64,000 nucleotides of DNA from an uncultured Alloprevotella sp. (GTDB taxonomy: Bacteria; Bacteroidota; Bacteroidia; Bacteroidales; Bacteroidaceae), in the NCBI GenBank assembly GCA_944322325.1, contig CALUOQ010000008.1:58271-122270 (forward strand). The letters run 5' to 3'. How positions within the stretch are numbered: position 1 is the stretch's first letter; the number at the start of each line of letters is the position of its first letter. Positions 1 to 64,000 of the stretch are shown here, in pieces. The translations under genes and the position numbers were made by a program. The notes under the pieces are model-generated. The model saw only the letters and a list, made by a program, of their open reading frames with translations. It ran no database searches and was not told the DNA's origin.

Positions 1-385
1 TAATGCGATTAAAGACAATCACGTTCGCAATCTTCTTTTGGAACCAAGATTTTCTTTGGTTTTCAACAGAGCTTGCTCCATGCATCTCTATCAGGTAAGG
101 AATGCCTTGTTTCCGTAAGTAATTGGACCACTGGATATAGTGCCATTTGTATAAGGAATGAAATATGACGATTTGCGGAGTGAAACTTTCGATAAAGCAT
201 CGAAAGTCTTTGTCGCGCAGAATGACATCACACGGCGCGTCATAGTAATCATGAAAGTTGGGTGACAGACAAAGAAGTCTGACCTCGTGGCTCAGCTCAC
301 GCTGGTACGCAGATAGATTCACGACAACTTCGCTTATGCCTGTTCGCCCCTTAATCCCGAGGGTGAAGATATGGACTATACGCAT
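1..385 (-). CDS. Glycosyltransferase family 4, N-terminal part (cut by window edge)
   Basis: Reading the complement from an ATG at 385 gives 128 codons open to the window edge, beginning MRIVHIFTLGIKGRTG. This is the usual GT-B start: a strand, then a Gly-rich loop followed by 'GISEVVVNLS'. Further on are 'LIEMHGASS' and 'VIVFNRI', which fit the acceptor-side Rossmann domain of GT4 enzymes that add sugars to a lipid-linked repeat unit on the cytoplasmic face. It lies 6 nt downstream of the EpsG-like gene and is the last polysaccharide gene visible here. The region is AT-richer than the genes from 1600 upward, as is its EpsG neighbour, suggesting a transferred block. Donor and acceptor sugar cannot be told. 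The C-terminal nucleotide-sugar domain is outside the window. Confidence 0.75.
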   Translation of the reverse strand, partial: MRIVHIFTLGIKGRTGISEVVVNLSAYQRELSHEVRLLCLSPNFHDYYDAPCDVILRDKDFRCFIESFTPQIVIFHSLYKWHYIQWSNYLRKQGIPYLIEMHGASSVENQRKSWFQKKIANVIVFNRI

Positions 386-391
386 GGTCTG

Positions 392-1489
392 CTAGTGATT
401 AAAACAAGTGGAGTATGGATAAACGTAATTCCAGTCCGGGCGCAAAATGGAAGTAACGAGATAGTAGCTGATATAGAGTGCGGAAATGATGACGGTTGTA
501 ATGACATAATTGTCTTTTTTCAATTGGCTTAAAGCATATGGGATGGCAATAAGCTGAAAAAGACGAAAATACCAAGCAACACGTGACATGATGGCAAAGA
601 AAACTCCCAAGGTTTGGAATATCGCGGTAGCCATAAGCATCCATGTTATATCTGTGGCAAGTTCTCTGTTGGTTTTATGGCTTTTTGTCAGTAAATAAAA
701 TAGAAGTACAAGGGCATCCATGACTAAGATAATCGCGGGAGCAATTTTACCTTCGTCGAAATAGGCCGAATCCTCAAAGTAGGACTGAACCAAGCCCGTT
801 GAGAAAATGAGATTGATTAAGGCGTTTCCCGTAGTAAGAGTGATTGCCCAAGCTACAAGAAAGTATTTAATATAACTACTTTTGAACGGTACATGTACGA
901 AGAACCATGACAATAGGAATACGATAGACGACTTATGCATGTAAAAGGCTAAAAGCATTAGCAGGAAAAATCGTAAGTCTTTCCCTTTCTTCAATTCCAT
1001 ATAGGACCATAATATAAATCCCGTGGCTACGACTTGGCGCACGATATTCATACTAGAATCGTGGAAGCGAGCAAAAAAGAAAAGCAAGATTGAAACACCA
1101 ACCAAGGGCGAATACTTTTTGATGAACTTGTAATACCAATAGTAAGCAAAAGCCGATGTTGCGATTAATATCGTTTGGGGATTTGTGGAGATATATGATA
1201 ATAACTTGTTCAACCAGATAAATCCCATCTCAAAACGTTCTGAATAGAAAGAAAGTTCTTTAATCTCAGTCCGATTAATTCGCTCATATAAATCAATGTA
1301 TCCACTTGTATCATTTCCGATATCAGACGCACGAAGTGCCGCAAGCAATCCTAAGAAACAGAAAAGTATAGGGGTCTTAATGTCTATAGTTGATGACGAC
1401 AATGCATTAGACATGGTCCTAAGGTGAAGCTTGCTCGGCAACGCTACAGATAGGAAAATAACAATAAGAGATAGCGTGTAAACAGTCAT
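392..1489 (-). CDS. EpsG-family (Wzy-like) polysaccharide polymerase
   Basis: A 365-residue protein with about ten hydrophobic segments, so an inner-membrane protein. The N-terminal part 'LAALRASDIGNDTSGY' matches the EpsG family hallmark (R..siGtDt..Y), followed by 'ERFEMGFIWLNKLLSYIS' and 'MNIVRQVVATGFILWSYMEL', both typical. Family members are thought to polymerise repeat units at the periplasmic face. It lies between the GT32 gene (19 nt upstream) and the GT4 gene (6 nt downstream) in one minus-strand operon with a Wzx-like flippase, so polymerase of a Wzx/Wzy pathway is the natural role. Its base composition is clearly AT-richer than the genes at 1600-8350, a common feature of serotype-specific polymerase genes and evidence of transfer. 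Repeat-unit specificity is unknown. Confidence 0.8.
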   Translation of the reverse strand: MTVYTLSLIVIFLSVALPSKLHLRTMSNALSSSTIDIKTPILFCFLGLLAALRASDIGNDTSGYIDLYERINRTEIKELSFYSERFEMGFIWLNKLLSYISTNPQTILIATSAFAYYWYYKFIKKYSPLVGVSILLFFFARFHDSSMNIVRQVVATGFILWSYMELKKGKDLRFFLLMLLAFYMHKSSIVFLLSWFFVHVPFKSSYIKYFLVAWAITLTTGNALINLIFSTGLVQSYFEDSAYFDEGKIAPAIILVMDALVLLFYLLTKSHKTNRELATDITWMLMATAIFQTLGVFFAIMSRVAWYFRLFQLIAIPYALSQLKKDNYVITTVIISALYISYYLVTSILRPDWNYVYPYSTCFNH

Positions 1490-1508
1490 TCCTAATTAGG
1501 CGCAAAAC

Positions 1509-2276
1509 TTATATGCGAAACTTATTTCTAAGTGTTTTTAAGCGAAATACTCTGATGATGGTCTCAATGTTGCTCTGCCCTAATAAGCTCATAAGTTTCC
1601 ATTTGAAATGGGCAATACGCATGGTGCGCTTTTTAACCCAACTGCCGGCAAAATGATGGATTGATACGGTTTTATCGGTTAAATAAATCTGGCCGTTATG
1701 CGTACTTTTAGGATTGAAGTATTCTTTCGGATAAACCCAGACGCCGGCGACTTGCTGGATATCGGGCGTATTCTGAAGGCCGTGTTCGCAGAGTAGCTCC
1801 GTGGTGTACTGCACGACGGTCTTGAAGTTCAGCGAACCGTCCAGGTTGCGGAAGTGCAACGTGGCATACAGGTCGAGCAATTCGCGGTACAGGCCGAGGC
1901 CGGGGTTTACCCCCAGGCCAAGGCCGGGAGCTACGGCTGGAGCCGTAGCTCCCGTTGCGTCCTGTTCGCATCCCATGAACGGGCCGCGGGCGATGATGTC
2001 GTCCAGCGGGCGGATGACCTCCACGTCCGTGTCGAAGTAAAGCCCGCCGTGCTCGTAGAGTATCTTGAAGCGCGCGTAGTCCGACACGAAAGCATACTTC
2101 CCGGCCTCGTAGGCCTCCCGCGTATAGGGAATAGCATTCACGTCGAAATTATCCTCGTTCCACTCCCGTATCTCATAGTCCGGCAGGAACTTCCGCCACG
2201 ACTCGATGCACTTCACCGCCAGCGGCGGCAACGGGTTCCGCCCGAACCAGCAATAATGAATCACCTTGGGTATCAT
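1509..2276 (-). CDS. Glycosyltransferase family 32 (capsular sugar transferase)
   Basis: 255 residues if translation starts at the ATG at 2276. This start gives the canonical GT32 opening MIPKVIHYCWFG and overlaps the stop of the upstream GT2 gene by 4 nt (ATGA), a coupled start. Residues 58-85 carry 'GKYAFVSDYARF' and 'GGLYFDTDVEV', with the DXD metal-nucleotide motif at about D82 and D84. After 'FMGCEQD' the variable loop 'ATGATAPAVAP' is encoded by a perfect palindrome (1926-1953) before the conserved 'PGLGLG' stretch. The C-terminus 'SIHHFAGSWV' is also typical. It should transfer a hexose from a nucleotide sugar to the growing repeat unit in the cytoplasm. The exact sugar is unknown. Confidence 0.85.
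   Translation of the reverse strand: MIPKVIHYCWFGRNPLPPLAVKCIESWRKFLPDYEIREWNEDNFDVNAIPYTREAYEAGKYAFVSDYARFKILYEHGGLYFDTDVEVIRPLDDIIARGPFMGCEQDATGATAPAVAPGLGLGVNPGLGLYRELLDLYATLHFRNLDGSLNFKTVVQYTTELLCEHGLQNTPDIQQVAGVWVYPKEYFNPKSTHNGQIYLTDKTVSIHHFAGSWVKKRTMRIAHFKWKLMSLLGQSNIETIIRVFRLKTLRNKFRI
1926..1953. repeat. 28-bp palindrome inside the GT32 gene
   Basis: Arms GGGAGCTACGGCT and AGCCGTAGCTCCC (13 of 13 complementary) are separated by GG. It encodes the loop G-A-T-A-P-A-V-A-P between the DXD region and the conserved Pro-Gly-Leu stretch, so it stays in frame in a variable surface loop. It may be a small in-frame palindromic insertion or a chance structure in an Ala/Pro-rich loop. Confidence 0.75.
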
Positions 2277-3250
2277 AGCATTTTCTTTTTTAGTTTGTAG
2301 AGTTTCAAAAGTGGTCTGTACAGTCCGACGCACGACAACCAAAGGCTTGCCCGCCTTATCAGAGAGGGTACCGGGTCTTTTTTGATATAGGAACGATAAT
2401 CTGAGAACAGGATAATGAACTCTTTGTTAGTATAGATGCCCGCATCAAAAGCCCGGCTCATGCTCATCACCGCAAAATGAGCAAAACACAAATCGTGGCA
2501 GGGCATTCCTTGGGTAAGTTTGTCAAGAAGTCCCAGCAAGCGCATGTCATGGTCGTACGTGGCTTGGGTATAACTTCGAACGATCGAATTAGGATTATTC
2601 CCATTCACATAATGATAATAGGCTTTAGGATGATAAACCACTTTGATCGCGTGCTTCAATAAGGAGACGTTCACATATACATCCTCACAAAACGAAATTT
2701 CCAGCGGGAACGACACATTATACTCCCTGTAACAAGCTCGTCGGACGAGCTTGTTACAGCAGCTGCCGTGCAACTGCTGGAACAGTTCGCGGAGCACCGT
2801 CTCGTGGTCGAGGGCGGAGGGTTGCTGCCTGACGTAACGCTGGCCGCGGCGGTCGTTGACGTAATAGTCACAAATGACCATGTCGGCGTCTTCAGCCTTG
2901 GCCTTGGCGTAGAGTTCCTCCAACATTTTCGGTTCGACCCAATCGTCCGGGTCGGCATGGATGGTGTATTCCCCGCGGGCATTGTCGAGGCCGCATTGGC
3001 GCGCCGAGCTTACCCCGCCATTCTCCTTGTGAAACACACGGACTCGCGGGTCTTTCTTCGCATACTCCTCACAAATCTCACCACTTTTATCAGGGCTCCC
3101 GTCGTCTACCAACAATACCTCGAAGTCCCGGAACGTCTGCGCCAAAATGCTGTCCACACACTTCCGCAGGTACTTCTCCGCCTTGTACACCGGGACAATC
3201 ACCGATACTTTCGGCGCCGGTCCGCCGCTCTTCTCCACTTTATTTTCCAT
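2273..3250 (-). CDS. Glycosyltransferase family 2 (GT-A)
   Basis: 325 residues with a GT-A fold start 'PKVSVIVPVYKAEKYLRKC', nucleotide-binding 'LLVDDGSPD' (about residues 47-54), 'ENGGVSSARQCGLDNARG' and the metal-binding 'DPDDW' near residue 100. The central 'GSCCNKLVRRACY' and 'FCEDVYVNVSLL' are typical of Bacteroidales capsule GT2 enzymes. The start overlaps the end of the pyruvyl-transferase gene by 11 nt and its stop overlaps the GT32 start, indicating translational coupling in the operon. A 33-bp perfect palindrome (2727-2759) sits on the NKLVRRACY codons, and its 3' half uses codons (CGA CGA, AGG) that are rare in this GC-rich context. The protein should act on the cytoplasmic side in repeat-unit assembly. 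Sugar specificity is unknown. Confidence 0.9.
   Translation of the reverse strand: MENKVEKSGGPAPKVSVIVPVYKAEKYLRKCVDSILAQTFRDFEVLLVDDGSPDKSGEICEEYAKKDPRVRVFHKENGGVSSARQCGLDNARGEYTIHADPDDWVEPKMLEELYAKAKAEDADMVICDYYVNDRRGQRYVRQQPSALDHETVLRELFQQLHGSCCNKLVRRACYREYNVSFPLEISFCEDVYVNVSLLKHAIKVVYHPKAYYHYVNGNNPNSIVRSYTQATYDHDMRLLGLLDKLTQGMPCHDLCFAHFAVMSMSRAFDAGIYTNKEFIILFSDYRSYIKKDPVPSLIRRASLWLSCVGLYRPLLKLYKLKKKML
2727..2759. repeat. 33-bp perfect palindrome inside the GT2 gene
   Basis: Left arm 2727-2742 (CTGTAACAAGCTCGTC) and right arm 2744-2759 (GACGAGCTTGTTACAG) are complementary at 16 of 16 positions around one central G. It overlies conserved GT2 codons rather than an extra loop, so it is not an added segment. 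It looks like one arm was rewritten from the other. Confidence 0.9.
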
Positions 3251-4391
3251 CTTCGCTCAATGCCTTTCTGAGAAACTCCGTTGATTTCGCCTGCCACTCC
3301 CGCTTGATGCGGTCCACGCGCGCCCAGTCTATCGGTTCGCGCAGCCTGGCCGCCACGTCCTCCGCCCGACCCGTCGTCACCAGCCGGTCCTCCAGGCCGA
3401 ACAGCCCCAGCAGCGAATGGAAGCGCGCCTGACCCCGGTCCGCGTTGCCCAACGCCACAAACGGACGGTGGAAGATGATCGAGAACACGCTGCCGTGGAA
3501 CGAGTCCGTCAGCACGTACTCCGCGTCCATGAACGCCCTGAGCCATGCCGTCACCGGCGGGAATACCCGGTCCGCCATCGGCGTACTCGCCGGCGCCGCG
3601 CCCGCCACCCGGGGCATCACCTCGAACGCCGTCACTCCCAGCTCTGCCGCCACGCTCCGTTTCAAGGCTTCCGTCTCCGCCGAGCGGTCCAGTACGTAGC
3701 AGAAGAAGTCGCCCGCGCTCCGCGCCTCGCCCGCCTCACCGACCAGCCGCTCGTACGCCTCGTGCCCGTGCAGAAGTGTCGGGTCCAGCACATGCTCAGC
3801 CGCCACGCCAAGGTGCGCCCGGCACAGGCTGACGCCGCCCGACTCGCGCACTGACACCGCGTCGAACTTCCCGGCCAAAGCCCGGCAACGCGCCGCCAGC
3901 TTCGGGGAAAACTCCCACTTATCCGTGCCGAACGAGGCCGCGTAGGCCACCCGACGCATCCGCGCCTCCCCGGGCAGAAAACCCAGAAAAAAGTCCGGCT
4001 GACAAGGCGAGTAAATGGGCCGCCACACCTGGTCGCTGCCCACTACGTAGGCGTCGTATCGCTGCCGCGCATAGTCCGCCCGAAGGCCCCGCGTGCTGTA
4101 TATCGGCGACGTGCGGGGCACTATCTGTCCCTCGATGAACCGACGCGTGTGCTGCTGAATCACGGACTCCTCGCCGCGCGACGTCCACGCCACCCATTTG
4201 CGGCCCAGCAGCAGGCGGACGAGGTTCTTCGCCAGCCGCCCGCCCCAGCGCCAGAGCGCATGGAAACGGTACGTGCGCTGTACTACCCAAGCCTCGTGCC
4301 CCATCTCCCGGAGCACACGCTGCAATGCCCAGCACTGTAGCAGGCCGCCGTAGTTCGTCCGCAAAGGCTGTGTCAGTATGCCTATCTTCAT
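3240..4391 (-). CDS. Polysaccharide pyruvyl transferase family protein
   Basis: 383 residues beginning MKIGILTQPLRTNYGGLLQC, the usual opening of the PF04230 (CsaB/WcaK-like) family in Bacteroidales. Later motifs include 'AYVVGSDQVWRP', 'AYAASFG', 'VSVRE' (about residue 180) and 'ADYVLTDSFHGS'-like 'AEYVLTDSFHGSVFSI', which is the strongest family signature. These enzymes move a pyruvyl group from phosphoenolpyruvate onto a sugar hydroxyl, adding acidic ketals to surface glycans. The gene sits 9 nt after the FrhB-like gene, a frequent pair in Bacteroidales polysaccharide loci where the two are presumed to work on the same modification. It overlaps the following GT2 gene by 11 nt. The acceptor sugar is unknown. 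Confidence 0.9.
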   Translation of the reverse strand: MKIGILTQPLRTNYGGLLQCWALQRVLREMGHEAWVVQRTYRFHALWRWGGRLAKNLVRLLLGRKWVAWTSRGEESVIQQHTRRFIEGQIVPRTSPIYSTRGLRADYARQRYDAYVVGSDQVWRPIYSPCQPDFFLGFLPGEARMRRVAYAASFGTDKWEFSPKLAARCRALAGKFDAVSVRESGGVSLCRAHLGVAAEHVLDPTLLHGHEAYERLVGEAGEARSAGDFFCYVLDRSAETEALKRSVAAELGVTAFEVMPRVAGAAPASTPMADRVFPPVTAWLRAFMDAEYVLTDSFHGSVFSIIFHRPFVALGNADRGQARFHSLLGLFGLEDRLVTTGRAEDVAARLREPIDWARVDRIKREWQAKSTEFLRKALSEDGK

Positions 4392-4400
4392 CTCGTTCGT

Positions 4401-5624
4401 TTATATTCGTTTCAAAATCCGTTTGACTATCCGTTTCGCCCTCCCCGCCGCGCGACGCCACAGCGGCGGGTCCTTCACCAGCGCGCCTACCGCGCCGATG
4501 ACGCCCAGCTCTCTGCGAAGCGCCCAGAACCGCGCACGTCCCGCCGGTACCCGCGCCGAGCGCTCCACCGCCGGGTTGAAACGCACCACGTCCGCATAGC
4601 GCGTCGGCGTGAGCCGCACGCCGTTCAGTCCGCCGATCATCTCTTGGCCCCGGGCCGTGTTCACCAGCACCACGCTCACCCCGCCGTCGTCGTCAAGCTC
4701 CGGATGGACCGCGCACACGCCCCAGTAGTCGCCCACGGTCAGGTCGCTTCCGCTGCGCAGGCACTTCGCCGGACATGCGTGGCACGACGGACGAAGGTAA
4801 AGGTCCGACAGGAAGCCGCGCAGGTACGCGTTCTCCGTCAGTAGCTCACAGAGAAAAACTGAATTTTTCGTTCCCTGCCCGACGGGCAGGGAAAGGGACA
4901 GAGAAAAACTGAATTTTTTCCAACCACAAGCCTTATTTCGGAACGAGACGCCCTCCAGGAGGGCATCACGTCCGCAATTAGGGGCGGGAGAAACTGTATT
5001 TTTTCCGTCGCACTGACGTGCGACTTCTTCTTTCAGATAATCCCGCCACACACCCGGGCTCGGAACGCCGTGGCAGATGAAGTCCACCGTGCGCAGACCG
5101 CCGTAATCCTTCCGCAGATACCGACGCAGCCCCGCCACCTGGCAGGGAGTGCCCGAAAACAGCACCTCGCGGCCCGACTTCAGAAAGGCCTCCGCCTCCC
5201 TGTAGCTCTCGCCCATGCGGCTCTGCACGTACTTCGAGCCGCGGAAAGCCCCGAGGCCATCCGCCGTCTCCGTCCACCCGTGAACCACTTCCCACCGTTC
5301 GTCGAAACGCGCGCCGAACACCACGCCGCCACGCGCTATCGTCTCCAGCGCCAGCGCCGTGAACACGCCGCCCGACGAGCTAGAACGGCGCACCGCCTCG
5401 TCCCCGTTCACCGCCGCATAGGCCATAAGCGGCTGCCGCGACTCGCCCGGATGAAGCACCGGGCACACTTTCTCGCACAGCCCGCATTCCACGCACACCG
5501 ACGCGTCCGCCTCAGGGTAAAGGAACCCTTCCGCGTCCTCACGCAGCGCGATACACTCCTTCGGACAACGCTGCACGCACGCACCGCAGCCCACGCACTT
5601 CTCCTTATCTGTTATCTCTATCAT
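4401..5624 (-). CDS. FrhB-type F420 hydrogenase/dehydrogenase beta-subunit-like Fe-S protein
   Basis: 407 residues from the ATG at 5624, chosen because it gives MIEITDKEKCVGCGACV and overlaps the flippase stop as ATGA. Upstream in-frame codons are shadow sequence. Two N-terminal 4Fe-4S motifs follow (C10-x2-C13-x2-C16-x3-C20, then CVECGLCEKVC), then FrhB_N and FrhB_C blocks with 'FSGTPCQVAGLRRYL', 'DFICHGVPSP' and 'LYLRPSCHACPAK'. Family members in glycan loci are presumed flavin/Fe-S redox partners of pyruvyl transferases, and the next gene is one. The segment between 'CHGVPSP' and 'LRPSCHAC' is longer than usual: it holds three related AT-rich motifs and three palindromes (4848-5024), all in frame. 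Whether the enzyme tolerates this is unknown. Confidence 0.85.
   Translation of the reverse strand: MIEITDKEKCVGCGACVQRCPKECIALREDAEGFLYPEADASVCVECGLCEKVCPVLHPGESRQPLMAYAAVNGDEAVRRSSSSGGVFTALALETIARGGVVFGARFDERWEVVHGWTETADGLGAFRGSKYVQSRMGESYREAEAFLKSGREVLFSGTPCQVAGLRRYLRKDYGGLRTVDFICHGVPSPGVWRDYLKEEVARQCDGKNTVSPAPNCGRDALLEGVSFRNKACGWKKFSFSLSLSLPVGQGTKNSVFLCELLTENAYLRGFLSDLYLRPSCHACPAKCLRSGSDLTVGDYWGVCAVHPELDDDGGVSVVLVNTARGQEMIGGLNGVRLTPTRYADVVRFNPAVERSARVPAGRARFWALRRELGVIGAVGALVKDPPLWRRAAGRAKRIVKRILKRI
4848..5024. repeat. In-gene cluster of repeated motif and palindromes
   Basis: The motif GAGAAAAACTGAATTTTT occurs at 4851-4868 and 4901-4918, 50 nt apart, so the two copies are read in different frames. 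A related copy (GAGAAACTGTATTTTTTCC) lies at 4989-5007. Between and beside them are palindromes TTCCCTGCCCG-A-CGGGCAGGGAA (4871-4893), GCCCTCC-A-GGAGGGC (4950-4964) and GTCGCAC-TGAC-GTGCGAC (5007-5024). The coding frame stays open throughout. The base composition of the AT motifs is unlike the flanking gene. Confidence 0.8.
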
Positions 5625-7141
5625 AAAAACTTCTTTCGGATTCTGCCCAGCGGCACGCTCACCAGCGCGCGCTCCGACGCGTTCATCGAAAAACGCCAGC
5701 AAGCCGGCGCATACACCAGCGTGAACGCCGCCACGCCCAGGACGAACCACAGCGGGCGGTCCAGATCCACACGGCCAGACACATACAGACCCGCAGCGCA
5801 CAGCACAGCCGGTACCACGCTCATACGGCCTATCTCGCGCCAGAAGCGACCGATGTCAAGGCGCTGACGACGCTTGTAATACACGTTCATCACCACAATC
5901 TGGCCCGCCGTCAGAGCCAAAGACGTGGCCACGGCACACCCTATCCCGCCGTAACGCTTCGCTCCATAGACCGACAGACCCAGGCTCAGCACGGCGATCA
6001 CCACGTAAACCACGCTGCGGAACTTCATCTCACCTCGCGCCATCAGGATGTTTATACCCACGTTCTGGATCAGGGGAACCGTCAGCGGCACGAAAAACAG
6101 GAGTGCCATCACGTAGGCGTCGCCGTAACCCGGACCTGCCCACAGGCGGATGAACGCATCGCCGAACACCGCGAACGCACACAGGATGTACGCCATCACG
6201 ATGTACTGCACGCGCCCCGTGCGGATGAACAGGTCCGACAGCTCCCGGTCGCTCCCGTGCCGCGCCACCATAGCCGTCACCTTCGGCAGGAAAACGCCCG
6301 ATATCGCCGTCGAGAACATCATGTACATCTGCTGAAGCTGGATCGCCACCGCGTACACCGCCACCGTCGCCGCTCCGCGGAACACGCCAAGCACGAACTG
6401 GCCCGTGCTCCAGTAGATGCGGTCCATAATCGCGTTCAGGAAGATCCAGAAGGAGTAAACCGTGACTTCACGGAGGAACTTGCCGTTGAAACGGCCCAGA
6501 CGCACACGCACATGTAACCGCCGACGGCAGTACCACCAGTTCACCGTCAGCGTCGCCACGTTGAACAGCGTCGTCACCACCACCATCGCAACCGCCTTGT
6601 AGCCGTAAAGCAGCAGCACCATCATCACCAGCGGGTTCAGCACGATGCGGGCGATGCTCACCACACGCTGGAACACGAAGTTCTCGTACGCCGTGATGAT
6701 CGAACCCCAGATGCTCATCGGGAACGTAAACGCAAGGTTGAACGACAGCAGCATCAGCATCACCCGCACCTTGTCCACCTCCGCCGCCGTCATTGAGCGG
6801 GAGAACAGTCCGTCGACGTTCAGGTAAAGCACCATTCCCAGCGCGAACGCCACTACGCTGATCACGCCGTAGAGCACCAGAAACATGCCGAACATTTCCT
6901 CCTGCTCGCGTACCCGCCCCTCCGCGCGGAACTTCGCCGTGTAGCGCACCACCGCATTGCCGAAACCCAGGTCCAGCACCGTCAGGTACGCGATCACCGA
7001 AGCCGCCAGCGCGTACAGACCGTACTCCGACTGACCCAGCCGACGAAGCATGAAGGGCGTGTACACCAGTCCGACCACCGAGTTCAGCCCGATGATCACG
7101 TAAGACAGCGCCGCACCCGCCTTCAACTGATTGATTGCCAT
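5621..7141 (-). CDS. Wzx-type oligosaccharide flippase (MATE/MVF-like)
   Basis: 506 residues with 12-14 hydrophobic segments and the standard polysaccharide-export opening 'KAGAALSYVIIGLNSVVGLVYTPFMLRRLG', 'EYGLYALAASVIAYLTVLDLGFGNAVVRY'. This is the PF01943/PF14667 family, which flips lipid-linked repeat units across the inner membrane. The ATG is 20 nt downstream of the UpxZ-like stop. Its stop overlaps the FrhB-like start by 4 nt. It is the first membrane gene after the two regulatory genes, the usual order in Bacteroidales capsule operons. It uses GC-rich codons like the UpxY-UpxZ end of the operon and unlike the polymerase gene. Substrate is inferred from context only. Confidence 0.9.
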   Translation of the reverse strand: MAINQLKAGAALSYVIIGLNSVVGLVYTPFMLRRLGQSEYGLYALAASVIAYLTVLDLGFGNAVVRYTAKFRAEGRVREQEEMFGMFLVLYGVISVVAFALGMVLYLNVDGLFSRSMTAAEVDKVRVMLMLLSFNLAFTFPMSIWGSIITAYENFVFQRVVSIARIVLNPLVMMVLLLYGYKAVAMVVVTTLFNVATLTVNWWYCRRRLHVRVRLGRFNGKFLREVTVYSFWIFLNAIMDRIYWSTGQFVLGVFRGAATVAVYAVAIQLQQMYMMFSTAISGVFLPKVTAMVARHGSDRELSDLFIRTGRVQYIVMAYILCAFAVFGDAFIRLWAGPGYGDAYVMALLFFVPLTVPLIQNVGINILMARGEMKFRSVVYVVIAVLSLGLSVYGAKRYGGIGCAVATSLALTAGQIVVMNVYYKRRQRLDIGRFWREIGRMSVVPAVLCAAGLYVSGRVDLDRPLWFVLGVAAFTLVYAPACWRFSMNASERALVSVPLGRIRKKFL

Positions 7142-7160
7142 GGATAACTGATATAAGGGT

Positions 7161-7760
7161 TCACACCGCCACTTCCAGCGACGAGAGCAGCGTTTTAGCT
7201 TCTTCCGTCAGAGTGTCCGTGGGGAGGTGGCACAGGAGTTCTTCGGCCGCGCGGCGCCAGCGGTCGGCGTACGTCGCGGCATGGAGGTACGCCAGGGCGA
7301 GGGCCTTGCGGCTGTCGGGCAGGCACGTCTGCACCTCCCGCGCCGCGGCTTCGGTGAGGGAGGCGATGAGCGACTCGTCCGGCGGGAAAGTGCTCCGCAG
7401 GGCCACCGACGCGCGGGCCAGCGCAAGGGTGCGGACGCTTGACGACGAGGTCACATTTCCTCTCGCTGCGCCCGGTTTTCCTGTCGCTGCGATAGAAATC
7501 CCTGTCGCTGCGATAGAATTTCCTGTCGCTGCGATAGAAATTCCTGTCGCAGCGATAGGATTTTCTGTCGTAGCACTTGTTTTTCCTGTCACGGCACTTG
7601 TTCCGCCGGGCTGGGCCGCAGGTGTTTGCCGCGCCTGTCTGGCCAGCGCCTCCATCTCCGTGCGCAGCCCGTGCAGCTCACTGAGCGCCATGTCCTCCGA
7701 CGCCCGGAGCAGCCGCTCCGACGCACCGTACAGCGCGCGCCACAGGGCGCGCTGCTCCAT
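7161..7760 (-). CDS. UpxZ-like capsule operon regulator with in-frame repeat insertion
   Basis: 199 residues from the ATG at 7760 (MEQRALWRALYG). An in-frame GTG at 7835, overlapping the upxY stop, would add 25 basic residues. The helical N-terminus 'LHGLRTEMEALARQ' and the C-terminal half ('LALARASVALRSTF', 'LAYLHAATYADRW', 'LTEEAKTLLSSLE') follow the layout of UpxZ, and the position directly after upxY is where upxZ is found. UpxZ proteins in Bacteroides fragilis block the UpxY proteins of other capsule loci, so that one capsule dominates. Between the two halves lie about 49 residues made of heptads like I-A-A-T-G-I-S, encoded by seven 21-nt palindromic units (7459-7605). Assignment rests on layout and context, as sequence identity is low. 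Confidence 0.65.
   Translation of the reverse strand: MEQRALWRALYGASERLLRASEDMALSELHGLRTEMEALARQARQTPAAQPGGTSAVTGKTSATTENPIAATGISIAATGNSIAATGISIAATGKPGAARGNVTSSSSVRTLALARASVALRSTFPPDESLIASLTEAAAREVQTCLPDSRKALALAYLHAATYADRWRRAAEELLCHLPTDTLTEEAKTLLSSLEVAV
7459..7605. repeat. 21-nt palindromic repeat array, site 1 (inside the upxZ-like gene)
   Basis: Seven units of exactly 21 nt (147 nt, 49 codons). Unit 1 is degenerate, units 2-5 carry the core CTGTCGCWGCGATAG, and units 6 and 7 are end-type units (CTGTCGTAGCACTTGT, CTGTCACGGCACTTGT). The left end unit is missing or decayed. Because 21 is divisible by 3, any whole number of units keeps the reading frame. On the coding strand they read as heptapeptides with I-A-A-T-G. 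Confidence 0.95.
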
Positions 7761-7821
7761 TTCTACTTGGGGATTCACTCCGGTCTCTCCGTTTTTATTT
7801 CGTCTTCGTTTAGTTTCTCTC

Positions 7822-8352
7822 TCATTCCGCCGCACGGCAGTACCACTTCGGCACGTGAACCAAAACGCCCAGCGACGTCACCGTCAGCACCACGTACGAG
7901 CGGTTACGGTAACGCACCAGCCGCCCCTCAAGCCCCGCGAACGGGCCGCGGACCACCCTGACGCGGCTGCCCCGGCGCGCCTCGGCCGTCTCGGCGTCCA
8001 CGAAAAGCGTGTCCTCGTACCGGGGGTCGCTCACCGCGCGCAATTCAGCCATCTCGCGCTCCGATATCCGGCACCAGCGCCCCGACACCGTCACGTAGAT
8101 CCGCGAGGCAAAGGCGCTCCGCCGCAGCGCGTCACGCAAACGCGCCTCGCCGCCTGAGGGACAGCCCACAAACAGCAGGTTCCTCACCGCCGGGACCAGG
8201 CGGCGGTGAGGCCGCCCCTCGGCGTCCGCCACCTCCGACCAGCGCCGCGGCAGGAATACCTCCCAGCCCTCCGACGCCAGCTCGCCCTCCAGCCGCTCCT
8301 CGCGGCCGTGGAACACCTGAAGCGCGTACCACGCCAGCTCTCCCTCTTCCAT
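7822..8352 (-). CDS. UpxY-type NusG-like transcription antiterminator
   Basis: 176 residues. The N-terminal NusG-NGN-like part 'WYALQVFHGREERLEGELASEGWEVFLPR' is followed by 'RRLVPAVRNLLFVGCP', and the C-terminal KOW part is 'RRGSRVRVVRGPFAGLEGRL'. Length and architecture match the UpxY proteins encoded as the first gene of Bacteroides capsule operons, where each loads on its own operon leader and prevents premature termination. It starts at 8352, 105 nt from the inverted repeat of the presumed invertible promoter, leaving a leader in which it could act. The next gene is UpxZ-like. In the orientation seen here no promoter-like -7 box reads into it, so the whole operon is predicted silent until inversion. 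Confidence 0.88.
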   Translation of the reverse strand: MEEGELAWYALQVFHGREERLEGELASEGWEVFLPRRWSEVADAEGRPHRRLVPAVRNLLFVGCPSGGEARLRDALRRSAFASRIYVTVSGRWCRISEREMAELRAVSDPRYEDTLFVDAETAEARRGSRVRVVRGPFAGLEGRLVRYRNRSYVVLTVTSLGVLVHVPKWYCRAAE

Positions 8353-8457
8353 CGGACTCCACGTTTCTGACAGCTACACTTCCCGCTCTCCCCCGGCCCC
8401 CAAAGGGGACGGAAGGCGCTTGCAAGCCGGGAAGGATGGCCCCGGATTCCGTCTGCC

Positions 8458-8475
8458 TCTATATAAGAATGAGAA
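8458..8475 (+). repeat. Left inverted repeat of invertible segment
   Basis: TCTATATAAGAATGAGAA, 18 nt, exact reverse complement of 8725-8742. It is AT-rich against a GC-rich surrounding. It lies 105 nt upstream of the upxY start codon. Confidence 0.9.
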
Positions 8476-8661
8476 CTTTCGCCGCACCGCGCGGCGTTGC
8501 CGACGTGTCAGTACGCACACGCACAGCGCCTTACATCACGGGAAATGTAGTTGAAAAATCAATCCCTTTGACAGCCGTAAAGAGCGGGTTTCGGGAAAAC
8601 ACGCACGCCGACCCGCCGGAGACCCGCGCCGGGGCACAAATAAAAAAGTCCGCGGAAGTGC

Positions 8662-8689
8662 TTGGTATTCCGATTAATGCGTATCTTTG
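8662..8689 (+). promoter_or_regulatory. Promoter inside the invertible segment
   Basis: The -7 box TATCTTTG (8682-8689) matches TAnnTTTG fully. A TTGG at 8662-8665 could serve as -33 but is about 4 nt closer than usual. Transcription would start near 8696 and run rightwards across the right inverted repeat. Confidence 0.7.
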
Positions 8690-8701
8690 CAGCGTTGACC
8701 C

Positions 8702-8759
8702 AAGGCCCGCCAGCCCCTGTGAATTTCTCATTCTTATATAGAATGGACACGGGCCTTTT
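8702..8759 (+). terminator. Possible terminator formed only in the OFF orientation
   Basis: AAGGCCCG (8702-8709, inside the invertible segment) is complementary to CGGGCCTT (8750-8757, outside it), followed by TT. Between them the right inverted repeat can fold as CATTCT-TATAT-AGAATG. Inversion would separate the two halves, so the hairpin would exist only when the promoter points away from the operon. The pairing is only 8 bp with a long internal region. Confidence 0.4.
8725..8742 (-). repeat. Right inverted repeat of invertible segment
   Basis: TTCTCATTCTTATATAGA, the exact reverse complement of 8458-8475 (18 of 18). Confidence 0.9.
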
Positions 8760-8913
8760 CCCGGAAATTTTCTCTGACTTCTTCTTAATTATTATGGGGC
8801 TGATGAGGCGAATGGGGCCAATGGGACTAATGAGAAAAGGAGGGGGAAAGAGGCGTTTGGGGGCTTTTCGCTATTTTTTCCGACTCCTTGCTTGATTTTA
8901 TGGGGCTTCTTTC
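8743..8913. other. Non-coding stretch between invertible segment and GH89 terminator
   Basis: No gene is supported. It contains a Met/Gly-rich frame from a simple-sequence stretch (8793-8835, variations on ATGGGGC/AATGGGAC) and T-rich blocks. No promoter box was found in it. Confidence 0.6.
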
Positions 8914-8967
8914 AAAAAAACGCGAGGGGCGGAAACGGGTTTGAGCCGGTTTCCGCCCCTCGCGTTT
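8914..8967 (-). terminator. Rho-independent terminator after the GH89 gene
   Basis: A 19-bp stem (8918-8936 with 8949-8967, AAACGCGAGGGGCGGAAAC) is followed on the minus strand by seven T (A-run 8914-8920). It lies 11 nt beyond the stop codon of the GH89 gene. Confidence 0.9.
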
Positions 8968-8977
8968 GGGTGGGAGA

Positions 8978-11140
8978 TTATTCTGCGGTTGTGATTTGCC
9001 GGTAGGCGCGACGAGCTGCTTCGATGGGGTCGCCCTCGGCTGTGGAGGCGTAGGGCTTTGTCTCTTTCGTCCACGGCTCCTCGACGGCGTACCAGTCGAT
9101 GGAGGGTAGGGGCTCGCCCTGGTGGAGAGCCTGACTGGTGCGGTCCACCCACATTTCCCAGCGCTTGTAGTAGAAGTCGCGCAGGATGCCGTTCCATTCG
9201 CGGTGGGCGTAGTCGCGCAGTCCGCCGCGGTTGGCCGCCTCGCGGTTGCCCCACGTCGTGATGAGCGTGCGGGCGTTCCACTCGTAGTGGTCTTTCTCTT
9301 CGGGGGTAACGCCGAGTTTGCGTGCCCGGGCAATCCATGTGCCCACGCGGAACTCCGGTCGCGTGGCGAGCAGTTCGTCCTGCAACAGAATGAGGCTGAG
9401 GAAACGCTTGGCGGCGGCGTCGAAGAGCGCCGGTTCGTCGGCCTTGATGGCGTCGCGCATCACGGCGTAGACGAGGCGGCCCTTCTCGGCCACGGCCTGC
9501 CGCATGACGTCCACAAGGTCGTAGGCGTAGTTGTCGGAGCCCTGCAACTGGGGCGCGGCGTCGAGCAGGAGTCCCGCGGCGCGGATGACGTCGGTCGGGT
9601 TGTAGTAGTCCTTCATCTCGGACCACGAGGACACCTGATAGGCGTTGGCCGAAGGGCGCGCGCAGAAGATGGACTCGTGCGTGCCCTGCTGGGTGGACTG
9701 CGGCGGACAGTTGTAGATGGTGTTGCTAAGCAGGGTCCAGGCCTGTTGGGCGGCCGGGACGCTCTTGCCGTAGCGCGCCGTGACATAATCGGCGAGCCAT
9801 CCGTCCTTGGTCGTCGTGTCGGGTAGCCAGGGCAGGTCGCAGAGCAGTTCGTACATGACGGGATTGTTTTCCGAGCCCTCCATCGTCATGCCCACGCCGC
9901 GCATCGTGGCGTTGAAACGGCTGGCCCGTGCTTTGCGGAACTCGTCGAGCACGTGCTGCATCTTGCCGTGAAGTCCCACGTTGCCGCCATAGTTGAGTAG
10001 CATACAGTAGATCCAGTCGTGGCCGTCGAAGCCGTTCTCGCGCTTCCAGCCCGACTCTGGGTCGCCCCATTGCGGGCGGCTTTCGGCAAAGAGGTCGAGG
10101 GCGATAAGGTCGCCCTTGGGCAAACTCTTAATCATTTCGGGACGCGGATTGACCTGCCAGGCCTGCACGACCCAGGCCGCGTCGGGATTGCAGCGCTTCA
10201 TGGCGCCCAAAATAGCCTGCCCGGCGGCGTCGAGGTCCACGCCGGCCGTGTTGCCGCCCTCGTGGAAGGGGTCCATGGCGTAGTAGTTGGCCTTGCCGTA
10301 GAGGCGCGTCAGCTCGTCGTAGTAGAGCTCGGCGATTTCAGCAAAGCGCGGGTCCGTAGGTTGCAGGAAGGCCGGTCGGCGGTAGGCGCCCCAGAATCCC
10401 GGGTCGGACACGTTGAGGCCCAGTTTCTCGCGGGCGTCGTGGGGCAGCATGCCCGAGTAACCCGGCAGTACGGGCTCGATGTCCAACTCGCGCATCCGGC
10501 GCACGATGCGCTTCTGAAGGGCCTCCTGCTGGCGGTACCAGTTTTCCGAGTTGGGGCCTCCCCATCCCTCAAGGTTGTTCATGAGCCACCAAGCCTGAAA
10601 GGCGGGGCCGGCTACGAAAGCGTTGATTTCGTCCGTCGTATAGCCCAGTTTGTCGAGCACGTTGCGCCAAACGACGTCCGCTCCGGTCAGCGCCAGCGGC
10701 AGGTTGATGCCGTGGAGCGCCATCCAGTCTATTTCCTCCTCCCAGCGCTCCCAGTCCCAGAAGGCCATCGTGTAGGAAAACGTGCAGTAGTTCAGGTCGT
10801 AGCGCAGGTCGAGGTCGGTCTCGTGGCGCTCCGGTCGGGCGACGCGGGGCAGCGTTTCGGGCAGGTCGGCGTGCATGCCGTTCCACGAGAGGTGTATGTG
10901 GGCGTAATGCTTCAGGTACCAGTTCAGTCCCGTAGCCAGCGAGACGTAGTCGTTGCCGCGTATGACGACCTTGTCGCCCCGTTGGTCGAGCTCGAAGAAG
11001 TCCTTGTCGGACTTTACCTTCTCGAATACGAATTTTTTCGAGGCGCCCTCGTCGATGCGGTCTGCCAATTTTTCAATCGGCGTAGCCGCGTGTGTGGCCA
11101 GACCCAGGCAGAGCATGGCGGCGATGCAGATGTTTCTCAT
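8978..11140 (-). CDS. Alpha-N-acetylglucosaminidase, GH89 (NAGLU family)
   Basis: 720 residues from the ATG at 11140, chosen because it starts a signal peptide (MRNICIAAMLCLGLATHAA). An upstream in-frame ATG gives no signal. The NAGLU N-terminal domain is followed by a TIM-barrel with 'YDLNYCTFSYTMAFWDW', 'MALHGINLPLALTGADVVW', 'LPGYSGMLP', 'MDPFHEGG', 'AWVVQAWQVNP' and 'GVGMTMEGSENNPVMYELL', the last with the acidic catalytic residue region, then the helical C-terminal domain. The enzyme removes terminal alpha-linked GlcNAc, for example from gastric-type mucin glycans or heparan. Secretion suggests periplasmic or surface action. It is a single-gene unit with its own terminator. A GH20 enzyme lies 9 kb away, consistent with a host-glycan forager. 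Confidence 0.95.
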   Translation of the reverse strand: MRNICIAAMLCLGLATHAATPIEKLADRIDEGASKKFVFEKVKSDKDFFELDQRGDKVVIRGNDYVSLATGLNWYLKHYAHIHLSWNGMHADLPETLPRVARPERHETDLDLRYDLNYCTFSYTMAFWDWERWEEEIDWMALHGINLPLALTGADVVWRNVLDKLGYTTDEINAFVAGPAFQAWWLMNNLEGWGGPNSENWYRQQEALQKRIVRRMRELDIEPVLPGYSGMLPHDAREKLGLNVSDPGFWGAYRRPAFLQPTDPRFAEIAELYYDELTRLYGKANYYAMDPFHEGGNTAGVDLDAAGQAILGAMKRCNPDAAWVVQAWQVNPRPEMIKSLPKGDLIALDLFAESRPQWGDPESGWKRENGFDGHDWIYCMLLNYGGNVGLHGKMQHVLDEFRKARASRFNATMRGVGMTMEGSENNPVMYELLCDLPWLPDTTTKDGWLADYVTARYGKSVPAAQQAWTLLSNTIYNCPPQSTQQGTHESIFCARPSANAYQVSSWSEMKDYYNPTDVIRAAGLLLDAAPQLQGSDNYAYDLVDVMRQAVAEKGRLVYAVMRDAIKADEPALFDAAAKRFLSLILLQDELLATRPEFRVGTWIARARKLGVTPEEKDHYEWNARTLITTWGNREAANRGGLRDYAHREWNGILRDFYYKRWEMWVDRTSQALHQGEPLPSIDWYAVEEPWTKETKPYASTAEGDPIEAARRAYRQITTAE

Positions 11141-11342
11141 GCGGGTAATGTTGATGTGTAGTTGTACGGTTTGTTTTAGTCCGCCCGCAGGGAGCGGGTC
11201 TGCGACGGCAGACCGGACGAAATTAGGCATTTCCCCCGTAATGCGCAACCTTTCGGGGCGAAATATCCCCGCCGAAGCCGGAAATATCGGGGCGGCGAAC
11301 AGTTTTTGCGGGTCGGTCCGGCCGCGTATGTCCGCTTTTCGT

Positions 11343-11350
11343 TATTTTTG
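11343..11350 (+). promoter_or_regulatory. -7 promoter box for the esterase gene
   Basis: TATTTTTG matches TAnnTTTG, 70 nt before the ATG at 11421. No good -33 element is visible at the expected distance. Confidence 0.55.
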
Positions 11351-11420
11351 CGGGAGTGAAGTTGTCCGTATGGCGGGCGACGTATATTCGACGAATAAAC
11401 CTGATTTTAATTTTTGAGCA

Positions 11421-12320
11421 ATGAAACGAATTTTACTGACCGCGCTGATGGCTTTGGGCCTGACGACAGGGGCAACTGTCGCAGCGCAGGAAGTGCGTGT
11501 CGACACGATGCGCGTATGGGACAACGCGACCGCTCCGCATTCCAACGGACTCAGTGGGGCCGAGCGTCGGCCCGACGCCGACTTGGTGGGTAATACCACG
11601 GCCACCGAGCTTTACATCTATCGCCCCGTCGCCGCGCGCGACATGAAGTTGGCCGTCGTCATTTGTCCGGGGGGCGGATACGAATACCTGAGTCTGAAGG
11701 CCGAGGGCACGGATGTCGCCCGCTGGCTCGCGGAGCAGGGCGTGACGGCCGCCGTGCTGAAGTACCGCCTGCCGAACGGCCATCCCGAGGTGCCCCTCGA
11801 GGACGCCGTGCAGGCCGTCCGCATCATGGGCGGCCTCGAAGCAGGCGCCACCGGTATTCCCATAGACCGCGTCGGCATCATGGGCTTCTCGGCCGGTGGC
11901 CACCTTGCGGCCATGGCGTCCACGATAGGGCAGACGCGTCCGGCCTTTACCGTGCTGTTTTATCCCGTGATTACCGCCGAGCGTGGCAAGGGGCACCAAG
12001 GCTCGTTCAATGCCCTGCTCGGGGCGGGTCGCGACGCCGAGAGCGACGCCGCCTATTCCCTGCACACGCGCGTCACGGCCCAGACGCCGCCCGCCCTCCT
12101 GCTGCTGGCCGACGACGACACCGCCGTGCCGCCTGTCAACAGTCTGCTCTACTATCAGGCCCTCAAGGACCACGGCGTGCGCGCCTCGATGCACATCTAC
12201 CCCCGCGGTGGCCACGGGTGGGGTTTTCGTGACCGTTTCCCGTACAAGGCCGAGTGGCAGCGCGTCGTGACAGACTGGCTGCGGGGCATCGCTGCGGACG
12301 GCAAAGCCGGGCAGAAGTGA
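11421..12320 (+). CDS. Secreted alpha/beta-hydrolase, acetyl-esterase/xylanase-esterase-like
   Basis: 299 residues with signal peptide MKRILLTALMALGLTTGATVAAQ. The alpha/beta-hydrolase core shows the oxyanion region 'VVICPGGGYEYLS', nucleophile elbow 'GIMGFSAGGHLAAMAS', acid region 'LLLADDDTAVP' and the histidine in 'YPRGGHGWGF'. This layout is that of BD-FAE/Axe-type esterases (DUF1749/esterase-lipase group) in Bacteroidetes, which remove acetyl or other acyl groups from glycans. It is followed 51 nt later by a metallophosphoesterase on the same strand, so they may be co-transcribed. The true substrate is unknown. Confidence 0.85.
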   Translation: MKRILLTALMALGLTTGATVAAQEVRVDTMRVWDNATAPHSNGLSGAERRPDADLVGNTTATELYIYRPVAARDMKLAVVICPGGGYEYLSLKAEGTDVARWLAEQGVTAAVLKYRLPNGHPEVPLEDAVQAVRIMGGLEAGATGIPIDRVGIMGFSAGGHLAAMASTIGQTRPAFTVLFYPVITAERGKGHQGSFNALLGAGRDAESDAAYSLHTRVTAQTPPALLLLADDDTAVPPVNSLLYYQALKDHGVRASMHIYPRGGHGWGFRDRFPYKAEWQRVVTDWLRGIAADGKAGQK

Positions 12321-12370
12321 CGAGTATAGCGAATGTGAACCCATCTTTAACTCCTAAAACAATACACGTA

Positions 12371-13378
12371 ATGAACAAGAAACCGTACACAATGCGTAGC
12401 CTCGCCAGCGGGGCTGCGCTTGCTTTTTTGACCGTGATGGCGGCTGGCAGCCTGGCCTCGTGCAGGTCATCGCGCCCGTTGGTGACGTTTGTCGTAGCTT
12501 CCGACTTCCACGCCCAGGACGTGCCCGACGGGCGCGTGCGGATGGAGGCTGTGGTCAATGCGGCCAACCGGCAGAACGCCGACTTCCTTATCGAGTTGGG
12601 CGACTTCGTCCGTCTCGACTCCGCCGGGCAGCGTCTGCTGCGCGTATGGGAGGGTTACGCCGGGCCTAAGTATCACGTGCTGGGCAACCACGACGTCGAC
12701 CGCTACACCAAGGAAGAATACACGGCCGGCATGGATATGCCCGGGCGCTACTACTCGTTTGACCATGGCGACTTCCATTTCGTCGTGCTCGACGGCGACA
12801 ACATGTACGACGGGCAAACGTACACGCCCTATGCTCGCGGCAATTACGGTTCGCGCCCTTCGGACATCGACTACGTCGACCCGGAACAGCTCGACTGGCT
12901 GCGCCGTGATCTGGCCGCCACGGACAAGCGCTGCATCCTCTTCTCGCACCAGAGTATCGACACCCAGCTGAAGAACGGCGCCGCCGTGCGCGAGGTGCTC
13001 GAAGCCGAGAACCGCCGCGCCGGCCGCAAGAAAGTGGTGCTCGCCCTTAGCGGACACAACCACAGCAATTATACGAAGGTCATCGGTGGCATCACGTACA
13101 TGCAGATAAACAGCGCTTCCTATGTCTGGATTGGTAAACCCACGCAAAGCGATCGGCGCTATCCGCCCGAAGTGAACAAAAAGTATGGCCTTATGCCTTA
13201 CTCCATGAGCTTCACGCGTCCGCTCTATGCCACCGTGACGCTGACCCGCCGTGGCGCGAAGATAAAGGGAGTCCAGGCCGACTTTGTCCCGCCTGTGCCG
13301 CACGAGGTCGGACTGGGCGACTCGATCGGCGTATTCCCCCTGACGTCCTCGATAGCCGACGCCGAAGTGCGGTGGTAG
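12371..13378 (+). CDS. Calcineurin-type metallophosphoesterase lipoprotein
   Basis: 335 residues from the ATG at 12371. The N-terminus has a hydrophobic stretch ending 'GSLASCRSS', a lipobox with Cys, so a membrane-anchored lipoprotein. Metallophosphatase motifs appear in order: 'VVASDFHAQD' (D-x-H), 'IELGDFVRLD' (GD), 'HVLGNHDVDRY' (GNHD), 'LFSHQSID' (H) and 'LALSGHNHSNY' (GHxH). These residues bind a di-metal centre and hydrolyse phosphoesters. The substrate could be a phosphorylated sugar, nucleotide or phospholipid head group. The sequence does not decide. A repeat array (site 2) follows 139 nt after the stop. Confidence 0.88.
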   Translation: MNKKPYTMRSLASGAALAFLTVMAAGSLASCRSSRPLVTFVVASDFHAQDVPDGRVRMEAVVNAANRQNADFLIELGDFVRLDSAGQRLLRVWEGYAGPKYHVLGNHDVDRYTKEEYTAGMDMPGRYYSFDHGDFHFVVLDGDNMYDGQTYTPYARGNYGSRPSDIDYVDPEQLDWLRRDLAATDKRCILFSHQSIDTQLKNGAAVREVLEAENRRAGRKKVVLALSGHNHSNYTKVIGGITYMQINSASYVWIGKPTQSDRRYPPEVNKKYGLMPYSMSFTRPLYATVTLTRRGAKIKGVQADFVPPVPHEVGLGDSIGVFPLTSSIADAEVRW

Positions 13379-13517
13379 TCCCCGCTTGTCCGGCTTAGCC
13401 GTGCGGCGGTCCTGTCCGCTACGCTCTTGCCTTTATGGCGCCGCACTTCCGGGAGCGCCGTGGGGCATGTCGGAGTGAGGCCGTGGGTGGTCGGGACTCC
13501 CATCGCCGTGAGGCGAA

Positions 13518-13602
13518 AAACAAGTACTACGATAGAAATTTCTGTCGCTGCGATAGGATTTTCTATCGTAGTACTTGTTTCGGACGGAGACTACACTTGT
13601 TT
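13518..13602. repeat. 21-nt palindromic repeat array, site 2
   Basis: An end unit at 13518-13538, a core unit at 13539-13559 (CTGTCGCTGCGATAG) and an inverted end unit at 13560-13580. The two ends are perfect 21/21 reverse complements and share the variant CTATCGTAGTACTTGT. A degenerate further end unit (GACTACACTTGTTTTT) reaches 13602. It lies between the metallophosphoesterase and the promoter of the efflux cluster. The rest of the 13379-13682 gap holds only this and the promoter. Confidence 0.95.
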
Positions 13603-13655
13603 TTGCGGGTACGGCGGGCCGCGCGTCGGGGCTTGGCCGCGTGCGGCGGAATGCT

Positions 13656-13663
13656 TATCTTTG
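13656..13663 (+). promoter_or_regulatory. -7 promoter box for the His-rich small protein
   Basis: TATCTTTG matches TAnnTTTG, 20 nt before the ATG at 13683. The -33 element is weak. Confidence 0.6.
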
Positions 13664-13682
13664 CGGCGCAACCGCAGTGCGA

Positions 13683-14108
13683 ATGATTTCGAGGAAAACC
13701 TTTCTGCGTCAGCTCGCCCTCATGGTCGGCATGTGGGCTGTGCTTGTGGCCAGCGTCACGCCGCACCACCACCATGGCTCCGTGCCGTGCGTGGCTGAGG
13801 AGGCGTGTGTGCCTCCAGCCCCTGCCGGAGGTGAGCGCGTGGCCCACGCCGGCCATCAGGGCTGCCCGGCCCATCAGGCCTGCGAGGCGCGCCCGTCGTT
13901 TGTGGCGACGGCCGTTCTCCGGCTGGCCGACGTGGACGGTGCGCTCGAGGCTTTCTTTCCCCTCGTCCTGCTGTTGGCCTCCTTGTTGCCGCCCCTGCTT
14001 GCGGGCGGTGTGCCGCTCCCGCGTCCTGACGGGCAGCCGGCCGTTCCTCTGCCCGACCCGCTGCTGACGCGGGGCGGGCGGCGCGGTCCTCCGTCGCGGG
14101 TTTGTTGA
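13683..14108 (+). CDS. Small His-rich membrane-associated protein of metal efflux locus
   Basis: 141 residues. An N-terminal hydrophobic segment ends in 'ASVTPHHHHGS', followed by a Cys/His-rich stretch ('PCVAEEACVPP', 'HAGHQGCPAHQACE'), a second hydrophobic segment ('FFPLVLLLASLLPPLL') and a Pro/Arg-rich tail. Such short proteins with a His cluster and a central transmembrane helix are often encoded directly in front of CusB/CzcB-type genes in Bacteroidetes (DUF6769-like), presumably as periplasmic metal-binding accessory proteins. It is 102 nt before the membrane-fusion protein gene, with a separate promoter box in between. Function is inferred from position and metal-binding residues. Confidence 0.65.
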   Translation: MISRKTFLRQLALMVGMWAVLVASVTPHHHHGSVPCVAEEACVPPAPAGGERVAHAGHQGCPAHQACEARPSFVATAVLRLADVDGALEAFFPLVLLLASLLPPLLAGGVPLPRPDGQPAVPLPDPLLTRGGRRGPPSRVC

Positions 14109-14144
14109 TTCCGGTCGCCGTGCGTGCGCCGCTGCGGCGCGCAG

Positions 14145-14184
14145 CGGTTTGCAAACCGTTTGCACGGCCTGAGTTCTACCTTTG
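14145..14184 (+). promoter_or_regulatory. Promoter with palindromic operator candidate for the RND efflux operon
   Basis: The -7 box TACCTTTG is at 14177-14184 and a TTTG -33 box at 14159-14162. The perfect palindrome CGGTTTGCAAACCG (14145-14158) directly abuts the -33 box. The ATG of the membrane-fusion gene is at 14211. A palindrome there is a plausible binding site for a metal-responsive regulator, but no regulator gene is seen nearby. Confidence 0.6.
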
Positions 14185-14210
14185 CCGTCAAAACAAACCC
14201 GTATCCCGAC

Positions 14211-15350
14211 ATGAAAAAATCAGTTTACGCGGGGCTCGTCGCAGCCCTGCTTTGCGGTTGCGGTCATGCCGATGACCACGACCACGCTGCCGAGGCAGCA
14301 CAACCCGACGCCCACGAACACGCGGAGGGCGAAATCGTATTCACCCAGCAGCAGGCCGCGGCCGCCGGTCTGCGCACGGAAACCGTCAAGGCGGCCCCCT
14401 TTGCCGAAGTGATGAAGGCCGCCGGGCGCATCGAAGCCCCCGTGGGTGGCGAGACGACGGTGGCCGCCACGGCCGCCGGACTGGTGAGCTTTGCCGCCAA
14501 GGTGCGCGCCGAGGGTTCCGAGGTGGGCCGCGGTGCCACGGTGGCCCACATCTCGGCCCGCGACCTGCCCGACGGCGACCCCGTCGAGCGGCTGCGCGTG
14601 GCCTACGTCACGGCGCGCGAGGCCTACGAGCGCGGACAGCAGCTCGCCGCCGAGCGCATCGTGTCGCAGGCCCAGCTCGAAGCCCTGCGCGCCGACTACG
14701 AATCGGCACGCCTGGCCTACGAAGCCCAGGCCGGCAACCACGGCGCGGCGGGCATCGCCGTGAAAGCCCCCGCCGGAGGCTACGTCAAGCAGCTGCTCGT
14801 CGGGCAAGGGGAGTATGTCGCCGTGGGCCAGCCCCTGCTGGTGCTCACGACCACCCGCCGGCTCCAGTTGCGCGTCGACGTGCCCCAGCGCTACGTCGGC
14901 CAGCTTGCCGCGCTGCGCACCGCCCGTTTCCTCACGCCCTACGACGACCGTATCTACGCCCTCGACTCGCTGGGCGGCCGGCTCGTATCCCGTGGCCGCG
15001 CCACCGGCGGTTCGCCCTACGTGCCCGTCACTTTCGAGTTCGACAACCGCGGCAGCCTCGTGCCCGGCACCGCTGTCGAGGTGTGGCTGCTCGGCGCTGA
15101 GCGCCAGGGCGTCGTTTCGGTGCCCCGCACGGCCCTGACCGAAGAGCAGGGACTGTACTACGTATATATAAAGGAGGGCAAGGACGTCTACCGTAAGCAG
15201 GAAGTGACCCCCGGAGCCAGCGACGGCAGCCGCACGGCCATCCTGCACGGGCTGCATGGCGGCGAGCAGGTCGTCGTAGCCGGCGTCTATCAGGTGAAGC
15301 TGGCCGCGCTGTCCGGCGTGGTGCCCGAGGGTCACAGCCATGAACACTAA
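14211..15350 (+). CDS. czcB: RND efflux membrane-fusion lipoprotein, CzcB/CusB-like
   Basis: 379 residues from the ATG at 14211. An upstream in-frame start would hide the lipoprotein signal MKKSVYAGLVAALLCGCG. After the Cys comes a His/Asp-rich stretch ('HADDHDHAAEAAQPDAHEHAEGE') that probably binds metal. Then follow the barrel-sandwich and alpha-hairpin regions ('ARDLPDGDPVERLRVAY', 'IVSQAQLEALRADYESARLAYEAQ', 'VKAPAGGYVKQLLVGQGEYV'). It would bridge the inner-membrane pump to the outer-membrane channel. It is 17 nt before the pump gene. The symbol denotes family level only. Cu/Ag versus Zn/Co/Cd specificity is undecided. Confidence 0.9.
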   Translation: MKKSVYAGLVAALLCGCGHADDHDHAAEAAQPDAHEHAEGEIVFTQQQAAAAGLRTETVKAAPFAEVMKAAGRIEAPVGGETTVAATAAGLVSFAAKVRAEGSEVGRGATVAHISARDLPDGDPVERLRVAYVTAREAYERGQQLAAERIVSQAQLEALRADYESARLAYEAQAGNHGAAGIAVKAPAGGYVKQLLVGQGEYVAVGQPLLVLTTTRRLQLRVDVPQRYVGQLAALRTARFLTPYDDRIYALDSLGGRLVSRGRATGGSPYVPVTFEFDNRGSLVPGTAVEVWLLGAERQGVVSVPRTALTEEQGLYYVYIKEGKDVYRKQEVTPGASDGSRTAILHGLHGGEQVVVAGVYQVKLAALSGVVPEGHSHEH

Positions 15351-15367
15351 GCGAGGAGGACGCCGAC

Positions 15368-18300
15368 ATGCTGAACCGTATCATCCTGTTCTCGCTGCGT
15401 AACCGGCTGACCGTGCTGGGCGCCACGCTGCTCGTCATCGTGGCCGGCGTGTTCGTCACGCTCCGCATGGAGGTCGACGTTTTTCCCGACCTCAACGCGC
15501 CCACCGTCGTCGTCATGACCGAGGCGCAAGGCATGGCCGCCGAAGAGGTGGAGCGCCTTGTGACGTTCCCCGTCGAGACTGCGCTCAACGGCGCCGCCGA
15601 CGTGCGCCGCGTGCGCTCCTCTTCGACCACCGGCTTCTCCGTCGTGTGGATTGAGTTCGACTGGGGCACCGACATCTACCGCGCCCGACAGATCGTGTCG
15701 GAGAAGTTGGCCACCGTGAGCGGCTCCCTGCCCGCCGGGGTGGGGCAGCCCACGCTCGGACCGCAGTCGTCCATCCTGGGCGAGGTGATGATCGTGGGTC
15801 TCACCGCCGACTCCACGTCGTTGCAGGACCTGCGCACAATGGCCGACTGGGTGGTGCGCCCGCGCCTCCTTGCCACCGGCGGCGTGGCCCAGGTGGCCGT
15901 GCTGGGCGGCGATATGAAGGAATATCAGATCCGCCTGCACGCCGACCGTATGCGTCACTACGGCGTGAGCCTCACCGACGTGCAGGCGGCCACGGCCGAC
16001 ATGAACCGCAACGCATCGGGTGGCGTGCTCTACGAGTACGGCAACGAGTACGTCGTGCGCGGCGACCTGTCGACCGACCGCACCGACGAGTTGGGCAAGG
16101 TCTTCGTCAAGAAGGACTCCCTCGGTCGCAGCATCCTGCTGGAGCACGTGGCCGACGTCGTGGTCGGCGCCAAGGAGCCCCGTCTCGGCACGGCCTCCTA
16201 CTGCGGCAAGCCCGCCGTCCTCGTGACGGTGACGAAGCAGCCCGCCACGGGTACCCTGGAGCTCACGCGGCAGATCGACGACGCCCTGGCCGGCCTGAAG
16301 GGGCAGTTACCCGCCGACGTGCACATCGCCACCGATATATTCCGGCAGGCCGACTTCATCGAGAGCGCCATCGGCAACGTCGAGAAGTCGCTCTACGAGG
16401 GCGGCCTGTTTGTCGTAGTGGTGCTCGTGATTTTCCTGATGAACGCCCGCACCACGGTCATCTCGCTGCTGACGATTCCCATCTCGGTGCTCGTGGCCCT
16501 GCTCACGCTGAAGCTCATGGGCCAGACCGTGAACACCATGAGCCTCGGCGGTCTGGCCATCGCTATCGGCTCGCTCGTGGACGACGCCATCGTCGACGTC
16601 GAGAACGTCTACCGCCACCTGCGCGCCAATGCCGCCCTGCCGCCCGCGCGTCGTCGCCGGGTGAGCGACGTGGTCTTCGACGCTTCGCGCGAGGTGCGTA
16701 TGCCGATTCTCAACTCCACTCTTATCATCGTCGCCAGCTTCATTCCTCTTTTCTTCCTCTCCGGCATGGAGGGCCGAATGCTGGCTCCGCTCGGCCTGAC
16801 GTTTATCGTGGCGCTCTTTGCGTCGACCCTCGTGGCCCTGACGGTGACGCCCGCCCTCTGTAGCCTGCTCCTGCGCCGCACGGGGCAGGGACGCGGCCAC
16901 CGGCGCGAGCCCCGTGTCACGCGATGGCTGCGCCGCCACTACGAGTCGTGGCTGGCCGCCGCCCTGCGTCACCGCCGCGTGGTGCTCGGCGCGACGGGCG
17001 TGGCTTTTGTCGCCGCGCTGGTGCTGTTGTTCACCTTCGGACGCAGCTTCCTGCCGCCGTTCAACGAAGGCTCGCTTACCATCAACGTGAGCACCCTGCC
17101 GGGTATCTCGCTCGAAGAGTCCGACCGCATCGGCCGGCGCGCCGAGATGCTGTTGCTCGAGGTGCCCGAGATCAAGCGGGTCGGCCGCAAGACGGGCCGG
17201 GCCGAGCTCGACGAACACGCCCTCGGCGTCAACACGAGCGAGATGGAGTGCCCCTTCGAACTGGCGGACCGTTCGCGCGCCGAGATGGTGGCCGACGTAC
17301 GCCGCCGGCTGGCCACGCTGCCCGGCGTCAACGTGGAAATCGGTTCGCCGATAAGCCACCGCATCGACGCCATGCTGAGCGGAACGCAGGCCAATATCGC
17401 CATAAAAATTTTCGGCCCCGACCTGAACCGCCTCTATGCGCTGGGCAATCAGGTCAAAGCGGCCGTGGCCGGCATCGACGGTGTGGCCGACCTCAACGTA
17501 GAGCAGCAGGTGGAGCGCCCGCAGCTGGCCATTACGCCCCGCCGGGAACTGCTGGCGCACTACGGCATCACGATGCCAGAGTTTGCCTCCGCCGTGCGTA
17601 CCCTGCTGGGCGGCGAGGTCGTGTCGCAGGTGTACGAACAGGGCCGCTCGTTCGACCTCACGCTCAAGGCCGACACCGCCGGGCGCGCCGACATGGAAAG
17701 TATCGGCGACCTGACGCTCGACGCCGGCGGCGTGCAGGTGCCGCTGCGCGACGTGGCCGAAATCCGCTCCACAGCCGGGCCGAACACCATCAGCCGCGAG
17801 AACGTGCAGCGCAAAATCGTCGTGTCGGCCAACGTGGCCGGAAGCGACTTGCGCGGCGTGGTCAACGCCATGCAGCGCCTCGTCGGCGAAAAGGTGCACT
17901 TGCCCGAGGGCTACCACGTCGAGTATGGCGGCCAGTTCGAGAGCGAGCAGAGCGCCTCGCGCACCATTGCGTTGGCTTCGGTGCTGTCCGTGACGATTAT
18001 CTTCCTGCTCCTGTTCCGCGAGTTCCGGCGCCTGAACCAGTCGCTCGCCGTGTTGCTCAACCTGCCACTGGCCCTGATAGGCGGCGTCTTTGCCGTGGCA
18101 CTGACGGGGTCTACGCTCAGTCTGCCGGCCATAATCGGATTCATTTCGCTCTTTGGCATCGCCACGCGCAACGGCATGTTGCTCGTCGACCGCTATAACG
18201 CCCTGCGTCGCGAGGGCCTCCCCGTGGCCGTCTGCATCCGCAGCGGTTCGCTCGACCGCCTCAATCCGATACTCATGACGGCGCTCTGCTCGGCCATGGC

Positions 18301-18457
18301 GCTGGTGCCGCTGGCTGTGGCCGGCGACTTGCCCGGCAACGAGATACAGAGTCCCATGGCCAAGGTAATCCTCGGCGGCCTGCTGTCGTCGACGCTGCTC
18401 AACGCCTTTGTCGTACCGATTATTTACAGTTACATAGAAAAAGATGAGACGAAATAA
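15368..18457 (+). CDS. czcA: Heavy-metal RND efflux pump, CzcA/CusA-like
   Basis: 1029 residues, the usual length of HME-RND pumps, with 12 membrane segments and two large periplasmic loops. Recognisable parts are 'EVDVFPDLNAPTVVVMTEAQGM', 'EEVERLVTFPVETALNGA' near the N-terminus, the transmembrane proton-relay segment 'GSLVDDAIVDVENVYRHL', 'GRSFLPPFNEGSLTINV', 'IKIFGPDL' and 'RNGMLLVDRYNALR' near the C-terminus. It drives proton-coupled export of metal cations from periplasm or cytoplasm. Its stop overlaps the next gene by 14 nt. The acidic pair DD in the fourth helix and the His-rich partners do not settle which metal. Confidence 0.93.
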   Translation: MLNRIILFSLRNRLTVLGATLLVIVAGVFVTLRMEVDVFPDLNAPTVVVMTEAQGMAAEEVERLVTFPVETALNGAADVRRVRSSSTTGFSVVWIEFDWGTDIYRARQIVSEKLATVSGSLPAGVGQPTLGPQSSILGEVMIVGLTADSTSLQDLRTMADWVVRPRLLATGGVAQVAVLGGDMKEYQIRLHADRMRHYGVSLTDVQAATADMNRNASGGVLYEYGNEYVVRGDLSTDRTDELGKVFVKKDSLGRSILLEHVADVVVGAKEPRLGTASYCGKPAVLVTVTKQPATGTLELTRQIDDALAGLKGQLPADVHIATDIFRQADFIESAIGNVEKSLYEGGLFVVVVLVIFLMNARTTVISLLTIPISVLVALLTLKLMGQTVNTMSLGGLAIAIGSLVDDAIVDVENVYRHLRANAALPPARRRRVSDVVFDASREVRMPILNSTLIIVASFIPLFFLSGMEGRMLAPLGLTFIVALFASTLVALTVTPALCSLLLRRTGQGRGHRREPRVTRWLRRHYESWLAAALRHRRVVLGATGVAFVAALVLLFTFGRSFLPPFNEGSLTINVSTLPGISLEESDRIGRRAEMLLLEVPEIKRVGRKTGRAELDEHALGVNTSEMECPFELADRSRAEMVADVRRRLATLPGVNVEIGSPISHRIDAMLSGTQANIAIKIFGPDLNRLYALGNQVKAAVAGIDGVADLNVEQQVERPQLAITPRRELLAHYGITMPEFASAVRTLLGGEVVSQVYEQGRSFDLTLKADTAGRADMESIGDLTLDAGGVQVPLRDVAEIRSTAGPNTISRENVQRKIVVSANVAGSDLRGVVNAMQRLVGEKVHLPEGYHVEYGGQFESEQSASRTIALASVLSVTIIFLLLFREFRRLNQSLAVLLNLPLALIGGVFAVALTGSTLSLPAIIGFISLFGIATRNGMLLVDRYNALRREGLPVAVCIRSGSLDRLNPILMTALCSAMALVPLAVAGDLPGNEIQSPMAKVILGGLLSSTLLNAFVVPIIYSYIEKDETK

Positions 18458-19628
18458 AATTTTCGCTGCCCTGCTTTGGGTCTTGCTGCCCGCTGCGGCC
18501 GGTGCGCAGGACGGCATGACGCGCGTGCTTGGCGACATTGCCGCCCACAGCACCGCCCTCGACGTGCTGGCCCGCAGCCGCGACGCCGCCCGCGCGGCCA
18601 ACCGTACGGGGCTCACCCTCGCCGCGCCTGAACTCGGCTTCGACTATCTGTTCGGCTCGCCCGCCGACATGGGGCACAAGCGCAACTACAAGGTGGCCCA
18701 GAACTTCGACATCCCGACGCTCAGCGGCGCCAAGCGCCGCGCGGCCGACGGGCAGGACAGCGTGGCCGCCACGCAGTACGACGTGGCGCGCACCGCCCTG
18801 TTGCTCGAAGCCAAGAAACAGTGCATCGAAGTGATTTACCAGAACCAGCTGCTGGCCCTGCTGGCCCGGAGGCAGCAAACGGTGGCCCGGCTGGCCGCCT
18901 TGGCCGAGGAGCGCGCAGAGCGCGGCGACGGTACGGCGCTCGACCTGAACAATGCCCGGCTGAGCCTGGCTGCCATCGAGGTGGACCGCGCCGAAGGCGA
19001 GGCGACGCGCGCCGCCCTGCTGGCCGACCTGAAGCGCCTGAACGCCGGGCGCGACGTCGACCTGCCTGATACGCTGTACGGCACGCCCGACGTTCCGGCC
19101 GATTTCGCCGCCTGGTACGCCGGGGTCGAAGCCCGTTGGCCCCAGTTGCGCGCTGCCGAGGCCACGGTCGGCGCGGCCGAACGGAGCCGCCGCCTCGCGA
19201 GGCAGGAAAACCTGCCCGAACTGAGCGTGGGCTACATGCAGGAGACCACCTCCGCCGAGGCGTGGCGCGGACTGACCTTCGGCGTGACGCTGCCGCTGTG
19301 GTCCAACCGCGGAAAGCGGCGCAAGGCCGAGGCCGACGTAGCCTTGGCACAGGCCCAGCTCCGCGACGCGCGGACGCAGTTGCGCGCTACGCTCGAGGCG
19401 GGCTACGCCAAGACCGTCGCCCTGGCCCGCAGCGCCGACCGCATGGGGCGCGCCGTGGCCGGGAGCAACAATCTGCCGCTTCTGGCAAAGGCCCTGCGAC
19501 TTGGCCAGGTGTCTCAGATAGACTACCTCCAGGAGGTGGACAGATACTATGAGCTCGCGGCGCGCGAACTCCAGATGCGGCGTGACGCCGAGCTGGCCAA
19601 GGCCGAACTGACGGCGGCCGACCTCTGA
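18444..19628 (+). CDS. czcC: TolC-like outer-membrane efflux protein, CzcC-like
   Basis: 394 residues with signal peptide MRRNKIFAALLWVLLPAAAGAQ. Two OEP-type halves are rich in coiled-coil segments ('KRRAADGQDSVAATQYDVARTALLLEAK', then 'KRRKAEADVALAQAQLRDARTQL'). 'PELSVGYMQETTSAEAWRGLTFGVTLPLWSNR' matches the beta-barrel entry of CzcC/CusC proteins. It would form the outer-membrane exit duct of the pump encoded just upstream, with which it overlaps by 14 nt. No terminator is visible after it. Repeat site 3 follows 42 nt later. Confidence 0.9.
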   Translation: MRRNKIFAALLWVLLPAAAGAQDGMTRVLGDIAAHSTALDVLARSRDAARAANRTGLTLAAPELGFDYLFGSPADMGHKRNYKVAQNFDIPTLSGAKRRAADGQDSVAATQYDVARTALLLEAKKQCIEVIYQNQLLALLARRQQTVARLAALAEERAERGDGTALDLNNARLSLAAIEVDRAEGEATRAALLADLKRLNAGRDVDLPDTLYGTPDVPADFAAWYAGVEARWPQLRAAEATVGAAERSRRLARQENLPELSVGYMQETTSAEAWRGLTFGVTLPLWSNRGKRRKAEADVALAQAQLRDARTQLRATLEAGYAKTVALARSADRMGRAVAGSNNLPLLAKALRLGQVSQIDYLQEVDRYYELAARELQMRRDAELAKAELTAADL

Positions 19629-19669
19629 GTCGGACGGACCGGCGGGCCGTGTCCGCCGGTCGCCGCGCG

Positions 19670-19774
19670 ACAAGTACTACGACAGGAAAAACAAGTACTA
19701 CGACAGGAAATCCTGTCGCAGCGATAGGAATTTCTGTCGTAGTACTTGTTTTTTCAGGGACTACGCGGAGCGTT
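19670..19774. repeat. 21-nt palindromic repeat array, site 3
   Basis: Two tandem end units (19670-19690, 19691-19711: ACAAGTACTACGACAGG), one core unit (19712-19732, CTGTCGCAGCGATAG) and an inverted end unit (19733-19753, CTGTCGTAGTACTTGT). A degenerate fifth (CAGGGACTACG) runs to 19774. It sits between czcC and the GH20 promoter. Confidence 0.95.
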
Positions 19775-19821
19775 CGCCGAAAAAGGGGCGGCGCGATGCG
19801 GGCGCTGTGCGTGAGTTTCAT

Positions 19822-19829
19822 TACTTTTG
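19822..19829 (+). promoter_or_regulatory. -7 promoter box for the GH20 gene
   Basis: TACTTTTG matches TAnnTTTG, 38 nt before the ATG at 19867. No clear -33 box. Confidence 0.6.
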
Positions 19830-19866
19830 TAGCCAAATGTTTCACCTTGAAAAGAAGATCTAAAAC

Positions 19867-22062
19867 ATGGATTTCAGTTTACTGAAGAAGATTTGTCTGG
19901 CGGGTGCGCTGGCCTGTGGCGTCGCGCTGCCTGCCTGGAGCGAGGACCTCAACGTGGTGCCTCGCCCGCTCAAGATGCAGCAAACCGAAGGAGCGTTCCG
20001 GCTGACGGCGGACGCCGTGATAGGCTATGACGCCGGCGTGCGCGAGCAGGCCGAGTATCTGCAACAGTTGCTGCAAGGCTCGACCGGTTGGACGCTCGAG
20101 CTGAAGGAAGGAGCGCGCAAGGCCGACATCCGGCTGACCCTTGCGCCCGACGAGGTGAAGGCAGCCGAGGGCTACCGCCTCAGCGTGACGCCGAAGGCGG
20201 TGAGCGTTGTCGGCGCGGACGCCAGCGGCGTGTTCTACGGCATCCAGACCCTCCTGCAACTTTTCCCGCCGCAGGTGTACAACGACCGGCCCCAGCGCGG
20301 CGTGGAGTGGGAGGCTCCGTGTGTCGAGGTCAGCGATGCGCCCTGCCGGCCCTGGCGCGGCATGATGCTCGACGTCGCCCGCTACTTCTTCGATAAGGAT
20401 TTTGTGAAGAAGTACATCGACATGATGGCCATGTACAAGCTCAATAAACTCCAGTTCCACCTTATCGACGACTCGGGCTGGCGTCTGGAAATCAAGAAGT
20501 ACCCCCGTCTGACCGAAGTCGGCGCCTGGGCGGGTCCGGACAGCAAGCGCCTCGGCGGATACTATACGCAGGAGGACATACGGGAGATTCTGGACTACGC
20601 GCGGGTAAGGGGCGTGGAAGTCATCCCGGAGATTGAGTTTCCGGCTCATATCCTCTCGGCCGTCGTGGCCTACCCTTGGCTGTCGTGCACCGGCGAGCAG
20701 CACCAAGTGCCGCGTCAGCATTTCATCAGCCGCGACCTGCTGTGTGCCGGTAAGGAATCCTCGTACAAGTTCCTCGCCGACGTGCTTGAGGAAACGGCGG
20801 ACCTGTTTCCCTCGAAGTACATCAACATTGGCGGCGACGAGGCCGTATACACGCGGTGGGAGCAGTGCCCGGACTGCCAGGCCGTGATGAAGCGCGAGGG
20901 GCTGACCAAAGCGTCGCAACTACAGGGCTACATGACCAACCGCGTGCTGGAAATGATGGGAAAGAAAGACCGCACCGTGATAGGCTGGGAGGAAATCATC
21001 CAGCGCGGCAAGCTGAACGACCCCGTCGTCGCCCTCATCTGGCACCGGGTGGGCGACACGATTCAGGCCACACAGACCGGGCACAAAGCCATCCTGACGC
21101 CGGCGACACACATGTACCTGGACTTCCCCGAAAGCCGGACACCGGGCGAGGTGAAGGCAGCCACGTGGATGCCGCCCATTTCGGTGGAGAAATGTTACAG
21201 CATGGACGTGAACGATTACTCCGCGCAGTCGACCGTCATCGGCGTGCAGGGCTGTCTGTGGAGCGACCAGTTCATCCACGGCGAAGTGTTGCAGGAAATC
21301 ACGCCCCTCAACGAAGACCGCTCCGAGCGCTACGCCGAATACCTCACTTTCCCGCGATTGCTGGCCGTTTCGGAAGTGGCGTGGACGCCTAAGGCCCGGC
21401 GCGACTACGCCGACTTTGCCCAGCGCCTCACTACGCAGTATGCCCGTCTCGACAACAAGGATTGCAGCTACCGCGTGCCCGAACCGCGCATCACCGCAAT
21501 GGAGCAGACGGAGGGCGGCTGGCGCTTCACGCTCGAGCCGAGCGTGGCCGGCGCCGACATACGCTACACGACCGACGGCAGCTACCCGAACATCCACTCG
21601 CCCCGCTACACCGGGCCGGTGGCCGTGGCGGACAAGAACGACTTCCACGCCATGACGGTGGTCACCTCGCGCCATTTCTCCCTGCCTACTTATTTCGCGC
21701 CCGACTATTCGGCCTACAAGCAGTACGGCGAGTTTACGGCGCAGTGGAAGCCGCTGGAGATACAGACGAAGCCCGCGACGTGGCGCTTTGAGTGCACGGG
21801 AAAAATATCGGGCAACGGGACGTACGAACTGACGTTCGTGCAGACGCGCGGCAGCAACCCCCTCGTGCTCGGCGGGCTGAAGCTCCTGAAGCGCGATGAA
21901 CAACTGGCCACGGTGGCCACGGGTGGCAAGACGGCCCCGACGACCACGTACACCTTCACGGTCGACGCCTTCGAGGCCGGTACGCCCTTCTTCATCGAGG
22001 TCGAGGCTTACGGCGAGGGTGGCAACGACACGGCCGGCCTTGTCTTCCTCAAGAAAAAATAG
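19867..22062 (+). CDS. Beta-N-acetylhexosaminidase, GH20
   Basis: 731 residues with signal peptide ending 'ALPAWSEDL'. The GH20b domain 'VVPRPLKMQQTEGAFRL' is followed by the catalytic barrel: 'PWRGMMLDVARYF', 'HLIDDSGWRLEIKKYPRLTE', 'EVIPEIEFPAH' and the catalytic pair 'INIGGDEAVYTRW' (D324, E325). Near the C-terminus 'IRYTTDGSYPNIHSPRY' is the CHB_HEX_C chitobiase domain, and the remaining about 120 residues form a beta-rich extension. It removes terminal beta-GlcNAc or GalNAc by substrate-assisted catalysis in the periplasm or on the cell surface. The next gene starts 6 nt later, so co-transcription with the DUF4424-like gene is likely. Confidence 0.95.
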   Translation: MDFSLLKKICLAGALACGVALPAWSEDLNVVPRPLKMQQTEGAFRLTADAVIGYDAGVREQAEYLQQLLQGSTGWTLELKEGARKADIRLTLAPDEVKAAEGYRLSVTPKAVSVVGADASGVFYGIQTLLQLFPPQVYNDRPQRGVEWEAPCVEVSDAPCRPWRGMMLDVARYFFDKDFVKKYIDMMAMYKLNKLQFHLIDDSGWRLEIKKYPRLTEVGAWAGPDSKRLGGYYTQEDIREILDYARVRGVEVIPEIEFPAHILSAVVAYPWLSCTGEQHQVPRQHFISRDLLCAGKESSYKFLADVLEETADLFPSKYINIGGDEAVYTRWEQCPDCQAVMKREGLTKASQLQGYMTNRVLEMMGKKDRTVIGWEEIIQRGKLNDPVVALIWHRVGDTIQATQTGHKAILTPATHMYLDFPESRTPGEVKAATWMPPISVEKCYSMDVNDYSAQSTVIGVQGCLWSDQFIHGEVLQEITPLNEDRSERYAEYLTFPRLLAVSEVAWTPKARRDYADFAQRLTTQYARLDNKDCSYRVPEPRITAMEQTEGGWRFTLEPSVAGADIRYTTDGSYPNIHSPRYTGPVAVADKNDFHAMTVVTSRHFSLPTYFAPDYSAYKQYGEFTAQWKPLEIQTKPATWRFECTGKISGNGTYELTFVQTRGSNPLVLGGLKLLKRDEQLATVATGGKTAPTTTYTFTVDAFEAGTPFFIEVEAYGEGGNDTAGLVFLKKK

Positions 22063-22068
22063 TCTGGT

Positions 22069-23295
22069 ATGACATTATATAATAGGTGTCCCGAGTTTTC
22101 CGCCCGGTGTCGTCGCGCGAAAGCGTGGCCGCGCCGGGCGGCCTTGGTTTTGCTGTCGTGGGTGTGCGCGACGCTTTGGGCCAACGATGGGACGTACTAC
22201 ACGAGCGGGAACCAGCTGTTGCCCCTGGTGGAGACCGACATCCGCGTGCAGCGCGAAGTGCTGACCCTGACGTGGGGCGAGGACCTCGTGGCGGAGGTAG
22301 ACGTGCAGTACGAGTTCTTTAACCCCGGCGCGCGCAAGACCGTGCTGATGGGCTTCGAGGCCGACCCGCCGATGTACATGGACTCGCTCGACCGCAGCGG
22401 CGCCCATCCCTACATGAAAGACTTTACGGTCGTGATGAACGGCAGGTCGCTGCCCGTGTCGACCTCAGTCGTGCGAAGCGATACCCTTTTCGTCGTAGAC
22501 GGCAAGGTAAGGGCCGTGGACCTCACGCGCTATACGATAGACGAGGCGAACACTGGTGATTACCTGATGGACCCGCGTACGTACGACAGTTTCCCCATCT
22601 CTTTTGTTTACCATTTCGAGGCTACGTTTGAGCCCGGCGTCAACGTGGTGCACCACCGCTACCGTTACTTCATGGATACGGCCAATTATTGCCATTACCA
22701 CTTGGACTACAAGCTGTCGCCGGCCCTGCGCTGGGCTAACCGGCAGATCGACGACTTCACGCTGCGCATCCGGACGCGCGACGTACCGCTCCATTTCATG
22801 ATGGAAGACAGTCTGTTCCGCACACCGGTGGCTCTTGGCATCGAAGGCACGGGTAAGTGGCGCAAGCGCACCGTTGTGAAAGACGGCTATCCAAACAATT
22901 CCCCCTTGGCGGTGTGGGAGTTTTTCCTGCGTGACGCCACGGCCGAGTTCAAGGTAAAGAATTATCGTCCGGGTGCAGAGCTGCGCATTATTGCTGCAGA
23001 TGGAACAGAAACGGGAAATGTAGACAGACCTTCCGATTACTATGCCCATCGCTATCATGTCGGTTATGATGTCTCGTTGAGCCGGATATTGTATCGCTAT
23101 GTCCGTAACCTTCCGTTTGCCCACCGCGGGTATGTGTTCAAGGACAGTCGGTTGAATTCGTTTTTCCGCAGTCGCTGGTGGTACATCCCCGACGAGAGTT
23201 ATCAGGCCACTGTCGAGAGCCTGACGCCCGGCGAGCAGGAATGGCTGCGCTGGTTCGACGAAAATGCGGAGTCAATGATCGGGCGCAGCCGGTGA
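22069..23295 (+). CDS. DUF4424-like secreted protein with C-terminal YARHG domain
   Basis: 408 residues with an N-terminal signal peptide after a basic stretch ('ALVLLSWVCATLWANDG'). The region 'SGNQLLPLVETDIRVQREVLTL' followed by 'VQYEFFNPGARKTVLMGFEAD' resembles the beta-rich DUF4424 fold, which describes membrane-associated or cell-envelope proteins of unknown function. The last 75 residues 'FAHRGYVFKDSRLNSFF', 'RWWYIPDESY', 'LTPGEQEWL' form a YARHG domain, an extracellular module found in Bacteroidetes and Firmicutes. It is 6 nt after the GH20 stop. What it does is unknown. Export is the only firm property. Confidence 0.65.
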   Translation: MTLYNRCPEFSARCRRAKAWPRRAALVLLSWVCATLWANDGTYYTSGNQLLPLVETDIRVQREVLTLTWGEDLVAEVDVQYEFFNPGARKTVLMGFEADPPMYMDSLDRSGAHPYMKDFTVVMNGRSLPVSTSVVRSDTLFVVDGKVRAVDLTRYTIDEANTGDYLMDPRTYDSFPISFVYHFEATFEPGVNVVHHRYRYFMDTANYCHYHLDYKLSPALRWANRQIDDFTLRIRTRDVPLHFMMEDSLFRTPVALGIEGTGKWRKRTVVKDGYPNNSPLAVWEFFLRDATAEFKVKNYRPGAELRIIAADGTETGNVDRPSDYYAHRYHVGYDVSLSRILYRYVRNLPFAHRGYVFKDSRLNSFFRSRWWYIPDESYQATVESLTPGEQEWLRWFDENAESMIGRSR

Positions 23296-23315
23296 CGGCG
23301 TATAAGGCGAAACTA

Positions 23316-23368
23316 CAAAAAAACTCCGGGACGGGCCTTCAGCAGGGCGCGTCCCGGAGGTTCGCTTT
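23316..23368. terminator. Bidirectional terminator between convergent genes
   Basis: Stem CTCCGGGACG (23324-23333) with CGTCCCGGAG (23350-23359). Seven A precede it (23317-23323), which is a T-run for the minus-strand gene, and a T-rich stretch follows. It separates the convergent DUF4424-like and DUF4827-like genes. Confidence 0.75.
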
Positions 23369-23383
23369 ACGGGTGCAGCCGGC

Positions 23384-24064
23384 TTAGCGGCTACGCATAT
23401 AGGTGATGTCGTAGAAGCAGGCGTAGACGAACGAGTTGGCGTCATTGTGTCCCTCGGTGCTGGGCACGATGAGACGGACGTGGGCAATGTTTTCGCCCGG
23501 GGCGGACTTGCGGCCCAGATTGATGAAGGTGAGCGGCGTAAGCCAGCCCGAAGGAACCGAGGCACTGTAGCGCGTGTACATGACGCCCTGCGTGAACGAC
23601 GCGGTGAAGAGACCGTCGGAATTTTTGCAGGTCATGATGTCCGGGACGGTTTCGTAATACATCGAGTTGTTGGTCGACTGAATCGAGTCGCTGGCTATGT
23701 TGAACTCCGTGAAGCGGTTGATGATGGTTGCCGTTTCGCCGTTGGCGAGTGGCTCACCGACGCCTTTTTCCACGATTTGCATGTAAACGCCTGTGTGGCT
23801 GAAAAGCACATATTCGTTCCTGGAAATATCCGTCGTGCTGTCGTTTGCGTAAAATTGGTCTTCCGAAATGACGTTGATCGGGTCGACGTGGAGCAGGGTG
23901 TCGCCGAACTCTTCGTCGAGCACCGTGCAGCCGTTGCGCAGGAAAGCGTTGATTTGGTCGGTCTCGCGTTCTTTCATGTCGGCATAGGTGTCCTCTTCGT
24001 TGCAGGAGGGCATCAGGAAAAAGCAGGTCAATGCGCCCAAAAGCAGGGCATGCAGTCGTTTCAT
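23384..24064 (-). CDS. DUF4827-type lipoprotein
   Basis: 226 residues. Lipoprotein signal MKRLHALLLGALTCFFLMPSC with Cys at about 21. The body ('EEDTYADMKERETDQINAFL', 'ISRNEYVLFSHTGVYMQIVEKGVGEPL', 'SFTQGVMYTRYSASVPSGWLTPLTFI', 'AHVRLIVPSTEGHNDA', 'CFYDITYMRS') is that of Bacteroidales DUF4827 proteins. Its layout of a lipobox, a variable stretch and a compact C-terminal fold resembles FKBP-type peptidyl-prolyl isomerase folds, though the catalytic residues cannot be judged here. It should be anchored in the outer membrane facing the periplasm. It has its own minus-strand -7 box. Function unknown. Confidence 0.75.
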   Translation of the reverse strand: MKRLHALLLGALTCFFLMPSCNEEDTYADMKERETDQINAFLRNGCTVLDEEFGDTLLHVDPINVISEDQFYANDSTTDISRNEYVLFSHTGVYMQIVEKGVGEPLANGETATIINRFTEFNIASDSIQSTNNSMYYETVPDIMTCKNSDGLFTASFTQGVMYTRYSASVPSGWLTPLTFINLGRKSAPGENIAHVRLIVPSTEGHNDANSFVYACFYDITYMRSR

Positions 24065-24091
24065 TGTTCGGCCTTAAAATTCAATTCGGCG

Positions 24092-24099
24092 CAAAGGTA
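24092..24099 (-). promoter_or_regulatory. -7 promoter box for the DUF4827-type gene
   Basis: CAAAGGTA on the plus strand, that is TACCTTTG reading towards the gene, 28 nt before its ATG. No convincing -33. Confidence 0.6.
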
Positions 24100-24332
24100 C
24101 GAAATTGCGGCAAACCCTTTGGCGTAGTTTCGGCTGCTTTTGTGCTTTTTAACGGAGCGAGGCCGCCCATTGAGGCGATGTGCGGAGTAAGCCGGTCCGC
24201 TTTGCCGCGACGTTGAGGCTTTTGAGGGCGTTTAGCTGTTAAATCCGTAACTTCAAACGCTTCTTTTGTTAATGTTTGAAACACTTCGGATAATTCCGCT
24301 GGCCGAGCCGGCAATCATTGAAGGGCTTCGGC

Positions 24333-24340
24333 TATCTTTG
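24333..24340 (+). promoter_or_regulatory. -7 promoter box directly before rprX
   Basis: TATCTTTG ends 6 nt before the ATG at 24347. With transcription starting 6-7 nt after the box, the transcript would begin at or next to the start codon. The 24065-24346 gap holds only this box and the divergent one. Confidence 0.6.
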
Positions 24341-24346
24341 CGCTGT

Positions 24347-25897
24347 ATGAGAAAATCTACTATCTGGGTAATTTCCATCGTCATGGGGCTCTCTTTTCTT
24401 GCCTTGCTTTACTTGCAGGTGAGCTACTTCGACGAGGTAATCCGCACGCGTAAGGCGCAGTTCGACGTGTCGGTGAGCCGCAGTCTCGACCTGGCGGCCC
24501 ACAACCTGGAGCTCAACGAGACGCTCCAGGGACTGGAGCGCGAGATGCGCCGCACGATGTCCGCCGAGGCGTCGCGCCAGCTGGACGAGGCCTACGTCGC
24601 CGACTCGCTCGTGTCGACCGAACTCCAAGGACACAATATCGGCAGCCACGCCACGGCGAATTCCTCGTTCGAGCTGAAGACCCTGCCGGGACAAAATACT
24701 TCGATGGAGCGCGGATTGGCGCTGAGCGGGAAAAACTCCATCGCCGAAGCCTCGCTCGCGTACCAAAAGGAAGTGCGCAAACGCTACCATGCCCAAAAAG
24801 TCCTGCTCGACGAGGTCGTCAGTGCCATTCTGCGCGAGACGAGCAACAAACCGCTCAAGGAGCGCGTCAACTTCCGCGTGCTCGACCAGAATCTCAAAGC
24901 CGAGCTGTTGAAGAACGGCGTCGACATCCCCTATCACTTCCGGGTGCTTACGCGTAACGGCGACGAGGTGTACCGCTGTGCCGACTATGACGACGCCGGC
25001 GCCGCCTATGCCTATACCAAGCTGCTTTTCCCCAACGATCCGCCGTCGCAGCAAGGCATTATCAAGATCCATTTCCCACAAATGGGGAAGTACGTCTTCG
25101 CCAGTGTGCGCTACATGGTCCCGACCATTACGTTCACCATCATCCTGCTCATCGTCTTTATTTACACCATATATATATCGTTCCGCCAGAAGCGCCTTTC
25201 GGAGATAAAGAACGACTTCATCAACAACATGACGCACGAGTTCAAAACGCCTATCTCTACGATATCGCTGGCGGCCCAGATGTTGAAAGATCCGGGCGTA
25301 GCGAAAAGCGACGCCATGTTCAAACATATTTCGGGCATCATCAACGACGAGACGAAGCGCCTCCGCTTTCAGGTGGAGAAAGTGCTGCAGATGTCCATGT
25401 TCGACCAGCAGAAAGCCACATTCAAGCGGCGGGAAATTGACGCCAACGCTTTGCTCGCGAATGTGGTCGACACGTTCCGGCTGAAAGTGGAAAGCTACGG
25501 CGGAACCATCACTACTGACCTTCAGGCCACCGACGCCACCGTGTTCGTAGACGAAATGCATTTTACGAACGTCATATTCAACCTCATGGACAACGCCGTG
25601 AAGTACAAGCGCGAGGACGTGGACCTGCACCTCGACGTCGCCTCGCATAACGACGGGAGCAAGATTGTCATTACCATCGCCGACAACGGAATCGGCATCA
25701 AGAAGGAAGACCTGAAGAAAGTGTTCGAGAAGTTTTACCGCGTACATACCGGCAACCGGCACGACGTCAAGGGCTTCGGCCTGGGACTGGCTTACGTGAA
25801 AAACGTCATTACCATGCACAAAGGCACCGTAGTGGCGGAAAGCGAACTGGGAAAGGGAACAAAATTCATCATAACATTACCGATCATTAAAACTTAG
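24347..25897 (+). CDS. rprX: Sensor histidine kinase, RprX-like
   Basis: 516 residues from the ATG at 24347 (MRKSTIWVISIVMGLSF), matching the family start. Earlier in-frame codons lie upstream of the promoter box. Two membrane helices (about 8-25 and 255-278) enclose a periplasmic sensor region of about 230 residues. Then come the H-box 'FINNMTHEFKTPISTISLAA', N-box 'NLMDNAVKY', G1 'IADNGIGIKKEDL' and G2 'GFGLGLAYV'. It would autophosphorylate on the H-box His and pass phosphate to the RprY-like regulator 4 nt downstream. The signal is unknown. RprXY of Bacteroides fragilis was first noted through effects on envelope and tetracycline phenotypes in E. coli. Confidence 0.9.
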   Translation: MRKSTIWVISIVMGLSFLALLYLQVSYFDEVIRTRKAQFDVSVSRSLDLAAHNLELNETLQGLEREMRRTMSAEASRQLDEAYVADSLVSTELQGHNIGSHATANSSFELKTLPGQNTSMERGLALSGKNSIAEASLAYQKEVRKRYHAQKVLLDEVVSAILRETSNKPLKERVNFRVLDQNLKAELLKNGVDIPYHFRVLTRNGDEVYRCADYDDAGAAYAYTKLLFPNDPPSQQGIIKIHFPQMGKYVFASVRYMVPTITFTIILLIVFIYTIYISFRQKRLSEIKNDFINNMTHEFKTPISTISLAAQMLKDPGVAKSDAMFKHISGIINDETKRLRFQVEKVLQMSMFDQQKATFKRREIDANALLANVVDTFRLKVESYGGTITTDLQATDATVFVDEMHFTNVIFNLMDNAVKYKREDVDLHLDVASHNDGSKIVITIADNGIGIKKEDLKKVFEKFYRVHTGNRHDVKGFGLGLAYVKNVITMHKGTVVAESELGKGTKFIITLPIIKT

Positions 25898-25901
25898 AAT
25901 T

Positions 25902-26603
25902 ATGGACGAAAAACCGCGTATCTTACTCTGCGAAGACGACGAGAATCTCGGCATGCTCTTGCGCGAATACCTGCAAGCCAAGGAGTACGACACCGAGCTC
26001 TGCCCCGACGGCGAGGCTGGCTACAAGGCTTTCCTCAAAAGCAACTTCGACCTTTGCGTGCTTGACGTGATGATGCCCAAGAAGGACGGATTCGCGCTGG
26101 CTAAGGAAATCCGGCAGAGCAACGCCGAGGTGCCCATCATTTTCCTTACGGCCAAAACGCTGAAGGAAGACGTGCTCGACGGTTTCAAAATCGGCGCTGA
26201 CGATTACATTACCAAACCGTTCTCCATGGAGGAGCTGACGTTCCGTATCGAAGCCATCCTGCGCCGCGTGCGCGGCAAGAAGAACCGCGACCGCACCCAT
26301 TACAAAATCGGGAGCTTCACTTTCGACACCCAGAAGCAGATTCTGGCCCGCGGCGACAAGCAGACCAAACTCACGACCAAGGAGAGCGAACTGTTGAGCC
26401 TGCTGTGCGCCCACGCCAACGAAATCCTGCAACGCGACTTCGCTTTGAAGACCATCTGGATCGACGACAATTATTTCAACGCCCGCTCGATGGACGTGTA
26501 CATCACCAAGCTGCGCAAACATCTCAAGGAGGACGAGAACGTCGAGATTATCAACATTCACGGCAAAGGCTACAAGCTCATCACGCCCGACCCCGACTGT
26601 TGA
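25902..26603 (+). CDS. rprY: Response regulator, OmpR/PhoB type, RprY-like
   Basis: 233 residues. Receiver domain 'RILLCEDDENLGMLL' (acidic pocket), phospho-acceptor in 'FDLCVLDVMMPKKDG', 'IIFLTAKTL' and 'GADDYITKPFSMEEL' (conserved Lys). A winged-helix DNA-binding domain follows from about residue 135 ('LTTKESELLSLLCAHANEIL', 'NARSMDVYITKLRKHL', 'IINIHGKGYKL'). It is 4 nt after the kinase gene and closed by a strong terminator, so the two genes form one transcription unit. Target genes are unknown. RprY-type proteins have been linked to the oxidative-stress response in Porphyromonas. Confidence 0.92.
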   Translation: MDEKPRILLCEDDENLGMLLREYLQAKEYDTELCPDGEAGYKAFLKSNFDLCVLDVMMPKKDGFALAKEIRQSNAEVPIIFLTAKTLKEDVLDGFKIGADDYITKPFSMEELTFRIEAILRRVRGKKNRDRTHYKIGSFTFDTQKQILARGDKQTKLTTKESELLSLLCAHANEILQRDFALKTIWIDDNYFNARSMDVYITKLRKHLKEDENVEIINIHGKGYKLITPDPDC

Positions 26604-26630
26604 CGACTGCTGCGCGAGCGTAACCACAGA

Positions 26631-26667
26631 GGCGCTGCCCCCGTTCAGGGAGGGCGGCGCCTTTTTT
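26631..26667 (+). terminator. Terminator after rprY
   Basis: GGCGCTGCCC pairs with GGGCGGCGCC (one mismatch) around a short loop and is followed by six T (26661-26667). Confidence 0.85.
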
Positions 26668-26688
26668 CGTAGTCCACCGTCGGTGATG

Positions 26689-26784
26689 CGAAGTGTAGTC
26701 CCCGGCTTAACGAACGTAGTCCCAGGAATTTCTGTCGCAGCGATAGAATTTTCTGGGACTACGTTCGTATTCGTTAACACTTCG
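26689..26784. repeat. 21-nt palindromic repeat array, site 4
   Basis: End unit 26710-26730 with arm ACGAACGTAGTCCCAG, core unit 26731-26751 (CTGTCGCAGCGATAG) and inverted end unit 26752-26772 with arm CTGGGACTACGTTCGT. The arm sequence differs from every other site but is perfectly complementary within this one. Outer CGAAGTGT (26689-26696) and ACACTTCG (26777-26784) extend the symmetry. It lies between rprY and dnaA. Confidence 0.95.
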
Positions 26785-26844
26785 GGCCGTTTCGCGCGGG
26801 CTGAAAAAGTAAAACGAAGCGTTGCCCGTTTCTTAAAAAAGTGC

Positions 26845-26852
26845 CAACTTTG
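26845..26852 (+). promoter_or_regulatory. Possible -7 promoter box for dnaA
   Basis: CAACTTTG differs from TAnnTTTG at one position, 52 nt before the dnaA ATG. Offered only because no better box lies in the gap after the terminator. Confidence 0.35.
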
Positions 26853-26903
26853 CAGACCCGGACGCCGCCTTGTAGACCTTTGGCCGCGTCCGCACTCTCA
26901 CTG

Positions 26904-28319
26904 ATGGAAGTTCAGAAAGCCCGGGAGGCGTGGGAACAATGCCTCCGGTTCATCCGCGAAAACGTACCGCAGGAACAGACGTTCCGCACGTGGTTCGAAC
27001 CGTTGAAGTTCGTTAGCCTTGTTGACAAAAACAACGAGCGCCAGCTCACCGTAAGCGTACCCAGCCAGTTTGTCTACGAGGTCATCGAGGAACACTACCT
27101 CGGACTCATGCGCGCCGCTATACGCCAGGCTTTCGGCGAGGGCATCCTGCTCATGTACCGCGTCGAGGTGGACAAGAGCAGCCGCAGCAAGACAAGCATA
27201 GCGTCGTCCGGCTCGTCGCCCTCGGTGAAGGGGCATACGCCTGCCGCCGCGCCGCTTGTTCCCGACGGACCGCCCACGCCTACGGTGGTGCAGGACGTCG
27301 ACCCGAACCTGAACCCCGACTATACGTTCGAGAACTTCCTTGAAGGCGAGAGCAACAAGCTCGCGCGCAGCGTCGGCCTGTCCATTGCCGACAACCCGAC
27401 CAGCGTCACGTTCAACCCGTTTTTCGTTTACGGCCCGTCGGGCGTGGGCAAGACTCACTTGGCCAACGCCATCGGCGTACGCATCAAGGAGCGCACGCCC
27501 GAGCGGCGCGTGCTGATGGTTTCGGCCCATCTCTTCATGGTGCAGTACACCGATTCCGTTCGCCACAACACGACCAACAGCTTCATCAACTTTTATCAGA
27601 GCGTCGACGTCCTGATTATCGACGACATCCAGGAGCTTACCACGCCGCGCACTCAGCAAACTTTCTTCCATATCTTCAATCACCTGCATCAGAACAAGCG
27701 ATTGCTGATCATGACGTGCGACCGCCCGCCCGCCCAGCTCGAAGGCATGGAGGACCGGCTTCTGAGTCGCTTCAAGTGGGGTATGGCCGCCTCGCTCTCC
27801 CGTCCGGACGCCCTGTTGCGCCGGCGCATACTCGAGTCGAAGATACGGCGCAACGGACTGTCGATTTCGGCCGATGTGGTCAGTTACATTGCCGAAAATG
27901 TCAGCAGCAATGTGCGCGAGCTCGAAGGAGTCGTCAATTCGCTCATGGTGCAAAGTATCGTCGACAACCGCGACATCGACGTCAGTATGGCGGCGCAGGT
28001 GGTCAGTCGCCTGATTAATCTCGAAAAGCGGGAACTCACCGCCGAGGCCATCACCAAGAGCGTGTGCAAGCACTACGGCGTGAAGGAGCGCGACGTCGCC
28101 TCGCCCAGCCGTAAGCGTGACATCGTGCAGGCCCGGCAGCTGGCCATGTACCTGAGCCAGAAGTACACGGACCTGCCGCTGACCGAAATCGGGCGGCGTG
28201 TAGGAAAGCGCGACCATTCCACCGTGTTGCACGCTTGCCGGCAAGTCGAAAAACGCCTTTCCATCGACATGGATTTCCGTCGCGAAGTCGAAGAGGTGGA
28301 AGGTCAGCTTTTCGTGTAA
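26904..28319 (+). CDS. dnaA: Chromosomal replication initiator DnaA
   Basis: 471 residues from the ATG at 26904, which gives the family start MEVQKAREAWEQCLRFI. Domain I ('TFRTWFEPLKF'), a variable Ser/Pro linker (about 90-130), then AAA+ domain with Walker A 'GPSGVGKTHLANAI', Walker B 'VLIIDDIQEL' and sensor motifs. Domain IV ends with the DnaA-box-binding signature 'GKRDHSTVLHACRQV'. It unwinds oriC. I see no cluster of DnaA boxes or AT-rich unwinding element beside the gene, so the origin need not be here. It lies 18 nt before recQ and may share its transcript. Confidence 0.97.
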   Translation: MEVQKAREAWEQCLRFIRENVPQEQTFRTWFEPLKFVSLVDKNNERQLTVSVPSQFVYEVIEEHYLGLMRAAIRQAFGEGILLMYRVEVDKSSRSKTSIASSGSSPSVKGHTPAAAPLVPDGPPTPTVVQDVDPNLNPDYTFENFLEGESNKLARSVGLSIADNPTSVTFNPFFVYGPSGVGKTHLANAIGVRIKERTPERRVLMVSAHLFMVQYTDSVRHNTTNSFINFYQSVDVLIIDDIQELTTPRTQQTFFHIFNHLHQNKRLLIMTCDRPPAQLEGMEDRLLSRFKWGMAASLSRPDALLRRRILESKIRRNGLSISADVVSYIAENVSSNVRELEGVVNSLMVQSIVDNRDIDVSMAAQVVSRLINLEKRELTAEAITKSVCKHYGVKERDVASPSRKRDIVQARQLAMYLSQKYTDLPLTEIGRRVGKRDHSTVLHACRQVEKRLSIDMDFRREVEEVEGQLFV

Positions 28320-28337
28320 CTCCGAGCCGTCATCGTC

Positions 28338-30164
28338 ATGTTGCTCGATACCCTCCGACGTTATTTCGGCTACGACGCTTTCCGCCCCCAGCAAGAGGCC
28401 ATTATCCGCCATGTCATGGCGGGCGGCGACTGCCTCGTCCTGATGCCCACGGGCGGCGGGAAGAGCCTTTGTTACCAGATACCCGCACTCGAAATGGAGG
28501 GCACGGCGGTGGTCGTCTCGCCGCTGATTTCGCTCATGAAGGACCAGGTCGAGGCGCTCCGGGCCAACGGCATAGCCGCTGTAGCGCTCCACAGCGCCCT
28601 GTCGGCTGACGAACTGGCCCGTCAGCGTCGGGCGTGTGCCGAGGGCCGCGTCAAGCTGCTCTACCTGTCGCCCGAGACGTTGCTGTCGGAGCTGCCCTAT
28701 TTGCTGCGCGACATCCGCGTCAGCCTGTTCGCCGTCGACGAGGCCCATTGCGTGAGCCAGTGGGGACACGACTTCCGTCCGGAATATACGAAGCTGGGCG
28801 TGTTGCGCCGGGAGTTCCCCGGCGTGCCCGTCATGGCGCTGACCGCCACGGCCGACAAAGTGACGCGGCAGGACATCCTTGCGCAACTGCAACTGCGCGA
28901 CCCGGCCGTGTTCGTCTCCTCCTTCGACCGGCCCAACCTGAGCCTCGACGTGAAGCGCGGACTCAAAGGGCGGGAAAAACTGTCGGCTCTTGTCGACTTC
29001 ATCGCGCAGCATCCCGGGCAAAGCGGGATAGTCTACTGCCTGGCGCGCAAGACGACAGAAAAGCTGGCCGCCGACCTGCGCGCCAAGGGCATAGAGGCCG
29101 TGCCCTATCACGCTGGCCTTGGTCCGACCGAGCGCGACCTGGCGCAGACCGACTTCCTGCGCGACCGCGTGCAGGTCGTCGTCGCGACCATCGCCTTCGG
29201 CATGGGCATCGACAAAAGCAACGTCCGATGGGTTGTCCACTACAACCTGCCCAAAAGCATAGAGAGCTTCTATCAGGAAATAGGGCGTGCCGGGCGCGAC
29301 GGACTGCCATCGGACACGCTGCTGCTGTACAACTATTCCGACATCGTGCAGCTCACAACCTTTGCGAGGGAGAGCGGGCAGCGCGAGATAAACCTCGAGC
29401 GGCTCAGCCGTATGCAGGAGTATGCCGAGGCCGACGTCTGCCGGCGGCGCATCCTGCTCAATTATTTCGGTGAGGTGAGCAGCCATGACTGCGGCAACTG
29501 CGACGTATGCCATCACCCGCCCCAGCGCTTCGACGGTACCGTGCTGGCGCAGAAAGCGCTCAGTGCCATTGTGCGTACCGGCGAGCAGGCCGGTTTCCAG
29601 TGCGTTGTCGACATCCTGACCGGCCGCTATTCGCCCGCGGTGCGCGAGCAGGGTTACGAGCGCCTTCGCACGTTTGGCGCGGGCCGCGACGTGCCCGGCC
29701 GCGACTGGCAGGACTATCTTTTGCAGATGCTTCAGTCCGGCTTGTTCAGTATTGCTTACGACGAGCACAACCACCTGAAAGTCACGCCTCTCGGTCGCAG
29801 TGTGCTTTACGGCGAACGCACTTTCCAGCTTGCCGTGATTCGTCGCGAAACGCCCAAGCCGAAGCCCGAGCGCAGCCGCAAGAAAAGCGTTCCCGTCGCT
29901 CCGCGTATTCCCCTGTCCGAACCGGTTGCCGATGAGACCGACAAGGACGACCTGTTCCAGCACCTGCGTGCCCTGCGCCGGAGGTTGGCCGACGCGCAGG
30001 GCCTCCCGCCCTACATCGTGCTGAGCGACAAAGTGCTGCGGCAGCTGGCCCTTGTGCGTCCCGCTACGGTTGAGGCTTTCGGCCTAATCAGCGGCATCGG
30101 CGAGTTCAAGCAAAAAAAGTACGGCAAGCTTTTTGTCGACGCTATCAAAGAATTTCGGGGATAG
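28338..30164 (+). CDS. recQ: ATP-dependent DNA helicase RecQ
   Basis: 608 residues. SF2 helicase motifs: motif I '[16 protein letters not shown]', motif II '[18 protein letters not shown]', motif III 'ALTATAD', motifs V-VI '[21 protein letters not shown]' region and '[10 protein letters not shown]'. The zinc-binding Cys set is '[12 protein letters not shown]' with 'CGNCDVC', then a winged-helix (RQC) domain and a C-terminal HRDC domain ('[22 protein letters not shown]'). A 3'-5' helicase acting in recombination and repair. Its stop is 65 nt before the AAA ATPase start, with a separate promoter box between. Confidence 0.96.
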
Positions 30165-30190
30165 CGCACTGCCCTTACGGGAGAAAACCG

Positions 30191-30198
30191 TATATTTG
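30191..30198 (+). promoter_or_regulatory. -7 promoter box for the AAA ATPase/DUF4435 pair
   Basis: TATATTTG matches TAnnTTTG, 31 nt before the ATG at 30229. A purine-rich GGGAGG lies 7 nt before that ATG. Confidence 0.6.
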
Positions 30199-30228
30199 TA
30201 GGAAATTCCATTAGTGGGAGGTACGCGT

Positions 30229-31056
30229 ATGGTAAAGATGGCCAACAGCATCCGCCGTATCGAAATTTCAAGTCTTTGGAGCGGACGCAAGCACATAGTC
30301 TGGGAACTGCATCCCGAGGTGAACATCCTGAGCGGCGTAAACGGCGTCGGCAAGACGACCATCCTCAACAAGCTGATTCGCCGCCTGCGTGACGGCAACG
30401 GCATTGGCGAGCTCAACCACGACGTCGAGCCGGGCGTCTACATCGACTTCGACCCCGCCGATGCCACCTCCATCCGTTACGACGTCATCCGCAGTTTCGA
30501 CCGTCCGCTCATTCATGGCGACCTCATCGCCCAAATGGCCGACACCCGCGTCGCTACGGAACTCGACTGGCAGCTTTATCAGTTGCAGCGCCGTTATTTG
30601 GATTACCAGGTCAACGTCGGCAACCGCATGATTGCCCTCCTGACAAGCGGCAGCCCCGACGCGCGCGAGAAGGCCACCGCCTTGGCCTCGGCCAAGCAGC
30701 GCTTTCAGGACATGGTGGACGACCTCTTCAGCGAGACGGGCAAGAAAATAGACCGGACGAGCAACGAGATACGCTTCGAGCAGATCGGCGAAACGCTGTT
30801 GCCCCACCAGCTTTCGAGCGGGGAGAAGCAGATGCTCGTCATCCTGCTCACGGTGCTCATAGAGGACAGGCAGTCGTACGCCCTGTTTATGGACGAGCCC
30901 GAAGTGAGCCTCCACGTCGAGTGGCAGCAGCGCCTCATCGGCCTTATCCGCGAGCTGAATCCGCATGCCCAAATCGTGCTTTCCACGCACTCGCCCGCCG
31001 TCATCATGGACGGCTGGCTCGACGCCGTCACCGAGGTGAGCGACATTACGGAATAA
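30229..31056 (+). CDS. AAA ATPase (ABC/SMC-type head), partner of DUF4435 protein
   Basis: 275 residues from ATG 30229 (MVKMANSIRRIEISSLW), preferred over a GTG at 30214 because GGGAGG sits at the right distance. Walker A 'LSGVNGVGKTTILNKL' (about 34-49), ABC signature-like 'LSSGEKQMLVILL', Walker B 'YALFMDEPEVSLHVEWQ' and a final 'QIVLSTHSPAVI' H-loop: the AAA_15/AAA_21 layout shared by OLD-family and AriA ATPases. A 32-nt gap separates it from a DUF4435 (TOPRIM-like) gene. The ATPase-plus-DUF4435 order is that of the PARIS anti-phage system, but this ATPase is short and the pair sits in a housekeeping context after recQ. Confidence 0.8.
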   Translation: MVKMANSIRRIEISSLWSGRKHIVWELHPEVNILSGVNGVGKTTILNKLIRRLRDGNGIGELNHDVEPGVYIDFDPADATSIRYDVIRSFDRPLIHGDLIAQMADTRVATELDWQLYQLQRRYLDYQVNVGNRMIALLTSGSPDAREKATALASAKQRFQDMVDDLFSETGKKIDRTSNEIRFEQIGETLLPHQLSSGEKQMLVILLTVLIEDRQSYALFMDEPEVSLHVEWQQRLIGLIRELNPHAQIVLSTHSPAVIMDGWLDAVTEVSDITE

Positions 31057-31088
31057 CCTTTTCTGACACCCGAAACAGTCCCCGAGCA

Positions 31089-32159
31089 ATGTCCAAGCGC
31101 CTCTCCCGAAATCTCACGTCCCGTTACCTCGAAGCCGCGCACTACCTGCGTTCCAAGCAGGCGCGGCGCAAAATCTTCGCGTACGTCGAGAGTTACGACG
31201 ATGTGCTTTTCTGGAGCCAGCTGCTGCGTGAGGTTGAGACGGAGGAGTACTGCTTCGAAGTAATGCTGCCCTCGCGTACCTCGTTGTGTAAAGGCAAGCG
31301 CATGGCCCTGACGAACGTGACGGGCGAGCAGCTCGGGCGGAACATGATAGCCTGCGTCGACGCCGACTACGACTACCTCATGCAGGGCGTCACTGACACT
31401 TCGCGCACCGTCACCACCAATCCTTACGTCTTCCATACCTACGTGTACGCCATCGAGAGCTTCCAATGCTACGCCCCGGCCCTCCATGACGTCTGTGTCA
31501 TGGCTACGCTCAACGACCGCCGCATCTTCGACTTCGAAGCCTTCCTTGCGGCGTTTTCTGAGATAGTCTGGCCTCTTTTTGTCTGGTCGATTTGGTGCTA
31601 TCGCTACGGTTATTACAAATCCTTCTCCATGGCGGACTTCTGCACCGTCGTGGCCATCAGCAACCCCAGCTTCTATCATCCGGAGCAGACCCTCGAGCAG
31701 TTGCGCCACCGCGTCAACCGCAAGATAGGCTGGCTACAGCACCACTTCCCGCAAGCCAAGGGCCACTACACGCAACTGGGCGACGAACTGCAGCGCCTGG
31801 GTGTCACGCCGTCGACTACCTATTTATATATGCGCGGGCATGACCTGTGTGACAACGTTGTCTCGCCGCTGCTGGCCGGTGTTTGCGAGATGTTGCGCCG
31901 CGAGCGCGAACGCGAGATCCGCCGGTTGGCAGAACACAGCACCCAGATGCAGAACGAGCTGTCGGCCTATCAGCACGCCGCCTCGCCCTTTGAGGAAATG
32001 CTGCGCAAGCACTCCGCCTATCGCGACGCCGAACCCTACCGCCGCATCCAGGCCGACGTGCGCCGTTTCCTTTCCGAACTGAAATCACCAAAGTCAGAAA
32101 AAGATGAGCGAAACCCCTCAGACGGGCTATCAGGCCCGGACGCACCACAAGCCCGTTAA
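31089..32159 (+). CDS. DUF4435 (TOPRIM-like) protein, AriB-like
   Basis: 356 residues from ATG 31089 (MSKRLSRNL). The first 100 residues show the DUF4435 pattern 'KIFAYVESYDDVLFW', an acidic residue after a strand, then 'NMIACVDADYDYL', a D-x-D type motif, as in TOPRIM nucleases (OLD, AriB). 'VFHTYVYAIESFQCY' is also typical. The middle and C-terminal parts are helical with a coiled-coil-like region ('LRREREREIRRLAEHSTQMQNEL'). The preceding ATPase is its probable partner. Its last 56 nt overlap the start of the next gene in another frame. Whether it cuts DNA or tRNA (as AriB does) is not decidable here. Confidence 0.8.
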   Translation: MSKRLSRNLTSRYLEAAHYLRSKQARRKIFAYVESYDDVLFWSQLLREVETEEYCFEVMLPSRTSLCKGKRMALTNVTGEQLGRNMIACVDADYDYLMQGVTDTSRTVTTNPYVFHTYVYAIESFQCYAPALHDVCVMATLNDRRIFDFEAFLAAFSEIVWPLFVWSIWCYRYGYYKSFSMADFCTVVAISNPSFYHPEQTLEQLRHRVNRKIGWLQHHFPQAKGHYTQLGDELQRLGVTPSTTYLYMRGHDLCDNVVSPLLAGVCEMLRREREREIRRLAEHSTQMQNELSAYQHAASPFEEMLRKHSAYRDAEPYRRIQADVRRFLSELKSPKSEKDERNPSDGLSGPDAPQAR

Positions 32160-32499
32160 ACGTTATTGCCAGACGCTCGACCTGCGCGACGATCCGGCCC
32201 TCATTGCCGAGTATCGCCGCCTGCACAGTGAGCAAGGCGTCTGGCGCGAAATCCTCGACGGCATCCGTAGCGTCGGCATCCTCGAAATGGAAATCTACCT
32301 GCTCGGTACGCGCCTTTTCATGATTGTCGAGACAGCGCCCGACTTCGACTGGACCTCCGCCATGGCCCGGCTGGCCACCCTGCCGCGCCAGGCAGAGTGG
32401 GAGGAGTTGACCGGCCGTTACCAGCAAGCCCTGCCCGGCGCCTCGTCCGCCGAGAAGTGGAAACTCATGGAGCGCATCTTCCACCTTTACGGCGAGTAG
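32104..32499 (+). CDS. L-rhamnose mutarotase family protein
   Basis: 131 residues. 'VKRYCQTLDLRDDPALIAEYRRLHS', 'GIRSVGILEMEIYLLGTRLFMIVET' and 'PRQAEWEELTGRYQQALP' match the RhaM/YiiL family, which interconverts alpha and beta anomers of L-rhamnose or L-fucose. The domain begins at about residue 18, so the ATG at 32104 inside the end of the DUF4435 gene is needed. The two genes overlap by 56 nt in different frames. There are no rhamnose catabolic genes in the window. Fucose or rhamnose release from host or plant glycans would give it a purpose. Confidence 0.85.
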   Translation: MSETPQTGYQARTHHKPVKRYCQTLDLRDDPALIAEYRRLHSEQGVWREILDGIRSVGILEMEIYLLGTRLFMIVETAPDFDWTSAMARLATLPRQAEWEELTGRYQQALPGASSAEKWKLMERIFHLYGE

Positions 32500-32525
32500 C
32501 AAAGTCCGTCGCAACCCTCGTGAAT

Positions 32526-32609
32526 ACAAGTACTACGACAGAAAAAACTGGGACTACGCCAGGATTTCCTGTCGTAGTACTTGTTGTGACCGGTCGCAGC
32601 ACTTGTCCG
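32526..32609. repeat. 21-nt palindromic repeat array, site 5
   Basis: End unit 32526-32546 (ACAAGTACTACGACAG), variant unit 32547-32567 (CTGGGACTACGCCAGG, resembling the site-4 arm), inverted end unit 32568-32588 (CTGTCGTAGTACTTGT) and a further end-like unit 32589-32609 (CGGTCGCAGCACTTGT). No core unit is present. It lies between the mutarotase gene and the nuo promoter. Confidence 0.92.
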
Positions 32610-32699
32610 GCGAGGGAGGGACATTAACGTTTCTATGGCCTTTCGACAGATTTCGAAAGCCGTTCCCCGCATTTTTAACACAGAAAGTGCTACGCCGAG

Positions 32700-32731
32700 T
32701 TGGCATTCGATGATAATTATTACTAACTTTG
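32700..32731 (+). promoter_or_regulatory. Promoter of the nuo operon
   Basis: -33 TTGG (32700-32703) and -7 TAACTTTG (32724-32731), start-to-start spacing 24, in good agreement with the Bacteroidetes consensus. Transcription would start near 32738. Confidence 0.75.
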
Positions 32732-32737
32732 CCCGCC

Positions 32738-32971
32738 GTAAGACGAAAGACGTGAGACAGAGCACAACGATGCTTTGCGTCGGGGGTATCCGGCCAGAGC
32801 GGTCCAAAGTTTTTCTGGGTTTCAGGTCGCCGGGAGGCGCTCTGAGCCGTGTTGTGTTTGCACGTCGGGCGGCAGAGGCCGTGCGTAGCGTGCTCTTTTC
32901 GTCTTTACCCGCTTTGTCCGCGTCGATTGTCTCAGCGAAACGAGAAACATTAACTAATAACATTTAGAGCT
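32738..32971 (+). other. Long 5' leader of the nuo operon
   Basis: About 234 nt between the predicted start and the nuoA ATG contain no supported reading frame. GC-rich blocks could fold, and the last 40 nt (CATTAACTAATAACATTTAG) are AT-rich and open around the ribosome site. No known riboswitch is recognised. Confidence 0.5.
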
Positions 32972-33322
32972 ATGAACTTTACCTTATTAGTAACAGTACT
33001 GTTGACAGGTATAGCGTTCGTCGCCATTGTCGTACTGCTGGCTCAGCTGATTTCTCCGCGCTCATTCAACGCGCAGAAAGAGGAGGCCTACGAGTGCGGT
33101 ATCCCGACGCGCGGCCGCTCGTGGATGCAGTTCCGCGTGGGTTACTACTTGTTTGCCATTCTGTTCCTGATGTTCGACGTGGAAACGATGTTCCTCTTCC
33201 CGTGGGCCGTCGTGATGCGTAGCCTCGGTCCGGCCGGACTGTTGAGCGTGCTCTTCTTCTTGTTTATCTTAGTTCTGGGCTTGGCTTACGCCTGGAGGAA
33301 AGGAGCGCTCAAATGGCAATGA
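32972..33322 (+). CDS. nuoA: NADH-quinone oxidoreductase subunit A
   Basis: 116 residues with three hydrophobic helices, the family size. Between helices 1 and 2 is the conserved loop 'QKEEAYECGIPTRGRSWMQFRVGYYLFAI' containing the Cys of NuoA/ND3 that reports the quinone-site state, then 'LMFDVETMFLFPWAVVM' with the conserved acidic helix 2. It is the first gene of the operon and overlaps nuoB by 10 nt. It belongs to the membrane arm at the interface with the peripheral arm. Confidence 0.93.
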   Translation: MNFTLLVTVLLTGIAFVAIVVLLAQLISPRSFNAQKEEAYECGIPTRGRSWMQFRVGYYLFAILFLMFDVETMFLFPWAVVMRSLGPAGLLSVLFFLFILVLGLAYAWRKGALKWQ

Positions 33323-33954
33323 TGAAACGACCGAAGATCAAGTCGATTCCGTACGACGACTTCAAGGACAACGAGACTTTCGAAAAATTAGTGGAAGAAC
33401 TGAACGCCGGCGGTGCCAACGTCATCGTCCGCAAGCTCGACGACCTCATCGACTGGGGACGCAGCAACTCGTTGTGGCCGCTTACTTTCGCCACGAGCTG
33501 CTGCGGCATCGAGTTTATGGCCGTCTGCGCCGCGCGTTACGACATCGCCCGCTTCGGTTTCGAGGTGACGCGTAACAGTCCGCGTCAGGCCGACGTGATA
33601 CTCGTCAGCGGCACCATCACAACCAAGATGGCCCCGGTGCTCAAGCGCCTTTACGACCAAATGGCCGACCCGAAATATGTGGTGGCCATTGGCGGATGTT
33701 CCATCAGCGGCGGCCCCTTTACGAAATCCTACCACGTCGTCAAGGGCGTGGATCAGGTGATTCCGGTCGACGTGTACGTGCCCGGATGTCCGCCGCGCCC
33801 CGAATCGTTCCTCTACGGTATGATGCAGCTACAGCGTAAAGTGAAGGTGGAGAACTTCTTCGGAACGACGAATCGCAAGGAGAAAGACCCCATCAGCCGT
33901 GCCGAGCAGCGTGAAAAAGACGAGATAATCCTAAGCGAGGAGGAAAAAGCATGA
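33313..33954 (+). CDS. nuoB: NADH-quinone oxidoreductase subunit B
   Basis: 213 residues. 'SLWPLTFATSCCGIEFMA' gives the Cys pair of the N2 cluster. 'SPRQADVILVSGTITTKMAPVLKRLYDQM', 'VVAIGGCSISGG' and 'VYVPGCPPRPE' supply the other two Cys ligands. A charged C-terminal tail ('NRKEKDPISRAEQREKDE') is Bacteroidetes-like. It carries the last Fe-S cluster before quinone. It overlaps nuoA by 10 nt and the nuoCD start by 4 nt (ATGA). Confidence 0.96.
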   Translation: MAMMKRPKIKSIPYDDFKDNETFEKLVEELNAGGANVIVRKLDDLIDWGRSNSLWPLTFATSCCGIEFMAVCAARYDIARFGFEVTRNSPRQADVILVSGTITTKMAPVLKRLYDQMADPKYVVAIGGCSISGGPFTKSYHVVKGVDQVIPVDVYVPGCPPRPESFLYGMMQLQRKVKVENFFGTTNRKEKDPISRAEQREKDEIILSEEEKA

Positions 33955-35669
33955 CGGAAACTAACGAAACTGCAAAGAGTGCAATGGAAACTCCTGAAAA
34001 CAATAAAGTAAACGCACCGGCAGGAGCGGCCCCCGCTGCCGGCGCCCGTCCGGCTGCGGTTCGTCCCGCCGCGCCCGCTGCTCCGGCCCAGCCTGCCAAG
34101 AACCTGTGCGAGCCCAAGACGGTGGAACCGGCCGCGCTGCGCAAGGAGATGGAACGCCTGCGCCGCGACGAGCAGATGGACTTCCTCGAGTGTCTCACGG
34201 GTATGGACTGGGGCGAAGAGGGCGGTCTGGGTGTGATTTATCACCTCGAATCGACCGCGACCGGTAAGCGCGTGGCGCTGAAGACAGCCACGACCGACCG
34301 CGAACACCCCTATCTGCCGACCGTTAGCGACCTTTGGGATATCGCCAATATCTATGAGCGCGAGGTTTACGACTTCTACGGCATCATCTTCACCGGCCAT
34401 CCCGACATGCGCCGCATCTTCATGCGCGAGGACTGGGTGGGATTCCCCTTCCGCAAGGACAGCAATCCCGAGAAGGACAATCCGCTGCGCATGACCAACG
34501 AGCCGCTAACTGACCTGGCACCCTGCTATACGCTGGAAGCCGACGGCACGGTGCGTCGCAGCGAGACGCCGATCTTCGGCGAAGACGATTACGTGGTGAA
34601 CCTCGGTCCGCAGCACCCTTCGACTCACGGCGTGCTCCACTTCCGCATCAAGCTGGAGGGCGAGACGATTAAGAAAGTCGATCCCATACTGGGTTACATC
34701 CACCGCGGCGTCGAGAAACTCAACGAGTCCCTGACTTATCCGCAGACGCTGGCCCTGACGGACCGCTTGGACTATCTGGGCGCCATGCAGAACCGCCACG
34801 CGCTTTGCATGTGTATCGAGCAGGCCATGGGTGTCGAAGTCAGCGAACGCGTGCAGTACATTCGTACCATCATGGACGAGCTCCAGCGAATCGACTCGCA
34901 CATCCTGTTCTTCTCCTGCCTATGTCAGGACTTGGGCGCGACTACGGCGTTCCTCTACGGATTCCGCGACCGCGAGAAGATTCTCGACATCTTCGAAGAG
35001 ACCTGCGGCGGCCGTCTTATCCTGAACTACAACACGATTGGTGGTGTCATGGCTGACATTCACCCGAACTTCGTGAAACGCGTGAAAGAGTTTATCCCTT
35101 ACATGCGCCACAACATTCAGGAGTATTTCGACGTGTTCATAAACAACGTCATCTTCCGCAACCGTGCGGAGGGCGTCGGGGTGCTGAGCAAGGAGCAGGT
35201 CATCTCGTTCGGGTGCACCGGCGGTACGGGTCGCGCTTCGGGCTGGCATAACGACGTCCGTAAGCGGATGCCCTATGCCATGTATGGGAAAGTGGACTTC
35301 AAGGAAATCACGCGCACCGAGGGCGACAGCTTTGCCCGCTGCATGATTCGTATGGACGAAATCCTTGAGAGTCTGAACATCATCGAACAGCTGATTGACA
35401 ACATCCCCGAGGGTCCGTTCCAAGAGAAGATGAAACCTATAATCAAGGTTCCCGAGGGAACGTACTACTCCGCTGTGGAAGGCAGTCGTGGCGAGTTCGG
35501 CGTATTGCTCGAAAGCCGGGGCGACAAGTTCCCTTATCGTCTGCACTACCGTTCAACGGGTCTGCCGCTGGTCGCCGTGATGGATACGGCTTGCAGCGGC
35601 AACATGATTGCCGACCTTATCACCATCGGCGGAACCGTCGATTACGTAGTTCCCGACATTGACCGTTAA
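33951..35669 (+). CDS. nuoCD: Fused NADH-quinone oxidoreductase subunit C/D
   Basis: 572 residues. An unusual Ala/Pro-rich N-terminal linker (residues 20-45, '[15 protein letters not shown]') precedes the NuoC domain ('[24 protein letters not shown]', '[22 protein letters not shown]', 'RRIFMREDW'). The NuoD domain begins at about residue 210 ('[16 protein letters not shown]'), with '[14 protein letters not shown]', '[12 protein letters not shown]', '[17 protein letters not shown]' and C-terminal '[28 protein letters not shown]'. NuoD holds the quinone head-group site. Fusion of C and D is common in this phylum. Coupled to nuoB by ATGA. Confidence 0.95.
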
Positions 35670-35680
35670 CGCTAAAAGAT

Positions 35681-36760
35681 ATGTTTGACTTTTCAATAGT
35701 ATCCCAATGGATTCACGGCCTGCTCACGTCGGTGATGCCGGAGTGGGCTGCCGTGCTGATAGAGTGTGTGCTCGTCGCGTTGGTGATTATCACGCTTTAT
35801 GCCGTATTCGCCATCGCGCTTATCTACTTTGAGCGCAAGGTCTGCGCTTTCTTCCAATGCCGTATCGGCCCGAACCGTGTCGGCAAGTGGGGCTTGCTGC
35901 AAGTCTTTGCCGACGTGTTCAAGATGCTCACGAAGGAAATCATCAACATGCGCAACTCCGACCGTTTCCTGCACAACCTTGCGCCGTTCTTGGTCATCGT
36001 TGCTTCGATGTTGACGTTCTCCTGCCTGCCTTGGAACAAGGGTGCGCATATTCTGGACTTCAACGTGGGTGTGTTCTTCCTGTTGGCGGCTTCCTCCATC
36101 GGCGTTGTGGGCATCCTGCTCGCCGGATGGAGCTCGAACAACAAGTATTCGTTGATCGGAGCCATGCGAAGCGGCGCGCAAATCATCAGCTACGAGCTGT
36201 CCATCGGAATGACGATGTTGACGATGATTGCGCTGACCGGTACCATGCAGTTGTCCGAAATTGTGCAGCAGCAGGCTGACTACGGCTGGAACATCTGTCG
36301 CGGACACATTCCGGCGATTATTGCCTTCCTGGTGTACCTGATAGCAGGAAATGCAGAGTGCAACCGTGGTCCGTTCGACCTGCCCGAGAGCGAAAGCGAG
36401 CTGACCGCCGGTTATCACACCGAGTATTCGGGTATGCACTTCGGTTTCTATTATCTGGCCGAGTACTTGAATCTGTTCATTACGGCCGGTATCGCCACCG
36501 CCATCTTCCTTGGCGGATGGGCACCGATATACTTCCCTGGACTGGACGGCTTCAACGACGTGATGGCCTATATCCCCGGAATTGTCTGGTTCGTCGGAAA
36601 AACGGTTGTCGTCGTATTCCTGCTGATGTGGATGCGCTGGACGTTCCCCCGTTTGCGTATTGACCAAATCCTGTCGCTGGAGTGGAAGTATCTTGTGCCC
36701 ATCAGCATGTTGAATCTCGTACTGATGGCTTTGGTCGTGGCTTTCGGCGTTCATTTCTAA
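35681..36760 (+). CDS. nuoH: NADH-quinone oxidoreductase subunit H
   Basis: 359 residues, eight to nine hydrophobic helices. '[34 protein letters not shown]' is the classic NuoH/ND1 signature, then '[11 protein letters not shown]', '[29 protein letters not shown]' (acidic residues of the E-channel) and '[12 protein letters not shown]'. The subunit forms the quinone tunnel and joins membrane and peripheral arms. It starts 11 nt after nuoCD. Confidence 0.96.
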
Positions 36761-36778
36761 ACGGTAAAACAAATCACT

Positions 36779-37249
36779 ATGAACGAAGAAAAGACATATC
36801 TTGGAGGGCTGCTTGGCGGCCTCAAGACCTTGTGCGTCGGTCTGAAAACGACGATGCGCGAATTCGTTACGCCCAAAATAACGGAGCAATACCCGGAAAA
36901 CCGTGACGAACTGAAAATGTTCGACCGCTTCCGTGGTTCGCTCGTCATGCCGCACAATGAGAACAACGAGCACCGTTGCGTGGCGTGCGGCCTCTGCCAG
37001 ATGGCTTGCCCGAACGGAACCATTAACGTGAAGAGCGAGATGTACGAAACCGAAGACGGCAAGAAGAAAAAACGTCTGGTAAGTTATGAGTACAATCTGG
37101 GTTCCTGTATGTTCTGCCAGCTCTGCGTGCGTGCCTGTCCTCATGGAGCCATCACGTTCGACCAGAGTTTTGAAAACGCTGTCTTCGACCGCTCGAAGCT
37201 GATCAAGAAGCTGAACCGCGAGGACAGTAAAGTAATAGAAAAGAAGTAA
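36779..37249 (+). CDS. nuoI: NADH-quinone oxidoreductase subunit I
   Basis: 156 residues with two 4Fe-4S motifs, C67-x2-C70-x2-C73-x3-C77 (CVACGLCQMACP) and C110-x2-C113-x2-C116-x3-C120 (CMFCQLCVRACP), which carry clusters N6a and N6b. The spacing between them holds a basic stretch 'DGKKKKRLVSYEY'. In a complex without NuoEFG the electrons must enter here from ferredoxin or another donor, and the pyruvate:ferredoxin oxidoreductase at 56431 could supply it. The stop shares one nucleotide with the nuoJ start. Confidence 0.94.
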   Translation: MNEEKTYLGGLLGGLKTLCVGLKTTMREFVTPKITEQYPENRDELKMFDRFRGSLVMPHNENNEHRCVACGLCQMACPNGTINVKSEMYETEDGKKKKRLVSYEYNLGSCMFCQLCVRACPHGAITFDQSFENAVFDRSKLIKKLNREDSKVIEKK

Positions 37250-37773
37250 TGACTATGAATGCAGAATTTATCATATTTCTTGTGCTGGCTTTGTTTGTCG
37301 CCGTATTCTCTGTGATGACGGTGACGACCAAAAGTATTATTCGGGCCGCCACTTATCTGCTGTTCGTGCTCTTCGGCACTGCCGGATTTTACTTCCTGAT
37401 GGGATACACGTTCCTTGGTTCCGTCCAGGTCATGGTGTATGCCGGCGGTATCGTCGTGCTCTACGTATTCTCGATCCTGCTGACCAGCGGGGCAAAGGAT
37501 ACGCTGAGCAAGGTTTCGAAAGGGAAAATAGCGGCCAGCCTTATTTCGACATTGGTCGGGCTGGCGGTCGTTCTGTTTATCGTGCTGACCCACCAGTTCA
37601 AAACTGCAATTGGTGTGGGCGACGAGCCTTGTGAGAATCTTATCACCATCGACACGATAGGCCAGTTCATGCTTTCGACTGACAAGGCCGGCTACCTGTT
37701 GCCTTTCGAGGCAGTGAGTGTCCTGCTTTTGGCCTGCATTATCGGTGGTCTGGTTATAGCCCGTAAACGCTAA
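37249..37773 (+). CDS. nuoJ: NADH-quinone oxidoreductase subunit J
   Basis: 174 residues, five hydrophobic helices. 'TTKSIIRAATYLLFVLFGTAGFYFLMGYTFLGSVQVMVYAGGIVVLYVFSIL' in outline matches NuoJ/ND6 with the pi-bulge helix. ATG at 37249 overlaps the nuoI stop by 1 nt. A second in-frame ATG two codons later (37255) is equally possible. A proton-path subunit of the membrane arm. Confidence 0.92.
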   Translation: MTMNAEFIIFLVLALFVAVFSVMTVTTKSIIRAATYLLFVLFGTAGFYFLMGYTFLGSVQVMVYAGGIVVLYVFSILLTSGAKDTLSKVSKGKIAASLISTLVGLAVVLFIVLTHQFKTAIGVGDEPCENLITIDTIGQFMLSTDKAGYLLPFEAVSVLLLACIIGGLVIARKR

Positions 37774-37786
37774 AATCCGAGTAGAC

Positions 37787-38095
37787 ATGATTCACGTAGA
37801 ATACTATTTAATTGTATCGGCCATCATGATGTTTGCCGGTATTTACGGGTTCCTGACCCGCCGTTCGACGTTGGCTATATTACTCTCCATCGAGTTGATG
37901 CTTAACTCCACCGATCTCAACTTTGCGGTGTTCAATCGCATGCTTTTCCCTGAAGGTCACGAAGGTTATTTCTTCGCCCTGTTCTCTATCGCCATATCGG
38001 CGGCCGAGAGTGCCATTGCCATTGCGATTATGATTAACATCTATCGCAACCTGCGCAGTATTCAGGTGAAGCACCTTGAGAAGTTGAAGTGGTAA
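37787..38095 (+). CDS. nuoK: NADH-quinone oxidoreductase subunit K
   Basis: 102 residues, three helices, family size. 'IYGFLTRRSTLAILLSIELMLNSTDLNF' has the conserved membrane Glu of NuoK/ND4L helix 2, followed by 'FALFSIAISAAESAIAIAIMINIYR' with the second Glu. Starts 13 nt after nuoJ. Confidence 0.95.
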   Translation: MIHVEYYLIVSAIMMFAGIYGFLTRRSTLAILLSIELMLNSTDLNFAVFNRMLFPEGHEGYFFALFSIAISAAESAIAIAIMINIYRNLRSIQVKHLEKLKW

Positions 38096-38128
38096 TGTCA
38101 TAATTCTTAACCCTGATAGAAACGATTT

Positions 38129-40045
38129 ATGGAATATACATTGTTTATTCTGTTGTTGCCGTTCCTTTCCTTTTTGCTGTTAGGCATTTGCGGGAAGTGG
38201 TTCAGCCATAAGTTGGCAGGGCTTATCGGAACATGCAGTCTGGCCGTCGTGACCGTACTGTCGTACTGGACTGCTGTGGAGTACTTCACGATGCCGCGCC
38301 TGGCGGACGGAACTTTCGAGACGTTGGTGCCCTATAACTTTACGTGGCTGCCATTCTTTTCCGAGAACCTGCACTTCGACATGGGCATTATGCTCGACCC
38401 GATTTCGGTAATGATGCTGATAGTCATATCCACCGTGTCGTTCATGGTGCACATCTACTCGTTCGGCTACATGCACGGTGAGCGCGGTTTCCAGCGCTAT
38501 TACGCATTCCTGAGCCTGTTCACGATGTCGATGCTCGGTCTGGTCGTTGCGACGAACATCTTCCAGATGTACATGTTCTGGGAGCTTGTCGGTGTGTCCA
38601 GTTACCTGCTCATCGGTTTCTACTTTACGAGCCCGGCTGCCATTGCGGCTTCGAAGAAGGCCTTTATCGTGACGCGCTTTGCCGATATGTTCTTCCTCAT
38701 CGGCATCCTGCTGTACGGATATTACTGCGGGACATTCAGTTTCGACAGCCCCGAAGCCATGAATATGGTGCAGGGCGGCTTTATCCTGCCTGTCGCACTC
38801 GGTCTGATGTTTATCGGTGGTGCCGGTAAGAGTGCCATGTTCCCGTTGCACATTTGGTTGCCCGATGCCATGGAAGGCCCGACGCCGGTGAGCGCCTTGA
38901 TTCACGCAGCTACGATGGTCGTAGCCGGTGTGTACTTAGTGGCACGAATGTTTCCCCTTTTCATCGCCTATGCGCCTGATACGTTGCACATCGTAGCGTG
39001 GGTGGGTGCCTTTACGGCGTTCTATGCCGCTTCGGTGGCCTGCGTGCAGAGCGACATCAAGCGCGTGCTGGCTTTCTCTACGATTTCGCAGATTGGCTTC
39101 ATGATGGTGGCGCTCGGTGTCTGCACGGCCATGGACCCTCACGAGGGAGGTCTCGGCTACATGGCGTCCATGTTCCACCTGTTTACTCATGCCATGTTTA
39201 AGGCTTGCCTTTTCTTGGGAGCTGGTTGCATTATCCACGCGGTTCACAGCAACGAGATGAGCGCGATGGGTGGTCTGCGCAAATACATGCCGATAACGCA
39301 CATCACGTTTGGCATATCGTGCCTCGCCATTGCCGGTATTCCTCCGTTTTCCGGCTTCTTCTCCAAGGACGAAATCCTTACCGCCTGCTATCAGTACAGC
39401 CCGGTAATGGGATGGATCATGACGATTATTGCTGCGATGACGGCATTTTACATGTTCCGTCTCTACTATGGTATTTTCTGGGGTACGGAAAACAAAGAGC
39501 TCCACGCCGAGCATACACCTCACGAGGCGCCCTTGACGATGACGATTCCCTTGATTATTCTGGCTGCCATTACCTGCGTTTGCGGTTGGATGCCGTTGGG
39601 CGATACGGGCTTTATGCCTTTTGGCCAGTTCATCAGCTCCGACGGACAGGCCTACCACATCCATCTCGACGGGACCGTCGCTGCGACGAGTATCATCTTT
39701 GCAGTGGCTGCCATCGTGCTGGCTACGATCATCTACCGTCGCGACCGTCAGCCCATTGCTGACGCACTGGCTGCGAGGTTCAGTAACCTGCATAAGTGGG
39801 CTTACTACCGTTTCTACATGGATGAGGTCTACCAGTTCGTGACGCACCGCATCATTTTCGCTCATATCTCCAAACCGATTGCCTGGTTTGACCGCCACGT
39901 TGTGGATGGCTTCTTCAATTTCCTGGCATGGGGTACAAACTCCCTCAGTTATGCCATTCGTGGTTTCCAGAGCGGTCGCGTTCAGCAGTATGCTCTGATA
40001 TTCTTCCTTGGCGTGCTGTTGGTTATCTTAATCATGATTCTTTAA
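38129..40045 (+). CDS. nuoL: NADH-quinone oxidoreductase subunit L
   Basis: 638 residues with 15-16 hydrophobic helices and a long lateral C-terminal helix. Typical parts are '[20 protein letters not shown]', '[18 protein letters not shown]' (Glu of the antiporter fold), '[33 protein letters not shown]' (conserved Lys/His), '[18 protein letters not shown]' and '[16 protein letters not shown]'. The distal proton-pumping subunit. The C-terminal extension '[16 protein letters not shown]' is as in other NuoL proteins. 33 nt after nuoK. Confidence 0.96.
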
Positions 40046-40057
40046 GTTATTGGCGCT

Positions 40058-41581
40058 ATGAATTTTCTATCTTTATTCGTACTGATTCCTTTGCTCATGC
40101 TGCTCGGCTTGTGGCTGGCCAAAGGCATTAAAGGCGTCCGCACCGTGATGGTTGTCGGTAGCTCCGCTTTGCTTGTCCTGGCAGGCTACTTGACCCTCAT
40201 TTATTTAAGCGACCGCGAGGCGGGAGCTACGGCTGAAATGTTGTACACGGCATCCGTCGATTGGATTACGCCTTTGCATATTTGTTACTCTGTCGGTGTG
40301 GACGGCATCTCAGTGGCCATGTTGCTGCTGTCTTCCATCATAGTATTCACCGGTACGTTTGCATCATGGAAGCTCCAGCCGCTGACGAAGGAATACTTCC
40401 TTTGGTTTACGCTGTTAAGTCTTGGTGTTTTCGGCTTCTTCATTTGCATCGACATGTTCGCCATGCTGATGTTCTACGAAATCGCTCTTATCCCGATGTA
40501 CCTTCTTATTGGTGTCTGGGGTAGCGGTAAGAAGGAGTACGCCGCCATGAAGTTGACCCTGATGCTGATGGGCGGTTCCGCTTTCCTGATGGCCGGAATC
40601 TTCGGCATATTCTACGGAGCCGGAGGGCAGACGATGAATATCATCGAGATTGCCAACCAGTTGAACGGCGCTCACGCCATCTCGCTGGGTCAGCAATATA
40701 TTTGGTTCCCGCTTACGTTTGTCGGTTTTGGCGTGCTGGGCGCTTTGTTCCCGTTCCATACATGGAGTCCCGACGGTCACGCTTCGGCGCCTACGGCTGT
40801 GTCCATGCTCCATGCCGGAGTGTTGATGAAGCTGGGAGGTTACGGTTGCTTCCGTATCGCCATGTTCCTCATGCCGGAGGCAGCTAACGAGCTGGGTTGG
40901 ATATTCCTGATACTGACGGGTATTTCGGTCGTTTACGGAGCTTTCTCGGCATGCGTGCAGACCGACCTGAAATATATCAATGCCTATTCGTCCGTATCGC
41001 ACTGCGGTCTGGTGCTTTTCGCCATCCTTATGGTGAACCAGACGGCCTGTACGGGCGCAGTGCTCCAGATGCTGAGCCACGGTCTGATGACGGCTTTGTT
41101 CTTTGCCCTCATTGGTATGATTTATGGTCGCACCCACACACGTGACGTTCGCGAGCTGAACGGCTTGATGCGCATTATGCCTTTCCTTTCCGTGTGCTAC
41201 GTGATAGCCGGTTTGGCCAACCTCGGTTTGCCGGGTCTCAGTGGTTTTATCGCAGAGATGACGATCTTCGTCGGCGCCTTCCAGAATGCAGACACGTTCC
41301 ACCGCGTGCTGACCATCGCGGCCTGCACCAGTATCGTCATTACGGCGGTCTACATCTTGCGTCTGGTCGGAAAAATCCTTTACGGTACCTGTACGAATGA
41401 ACATCATCTGAAGTTGACCGATGCCACGTGGGACGAGCGTCTTTCTGTCATTTGTCTTATCGTGGCTGTGGCCGGACTCGGACTTGCTCCGCTTTGGGTG
41501 AGCGACATGATAGCCGACAGCGTGCTTCCGATGGTTAACCACATCGGTCACGTGGCCTCTACTTGTAATCCGTTTCTTTAA
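40058..41581 (+). CDS. nuoM: NADH-quinone oxidoreductase subunit M
   Basis: 507 residues, 14 helices. '[26 protein letters not shown]', '[27 protein letters not shown]' (Glu motif), '[42 protein letters not shown]' and '[20 protein letters not shown]' mark the antiporter-like ND4 fold. A proton-pumping subunit. It is 12 nt after nuoL. Confidence 0.96.
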
Positions 41582-41604
41582 CCTCTAATCACACAGTAAC
41601 TATA

Positions 41605-43038
41605 ATGGATTATTCTCAATTCCTTTATATGCACGCTGAGCTGTCGCTGCTTGCGGTTATCTTAGTGCTCTTCATTGCAGACTTAGTCATGTGTCCGGAC
41701 AAGAAGAGCGGACGAGGTACGTTCAATACGGCGCTGCCTGTGGTGTTGCTCGCCATACATACGGTGATAACGCTGGTTCCGTGCCAGGAGAGTGCGGAGG
41801 CGTTTGGCGGTATGTACATTTACACCCCCATGATGAGCGTCGTGAAGAGTGTGCTCAGTGTCGGGACGCTCGTCGTGTTCCTTATGGCTCACAGTTGGTT
41901 GAAGCGCGAGGAGAACCTTGTAAAACAAGGTGAGTTCTACCTGCTTACGCTTTCCACGTTGCTGGGAATGTATTTCATGGTGTCGGCCGGCCATTTCCTG
42001 ATGTTCTTCATCGGGTTGGAGCTGGCTTCCGTGCCCATGTCGGCATTGGTCGCTTTCGACAAGCGCCGCCACGAGTCGGCCGAGGCTGGAGCCAAGTTCA
42101 TTCTGCTTGCGCTCTTCTCCAGTGCCCTGCTGCTCTATGGCGTTTCCTTTATCTACGGAACGTGCGGCACGCTTTACTTCAATGAGCTCGCTTCGCACGT
42201 CGACGGCAGTCTTGTCCAAATTCTGGCACTCGCCTGCTTCATTGCCGGTATGGGCTTCAAAATTTCACTGGTGCCTTTCCACCTTTGGACAGCCGATACC
42301 TATGAAGGGGCTCCGACCGTAGTAACGGGATACCTGAGCGTAGTATCCAAGAGCTCGGCAGCCTTCGTGTTGCTTATCGTTCTGATGAAGGTCTTTGCGC
42401 CTATGGTCGAAAGCTGGGACGTTGTCCTGTTCTGGATAACCGTAGCGAGCATCACGTTGGCCAATATCTTTGCCGTACGCCAGAAGAACCTGAAACGGTT
42501 CATGGCTTTTTCCGCCATCTCTCAGGCTGGTTACGTCATTCTTGGCGTCATGAGCGGTACGGCTCAGGGTATGACCGCCTTGGTTTTCTACCTGCTTGTT
42601 TATATGGTAGCCAACTTGGGTGCGTTCGCCGTGCTCAACGTGGTGGAGCAGCACAGCGGGAAGATCGGCATGGACGACTATAACGGTCTCTACAGTACGA
42701 ACCCGCGTTTGGCGTTCCTGATGACGCTCTGCCTGTTCTCACTGGCCGGAATTCCGCCCTTTGCTGGATTTTTCTCGAAGATATTCGTCTTCATGGCAGC
42801 GTTTAACGCCGGACATCATTTGCTCGTCTTCATTGCTTTGGTGAACACCGTCATTTCACTCTACTACTATTTGCTGATTGTGAAAGCGATGTACATTAAA
42901 CCCAATGAAGCTCCGATTGCTACGTTCCGCAGCGACAATTATACGCGTGTCGGCTTGTTTGTTTGCCTGTTAGGCGTGTTTGTACTCGGTTTCGTCGGTG
43001 TGTACAATTACCTCAGCACGCTGAGCTACGGCATCTGA
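41605..43038 (+). CDS. nuoN: NADH-quinone oxidoreductase subunit N
   Basis: 477 residues, 14 helices. '[35 protein letters not shown]' (Glu motif), '[32 protein letters not shown]' (Lys), '[22 protein letters not shown]' and '[17 protein letters not shown]' identify the ND2 subunit. It is the last gene of the operon and a strong terminator follows, so the ten genes give a complex with subunits A, B, CD and H-N but no NADH-dehydrogenase module. Confidence 0.95.
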
Positions 43039-43067
43039 CGCACTGCGATTATCAATCTGTGACGATA

Positions 43068-43108
43068 AAAGAAGTCTCCGGCCCACATCTGCGGCCGGAG
43101 ACTTCTTT
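43068..43108. terminator. Terminator of the nuo operon (possibly bidirectional)
   Basis: A 16-bp stem, AAAGAAGTCTCCGGCC (43068-43083) with 43093-43108, around a 9-nt loop. T-rich on the plus side (CTTCTTTAT) and A-rich on the other, so it can also stop the convergent recombinase gene. Confidence 0.88.
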
Positions 43109-43147
43109 ATGTTTCTGTGCAAGGCGCCTTTTGCACCTGCCGAGCGA

Positions 43148-44230
43148 TTATTTCCAAATGCGACGTATGACGGTCGCGTTGGCCCGGTTGATCATTTGGT
43201 CTTCTTCTATGCTTTTTATATAAATGTGCGTGATGCGCGTTGAGCTGTGCCCCATGGCGCGCGATATGGTTTCCATGTCTACGCCGGAGTGGAACGCCGT
43301 GCTGGCCCACGTATGGCGCGCGACGTAAAACGAAAGCCTCATGTCCAGATCCGCCATTTCCGAGAGTTTTTTCAGCAACCTGTTGTGGTAGCACGCTTTG
43401 GCCCGGTATTCTCGCGTAGTCGTTGAGATGTCCGTTGCCGTCAGAATTGGGAAGATGTAGGGGGAGTCGTCCGTCATGTAACGTTGTACGATTTCCAGTG
43501 TGCATTTTTCGAGTTTCACACGGAAAGCCCGTTTTGTTTTCCGGCGTACATAGGTGAGCGTGTCGTGCTCGATTTGTTCCCGTTTCAAGTAAGCGATGTC
43601 GACGAATGGCATCCCGCGTGTATAGAAACTAAACAGAAAAATGTCTCGCGCAAGGGCCAGTTCGCTTCCCGGTATGAGGTTCAAGCCTCTCAGCCGACGG
43701 AGTCCGGCCGGGTCAATGGCACGTTTGGCTGTGGGAGCAACCCCCGTGAACACATCGGCGAAGGGATTGTTTTGCACCGTAATGTTCTTTTTTACCGCTT
43801 TGTTATATATGGCGCGGAGGATGCGCATGTAGTTGGACACGGAGTTCAGGCAAACGTGCCGCTCCAGGAGCCATTGTTGATAGTCGGTGACGAATCTGGG
43901 CCATATCTTTGTGAACGGCAGGGTCGATTTCCCGTGGAATCTGCGCAGCGACCGGAGTGCAGTGGTATAGTTGGCGGCGCTCGCCAGTCGGCTGGCGTTA
44001 CGCAGTAGGCGGACTTCGTTTTTTGCGAAAGCAAAGAAATCTGTCGTGGCAGCGACATCTTTTTTCCGTAGTGTCACCTCGCTTGTCGTTTCGCCATGGT
44101 GGATAAGATGGTGGATTTCTTCTTCGTTGAGGCGTAGGCTGCTGAGTTCTCTGAGGACGGTTTCGCCGACACCTTCTTCAGCGATGCTCGACGGTTCTAT
44201 TTCGATTTTAATTACCCATTTCTTAGTCAT
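43148..44230 (-). CDS. Tyrosine site-specific recombinase
   Basis: 360 residues from ATG 44230 (MTKKWVIKIEIEPS). An N-terminal region of about 120 residues with a helical SAM-like domain ('ANYTTALRSLRRFHGKS', 'VCLNSVSNYMRILRAIYNKAVKKN') is followed by the catalytic domain: first Arg in 'LFSFYTRGMPFVDIAYLKRE', Lys in 'YVRRKTKRAF', 'YVARHTWASTAF' (H-x-x-R-like box), 'MGHSSTRITHIYI' (His and nucleophile Tyr). The order R-K-H-R-H-Y is complete as far as can be judged. No prophage or transposon genes adjoin it, so it may be a free-standing invertase, possibly for the segment at 8458-8742. That link is an inference. Confidence 0.85.
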   Translation of the reverse strand: MTKKWVIKIEIEPSSIAEEGVGETVLRELSSLRLNEEEIHHLIHHGETTSEVTLRKKDVAATTDFFAFAKNEVRLLRNASRLASAANYTTALRSLRRFHGKSTLPFTKIWPRFVTDYQQWLLERHVCLNSVSNYMRILRAIYNKAVKKNITVQNNPFADVFTGVAPTAKRAIDPAGLRRLRGLNLIPGSELALARDIFLFSFYTRGMPFVDIAYLKREQIEHDTLTYVRRKTKRAFRVKLEKCTLEIVQRYMTDDSPYIFPILTATDISTTTREYRAKACYHNRLLKKLSEMADLDMRLSFYVARHTWASTAFHSGVDMETISRAMGHSSTRITHIYIKSIEEDQMINRANATVIRRIWK

Positions 44231-44238
44231 TTTTTTCT

Positions 44239-44246
44239 CAAAGGTA
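44239..44246 (-). promoter_or_regulatory. -7 promoter box directly before the recombinase
   Basis: CAAAGGTA on the plus strand (TACCTTTG in gene direction), ending 8 nt before the ATG. As at rprX the predicted transcript would start almost at the start codon. Confidence 0.6.
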
Positions 44247-44607
44247 GCGCGTTGTAGGGAGAGCCTGTGGCTTCCTTTCCCTACTATTCTCGGGAGACAT
44301 CCGGCCTGAAAGGCATGTTCGTCTGGCATTTCTGGGGAACAGGAAACCAGTGCTATTTAATCCGGAGACAAGGTTTCCGGTAGCGGTAGGTTCGAAAAAA
44401 CAGAGGGAAAAGCAGTGTGTCTGCGTCTTTGGCGGTTTATTGTTTCCTTGACAGTGGGATACAGTTTGGGGACACCCTTAAGGAGAAAGCAGTACACCAC
44501 AAATGTAAGAAAAAAGCCGCATACACCGGGCTGTGGCGCTCTATTTTTCGCTTATCGCAGATTGCTGAGGGCAGGAGGAAGTCCGGATAGTTCGTCCCAC
44601 AAGGCAC

Positions 44608-44667
44608 AAAAAAAGGGATACCGCTGTATCCCAACCTTGTTAACCTTAAACTAATACTATGAAAAAC
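44608..44667 (-). ncRNA. Candidate small RNA with own promoter and terminator
   Basis: On the minus strand a -7 box TATCTTTG (44681-44674) with a CGTTGG -33 box (about 44704) predicts a start near 44667. About 35 nt later comes a terminator hairpin GGGATAC-AGCG-GTATCCC (44632-44615) followed by seven T (to 44608). The transcript would be about 60 nt and contains TTTAAGGTTAACAAGGTTGG, with no convincing reading frame. It could be a free small RNA or an attenuated leader. The next gene downstream (recombinase) is 380 nt away. Confidence 0.5.
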
Positions 44668-44673
44668 ACAGTG

Positions 44674-44704
44674 CAAAGATACGCTTTTCCCCGACAACCT
44701 CCAA
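44674..44704 (-). promoter_or_regulatory. Promoter of the candidate small RNA
   Basis: CAAAGATA (44674-44681) is TATCTTTG on the minus strand, and CCAACG (44701-44706) supplies a TTGG-like -33 at 23 nt spacing. Confidence 0.6.
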
Positions 44705-44777
44705 CGCTGATCAGTAGTTTTTCCTGCTCTATAACATACTTTTAAGTATTGCTTGGGTAATTGCGAGGCACAGGTTG

Positions 44778-44828
44778 CAGTTCCGCCGGAAGTGAAGCAA
44801 ATCTTTCTTCTTATTCCCGGCGGAACTG
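44778..44828. repeat. 12-bp inverted repeat upstream of the ThrE-like gene
   Basis: CAGTTCCGCCGG (44778-44789) and CCGGCGGAACTG (44817-44828), perfect arms 27 nt apart, without a T-run on either side. It could be an operator or RNA hairpin. The rest of the 44231-45060 gap holds only the recombinase box, the small-RNA candidate and the promoter at 44911. Confidence 0.6.
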
Positions 44829-44910
44829 GACCGTTTCGCGTGGTGCGTGGAGCTCAGACCATGGGTGTGAATTTGCTTTCCGTGCGTTCCATAATCACGT
44901 TAGTTTTCCT

Positions 44911-44918
44911 TAACTTTG
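44911..44918 (+). promoter_or_regulatory. -7 promoter box for the ThrE-like gene
   Basis: TAACTTTG matches TAnnTTTG. The leader to the ATG at 45061 would be about 135 nt. Confidence 0.6.
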
Positions 44919-45060
44919 CACTTCCAAAGTCCGGGGAAGCCTGTGGAGGCCGTTTCGGTGTCCGGCATCGTTTTTTTGCTGCGACGTGTTGTCTTCCCCG
45001 CGTGGCCGGACGTTTTGCGCCGGCGGGGATAACTGTGGTGTTTACATTCAATTCAATACA

Positions 45061-46431
45061 ATGGCTGAAAACCAACAATCGACTTCCGAGCAGATACTTC
45101 GTCGCAAGCTCGACCTCTTGTTGCGCACGGGCAAGCTGCTCGTGGAGAGTGCGGCTGACACCAACCGCATCATGCGCAACATGAAACGCACTGCGGCCTA
45201 TCTCGGTCTGCCCGAAGAACATCTTCACATCTACGTGACGTATTCCATGCTCATGGTTAATCTGAGCGATGAGGAACATTCTTTTTCCAAGTTCCAGCGT
45301 TGTGAGAAACATGGCGTCAATATGGCCGCCATTGAGGACGTCAGCAAACTTTCCTGGCGGGCCATTCGCGAGGACTACTCCCTCGACCGCTACGAGGAGG
45401 AACTCGAACGTATCCGGACGCGCAAACGCAACTACACGCCTTGGCAGGTGGCCGTCGGAACCGGTTTGGCGTGCGGCGGGTTCTGTATTCAGTTCGGCTG
45501 CGACTGGGTGGCGTTTTTCTATGCCGCGCTTGCGGCCTTGGTGGGCTTTCGCCTGCGTGCTGTCTGCAACGAGCGTGGCATGAACCACTATATGAGTATC
45601 GCCTTGGCTGCCTTTGTATCGACGCTGATTGCTTGGTCCACCACGCTACTGCCGGCTTGGACCAGCACGCCGCTCCATCCCTTGTTGGCCTGCGCGCTGT
45701 TCATCGTGCCCGGTGTGCCGCTCATCAATTTTGTCGACGACATGCTCGACAATTACATTCAGGTGGGCATTACACGTGCCGTCAACACGGCGCTCATGAT
45801 AGCGGCCATGTCGTTCGGCATCGCCATTTTTCTTAAAGTCAGTGGTATGGATGTGTCCGACTTTACCGAAATTTCCATGACTCCGCACAACAGTTATTGG
45901 AGCTACGCCGTGGCGGCGGCCATCTCGGCGATGGGCTTTTCCATGATCTTCAACTTGCCCCGTCGCCTGCTTTGGGTGGTAGCCGTGGGCGGCATGATAG
46001 CCGTCTGTACGCGAAATTTCGTCAATCTCGGTCCGAGCAACGACAACGTAGGCCTCGACATGGGGCTGGCCATTGGTTCGCTCATCGGCTCCACGGTGGT
46101 CAGCCTCCTTGCCGTCAAGGCCGTCCACTGGTTCCATACGCCCAACCACTGCCTGACCATCCCGAGCGTTATCCCCATGATACCGGGGGTGCTCATGTAT
46201 CGTGCCATCGTATCGGTCATTGAGATGGACGGCGTTGTAGGCGAAGTGACCCACGCCATGCAGTTCGGTCTGGGTTCTGCCCTCGCTATCCTGTGCATTT
46301 CGCTCGGTGTGGCCATCCCCAACATCTTTGCGCGGCGCTGGATTGCCCCCGACCGGCAAAAATATCTCAAGCGGATTATTGCCGAACGGCGCGCTCGTGG
46401 TAAATTTGTAGACCTTAACGGTATTGAATAA
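45061..46431 (+). CDS. ThrE-family threonine/serine exporter
   Basis: 456 residues from ATG 45061 (MAENQQSTSEQILRRKLDLLL). The N-terminal soluble part 'LLRTGKLLVESAADTNRIMRNMKRTAAYLG' and 'YSMLMVNLSDEEHSFSKF' matches the DUF1212 half. About ten hydrophobic helices follow, with 'GVPLINFVDDMLDNYIQVGITRAVNTALM' and a second half ('IPSVIPMIPGVLMYRAIVSVIEM') matching the ThrE_2 (DUF3815) part, both fused here. Family members export threonine and serine with proton antiport. A flavin-reductase-like gene starts 4 nt later and may be co-transcribed. Confidence 0.85.
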   Translation: MAENQQSTSEQILRRKLDLLLRTGKLLVESAADTNRIMRNMKRTAAYLGLPEEHLHIYVTYSMLMVNLSDEEHSFSKFQRCEKHGVNMAAIEDVSKLSWRAIREDYSLDRYEEELERIRTRKRNYTPWQVAVGTGLACGGFCIQFGCDWVAFFYAALAALVGFRLRAVCNERGMNHYMSIALAAFVSTLIAWSTTLLPAWTSTPLHPLLACALFIVPGVPLINFVDDMLDNYIQVGITRAVNTALMIAAMSFGIAIFLKVSGMDVSDFTEISMTPHNSYWSYAVAAAISAMGFSMIFNLPRRLLWVVAVGGMIAVCTRNFVNLGPSNDNVGLDMGLAIGSLIGSTVVSLLAVKAVHWFHTPNHCLTIPSVIPMIPGVLMYRAIVSVIEMDGVVGEVTHAMQFGLGSALAILCISLGVAIPNIFARRWIAPDRQKYLKRIIAERRARGKFVDLNGIE

Positions 46432-46435
46432 AGTT

Positions 46436-46945
46436 ATGAAGGAAATCACTATCGCCGAACTGGGCGAAAACATGGTTACGGCCATTTCGAAGGAGTGGAT
46501 GCTCGTTACGGCGGGTTCTGTTGAGTCGTGGAACACCATGACTGCCTCGTGGGGCGGCATCGGCTTCCTGTGGAACCGTCCTGTTGCCTTTGTCTTTGTG
46601 CGCCCCGAGCGCTACACGCATGGTTTTGTCGAGTGTTGCGAGCGCTTCACCCTGTCGTTTTTGGGTGATGCCCATCGGGACATTCTCAATTTTTGTGGTT
46701 CGCACTCCGGACGCGATTGTGACAAGGCCGCCGCTACGGGCCTCCGTCCACTTGCTACGCCCGACGGCTGCGTCATGTTCGAGCAGGCACGGCTCACCTT
46801 GCAGTGTCGCAAGCTCTATCGCTCCGAGATGCAGGCGGCCGAGTTCCTCGACCCGAAGTGTCTCGAACGCTGGTACGGTCCCGGCGAGGGACAGTCGCTC
46901 CACACTGTCTATGTAGCGGAGATTGAGCACATCTATACGCGCTGA
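46436..46945 (+). CDS. Flavin reductase-like (flavoredoxin) protein
   Basis: 169 residues from ATG 46436 (MKEITIAELGENMV), 4 nt after the exporter gene. 'KEWMLVTAGSVESWNTMTASWGGIGFLWNRPVAFVFVRPERYTH' is the FMN-binding split-barrel pattern of flavoredoxins, with 'FTLSFLGDAHRDILNFCGSHSGRDCDK' after it. These proteins bind FMN and move electrons. The physiological partner is unknown. An earlier ATG three codons upstream overlaps the exporter stop and is less likely. Confidence 0.85.
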   Translation: MKEITIAELGENMVTAISKEWMLVTAGSVESWNTMTASWGGIGFLWNRPVAFVFVRPERYTHGFVECCERFTLSFLGDAHRDILNFCGSHSGRDCDKAAATGLRPLATPDGCVMFEQARLTLQCRKLYRSEMQAAEFLDPKCLERWYGPGEGQSLHTVYVAEIEHIYTR

Positions 46946-46975
46946 CCCGTTTTACCCTCATTAAAGTCCCCTGTT

Positions 46976-47479
46976 ATGAAGCAAACCATCGAAGTTGTCC
47001 ACGGCGACATCACCACGCTGCGCGTCGACGCCATCGTCAACGCCGCCAACCCCACGCTCTTGGGCGGTGGAGGTGTCGACGGCGCCATCCACCGCGCCGC
47101 TGGCCCCGAACTGCTCGAAGCCTGTCGCCGCTTGGGCGGTTGTCGCACCGGTGAGGCCAAAATCACGCCCGGTTTCCGCCTGCCGTCACGTTACGTCATC
47201 CATACGGTCGGGCCCGTCTACTACAGCGAGGCCAACAGTGCCGAACTGCTGGCCGAGTGCTACCGCAACTCTATTGAGCTTGCCGTGACCCACGGTGTCC
47301 GCTCCTTGGCTTTCCCGGCCATCAGTACGGGCGTCTACGGCTATCCCGTGCGCGATGCGGCGGCGATAGCCATTCGCGAAGTGCAGTTCTCGCTCATCAC
47401 GCATCCCTCGCTTGAGCGTGTGGTGTTCTGCTGTCTGCTCGACGAGGTGTTCGAGGTCTACAAGCAGTTGCTCTCGTAG
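46976..47479 (+). CDS. Macro-domain O-acetyl-ADP-ribose deacetylase, YmdB-like
   Basis: 167 residues, a single macro domain. '[37 protein letters not shown]' is the ADP-ribose-binding motif with the NAAN and [10 protein letters not shown] loops of the YmdB/MacroD class. '[25 protein letters not shown]' and '[14 protein letters not shown]' are also typical. It hydrolyses O-acetyl-ADP-ribose or removes ADP-ribose from proteins. 30 nt after the flavin-reductase gene. Confidence 0.92.
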
Positions 47480-47502
47480 TTTTGGGTATTGTCCCTCAGT
47501 TT

Positions 47503-47550
47503 ACACGCGAAGCGCGACCGGAACTTCCGGTCGCGCTTCGCGTGTTTTTG
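47503..47550. terminator. Bidirectional terminator with 21-bp stem
   Basis: The arm at 47503-47523 (starting ACACGCGAAGCGCGACC) is the exact reverse complement of 47525-47545, with a single C between. It is followed by TTTTT. It separates the macro-domain gene from the convergent glycosidase gene. Confidence 0.9.
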
Positions 47551-47566
47551 GGCAGATCCTCAGCGT

Positions 47567-49870
47567 TCACTCGACGACGTACCAAGTGTAGCCGCCGGCC
47601 GGGATTTCCACTTCGAGCTCCACGCTGTAATCGCGGTCGAGCCGGTACGTCTGTGCCTTGCCCTCCTCGCGGCGGATGCGGGCCTTCTCGCGCAGACCAG
47701 TGTAGTAGAGCGGCAGGCGCAGGGTGCGCTTCATCGGCTCGTCGGTCGGGTTGAACAGTACGGCCATGGCTTTTTCCTGGCCCTTGGGGTCGACGTGCAG
47801 GTAGCCGTCCCAGTCCTTCAGGTCGACGCGCCGCAGGTGGATGAGGTCGCTGTTCAGCAGGCGGCGATAGCGTTTGTACCAGTCGATGACGCGGCGCACG
47901 GTGCGTTCCGTTTCGGGCGTGTCGTAGAGTCGCGGCCCGCGGTAGCAGGCCTGTACGCCTGCCGAATAGTTCTGGAACATGAGTCGCTCGTACTCGGCGA
48001 GGTGCTCGCTCAGCGGTTCGATGGTGGCCGCCGCACCGCCGCCATGATACTCGACCAGTGGCACAAAGCTCCACGTCATTGACGCCATGCGGTCCCACGT
48101 GCCGTCGTAGTTAATCTGCCGTGTATGTACGATTTGTCGGTCGCGCGGCAACGACCAGTTGGCCTCGCGGTAGCCGATGCCGACTTTGTTGCTGCCGTTC
48201 AGGAAGTAGAAGTCGGGCACGTTGAGGAAGAGGCCTTCGGCGCGTAGTTCGCGGTAGAACGTCGCGATGCGGTGGAACTGGTTCCACTGCGAGTCGCCGA
48301 GACCGCGGTGGCCGGGATGGCGCGTCGAGGCGCAGGGGTCGCCGGGGTAGGAGCCGTCGTGCTCCAGGCAACTGATGCCCGTGCGCTTCAGAAAGGTGCG
48401 CACCTTGTCGAAATAGCGGTCCGCCCACCTCGAGCCGAGGCAGGGCGAGCTGCCGAACGTCATGCCGCCGCGCTTACCTGTCATGGGATTGATGACGTCG
48501 GTGCTGTCGTCAATCCACCGGCTGGCCAGCAGCGAGTAGCAACCCAGCTCGACACCCTGACTGCGGGCGTAGTCGGCCAGTTCGCTAAACTTGCGGATAT
48601 TCTCTTCCGACACGTTCTCCGCGTCGGCACCCGAGCCGAAACTGAGGATGACCATTTCGTACCCCACCTGCCGGCACTGGTCAATGGCGCGGCGCACCAC
48701 CGTGGGGTCGCTGCTTGTGACGTGCATGAGGATGGGATTCTCCGTCGTCCATGGCGCCACAGCGCGATAGAAGCGGCGGCAGAACAAGCCCTTGCGCTCG
48801 CGGTCGTCGCTGTCGAAAGGCATTTCGTACACGTTGAACGACTCGAACGTGCCGCCGGGCGCCACGTGCTGGTCGGGGCCCAGAGGCGGGCGCACCTCGA
48901 GCACACAGGGCTGGCGCAGGCTGTAGTTGACTTGCGAGGTGTAGGCCGGGTCTGTCGTCCAGTGTTCAGTGAGGTCCGTTTCGGGTTCGGTGAAGGCCCC
49001 GGCACAGGCATAGTCGCTCTCCACGTGCAGATTGGGCATCGTGAGTCGGTCGAAGTGGTTGCTGACGCGCGTTTCGGGCTGTGCGAAGGCCAGTTGTTCC
49101 AGGCTGAAACTGTCCACCGTCAGGGCCTCGTTGCCCCCGTTCGTCAGGGTCAGCCACTTGCGCAGGGCGGGCACTTGGTCGTAGATGACGAAATGCAGTT
49201 CGGCCGTGACGTTCCGCTGCACTCCGCTGCCGTGCAGGGTAAAGACGACCTCGCGGCCAGTCGCGTCCTCCGTCTGTAGAGCCCACCGTCGGCGAGCCCA
49301 TTCCATTGTGGGCTTCGCCTCGCACACCTCGAAATCCTCAACCAGAAATGATTGCGGCAGAGGCTCCATCGCGTCGAGCCAGGCCGGGTCCAGGTAGCCG
49401 CGTTCGGGCTGTCCGGCCAGTCCGCCGAGTCTCCAGCGCGCCCCGTCAAGGCTTACGTAGCCCTCGCTGCTGGCGGCGCGCAACATTTCCTCGCCCGTCA
49501 TGCGGTTGATGAGGGATACCGTGCTCAGGTTGGGCACCACACGCAGCGTACGCGCCACCATAGCGTTGGCTAGGACGACGCCCTTTCCGTCGGGCGTGCG
49601 GTACACGGCGGCTGTCGAGCGTTCCGGCTCGATGAGCCAGTCGAACGGTGTGCGTTCAGCCGCGTGGGCCGTGTAGACGGGCAGGCGGCCGATTTTTTCC
49701 AGCAGGCGGCGCTCGGTTTCGGCGCTGAGCCGGGGTACGGTGTCGTCCGCTGTGGCGTCGGTCATGACGGAACGGGGTGGGGGGAGAGCGTGTGCGTGTG
49801 CGCTGAGGGTAGCCGGGCCGACCATCAGGCAACCCAGCAGCAGGGAGAGGGAAAGTTGTGCTTTCAGCAT
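47567..49870 (-). CDS. Putative secreted alpha-galactosidase-like glycoside hydrolase (clan GH-D type)
   Basis: 767 residues from ATG 49870 (MLKAQLSLSLLLGCLMVGPATLSAHA, a signal peptide). About 300 residues of beta-sandwich ('VVPNLSTVSLINRMTGEEML', 'RKWLTLTNGGNEALTVDSFSLEQ') precede a TIM-barrel ('ILSFGSGADAENVSEENIRKFSELADYARSQGVELGCYSLLASR', 'FLKRTGISCLEHDGSYPGDPC') and a C-terminal beta domain ending 'EIPAGGYTWYVVE'. The DG in 'LEHDGSYPG' could be the nucleophile region of GH27/36-like enzymes. Exact family and substrate are not certain. It is monocistronic and convergent with the macro-domain gene. Confidence 0.6.
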   Translation of the reverse strand: MLKAQLSLSLLLGCLMVGPATLSAHAHALPPPRSVMTDATADDTVPRLSAETERRLLEKIGRLPVYTAHAAERTPFDWLIEPERSTAAVYRTPDGKGVVLANAMVARTLRVVPNLSTVSLINRMTGEEMLRAASSEGYVSLDGARWRLGGLAGQPERGYLDPAWLDAMEPLPQSFLVEDFEVCEAKPTMEWARRRWALQTEDATGREVVFTLHGSGVQRNVTAELHFVIYDQVPALRKWLTLTNGGNEALTVDSFSLEQLAFAQPETRVSNHFDRLTMPNLHVESDYACAGAFTEPETDLTEHWTTDPAYTSQVNYSLRQPCVLEVRPPLGPDQHVAPGGTFESFNVYEMPFDSDDRERKGLFCRRFYRAVAPWTTENPILMHVTSSDPTVVRRAIDQCRQVGYEMVILSFGSGADAENVSEENIRKFSELADYARSQGVELGCYSLLASRWIDDSTDVINPMTGKRGGMTFGSSPCLGSRWADRYFDKVRTFLKRTGISCLEHDGSYPGDPCASTRHPGHRGLGDSQWNQFHRIATFYRELRAEGLFLNVPDFYFLNGSNKVGIGYREANWSLPRDRQIVHTRQINYDGTWDRMASMTWSFVPLVEYHGGGAAATIEPLSEHLAEYERLMFQNYSAGVQACYRGPRLYDTPETERTVRRVIDWYKRYRRLLNSDLIHLRRVDLKDWDGYLHVDPKGQEKAMAVLFNPTDEPMKRTLRLPLYYTGLREKARIRREEGKAQTYRLDRDYSVELEVEIPAGGYTWYVVE

Positions 49871-50059
49871 AGGGCTTTGGTGTGGTTTTAAGCGTGGCGT
49901 GGCCGGAGGCACGGGAGGCGCTGTTCGACGCGCCGCGGGAGTGATTATAGAAATGACAGATGCAAATGTACGGATTATTCCCGGAAATTCGGCCACGGCG
50001 TTCCGATTATTTCGGAGTGTTACGCCACGAGCATGGGTAGGGAGAGGGATTAAACGCAG

Positions 50060-50118
50060 GACCGGCTACCGTCGACGGACGGACGCACGGGGCGTCGCTG
50101 CGCTGGCGGTAGCCGGTC
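50060..50118 (-). terminator. Hairpin after argD, likely operon terminator
   Basis: GACCGGCTACCG (50060-50071) pairs with CGGTAGCCGGTC (50107-50118), 12 bp, starting 18 nt beyond the argD stop. Only a short T-stretch follows on the minus strand (GTTTAAT), so termination is plausible rather than certain. Confidence 0.5.
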
Positions 50119-50135
50119 TGGGGGAGGGGGGGAGA

Positions 50136-51272
50136 TCAGGCGCGCGAGGCGCTGAGCACGCGGTTGAGGCGGTCGACGAAGTCGTCGGCTTCAGCGAGGG
50201 TGAGCGTCAGGGGCGGCAACAGGCGCAGGATGCTGGTGCCGGCTGCACCGGTGAACACGTGTTCGTCGTGGACGAGTCGCTGGCGCATGGCCTTGATGTC
50301 ATGGTCGAACTCAACGCCAATCATGAGGCCCTGGCCGCGCACTTCCTTGATGCCGGGCATCGCTTTGAGCTTGTCCAGCAGATGTGCGCCGACGCGGGCG
50401 GCGTTTTCGACGAGGTGCTCGTTCTCGATGACGTCGAGAACCGCCAGGGCTGCGGCGCAGGCCAGATGGTTGCCGCCGAAGGTGGTACCGAGCTGTCCGT
50501 AGACGGGTTTGATGTGTGGAGCGATGAGCACGGCGCCCATGGGGAAGCCGTTGGCGATGCCCTTGGCACAGGTGATGAGGTCGGGGCGGACTCCGGCGTG
50601 CTGGTGGGCGAAGAAGCGACCCGAACGGCCGTAGCCGCACTGTATCTCGTCGCATACGAGGAGGGCACCCGTCTCGTTACATGCTTGGCGCAGGCCGTGC
50701 AGGAACTCGGGTGTAGCCATGTGGATGCCACCTACGCCCTGGATACACTCTACGATAACAGCAGCCACGTCACCCTTGGCCAGCTCGGCGCGGAAAGCGT
50801 CGAGGTCGTTAAGTGGCAGGAACGTCGTGTGGCCGTTCGCGTTGATGGGGGCCGTAATCTTTGGGTTGTCCGTCACTTCGACGGCGAGCGACGTGCGGCC
50901 GTGGAAAGCGTGGCTGGCGGCCAGCACGCGGGTGCGGCCGGTGTGGAACGAGGCGAGCTTCAGCGCGTTCTCGTTGGCTTCGGCACCCGAGTTGATGAGG
51001 AACAACTGGTAGTCGTCGTAGCCGCAGACCGGGCCCAGACGGCTCGCCAGTTGCCGCTGAAGGTCGTTAATCACCGAGTTGGAATAGAAGCCCAGCGTGG
51101 AGGCCTGCCGGCTGAGGGCTTCGACGTAATGGGGGTGGCAGTGGCCGATGCTGATGACGGCATGGCCGCCGTAGAGGTCGAGGTACTCCTGCCCCTGGTC
51201 GTCCCAGACGTGGCAGCCCCGGCCCTTGACGATGTTGATGTCAAAGAGAGGATAAACGTCGTATAGTTTCAT
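50136..51272 (-). CDS. argD: Acetylornithine (or succinylornithine) aminotransferase
   Basis: 378 residues, class-III PLP aminotransferase. 'KGRGCHVWDDQGQEYLDLYGGHAVISIGHCHPHYVEAL', 'FINSGAEANENALKLA' -like 'LINSGAEANENALKLASFHTGRTRVLA', 'AVIVECIQGVGGI', 'LLVCDEIQCGYGRSGRFFA' and 'CAKGIANGFPMGAVLI' with the Lys that binds PLP. It converts N-acyl-glutamate semialdehyde to N-acyl-ornithine. It is the last gene of the operon. In Bacteroidetes the acyl group in this pathway is often succinyl rather than acetyl, which the sequence alone does not tell. Confidence 0.93.
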   Translation of the reverse strand: MKLYDVYPLFDINIVKGRGCHVWDDQGQEYLDLYGGHAVISIGHCHPHYVEALSRQASTLGFYSNSVINDLQRQLASRLGPVCGYDDYQLFLINSGAEANENALKLASFHTGRTRVLAASHAFHGRTSLAVEVTDNPKITAPINANGHTTFLPLNDLDAFRAELAKGDVAAVIVECIQGVGGIHMATPEFLHGLRQACNETGALLVCDEIQCGYGRSGRFFAHQHAGVRPDLITCAKGIANGFPMGAVLIAPHIKPVYGQLGTTFGGNHLACAAALAVLDVIENEHLVENAARVGAHLLDKLKAMPGIKEVRGQGLMIGVEFDHDIKAMRQRLVHDEHVFTGAAGTSILRLLPPLTLTLAEADDFVDRLNRVLSASRA

Positions 51273-51300
51273 GTGAGTTTGGCTTAGTTGTGGTCGGCAC

Positions 51301-52290
51301 TCAGAAAGCGATGGCCTTGAGGCGGAGCCCCGCGGTCTCGTCGAGTCCGAAGAGTAGGTTCATGTTCTCAACGGCCTGTCCCGACGCGCCCTTGAGCAGG
51401 TTGTCGATAGTGGCTGTGACAAGGAGCTTGCGGCCGTGGAGGTCGGCGTGGATCAGGGCTTTGTTTGTCCCGACGACCTGTTTCATGTCGACAGGGCGGA
51501 CCGAGTAGTGCGTGAAGGGCGAGCCGGCGTAGAAGTCGGCGTAGAGACGCTCCACGGCGCCCTCAGCGGCCAGGCGTTCGGCGGCTTCGGCCTCGAGGGG
51601 TACGACGGCCGTCAGGAAGATGCCGCGCGGGAAGTCGCCGCGCCACGGAATGAAGTCAATCGCGGCCGGCAGTTCGGGCTGCAGTTCACTGAGGCTCTGG
51701 CGCACCTCGGGGATGTGCTGGTGCTGAAACGCTTTGTAGACGCTCATGTTGCCCGAGCGCCAGGAGAAGTGCGTCGTGGCCGAGGGCTTGACCCCGGCGC
51801 CGGTGGAACCGGTGACGGCGTTGACGGTGATGTCGGCCGTGAGCAGTCCGGCCCCGGCCAGCGGCAGGAGGGCCAGCTGTATACAGGTGGCGAAGCAGCC
51901 CGGATTGGCCACGTGGCGGGCCTGGCGTATGGCCTCGCGGTGGAGTTCGGGCAGGCCGTAAACGTAGTCATTGCCTGGCGCCGCCAGGCGGAAGTCCTGT
52001 GCGAGGTCGACAATCTTCACGCCCTCGGGGACGGGGTGTTCAGTCAGGAACTGGGTACTCTTGCCGTGACCGAAGCAGAAGAAAAGCACGTCGACCGCGT
52101 CGAGGGGCAGGCGGTCGGTGAAGCGCATGTCGGTGTCGCCCGTGAGGCCGGCGTGCACGTCGGCGATGGGGTTGCCGGCGTTGCTTTCGCTGTTGACGAA
52201 GACGATTTCAACCTCGGGGTGGTTCAGGAGGATGCGCAGCAGTTCGCCGGCCGTGTATCCGGCGCCGCCTACGATTCCCACTTTAATCAT
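51301..52290 (-). CDS. argC: N-acetyl-gamma-glutamyl-phosphate reductase
   Basis: 329 residues from ATG 52290 (MIKVGIVGGAGYTAGELLRILLNHPEV, Rossmann NADPH site). 'HVANPGCFATCIQLALLPL' holds the catalytic Cys, and the C-terminal His region is 'RGDFPRGIFLTAVV'. It reduces the acyl-glutamyl phosphate made by ArgB. 28 nt before argD in the operon and 77 nt after argG, with an 11-bp hairpin between. A long upstream in-frame extension reaches 52707 but is a shadow of argG. Confidence 0.94.
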   Translation of the reverse strand: MIKVGIVGGAGYTAGELLRILLNHPEVEIVFVNSESNAGNPIADVHAGLTGDTDMRFTDRLPLDAVDVLFFCFGHGKSTQFLTEHPVPEGVKIVDLAQDFRLAAPGNDYVYGLPELHREAIRQARHVANPGCFATCIQLALLPLAGAGLLTADITVNAVTGSTGAGVKPSATTHFSWRSGNMSVYKAFQHQHIPEVRQSLSELQPELPAAIDFIPWRGDFPRGIFLTAVVPLEAEAAERLAAEGAVERLYADFYAGSPFTHYSVRPVDMKQVVGTNKALIHADLHGRKLLVTATIDNLLKGASGQAVENMNLLFGLDETAGLRLKAIAF

Positions 52291-52319
52291 TTGTCTGCGA
52301 TGGGTTAGGGTGAAACAAG

Positions 52320-52360
52320 GGCACGCCTGTGGCCGCGACGGGTCGGGCGACAGGCGTGCC
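52320..52360 (-). terminator. Intercistronic hairpin between argG and argC
   Basis: GGCACGCCTGT (52320-52330) pairs with ACAGGCGTGCC (52350-52360), followed on the minus strand by CTTGTTTC. It may be a partial terminator or an RNA-stabilising hairpin that lowers expression of the distal genes. Confidence 0.5.
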
Positions 52361-52367
52361 GCGTGGA

Positions 52368-53579
52368 TTACTTCTCGATTTCCTGAGCCTCGTCGGGGTG
52401 GTTGGCGTAGTACACGCGCAGCGGCGTGGAGAGCACCTTGATGAATCCCTTGGCGTCGTCGGCGGTCCAGCCTTTCTGCGTCTCGCCGTATTCGCCGAAC
52501 TTGGTCTTTACCAAGTCGTCGGGGCTGTCGACGCCCACGGTCGAGAAACCGAGCGGGCGCAACTGGAGAATGACGGTGCCGTTGACGTGGCGTTGCGACG
52601 ACTCGAGCATGGCTTCGATGTCGCGCATCACGGGTTCCATGTACTGGCTTTCGTGGAGGAACATGCCGTACCAGTTGGCCACCTGGTCCTTCCAGTACTG
52701 CTGCCACTTGCTGAGGGTGTATTTCTCAAGGAAGCGGTGGGCACCGATGATAAGGGCCGGCGCTGCGGCCTCGAAGCCCACGCGGCCTTTGATGCCGATG
52801 ATGGTGTCGCCCACGTGCATGTCGCGGCCTATGCCGTACGCAGCGCCGATCTCCTCCACCGCCTGTATGGCCTTGACAGGGTCGTCGTAAACCGTGCCGT
52901 TGACGCCCGTGAGGCAACCCTTGGTGAAGGTGAGGCGGAGCTCCTCCGTGCCGGTGCGGACGACGGGCTTGAGGTAAGCCTCGTCGGGCAGGCCCTGACG
53001 GCTGTCGAGAATTTCGCCGCCGCAGATGCTCGTGCCCCAGATGCCGACGTTGTAGGAGTACTTGAGCTTGGCGAAGTCGGCCTTGAATCCGTGCTGGTTC
53101 AGGTAGTCGACCTCCTCCTGGCGCGAGAGGTTGCGGTCGCGCGTCAGGGTGATGATTTCGACGCCCGGAGCCATGACCATGAACGTCATGTCGAAGCGCA
53201 CCTGGTCGTTGCCGGCGCCAGTCGAACCATGAGCGATGGCCTCGGCGCCGATTTCCTTGGCGTAGCGCGCAATGGCCATGCCCTGGAAAATGCGCTCGGA
53301 GCTGACCGAGATAGGATAGACGTTATTGCGGAGCACGTTGCCGTAAATCATGTATCGGAGGCTCTTCTCGTAGTACTCGTGGGTGACGTCGAGCGTCACG
53401 TAGCTTTTGGCGCCCAGCTTGTAGGCGTTTTCCTCGTTCGTGCGGAGCTGTTCGGGGCTGAAACCGCCGGTGTTGGCACACGCGGCGTAGACTTCGTAAC
53501 CCATTTCCTTGGCCAGGTACATCACGGTGTAGCTCGTGTCGAGTCCGCCGCTAAAGGCCACTACAACTTTCTTTGCCAT
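52368..53579 (-). CDS. argG: Argininosuccinate synthase
   Basis: 403 residues. N-type ATP pyrophosphatase start 'MAKKVVVAFSGGLDTSYTV' (SGGLDTS P-loop), then 'YAACANTGGFSPEQL', 'HGSTGAGNDQVRFD' and 'GTSICGGEILDSR'. It joins citrulline and aspartate using ATP. 39 nt after the GNAT gene in the arginine operon. Length agrees with the Bacteroidales branch of the family. Confidence 0.95.
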   Translation of the reverse strand: MAKKVVVAFSGGLDTSYTVMYLAKEMGYEVYAACANTGGFSPEQLRTNEENAYKLGAKSYVTLDVTHEYYEKSLRYMIYGNVLRNNVYPISVSSERIFQGMAIARYAKEIGAEAIAHGSTGAGNDQVRFDMTFMVMAPGVEIITLTRDRNLSRQEEVDYLNQHGFKADFAKLKYSYNVGIWGTSICGGEILDSRQGLPDEAYLKPVVRTGTEELRLTFTKGCLTGVNGTVYDDPVKAIQAVEEIGAAYGIGRDMHVGDTIIGIKGRVGFEAAAPALIIGAHRFLEKYTLSKWQQYWKDQVANWYGMFLHESQYMEPVMRDIEAMLESSQRHVNGTVILQLRPLGFSTVGVDSPDDLVKTKFGEYGETQKGWTADDAKGFIKVLSTPLRVYYANHPDEAQEIEK

Positions 53580-53618
53580 AATATATATAATGTGTAAGTC
53601 CTATAATCAGTGTGGGGG

Positions 53619-54260
53619 TCAGCGTAAATTCTTGCGGGCACATTCCTCGGCCATCTTCACCACATCGTCGGGCAGCTGTACGGGCAGGGGATCGCCGGGG
53701 TGCTTCTCGGGGTCGTAGAGCATACCCGTGCAGACGCAGTACTTGCGCCCGGTGCGGCAGAGCACGTCGTAGTTCACGCAGCAGGGGTGGTCGGGCGTGC
53801 CGCAGCCTTTCCAGTACTCGTCGTCTTGGGTGAGCTCGGAGAAGGGAACGGGGACGTAGCCGAGCATCGTGTTGATGCGCATGACGGGGCCGCTGCTCGT
53901 CAGGCCGAAAATCTTGGCGTGGGGCCAGCGCAGGCGGCTCAGCGTGAAAGCCATCTTCTTGATGCGCGTGGCCAGGTGATGGCCGCGGAACTTGGGCACT
54001 ACGATGAGGCCCGAGTTGGCCACATAGTGTTTGTTTTCCCAGCTCTCGATATAGCAGAAGCCGGCAAACTCTTCGCCGTGAAGGGCGATGATGGCCTTGC
54101 GCTCCTTCATTTTCGTGGCGAGGTACTCGTGCGTTCGCGAGGCGATGCCCGAACCGCGTACTTTGGCTGCTTCAGTGATGGTGGTCAGTATGGTGTCCAC
54201 GTATTTCTCGTGGGAAGCATCGGCTACGACTACGTCGATGCCGTCATTGTATTCTTCCAT
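53619..54260 (-). CDS. GNAT-family acyltransferase of the arginine operon
   Basis: 213 residues. GNAT core 'DASHEKYVDTILTTITEAAK', 'ATKMKERKAIIALHGEEFAGFCYIESW' and the acyl-CoA loop 'LIVVPKFRGHHLATRIKKMAF' (R-G-H-H-L-A type Q/R-x-x-G-x-A/G site). The C-terminal third is Cys-rich ('GCGTPDHPCCVNYDVLC', 'YCVCTGM') and may bind metal. It lies between argR and argG, and no classical N-acetylglutamate synthase gene is present here. A first step enzyme of the pathway (acyl transfer to glutamate) is therefore the best guess. The Cys-rich tail is unusual for a GNAT. Confidence 0.75.
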   Translation of the reverse strand: MEEYNDGIDVVVADASHEKYVDTILTTITEAAKVRGSGIASRTHEYLATKMKERKAIIALHGEEFAGFCYIESWENKHYVANSGLIVVPKFRGHHLATRIKKMAFTLSRLRWPHAKIFGLTSSGPVMRINTMLGYVPVPFSELTQDDEYWKGCGTPDHPCCVNYDVLCRTGRKYCVCTGMLYDPEKHPGDPLPVQLPDDVVKMAEECARKNLR

Positions 54261-54310
54261 TTTTTACAGAAAGACGGTTATGTTTTTATAGGGTTAGGTT
54301 GAATGTTCGC

Positions 54311-54793
54311 TTAGGGCATGACGGACTTGACGGCGGGGAAGAGCTGTGCGAGCTCGTCGACGAGCTGCTGGCGCGTCAGGTCCTCAGCCATGATGATGAG
54401 CACGGTGTCGTCGCCGGCCAGAGTGCCGACAATGCCGGCCAACGAGCTGGCGTCGATTTCGACAGCCATACCGGCGGCGTAGCCCGGTCGCGTGTGCATC
54501 ACGGCCAGATTGCCCGAGAAGTCGAGCGAGATGAAGCCCGACTGGCGCAGATAGTCGGGCGCGAGACGCAGTTCGCCGTTGCGCCGGTAGAGCGGGTGCT
54601 CGGGCAGCACGTAGACGAAGCCTGTCTCGGTGGAGATTTTCACGGCTTTCATGCGGCGCAGGTCGCGCGAAAGGGTGGCTTGGGTCACGCTGAAACCGCG
54701 TTCGGCCAGCTGTTTGAGAATCTCGTTTTGTCCGCCTACGCGCTGCTTCAGCAGGATGTCGCGCAGGACTTCAATGCGGTCTATTCTTTTCAT
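54311..54793 (-). CDS. argR: Arginine repressor
   Basis: 160 residues from ATG 54793 (MKRIDRIEVLRDILLKQRVGG). An N-terminal winged helix ('NEILKQLAERGFSVTQATLSRDLRRMKAVKI') with the ArgR 'SR' recognition helix, then the C-terminal hexamerising, arginine-binding domain ending 'IVGTLAGDDTVLIIMAED'. It senses arginine and represses the arg genes. It is the first gene of the operon, 51 nt before the GNAT gene, with a -7 box 25 nt upstream. The AT-rich stretch 54855-54885 (TATGCATAAG, ATAATTTATG) could be an ARG-box-like operator, weakly supported. Confidence 0.92.
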   Translation of the reverse strand: MKRIDRIEVLRDILLKQRVGGQNEILKQLAERGFSVTQATLSRDLRRMKAVKISTETGFVYVLPEHPLYRRNGELRLAPDYLRQSGFISLDFSGNLAVMHTRPGYAAGMAVEIDASSLAGIVGTLAGDDTVLIIMAEDLTRQQLVDELAQLFPAVKSVMP

Positions 54794-54817
54794 GACGTTC
54801 GTTATTGGATTTGCCTG

Positions 54818-54825
54818 CAAAGGTA
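54818..54825 (-). promoter_or_regulatory. -7 promoter box of the arginine operon
   Basis: CAAAGGTA on the plus strand (TACCTTTG in operon direction), 25 nt before the argR ATG. The other contents of 54794-55198 are repeat site 6 and the divergent promoter of the ATPase gene. Confidence 0.65.
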
Positions 54826-55006
54826 AGCATAATTTTTCGCACCACCTCGCTAAATATGCATAAGTTTGGAATAATTTATGGGAATCCTCTTTTTGTCGCC
54901 TCTTCCAGGGCCGTGGGACCGGTTTTCGCCCGCTTTCTTGCCGGCGACGCTGCTCCGGCCGTCCCGTTGGCAGCACTTGGCCGAACGGGGTGTACAGGTC
55001 GGAAAA

Positions 55007-55090
55007 ACAAGTGCTACGACCGGAATTTCTATCGCTACGACAGGAATTTCTATCGCCGCGATAGGATTTTCTGTCGTAGCACTTGTGTGG
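55007..55090. repeat. 21-nt palindromic repeat array, site 6
   Basis: End unit 55007-55027 (ACAAGTGCTACGACCG), inner units 55028-55048 (CTATCGCTACGACAG) and 55049-55069 (CTATCGCCGCGATAG, a perfect palindrome), inverted end unit 55070-55090 (CTGTCGTAGCACTTGT). Both arms have the GTGC/GCAC variant and differ at one position. It lies between the divergent argR and ATPase promoters. Confidence 0.94.
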
Positions 55091-55145
55091 GGCTTTTGCG
55101 GCGTTGGTTGTCTGCGAGGCGCAGAAAATAATTTGAAAAGTCTGC

Positions 55146-55176
55146 TTTGCATTTTTCGGGAATAGTCGTACCTTTG
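55146..55176 (+). promoter_or_regulatory. Promoter of the AAA/DUF4143-type ATPase gene
   Basis: -33 TTTG (55146-55149) and -7 TACCTTTG (55169-55176), spacing 23, 23 nt before the ATG at 55199. Confidence 0.75.
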
Positions 55177-55198
55177 TCGGCAAACGTCGATAGCCGTG

Positions 55199-56380
55199 AT
55201 GGAAACCTTTTTTCAGACGCACGCATACTTGATAGAACAGACCAACGCTCCCGTCCGTCGTGCTCTCATGGACAGCATAGACTGGAACTACCGCATGATA
55301 GGCATCAAGGGCCCCCGCGGTGTGGGCAAGACGACGTTTCTGCTACAGTATGCCAAGGAGAATTTCGAGCCGGGTATGCGCCAGTGTCTGTACGTCAACA
55401 TGAACAGCTTCTACTTCCAAGGGCGCGGGCTCGTGGACTTTGCCGACGAGTTCTATCGTGGCGGCGGGCAGGTGCTGCTCGTCGACCAGGCGTTCAAACT
55501 GCCCGACTGGCGGCAGGAGCTCTGTGCGTGCTATCGGCGCTTTGCCCGGCTGCGCATCGTCTACACCACTTCGTCCGTCGAGACGGCCGACGAGCAGGAC
55601 GACGAGCTGACGCAGATAAGCCGTTGCTACGTGCTTCACGGCTTCTCCTTCCGCGAGTTTGTCAACCTGCAGACTGGAGGAAACCTGGCGGCTTACAGTC
55701 TCGACGAGATACTCCATGACCACGAGCGCATCCTCAAGGCGATTTTGCCCAAGGTACGTCCGTGGCAGTACTTCCAGGACTATCTGCACCATGGCTACTA
55801 TCCCTTTTATCTCGAGAGCCGCAATTTCACCGAGAACCTCCTCAAGGCGATGAACATGATGATTGAGGTTGACATCCTCTTCATCAAGCAAATCGAACTC
55901 AAGTACTTGTCGCGCATCAAGAAGCTGCTCTATCTGCTGGCGTCGGACGGCGCTGCCAGTCCCAACGTGAGCAGCCTGGCCGCGGCTATCGGGACGTCGC
56001 GCGCCACGGTGATGAACTACCTGAAGAATCTCGAAGAGGCGCGGCTCATAAACCTCGTCTATCGCGAGGGAGAAGCCTTTCCCAAGAAGCCCGCCACCGT
56101 GATGCTCCACGACACCAATCTGATGTACGCCGTCTACAACCCGAGTCTCAGCGAGCAACATATTATGGAGTGCTTCTTCGTCAACAGTCTGTGGCGTCAC
56201 CACGCAGTCCATCGCGGCAAGCGCGACGGCGTCTACCGCGTCGACGGCCTGAAGGACATCTGCGTCTGTGACAAGCGTCGCCGTATGAAAACCGACGAGT
56301 CCCTCTACTACGCCCGCTACAACGCCGAGGTGGGTCGCGGTCGCGAGATTCCGATATGGCTTTTCGGCTTTCTTTATTAA
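55199..56380 (+). CDS. AAA-14/DUF4143-type ATPase with altered Walker B
   Basis: 393 residues. Walker A 'GIKGPRGVGKTTFLLQY' (about 36-52), then 'VLLVDQAFKLPDWRQEL' (about 92-108), where family members normally read D-E-x-H-K. Here the catalytic Glu is Gln (Q97) and the His is Phe. 'LRIVYTTSSVET' is the sensor strand, then the winged-helix 'AAIGTSRATVMNYLKNLEEARLI' and the DUF4143 C-terminus with 'FFVNSLWRHHAVHRGK' and a short nuclease-like end. These ATPases are widespread in Bacteroidales and of unknown role. 50 nt before nifJ. Confidence 0.8.
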   Translation: METFFQTHAYLIEQTNAPVRRALMDSIDWNYRMIGIKGPRGVGKTTFLLQYAKENFEPGMRQCLYVNMNSFYFQGRGLVDFADEFYRGGGQVLLVDQAFKLPDWRQELCACYRRFARLRIVYTTSSVETADEQDDELTQISRCYVLHGFSFREFVNLQTGGNLAAYSLDEILHDHERILKAILPKVRPWQYFQDYLHHGYYPFYLESRNFTENLLKAMNMMIEVDILFIKQIELKYLSRIKKLLYLLASDGAASPNVSSLAAAIGTSRATVMNYLKNLEEARLINLVYREGEAFPKKPATVMLHDTNLMYAVYNPSLSEQHIMECFFVNSLWRHHAVHRGKRDGVYRVDGLKDICVCDKRRRMKTDESLYYARYNAEVGRGREIPIWLFGFLY

Positions 56381-56430
56381 GCAGGACAATCCTAACAAAC
56401 AATACAACGCACATAACAATTTTAAGCATT

Positions 56431-59400
56431 ATGGCAAAGGAAAAGAAATTTATCACTTGTGATGGCAACCAGGCCGCTGCGCATATCGCGTATATGTTCT
56501 CGGAAGTCGCAGCTATCTACCCCATCACACCGTCGTCGCCCATGGCGGAACACGTCGACGAGTGGGCCGCACAGGGTCGCAAGAACCTTTTCGGCGATAC
56601 CGTGACGGTACAGGAAATGCAGTCCGAAGGCGGTGCGGCCGGTGCCGTACACGGTTCGTTGCAGGCCGGCGCGCTGACGACCACGTTCACCGCGTCGCAG
56701 GGTCTGCTGCTGATGATTCCCAACATGTACAAGATTGCCGGCGAACTGCTGCCCTGCGTGTTCCACGTGTCGGCCCGCACGCTGGCCACTCACTCCCTGT
56801 GTATCTTCGGTGACCACAGCGACGTCATGGCCTGCCGCCAGACGGGCTTCGCCATGCTGTGCGAAGGCTCGGTGCAGGAGGTGATGGACCTTTCGGCTGT
56901 CGCCCACTTGGCTACCATTGAGAGCCGCGTGCCTTTCATTAACTTCTTTGACGGTTTCCGCACCTCCCACGAGTACCAGAAGATTGAGGAAATCGACCAG
57001 GAGGACCTCCGTCCGCTCGTCGACCAAAAGGCGCTGAGCGAGTTCCGCGCCCGTGCCCTTTCGCCCGAACATCCGGTAGCCCGCGGTATGGCTGAGAATC
57101 CCGAGACCTTCTTCGCACATCGCGAGAGCTGCAATGCATACTACGACGCGGTGCCCGCCATTGTCGAGAAGTATATGGCCGAAGTCTCCAAGATTACGGG
57201 CCGCGATTACAAACTCTTCAGCTATTATGGCGCCGACGACGCCGAGCGCGTCATCATCTGCATGGGTTCCGTCACCGAGGCCGCCCGTGAAGCCATCGAC
57301 TACCTTAACAAGAAAGGCGAGAAGGTCGGCATGGTCAGCGTGCACCTCTACCGCCCGTTCTCGGTGAAGCATTTGCTCGCAGCAGTGCCTGCGACCTGCA
57401 AGCGCATTGCCGTGCTCGACCGTACCAAGGAACCCGGTGCTTCCGGCGAGCCGCTCTATCTCGACGTCAAGGACGCTTATTACGGCCAGGAGAATGCCCC
57501 GCTCATCGTGGGTGGCCGCTACGGTCTCGGTTCGTGCGACACGACGCCGACGATGATTATCTCCGTTTACGACAACCTTGCCCTGCCGACGCCGAAGGAC
57601 CACTTCACGCTCGGTATCGTCGACGACGTGACGTTCACCTCCCTGCCGCTTGAAAAGGAGATGGCGCTCGGCGGCGAAGGCATCTTCGAAGCGAAGTTCT
57701 ACGGCCTCGGTGCGGACGGTACGGTCGGCGCCAACAAAAACTCCGTCAAGATTATCGGCGACAATACCGACAAGTATTGCCAGGCCTACTTCTCTTACGA
57801 CTCTAAGAAGTCCGGTGGTTTCACCTGCTCGCACCTGCGTTTCGGTGACCACCCCATCCGTTCCACCTATCAGATTAAGACGCCAAACTTCGTCGCCTGC
57901 CATGTTCAGGCCTACCTGCACATGTACGACGTGCTCCGCGGTCTGCGCGACGGCGGCACCTTCCTGCTCAACACCATTTGGGAGGGTGACGAGCTGGCCG
58001 CCAATCTGCCGAACAACGTCAAGCGTTATTTCGCCGAGCACCACATCACGGTTTACTACATCAACGCCACGAAGATCGCACAGGAGATTGGCCTGGGCAA
58101 CCGCACCAACACCATCCTCCAATCCGCTTTCTTCCGCATCACGCAGGTCATCCCCGTTGACCTCGCCGTCGAGCAGATGAAGAAGTTTATCGTCAAGTCT
58201 TACGGCAAGAAGGGTCAGGACGTCGTTGACAAGAACTATCAGGCCGTTGACCGCGGTGGCGAATACAAGGAGCTCGCTGTCGATCCCGCCTGGGCCAGCC
58301 TGCCCGCCGATCCGGCCGTAGAGCGCGACGAACCCGCCTACATCAGCGACCTCGTCCGTCCTATTAACGCTCAGAACGGCGACCTGCTACCCGTTTCGGC
58401 ATTCAACATCTCCGTAGACGGCACCTGGGAGCAGGGCACGGCCGCTTACGAGAAGCGCGGCGTCGCTGCATTCGTCCCCGAGTGGATTCCTGAGAACTGC
58501 ATCCAGTGCAACAAGTGCGCCTATGTCTGCCCGCACGCTGCCATCCGCCCGTTCGTGATGGACGACGAGGAGGTCAAAGGCTTCACCGCCACGACGCTCG
58601 AGATGAAGGCCCCGGCTGCCATGAAGGGAATGCACTTCCGCCAGCAGGTCGACGTGCTCGACTGTCTCGGCTGCGGCAACTGTGCCGACGTCTGCCCGGG
58701 TCTGCGTGGCAACAAGGCACTCGTCATGAAACCGCTCGAGACTCAGATGGCCGAAGCCGACAACTGGGAATACTGCGTCAAGAACGTGAAGACCAAGCAG
58801 CACCTTGTCGACATCAAGCAGAATCCCAAGAACTCCCAGTTCGCCACGCCGCTCTTCGAGTTCTCCGGCGCATGCTCCGGTTGCGGCGAGACGCCCTACG
58901 TCAAGCTCATCTCGCAGCTCTTCGGCGACCGTCAGATGATTGCCAACGCCACCGGCTGCTCGTCCATCTACTCCGGTTCCATCCCCTCGACGCCTTACAC
59001 GAAGAACGAGAAGGGTCAGGGTCCCGCTTGGGCCAACTCGCTGTTCGAGGACTTCTGCGAGTTCGGCTTGGGCATGGTGCTGGCCAACAAGAAGATGCGC
59101 AATCGCATCCAGAGCCTGCTCGAGCAGTCGCTGGCCGACGAGCACGTGCCCGCCGAGTTCAAGGAGGCCGCTCAGGCTTGGATTGCCGGCCGCGAGGACG
59201 CCGACGCCAGCCGCGCCGCCGCCGACAAGCTCGCGCCGATGATTGAGGCCGCCAAGGGCCAGTGCCCCGTCTGCGCCCAGCTCGCCGAGCTGACGCACTA
59301 CCTCACCAAGCGCAGCCAGTGGATCATTGGTGGCGACGGCGCGTCGTACGACATCGGTTACGGCGGTCTGGACCACGTGCTGGCCAGCGGTGAGGACGTC

Positions 59401-59979
59401 AACATCCTCGTGCTCGACACCGAAGTCTACTCCAACACCGGCGGTCAGGCCTCCAAGGCCACGCCGCTCGGCGCCATCGCCCAGTTTGCCGCAGCGGGCA
59501 AGCGCGTGACCAAGAAGGACCTCGGTCTCATGCAGACCACCTACGGCTACATCTACGTCGCCCAAATTGCCATGGGGGCCGACCAGGCGCAGACTCTGAA
59601 AGCCATCCGCGAAGCCGAAGCCTACCCCGGACCCTCGCTCATCATTGCCTACGCACCCTGCATCAACCACGGCCTCAAGGCCAAGGGCGGCATGGGCAAG
59701 AGCCAGGCTGAGGAAGCCAAGGCCGTCGAGTGCGGCTACTGGCAGCTGTGGCGCTTCAATCCCGCGCTCGAAGCCGAGGGCAAGAACCCCTTCACCCTCG
59801 ATTCGAAGGAGCCCGACTGGTCGAAGTTCCAAGACTACCTCAACGGCGAGGTCCGCTTCCTCTCGCTGAAGAAGGCCCGTCCCGCCGAGGCTCAGGAGCT
59901 CTTCGACAAGACCGAGGAGGCCGCCAAGCGCCGCTACGCCAGCTATGTGCGCAAGGCCAAGGAGGACTGGAGCCTCTAA
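56431..59979 (+). CDS. nifJ: Pyruvate:ferredoxin (flavodoxin) oxidoreductase
   Basis: 1182 residues, the fused homodimer type. From ATG 56431 (MAKEKKFITCDGNQAAAHIAY), domain I has 'IYPITPSSPMAEHVDEW'. The ferredoxin domain shows 'CIQCNKCAYVCPHAAI' and 'CLGCGNCADVCP', and the TPP domain 'GDGASYDIGYGGLDHVL' with 'SNTGGQ'. A further Cys for the proximal cluster is in 'FSGACSGCGETPYVKL'. It makes acetyl-CoA, CO2 and reduced ferredoxin from pyruvate. The ferredoxin could feed the NuoEFG-less complex I. A strong terminator follows. Confidence 0.97.
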   Translation: MAKEKKFITCDGNQAAAHIAYMFSEVAAIYPITPSSPMAEHVDEWAAQGRKNLFGDTVTVQEMQSEGGAAGAVHGSLQAGALTTTFTASQGLLLMIPNMYKIAGELLPCVFHVSARTLATHSLCIFGDHSDVMACRQTGFAMLCEGSVQEVMDLSAVAHLATIESRVPFINFFDGFRTSHEYQKIEEIDQEDLRPLVDQKALSEFRARALSPEHPVARGMAENPETFFAHRESCNAYYDAVPAIVEKYMAEVSKITGRDYKLFSYYGADDAERVIICMGSVTEAAREAIDYLNKKGEKVGMVSVHLYRPFSVKHLLAAVPATCKRIAVLDRTKEPGASGEPLYLDVKDAYYGQENAPLIVGGRYGLGSCDTTPTMIISVYDNLALPTPKDHFTLGIVDDVTFTSLPLEKEMALGGEGIFEAKFYGLGADGTVGANKNSVKIIGDNTDKYCQAYFSYDSKKSGGFTCSHLRFGDHPIRSTYQIKTPNFVACHVQAYLHMYDVLRGLRDGGTFLLNTIWEGDELAANLPNNVKRYFAEHHITVYYINATKIAQEIGLGNRTNTILQSAFFRITQVIPVDLAVEQMKKFIVKSYGKKGQDVVDKNYQAVDRGGEYKELAVDPAWASLPADPAVERDEPAYISDLVRPINAQNGDLLPVSAFNISVDGTWEQGTAAYEKRGVAAFVPEWIPENCIQCNKCAYVCPHAAIRPFVMDDEEVKGFTATTLEMKAPAAMKGMHFRQQVDVLDCLGCGNCADVCPGLRGNKALVMKPLETQMAEADNWEYCVKNVKTKQHLVDIKQNPKNSQFATPLFEFSGACSGCGETPYVKLISQLFGDRQMIANATGCSSIYSGSIPSTPYTKNEKGQGPAWANSLFEDFCEFGLGMVLANKKMRNRIQSLLEQSLADEHVPAEFKEAAQAWIAGREDADASRAAADKLAPMIEAAKGQCPVCAQLAELTHYLTKRSQWIIGGDGASYDIGYGGLDHVLASGEDVNILVLDTEVYSNTGGQASKATPLGAIAQFAAAGKRVTKKDLGLMQTTYGYIYVAQIAMGADQAQTLKAIREAEAYPGPSLIIAYAPCINHGLKAKGGMGKSQAEEAKAVECGYWQLWRFNPALEAEGKNPFTLDSKEPDWSKFQDYLNGEVRFLSLKKARPAEAQELFDKTEEAAKRRYASYVRKAKEDWSL

Positions 59980-60008
59980 ACCCGCGCGACGAATCCTTTT
60001 TCCCCATT

Positions 60009-60052
60009 CCCGCCCGGCCGGCCGCAAGGTCCGCGCCGGGCGGGACTTTTTT
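60009..60052 (+). terminator. Terminator after nifJ
   Basis: CCCGCCCGGC (60009-60018) with GCCGGGCGGG (60035-60044), followed by ACTTTTTT (60045-60052). Confidence 0.9.
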
Positions 60053-60143
60053 GTGCCTCCGCGCGGAGGACTTGCCCGTTGGGGAGTCGGTCTGCGGTGT
60101 CGGGCACGGGAACTGTGAAGTTTTGCGGGTTGCTTCTGCAAAA

Positions 60144-60290
60144 TCTGTCGCAGCGTTAGGAATTTCTGTCGCAGCGTTAGGAATTTCTGTCGCAGCGTTA
60201 GGAAAATCTGTCGCAGCGTTAGGAAAATCTGTCGCAGCGTTAGGAAAATCTGTCGCAGCGATAGGAAATCCTACCTGTAACGGTAGAAAA
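60144..60290. repeat. 21-nt palindromic repeat array, site 7
   Basis: Six head-to-tail units of 21 nt (60144-60269). The first five share CTGTCGCAGCGTTAGG, differing only in the AT-rich linker, and the sixth has the family core CTGTCGCAGCGATAG. A degenerate seventh (CTACCTGTAACGGTAG, itself a palindrome) ends at 60290. There are no end units. The rest of the 59980-60420 gap holds the nifJ terminator and the next promoter. Confidence 0.95.
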
Positions 60291-60356
60291 TAGGGGGACT
60301 GGTGAGATGTAAAAGGTGTCGGTATCGTGTTTCTTCCAATCTGTACCCCCGTCCTT

Positions 60357-60388
60357 CTTGCGCCGTCGGGCGTTTCTGCGTATCTTTG
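60357..60388 (+). promoter_or_regulatory. Promoter of the S9 peptidase gene
   Basis: -33 CTTG (60357-60360) and -7 TATCTTTG (60381-60388), spacing 24, 33 nt before the ATG at 60421. Confidence 0.7.
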
Positions 60389-60420
60389 TCCGGAAAATTT
60401 TCTGATAAGCCTAAGTATTC

Positions 60421-62499
60421 ATGAATTATTCTCGGATTTTTTTGTCGGCGGGCCTGTGCCTCGGCTCGCTGCTGACGGCGGACGCGCAGGACGTGTTCCC
60501 CTTCGAGCGGCTGGACACGCTGCCGCGCCGGGCGTCGCTGGTCTATTCCGCCGCCGTGCAGCCCCACTGGGTGGAGCGGACAAACTATTTCTGGTTTCAG
60601 AACCACGAGCGCGCGGGCGACGGCTTCTACCTGGTCGACGGGCGCGACGGCTCGCGCCGCCGCGTTGCGACGCGGGCGGAGCTGGACTCGATGGTGCGCG
60701 CGGTGAGCGTCAAACCGGAGAATGAGGAGGAGGCGAAGCGGGAGCGCGGTCGCGGCGTCCTCTCGCCCGACAGGCGGCTCCGAGCCTACGTCCGCGACCA
60801 CAACGTGTATGTCCAGGAGGTGGGGCGCAGGGACGCCGCGCCCGTGCAGCTGAGCTACGACGGCGCGCCCGGCTTTGCCTACCGGGGGCTGGAGTGGTCG
60901 CCCGACGGGCGTCGGCTCGCCGCCGTCAGGGTGCGCGAGGTCGAGGAGCGGCAGATACCCCTGTTGGAATCCTCGCCGACAGACCAAGTACAGCCCCGGC
61001 TCCACTGGCGCCGCTACGCCAAGCCGGGCGACGCCCTGCCGCTGACGATGCCCGCCCTGTTCGACGTAGGGCGCGGACGGCAAGTGCCGATTGACCTCGC
61101 GCCCTATCAGAAACAGTATGAACTGCGCCTGACGGGCTGGCGGCCGGGCGGCTCGGCCTTCACGTTCGAGTACAACGAACGGGGACACCAGCGCTACGTC
61201 GTGGCCGCCGTCGACGCCACGACGGGCCGCGTGACGCCCATTGTCGACGAGCGGTCGGACACGTTCATCGAGTACTACAAACTCTACCGTCACGACGTCG
61301 CGGCCACGGGCGAGCTGCTCTGGCTCTCCGAGCGCGACGGATGGCGCCACCTCTATCTGATAGACGGGCGGACGGGCGCCGTGAAGCGACAGCTGACGCG
61401 CGGCGAGTGGCCCGTGCGGCGGGTGGTCCGTGTGGACGATGAGGCACGCACGGTCTACTTCCTTGCCTCCGGCCGCCACGAGGGCGAGGACCCGTATAAT
61501 CTGCATTACTATAAAGTGAGCTTCGACGGCGGCGAGCCCGTGGAGCTGACGCCCGAGGAGGGCAACCACGTCCTCACGTTCTCGGACGACTACTCGCGCT
61601 GCGTCGACGTCTACTCCCAGCCCGACGTACCTCCGGTCAGCGTGCTGCGTGACGCGGCGACGGGCCGCCTCATTGACACGCTGGCCGTGTGCGACACGGC
61701 GGACCTGATGCGTGCCGGCTGGTCCGTGCCCGAGCCCTTTGTGGCCAAGGGGCGCGACGGCGTGACGGACATCTGGGGGACTATCTTCCGCCCGGCCTGC
61801 TTTGACCCGACGCGCACGTATCCCGTCATCGAGGATATCTACGCCGGGCCGCACGACTCGTTCGTCAACAAAAACTTCTCGGCCTACGACTGGTACATTA
61901 CGCCCCTTACGGAGCTGGGCTTCATCGTCGTGAAGATAGACGGCATGGGCACCGGCAACCGCTCGAAGGCCTTTCACGACGTGTGCTGGAAGAACCTTGC
62001 GGACGCCGGCTTCCCCGACCGTATCCGCTGGATGCAGGCCGCCGCCGAGCGCTATCCGTACATGGACCTGTCGCGCGTAGGCATCTACGGCTGGTCGGCC
62101 GGCGGGCAAAACGCGCTCGCCGCCCTCTTGTTCCACGGCGACTTCTACAAGGCGGCCGTGGCTTTCTGCGGTTGCCACGACAACCGGATGGACAAAATCT
62201 GGTGGAACGAGCAGTGGATGGGCTACCCCGTCGACTCGTCGTATGTCCGCTCGTCGAACGTTGCGAACGCCCACCGGTTGCAAGGTGACCTGCTTCTCAT
62301 CAACGGCGAACTGGACGACAACGTCGACCCGGCGTCGACGCTTCAGGTGGTCGACGCCCTGGTGCGTGCCGGCAAAATGTTCGAGCAACTCTACCTGCCA
62401 GGCAAGGACCACAACCTCGGCGGGCGCTACGAGGTACGCCGTATGTACGACTTCTTCGTGCGTAAGTTGCGCGGTAAGTCCGTCCCGACCTGTCAGTAA
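60421..62499 (+). CDS. Secreted S9-family (DPP IV-like) prolyl peptidase
   Basis: 692 residues with signal peptide MNYSRIFLSAGLCLGSLLTADAQ. A beta-propeller N-terminal domain (for example 'AYVRDHNVYVQEVG', 'GLEWSPDGRRLAAVRV', 'LTGWRPGGSAFTFEYNERG') is followed by the alpha/beta-hydrolase with the nucleophile in 'VGIYGWSAGGQNALAALL' (about S559), 'INGELDDNVDP' (Asp) and 'GKDHNLGG' (His). The usual G-W-S-Y-G has Ala here. Members of S9B remove dipeptides from the N-terminus of peptides and support growth on proteins. A His-Asn follows the catalytic His position as in other DPP-like enzymes. Peptide preference is inferred. Confidence 0.87.
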   Translation: MNYSRIFLSAGLCLGSLLTADAQDVFPFERLDTLPRRASLVYSAAVQPHWVERTNYFWFQNHERAGDGFYLVDGRDGSRRRVATRAELDSMVRAVSVKPENEEEAKRERGRGVLSPDRRLRAYVRDHNVYVQEVGRRDAAPVQLSYDGAPGFAYRGLEWSPDGRRLAAVRVREVEERQIPLLESSPTDQVQPRLHWRRYAKPGDALPLTMPALFDVGRGRQVPIDLAPYQKQYELRLTGWRPGGSAFTFEYNERGHQRYVVAAVDATTGRVTPIVDERSDTFIEYYKLYRHDVAATGELLWLSERDGWRHLYLIDGRTGAVKRQLTRGEWPVRRVVRVDDEARTVYFLASGRHEGEDPYNLHYYKVSFDGGEPVELTPEEGNHVLTFSDDYSRCVDVYSQPDVPPVSVLRDAATGRLIDTLAVCDTADLMRAGWSVPEPFVAKGRDGVTDIWGTIFRPACFDPTRTYPVIEDIYAGPHDSFVNKNFSAYDWYITPLTELGFIVVKIDGMGTGNRSKAFHDVCWKNLADAGFPDRIRWMQAAAERYPYMDLSRVGIYGWSAGGQNALAALLFHGDFYKAAVAFCGCHDNRMDKIWWNEQWMGYPVDSSYVRSSNVANAHRLQGDLLLINGELDDNVDPASTLQVVDALVRAGKMFEQLYLPGKDHNLGGRYEVRRMYDFFVRKLRGKSVPTCQ

Positions 62500-62536
62500 G
62501 TCAACCCTTTGACTCTTAGCGGGAATGATGCGTTTT

Positions 62537-62571
62537 CGCGGGAGCCATACCGGATTCCGGTTGCTCCCGCG
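62537..62571. terminator. Hairpin after the S9 peptidase
   Basis: CGCGGGAGC (62537-62545) pairs with GCTCCCGCG (62563-62571), with an inner CCGGA-TTCCGG. No T-run follows, so it may stabilise the mRNA end rather than terminate. Confidence 0.5.
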
Positions 62572-62632
62572 ATTGCGTTCATACGCGGCGTGGCCGGGAG
62601 TGCGCTCCGTGCGAAATCACCATATATGGGTA

Positions 62633-62663
62633 TTGCGAAGACGAGGTGCTGAGCCTAACTTTG
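62633..62663 (+). promoter_or_regulatory. Promoter of the C10 peptidase gene
   Basis: -33 TTG (62633-62635) and -7 TAACTTTG (62656-62663), spacing 23, 24 nt before the ATG at 62688. Confidence 0.75.
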
Positions 62664-62687
62664 CAGAAATTAATAAAATAATCTATT

Positions 62688-63932
62688 ATGAAAACTTTAA
62701 TTTCAGCATTTTTCGTTTTGGGGACGCTCTGTATATCATGCGAAAATGATATAGCTTTGCCAGTACAATCCGTTGAGCCAGTTAATTCGTCTTCATCCGT
62801 CTCTCTCTCAGAGGCAGAAGCTATTAAACTTTCCAATCAACTGTTGAACCAGATGGATACGGCGAATAGGGACACTAAAGGGTTTTCCATGGACAGAAGA
62901 GTAAAAACAGTTGAATATGTGAGAGCGACGGCATCGCCAGTTATGAGGACTGCGGAGCACGAAATCCCCGACACGTTGGTCTATTTGATTAATTATGAGA
63001 ACGAACAAGGTTTTTCTATCGTTTCGGCGGATAAGCGCTTGCCTTTGATTTACGCTATTTCTGAAGAGGGGCACTTAGATATCTCTGATACAATAGAAAA
63101 CAAAGGACTCGCACTTTTTTTCAAAAATATGGAGCAGCACATATTACGAACATTGGCGGAAGATGGCTTTCCTATCGGTAAAGAAGTGGACGAGAGGTAT
63201 TCCTATCAAGTTAAATTAGAGAAGAGGCAACTTCCTTTGTTATGGCCAGAAGTGGGAAATTGGCATCAAAATGAACCTTTCAATCAGTACTGTTTTACCG
63301 CAGATGGGAAGCAGGCTTCGGTGGGATGTGTGGCAGTGGCCATGGCGCAGTTGATGTCTTATTTTGATTGGCCGCGAGAAATTAATGGGCAAAAGTTGAT
63401 GTGGCGTTCAATGAAAAAAGGGGCGAAGAATTCAGATGTCGCTTTGCTTATGAAACGACTGGGTGATTCGGATATGCTAAATATGAATTACGGTGTTGGT
63501 ACAAGTGGTGCTTCAGTTGATGCGATAGCTCCAGCATTTAATAAAATGGGATATACTGCTTATGGAATTGAAAATTTTTTGCCCTTTTTCGTGGAAGATT
63601 GGCTTTCTGGTTCATATGAGTTTATTCCTTATAAGCAAGGTCCGGTGATTGTAATTGGTACAGATATGCATGGGGCAGGTTCTCATGTTTGGATCGTAGA
63701 CGGTTACATCCAGAATTCTATCTATCGTACCATTGATGAAAATCAATACCCTTATCATTTTTATTCCGACGATTTTGGCCTGTTCCATTGCATTTGGGGG
63801 TGGAGAGGTTCTTGTAACGGTTATTTCTTCTTTAATACCTTGGATGTCTCAGGAAGTCCTGATTATTGGGGCGGATATGGCGATGATGCAAGCGGTAAGG
63901 ATATAGGTTATGATTTTGGTAATATAACGTGA
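62688..63932 (+). CDS. C10 family cysteine peptidase (SpeB/streptopain-like) lipoprotein
   Basis: 414 residues. Lipoprotein signal MKTLISAFFVLGTLCISCEN with Cys at about 18. A Spi_C-like propeptide region ('LVYLINYENEQGFSIVSADKRLPLIYAISEEGHLD') is followed by the mature domain: catalytic Cys214 in 'ASVGCVAVAMAQLMSYF' and His333 in 'GSHVWIVDGYI', then 'LFHCIWGWRGSCNGYFFF'. A full propeptide plus catalytic pair indicates a functional zymogen, anchored to the envelope. The gene and its surroundings are markedly AT-richer than the adjoining S9 peptidase gene, which suggests transfer. Only 68 nt follow to the window end and I see nothing in them. Confidence 0.92.
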   Translation: MKTLISAFFVLGTLCISCENDIALPVQSVEPVNSSSSVSLSEAEAIKLSNQLLNQMDTANRDTKGFSMDRRVKTVEYVRATASPVMRTAEHEIPDTLVYLINYENEQGFSIVSADKRLPLIYAISEEGHLDISDTIENKGLALFFKNMEQHILRTLAEDGFPIGKEVDERYSYQVKLEKRQLPLLWPEVGNWHQNEPFNQYCFTADGKQASVGCVAVAMAQLMSYFDWPREINGQKLMWRSMKKGAKNSDVALLMKRLGDSDMLNMNYGVGTSGASVDAIAPAFNKMGYTAYGIENFLPFFVEDWLSGSYEFIPYKQGPVIVIGTDMHGAGSHVWIVDGYIQNSIYRTIDENQYPYHFYSDDFGLFHCIWGWRGSCNGYFFFNTLDVSGSPDYWGGYGDDASGKDIGYDFGNIT

Positions 63933-64000
63933 GTTCGATATAAGGATTGAAATTATTCCTTTGAAAATTAGGAACATAGCGATAAAAGCATTAAATTTAT

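What the first reader, a model, noticed from the sequence alone, without database searches (positions are those of the whole stretch)
7459..60290. Seven-locus family of modular 21-nt palindromic repeats
Units of exactly 21 nt with core CTGTCGCWGCGATAG (6-bp arms around 3 nt) occur at 7459, 13518, 19670, 26689, 32526, 55007 and 60144, in numbers from three to seven. Four arrays (sites 2, 3, 4 and 6) show end unit, one or more inner units, inverted end unit. Site 5 has inverted end units around a variant unit and no core. I do not recognise the family. Possible roles include a REP/RAYT-like mobile element, a nucleoid or topology element, or an RNA structure.
Basis: seen in the sequence. Interest (0 to 1): 0.85.

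Follow-up and report, generated by a model that had tools for sequence, protein, structure and literature searches.

The report
Modular 21-bp repeat arrays in Alloprevotella
This Bacteroidales bacterium carries many short arrays built from 21-letter near-palindromic bricks, a close relative carries the same design spelled differently, and many related genome pieces hold repeat arrays with almost the same 21-23-letter spacing, which points to a shared but still unidentified process.

Summary
In detail: seven arrays of 21-nt units (34 core-like hits against 3.9 in shuffles). They belong to a dispersed family: 38 arrays in 400 kb of one contig. All 223 exact copies of the seven commonest units in 864 kb lie inside arrays of three or more. 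The genus is probably Alloprevotella. Sister genome G030 uses the same syntax with other half-sites (its end unit: 121 hits, 0 in G000). Forty of 45 arrays are intergenic; others sit in frame inside genes such as dnaX and, in G030, rho and ftsK, 12 of 13 checked in one codon phase. Two paralogues differ by exactly two units. More widely, 35 of 75 named Bacteroidales loci have a tandem array of period 21-23 nt, against 1 for 19-20, 5 for 24 and 0 for 25-26, with unrelated unit sequences. No RAYT gene was found in the assembly; linkers do not pair; core orientation ignores transcription. Best reading: a DNA-level, BOX/BrickBuilt/RPE-like non-autonomous repeat homogenised within each lineage; the acting factor is unknown.

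The parts
7460..7600 (+). Array 1: degenerate unit, four core units, two degenerate end units (7 units), in frame with the weakly scoring ORF 7161-7760 (-); paralogue on contig C5 has two units fewer
13521..13599 (+). Array 2: CAAGTACTACGATAG / core / CTATCGTAGTACTTG / outer degenerate unit (22-nt step)
19671..19748 (+). Array 3: two CAAGTACTACGACAG units, core, inverted end unit
26690..26767 (+). Array 4: CGAACGTAGTCCCAG / core / CTGGGACTACGTTCG plus outer unit; 136 nt upstream of the called start of dnaA (26904-28319 +); no array seen at this place in sister G030
32527..32605 (+). Array 5: inverted CAAGTACTACGACAG end units around CTGGGACTACGCCAG, no core, outer unit after a 22-nt step; upstream of the nuo operon; G030 has an array in its own dialect after the orthologous upstream gene
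55008..55085 (+). Array 6: four units between an ArgR-type gene (54311-54976 -) and an AAA_14 gene (55199-56380 +); none seen in about 300 nt upstream of the second gene in G016 and G030
60145..60264 (+). Array 7: five CTGTCGCAGCGTTAG units and one core, then degenerate repeats to about 60290

Best explanation
The seven sites are copies of a dispersed, non-autonomous DNA repeat. Its basic form is an array of three or more 21-bp bricks, each a 15-bp near-palindrome made of two half-sites (CAAGT, CTGTC/CTATC, CTGGG, CGGGG and a few others around a RYWRY centre) plus a 6-bp A/T-rich linker. Shown: many copies (about 260 if contig C1 is typical), exact units not found alone, two paralogous arrays differing by exactly two units, arrays present or absent at matching places in a sister species, a sister genome that shares the syntax but uses different half-sites, and coding arrays that keep one reading phase. 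Inferred: arrays spread to new places where they are tolerated (between genes, and in flexible protein linkers), and copying or recombination between copies keeps the arrays of one lineage alike (concerted evolution). The acting unit is DNA, probably recognised two helical turns at a time by a dimeric protein or recombination enzyme that I could not identify and that is probably not a RAYT.
For: Own genome: 130+86 core hits, control 0; 122+133 end-unit hits at up to 2 mismatches, control 2; 38 arrays in an unselected 400 kb; 95 arrays in 864 kb, 400 kb of which was chosen for containing hits. 223 of 223 exact copies of the seven commonest units in that 864 kb lie in arrays of at least 3 units. 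Dialects: exact core 87 in G000, 2 in G030, 0 in the 56 other same-genus genomes; CTGTCAGCCGTCC 121 in G030, 0 in G000, 1 each in 2 of the other 56; linker-centred motif 174 places in G000 and 1-2 in 24 of 300 other family genomes drawn, a draw that missed G030 and G047, 31 in 251 kb of G030. Paralogue pair differing by 42 nt. Eight matching stretches of G000 and G030 read by eye: arrays in both in 3 (one of these with only two clear units in G030), own only 2, sister only 2, neither in the part shown 1. Arrays in frame in DnaX, HU+LysM and LysM proteins (own) and in Rho, FtsK, Amidase_3, protein kinase and GT11 proteins (G030); same codon phase in 12 of 13 checked. By eye the array peptide is in G030 Rho only among 9 aligned and in G000 DnaX only among 9 aligned, in linkers of variable length (G030 DnaX was not in that alignment).
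Against: No enzyme, target duplication or clean empty site was found. The three shared places could be independent insertions, because arrays occupy a large part of the long intergenic regions. The inverted arrangement is only weakly above shuffles over all 89 triplets. Whether the array jumps as a whole or grows from a small seed is unknown. The wider 21-23-nt class includes arrays with unrelated sequence, which a simple transposon would not explain.
Confidence: 0.55

Rival explanations
1. Binding arrays for a dimeric nucleoid, topology or segregation protein: bricks of two helical turns place all sites on one face of the DNA, and the dialect changes because the protein's specificity changes.
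For: Near-palindromic bricks, 21-nt spacing, A/T tracts in phase, at least three units per array; periods of 21-23 nt preferred in Bacteroidales loci; no orientation relative to genes.
Against: Arrays inside protein linkers of dnaX, rho and ftsK look like tolerated insertions. At 4 of 8 matching stretches only one of the two species shows an array. Dyad symmetry is not enriched in the wider class (11 of 69 arrays of period 21-23 against 10 of 48 of other periods at p<0.05, outside own/G030). No protein identified.
Confidence: 0.2
2. Sequence-independent local minisatellites: Bacteroidaceae replication or repair makes tandem duplications of about 21-23 nt, and these arrays are one outcome.
For: Period excess independent of sequence: named loci 22 nt 24 and 23 nt 8 arrays against 20 nt 1 and 19, 25, 26 nt 0; several unrelated arrays side by side in one intergenic region; unit-number change of exactly two units.
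Against: Does not explain hundreds of dispersed copies with the same half-sites, or linkers that depend on the neighbouring half-sites. Other periods also occur (43 arrays over the 25 other periods 14-41 in the same loci, 8 of them 14 nt).
Confidence: 0.17
3. REP/REPIN-type element moved by a RAYT (Y1) transposase.
For: High-copy extragenic palindromes, some in inverted pairs; Y1_Tnp genes occur in relatives (55 of 91 genomes).
Against: No Y1_Tnp in the own assembly (90.7% complete, so absence is not final), none in G030 (86% complete) although it is rich in arrays; 1 of 30 fetched RAYT loci holds a 21-nt array.
Confidence: 0.04
4. RNA-level element (terminator, mRNA stabiliser, structured leader).
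For: Inverted end units can form a hairpin flanked by A and T runs.
Against: Gene-pair orientation of 40 intergenic arrays resembles all gaps of at least 150 nt (-- 13, -+ 12, ++ 9, +- 6 against 36/33/29/18). The G.U-friendly core orientation is on the transcribed strand in 5 of the 10 asymmetric core units of the intergenic ++ and -- rows. Linkers across the dyad are not complementary (3.31 of 6 against 3.75 in shuffles) and the C/T variant agrees in 14 of 24. No Rfam match at the arrays.
Confidence: 0.04

Closest known systems
BrickBuilt MITE of Porphyromonas gingivalis (PMC4596501: abstract, passages and section 5 read)
   Same: Bacteroidales; dispersed arrays of a 23-nt tandem unit, species-specific, intergenic, variable unit number
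   Different: There 19 copies with leader and tail of up to about 300 nt and IS5-like terminal repeats; here about 260 copies implied, no leader or tail seen by eye, modular inverted half-sites, a dialect in a sister species, in-frame copies
BOX elements of Streptococcus pneumoniae (structure recalled; PMC3049150 seen only in a search listing)
   Same: Modular: end module, variable number of middle modules, other end module
   Different: Here the bricks are 21 bp, near-palindromic themselves, and share half-sites between end and middle modules
Rickettsia palindromic elements (PMC10969869: passages read)
   Same: Palindromic repeats that also lie in frame inside unrelated genes
   Different: RPEs are about 150-bp single elements; these are arrays of 21-bp bricks with changing unit number
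E. coli BIME / REPIN-RAYT (recalled)
   Same: Hundreds of extragenic palindromes, alternating orientation
   Different: No RAYT found; 21-bp tandem brick; dialect turnover between sister species

Membership tests
REP/REPIN-RAYT system | Cognate Y1 (RAYT) transposase in the genome, typically flanked by REPs | tested here: not met
   0 Y1_Tnp matches in G000, 0 in G030; assemblies 90.7% and 86% complete; 1 of 30 fetched RAYT loci holds a 21-nt array
BrickBuilt MITE | 23-nt unit with the consensus printed in PMC4596501 | tested here: not met
   Unit is 21 nt and unlike the printed consensus by inspection
BrickBuilt MITE | Leader and tail with IS5-like terminal inverted repeats | tested here: inconclusive
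   No common leader or tail seen by eye in the 46-nt flanks of the 45 arrays printed; IS ends of the genome were not catalogued
MITE in general | Target-site duplications and a parent transposase | not tested
   No clean empty site found; of transposase families only Y1_Tnp was searched
BOX element | Pneumococcal boxA/boxB/boxC sequences | not tested
   Architecture compared from memory only
Rickettsia palindromic element | In-frame insertion into unrelated genes | tested here: met
   15 arrays lie in called ORFs (5 own; 10 in G030); 12 of the 13 put through share one codon phase, and from the coordinates one of the other two does; nine of ten scanned host proteins have Pfam families
Rickettsia palindromic element | About 150-bp element of a known RPE family | tested here: not met
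   Array of 21-bp units instead; RPE size from PMC10969869; RPE sequences were not compared
CRISPR | Repeats separated by unique spacers | tested here: not met
   Linkers are 6-nt A/T-rich strings that recur between arrays

The most novel reading that the evidence does not exclude
Bacteroidaceae possess a lineage-specific system with a ruler of two in-vivo helical turns (21-23 bp) that creates, spreads and homogenises tandem brick arrays of nearly any sequence, giving a species its own high-copy dialect, and that also rewrites disordered linkers of essential proteins.
Probability: 0.28. Interest if true: 0.82.

Novelty: new variant of a known kind. Interest (0 to 1): 0.62.

Why it matters
It links one strange repeat to a wider regularity: tandem arrays in the Bacteroidales loci scanned peak sharply at 21-23 nt although their sequences are unrelated. 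That makes the question 'which protein or enzyme measures two turns of DNA here?' testable, offers a bacterial case that looks like concerted evolution of dispersed repeats between sister species, and shows repeats inside conserved housekeeping proteins in frame.

Tried and rejected
RAYT, RNA structure or terminator and CRISPR were considered and set aside for the reasons given above.

Replication-direction polarity of the asymmetric core was compared with GC skew on 32 own segments: no consistent relation by eye.

Class-wide dyad symmetry was tested and not supported: outside own/G030, 11 of 69 arrays of period 21-23 against 10 of 48 of other periods at p<0.05; own/G030 5 of 28 by consensus, a test blunted by mixed half-sites.

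The period peak is not everywhere. In 20 same-genus contigs (268 kb) there were 7 arrays at 21-23 against 8 at other periods 14-41, five of them 18 nt, and three of the seven lie in called ORFs; other-family genomes of the order gave 1 against 4; G004 0 against 2.

One search used a wrongly written pattern (7-letter linker), so its near-zero result says nothing. One search repaired the idea, but its family draw did not include G030 or G047; those were counted in fetched stretches (31 in 250,675 bases; 1 in 15,792 bases).

Virus contigs: five with one end-unit match each and no neighbouring units by eye, taken as chance. Plasmids: no match for array 2.

Paper searches; only BrickBuilt came close. 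PMC5771137 was seen as passages only. Most subscription papers are not in that library, so 'not described' is limited to it.

Gene calls are from my own simple hexamer caller. Of the 10 G030 arrays in called ORFs eight were translated and phased; left out were L257:1210, which does not look like a real array and by its coordinates has another phase, and L274:3075, in a 186-nt ORF, same phase. The ORFs at L261:7886 (the one exception) and L275:12242 are probably N-terminal over-calls. In one search genes were called only in loci of 15 kb or more, so its intergenic counts are not used here. The single-unit control was a plain shuffle: 132 single hits at up to 2 mismatches in 464 kb against 41 per 100 kb in the shuffle, so loose single units are not in excess.
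Full report
Observation. The seven sites are real. The core pattern with up to three mismatches occurs 34 times in the window against a shuffle mean of 3.87. Over 464 kb (400 kb of contig C1 plus the window) successive units are 21 nt apart in 136 of 148 cases and 22 in 9. TRF also finds period 21 at sites 1, 3, 6 and 7.

The genome. The window is G000:C8:58271-122270 in a 2.72-Mb, 33-contig, 90.7%-complete assembly. The 75 NuoCD relatives found are Bacteroidales where named that far, best Candidatus Caccomonas at 88%. Same-genus genome G057 has a contig 1 of 529,595 bases, the length of the Alloprevotella sp. Lung230 contig, so the genus is probably Alloprevotella (inference).

Anatomy. Each brick is 15 nt plus a 6-nt linker. 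Over 95 arrays in 864 kb (400 kb of this was chosen for containing hits) the commonest half-sites are CAAGT 206, CTGTC 196, CTATC 189, CGGGG 55 and CTGGG 40; the centre is mostly RYWRY (ACTAC 216, GCAGC 135, GCTAC 42, each with its complement). Linkers between two CTRTC half-sites are mostly A(n)T(n)-like; between CAAGT and CTGTC they are A-runs in 21 of 21. Arrays hold 3-8 units, 73 of 95 of them 4 or 5. All 223 exact copies of the seven commonest units lie in such arrays. Around CTRTC/CTRTC centre units the flanking units are inverted in 32 of 89 triplets and direct in 10; over all 89 the excess of inverted likeness over shuffles is small (9.92 against 9.30, 41 of 2000 shuffles reach it).

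Not base pairing. In the 32 inverted triplets the two linkers are not complementary (3.31 of 6 against 3.75 in 2000 shuffles) and the C/T variant of the end units agrees in 14 of 24. The position CAAGT(A/G) does agree in 22 of 24, but it follows unit type. Core orientation does not follow transcription, and the gene-pair context resembles that of all long gaps. No Rfam family matches the arrays.

Spread. The exact core occurs 87 times in G000, 2 in G030, 1 in G067 and 0 in the other 147 of 150 genomes, and once each in 2 of 147 other phylum genomes. G030 has the best DNA match to the array-6 region, with 67-87% identity in its aligned pieces. It has 42 listed arrays in 251 kb, at least one of them doubtful, with the same 21-nt frame and linkers but other half-sites, such as CGGGACGGCTGACAG and CTGTCGCAGTGACAG. 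One G030 end unit, CTGTCAGCCGTCC, occurs 121 times there, never in G000, and once each in two of the 56 others. G047 shows a third spelling on the one contig fetched. Of eight matching stretches of G000 and G030 read by eye, three have arrays in both species in different spelling (one with only two clear units in G030), two only in G000, two only in G030, and one shows none in the part printed.

Change by whole bricks, and coding copies. The ORF at 7161-7760 has a paralogue on C5; both carry an array, and the window copy has exactly 42 nt more. Forty of 45 arrays are intergenic (coding fraction 0.85-0.88); in G030 32 of 42. The others lie in called ORFs, among them DnaX, HU+LysM and LysM proteins here, and Rho, FtsK, Amidase_3, a protein kinase and a GT11 enzyme in G030. 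Of 13 put through the test 12 share one codon phase; two more G030 arrays, not put through it, split one and one by the coordinates. That phase spells A/T/E/N/K/P-rich heptads, in Rho and DnaX in linkers that vary in length among relatives. I read this as tolerated insertion or expansion, as described for Rickettsia palindromic elements (PMC10969869 passages).

A wider class. Scanning for tandem self-similarity, 75 named Bacteroidales loci (1.30 Mb) give 19, 24 and 8 arrays at periods 21, 22 and 23, against 0 at 19, 1 at 20, 6 at 24 and 0 at 25 and 26; the 25 other periods from 14 to 41 together give 43, the most at 14 nt (8). Thirty-five of 75 loci have at least one of 21-23. G057 has 12 in 220 kb against 5 at other periods, ten family genomes 5 against 1; but 20 same-genus contigs give 7 against 8, G004 0 against 2, ten genomes of other families of the order 1 against 4 in 181 kb, and E. 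coli none in 100 kb. Unit sequences differ between species, and some regions hold two or three unrelated arrays side by side. Dyad symmetry is not a general property of this class. BrickBuilt of P. gingivalis, 23 nt (PMC4596501), fits the class by period and may be its one described case. The period matches two helical turns at in-vivo twist (established knowledge, applied here by inference).

RAYT. No Y1_Tnp in G000 or G030. Of 91 genomes searched 55 have one, but only 1 of 30 fetched RAYT loci holds a 21-nt array.

Verdict. A dispersed, DNA-level, brick-built repeat with dialects, most like BrickBuilt, BOX and RPE elements; it fails tested features of BrickBuilt and RPE, and BOX membership was not tested. 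The enzyme or binding protein is unknown. The most novel open reading is a family-wide process with a 21-23-bp ruler.

Noticed in passing
window 44605-44669 (-): FopS paralogous sRNA of Bacteroidetes, Rfam RF04319, 65.9 bits.
   Followed up: no
window 26904-28319 (+): dnaA with array 4 136 nt upstream of its called start; no array seen there in sister G030, so the array is unlikely to be an essential origin part.
   Followed up: partly
G000:C1 near 55.7, 58.0 and 168.9 kb (first and last also in L001, L004): A second dispersed repeat, GTAGGGGCGCGCCGCAGGCACGCCCG and near variants, REP-like with a GTAG start, beside several arrays; its 13-nt start is not enriched in the window.
   Followed up: partly
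L046:19920-20230 and 20650-20790; L049:7050-7340: Unrelated tandem arrays of period 21-22 side by side in one intergenic region.
   Followed up: partly
L262:11488 and L263:5166 (G030): A second 21-nt family in G030, TTTCACGACGTGAAA-like.
   Followed up: no
G057 stretches L145, L216-L225: Several different 21- and 22-nt array families in one genome, one by eye with the same 15+6 design, CTACCTCWGAGGTAG plus A/T linker.
   Followed up: partly
L261:16466 and L272:8415: Arrays of G030 lie where gene order changes relative to G000; possibly recombination points.
   Followed up: no
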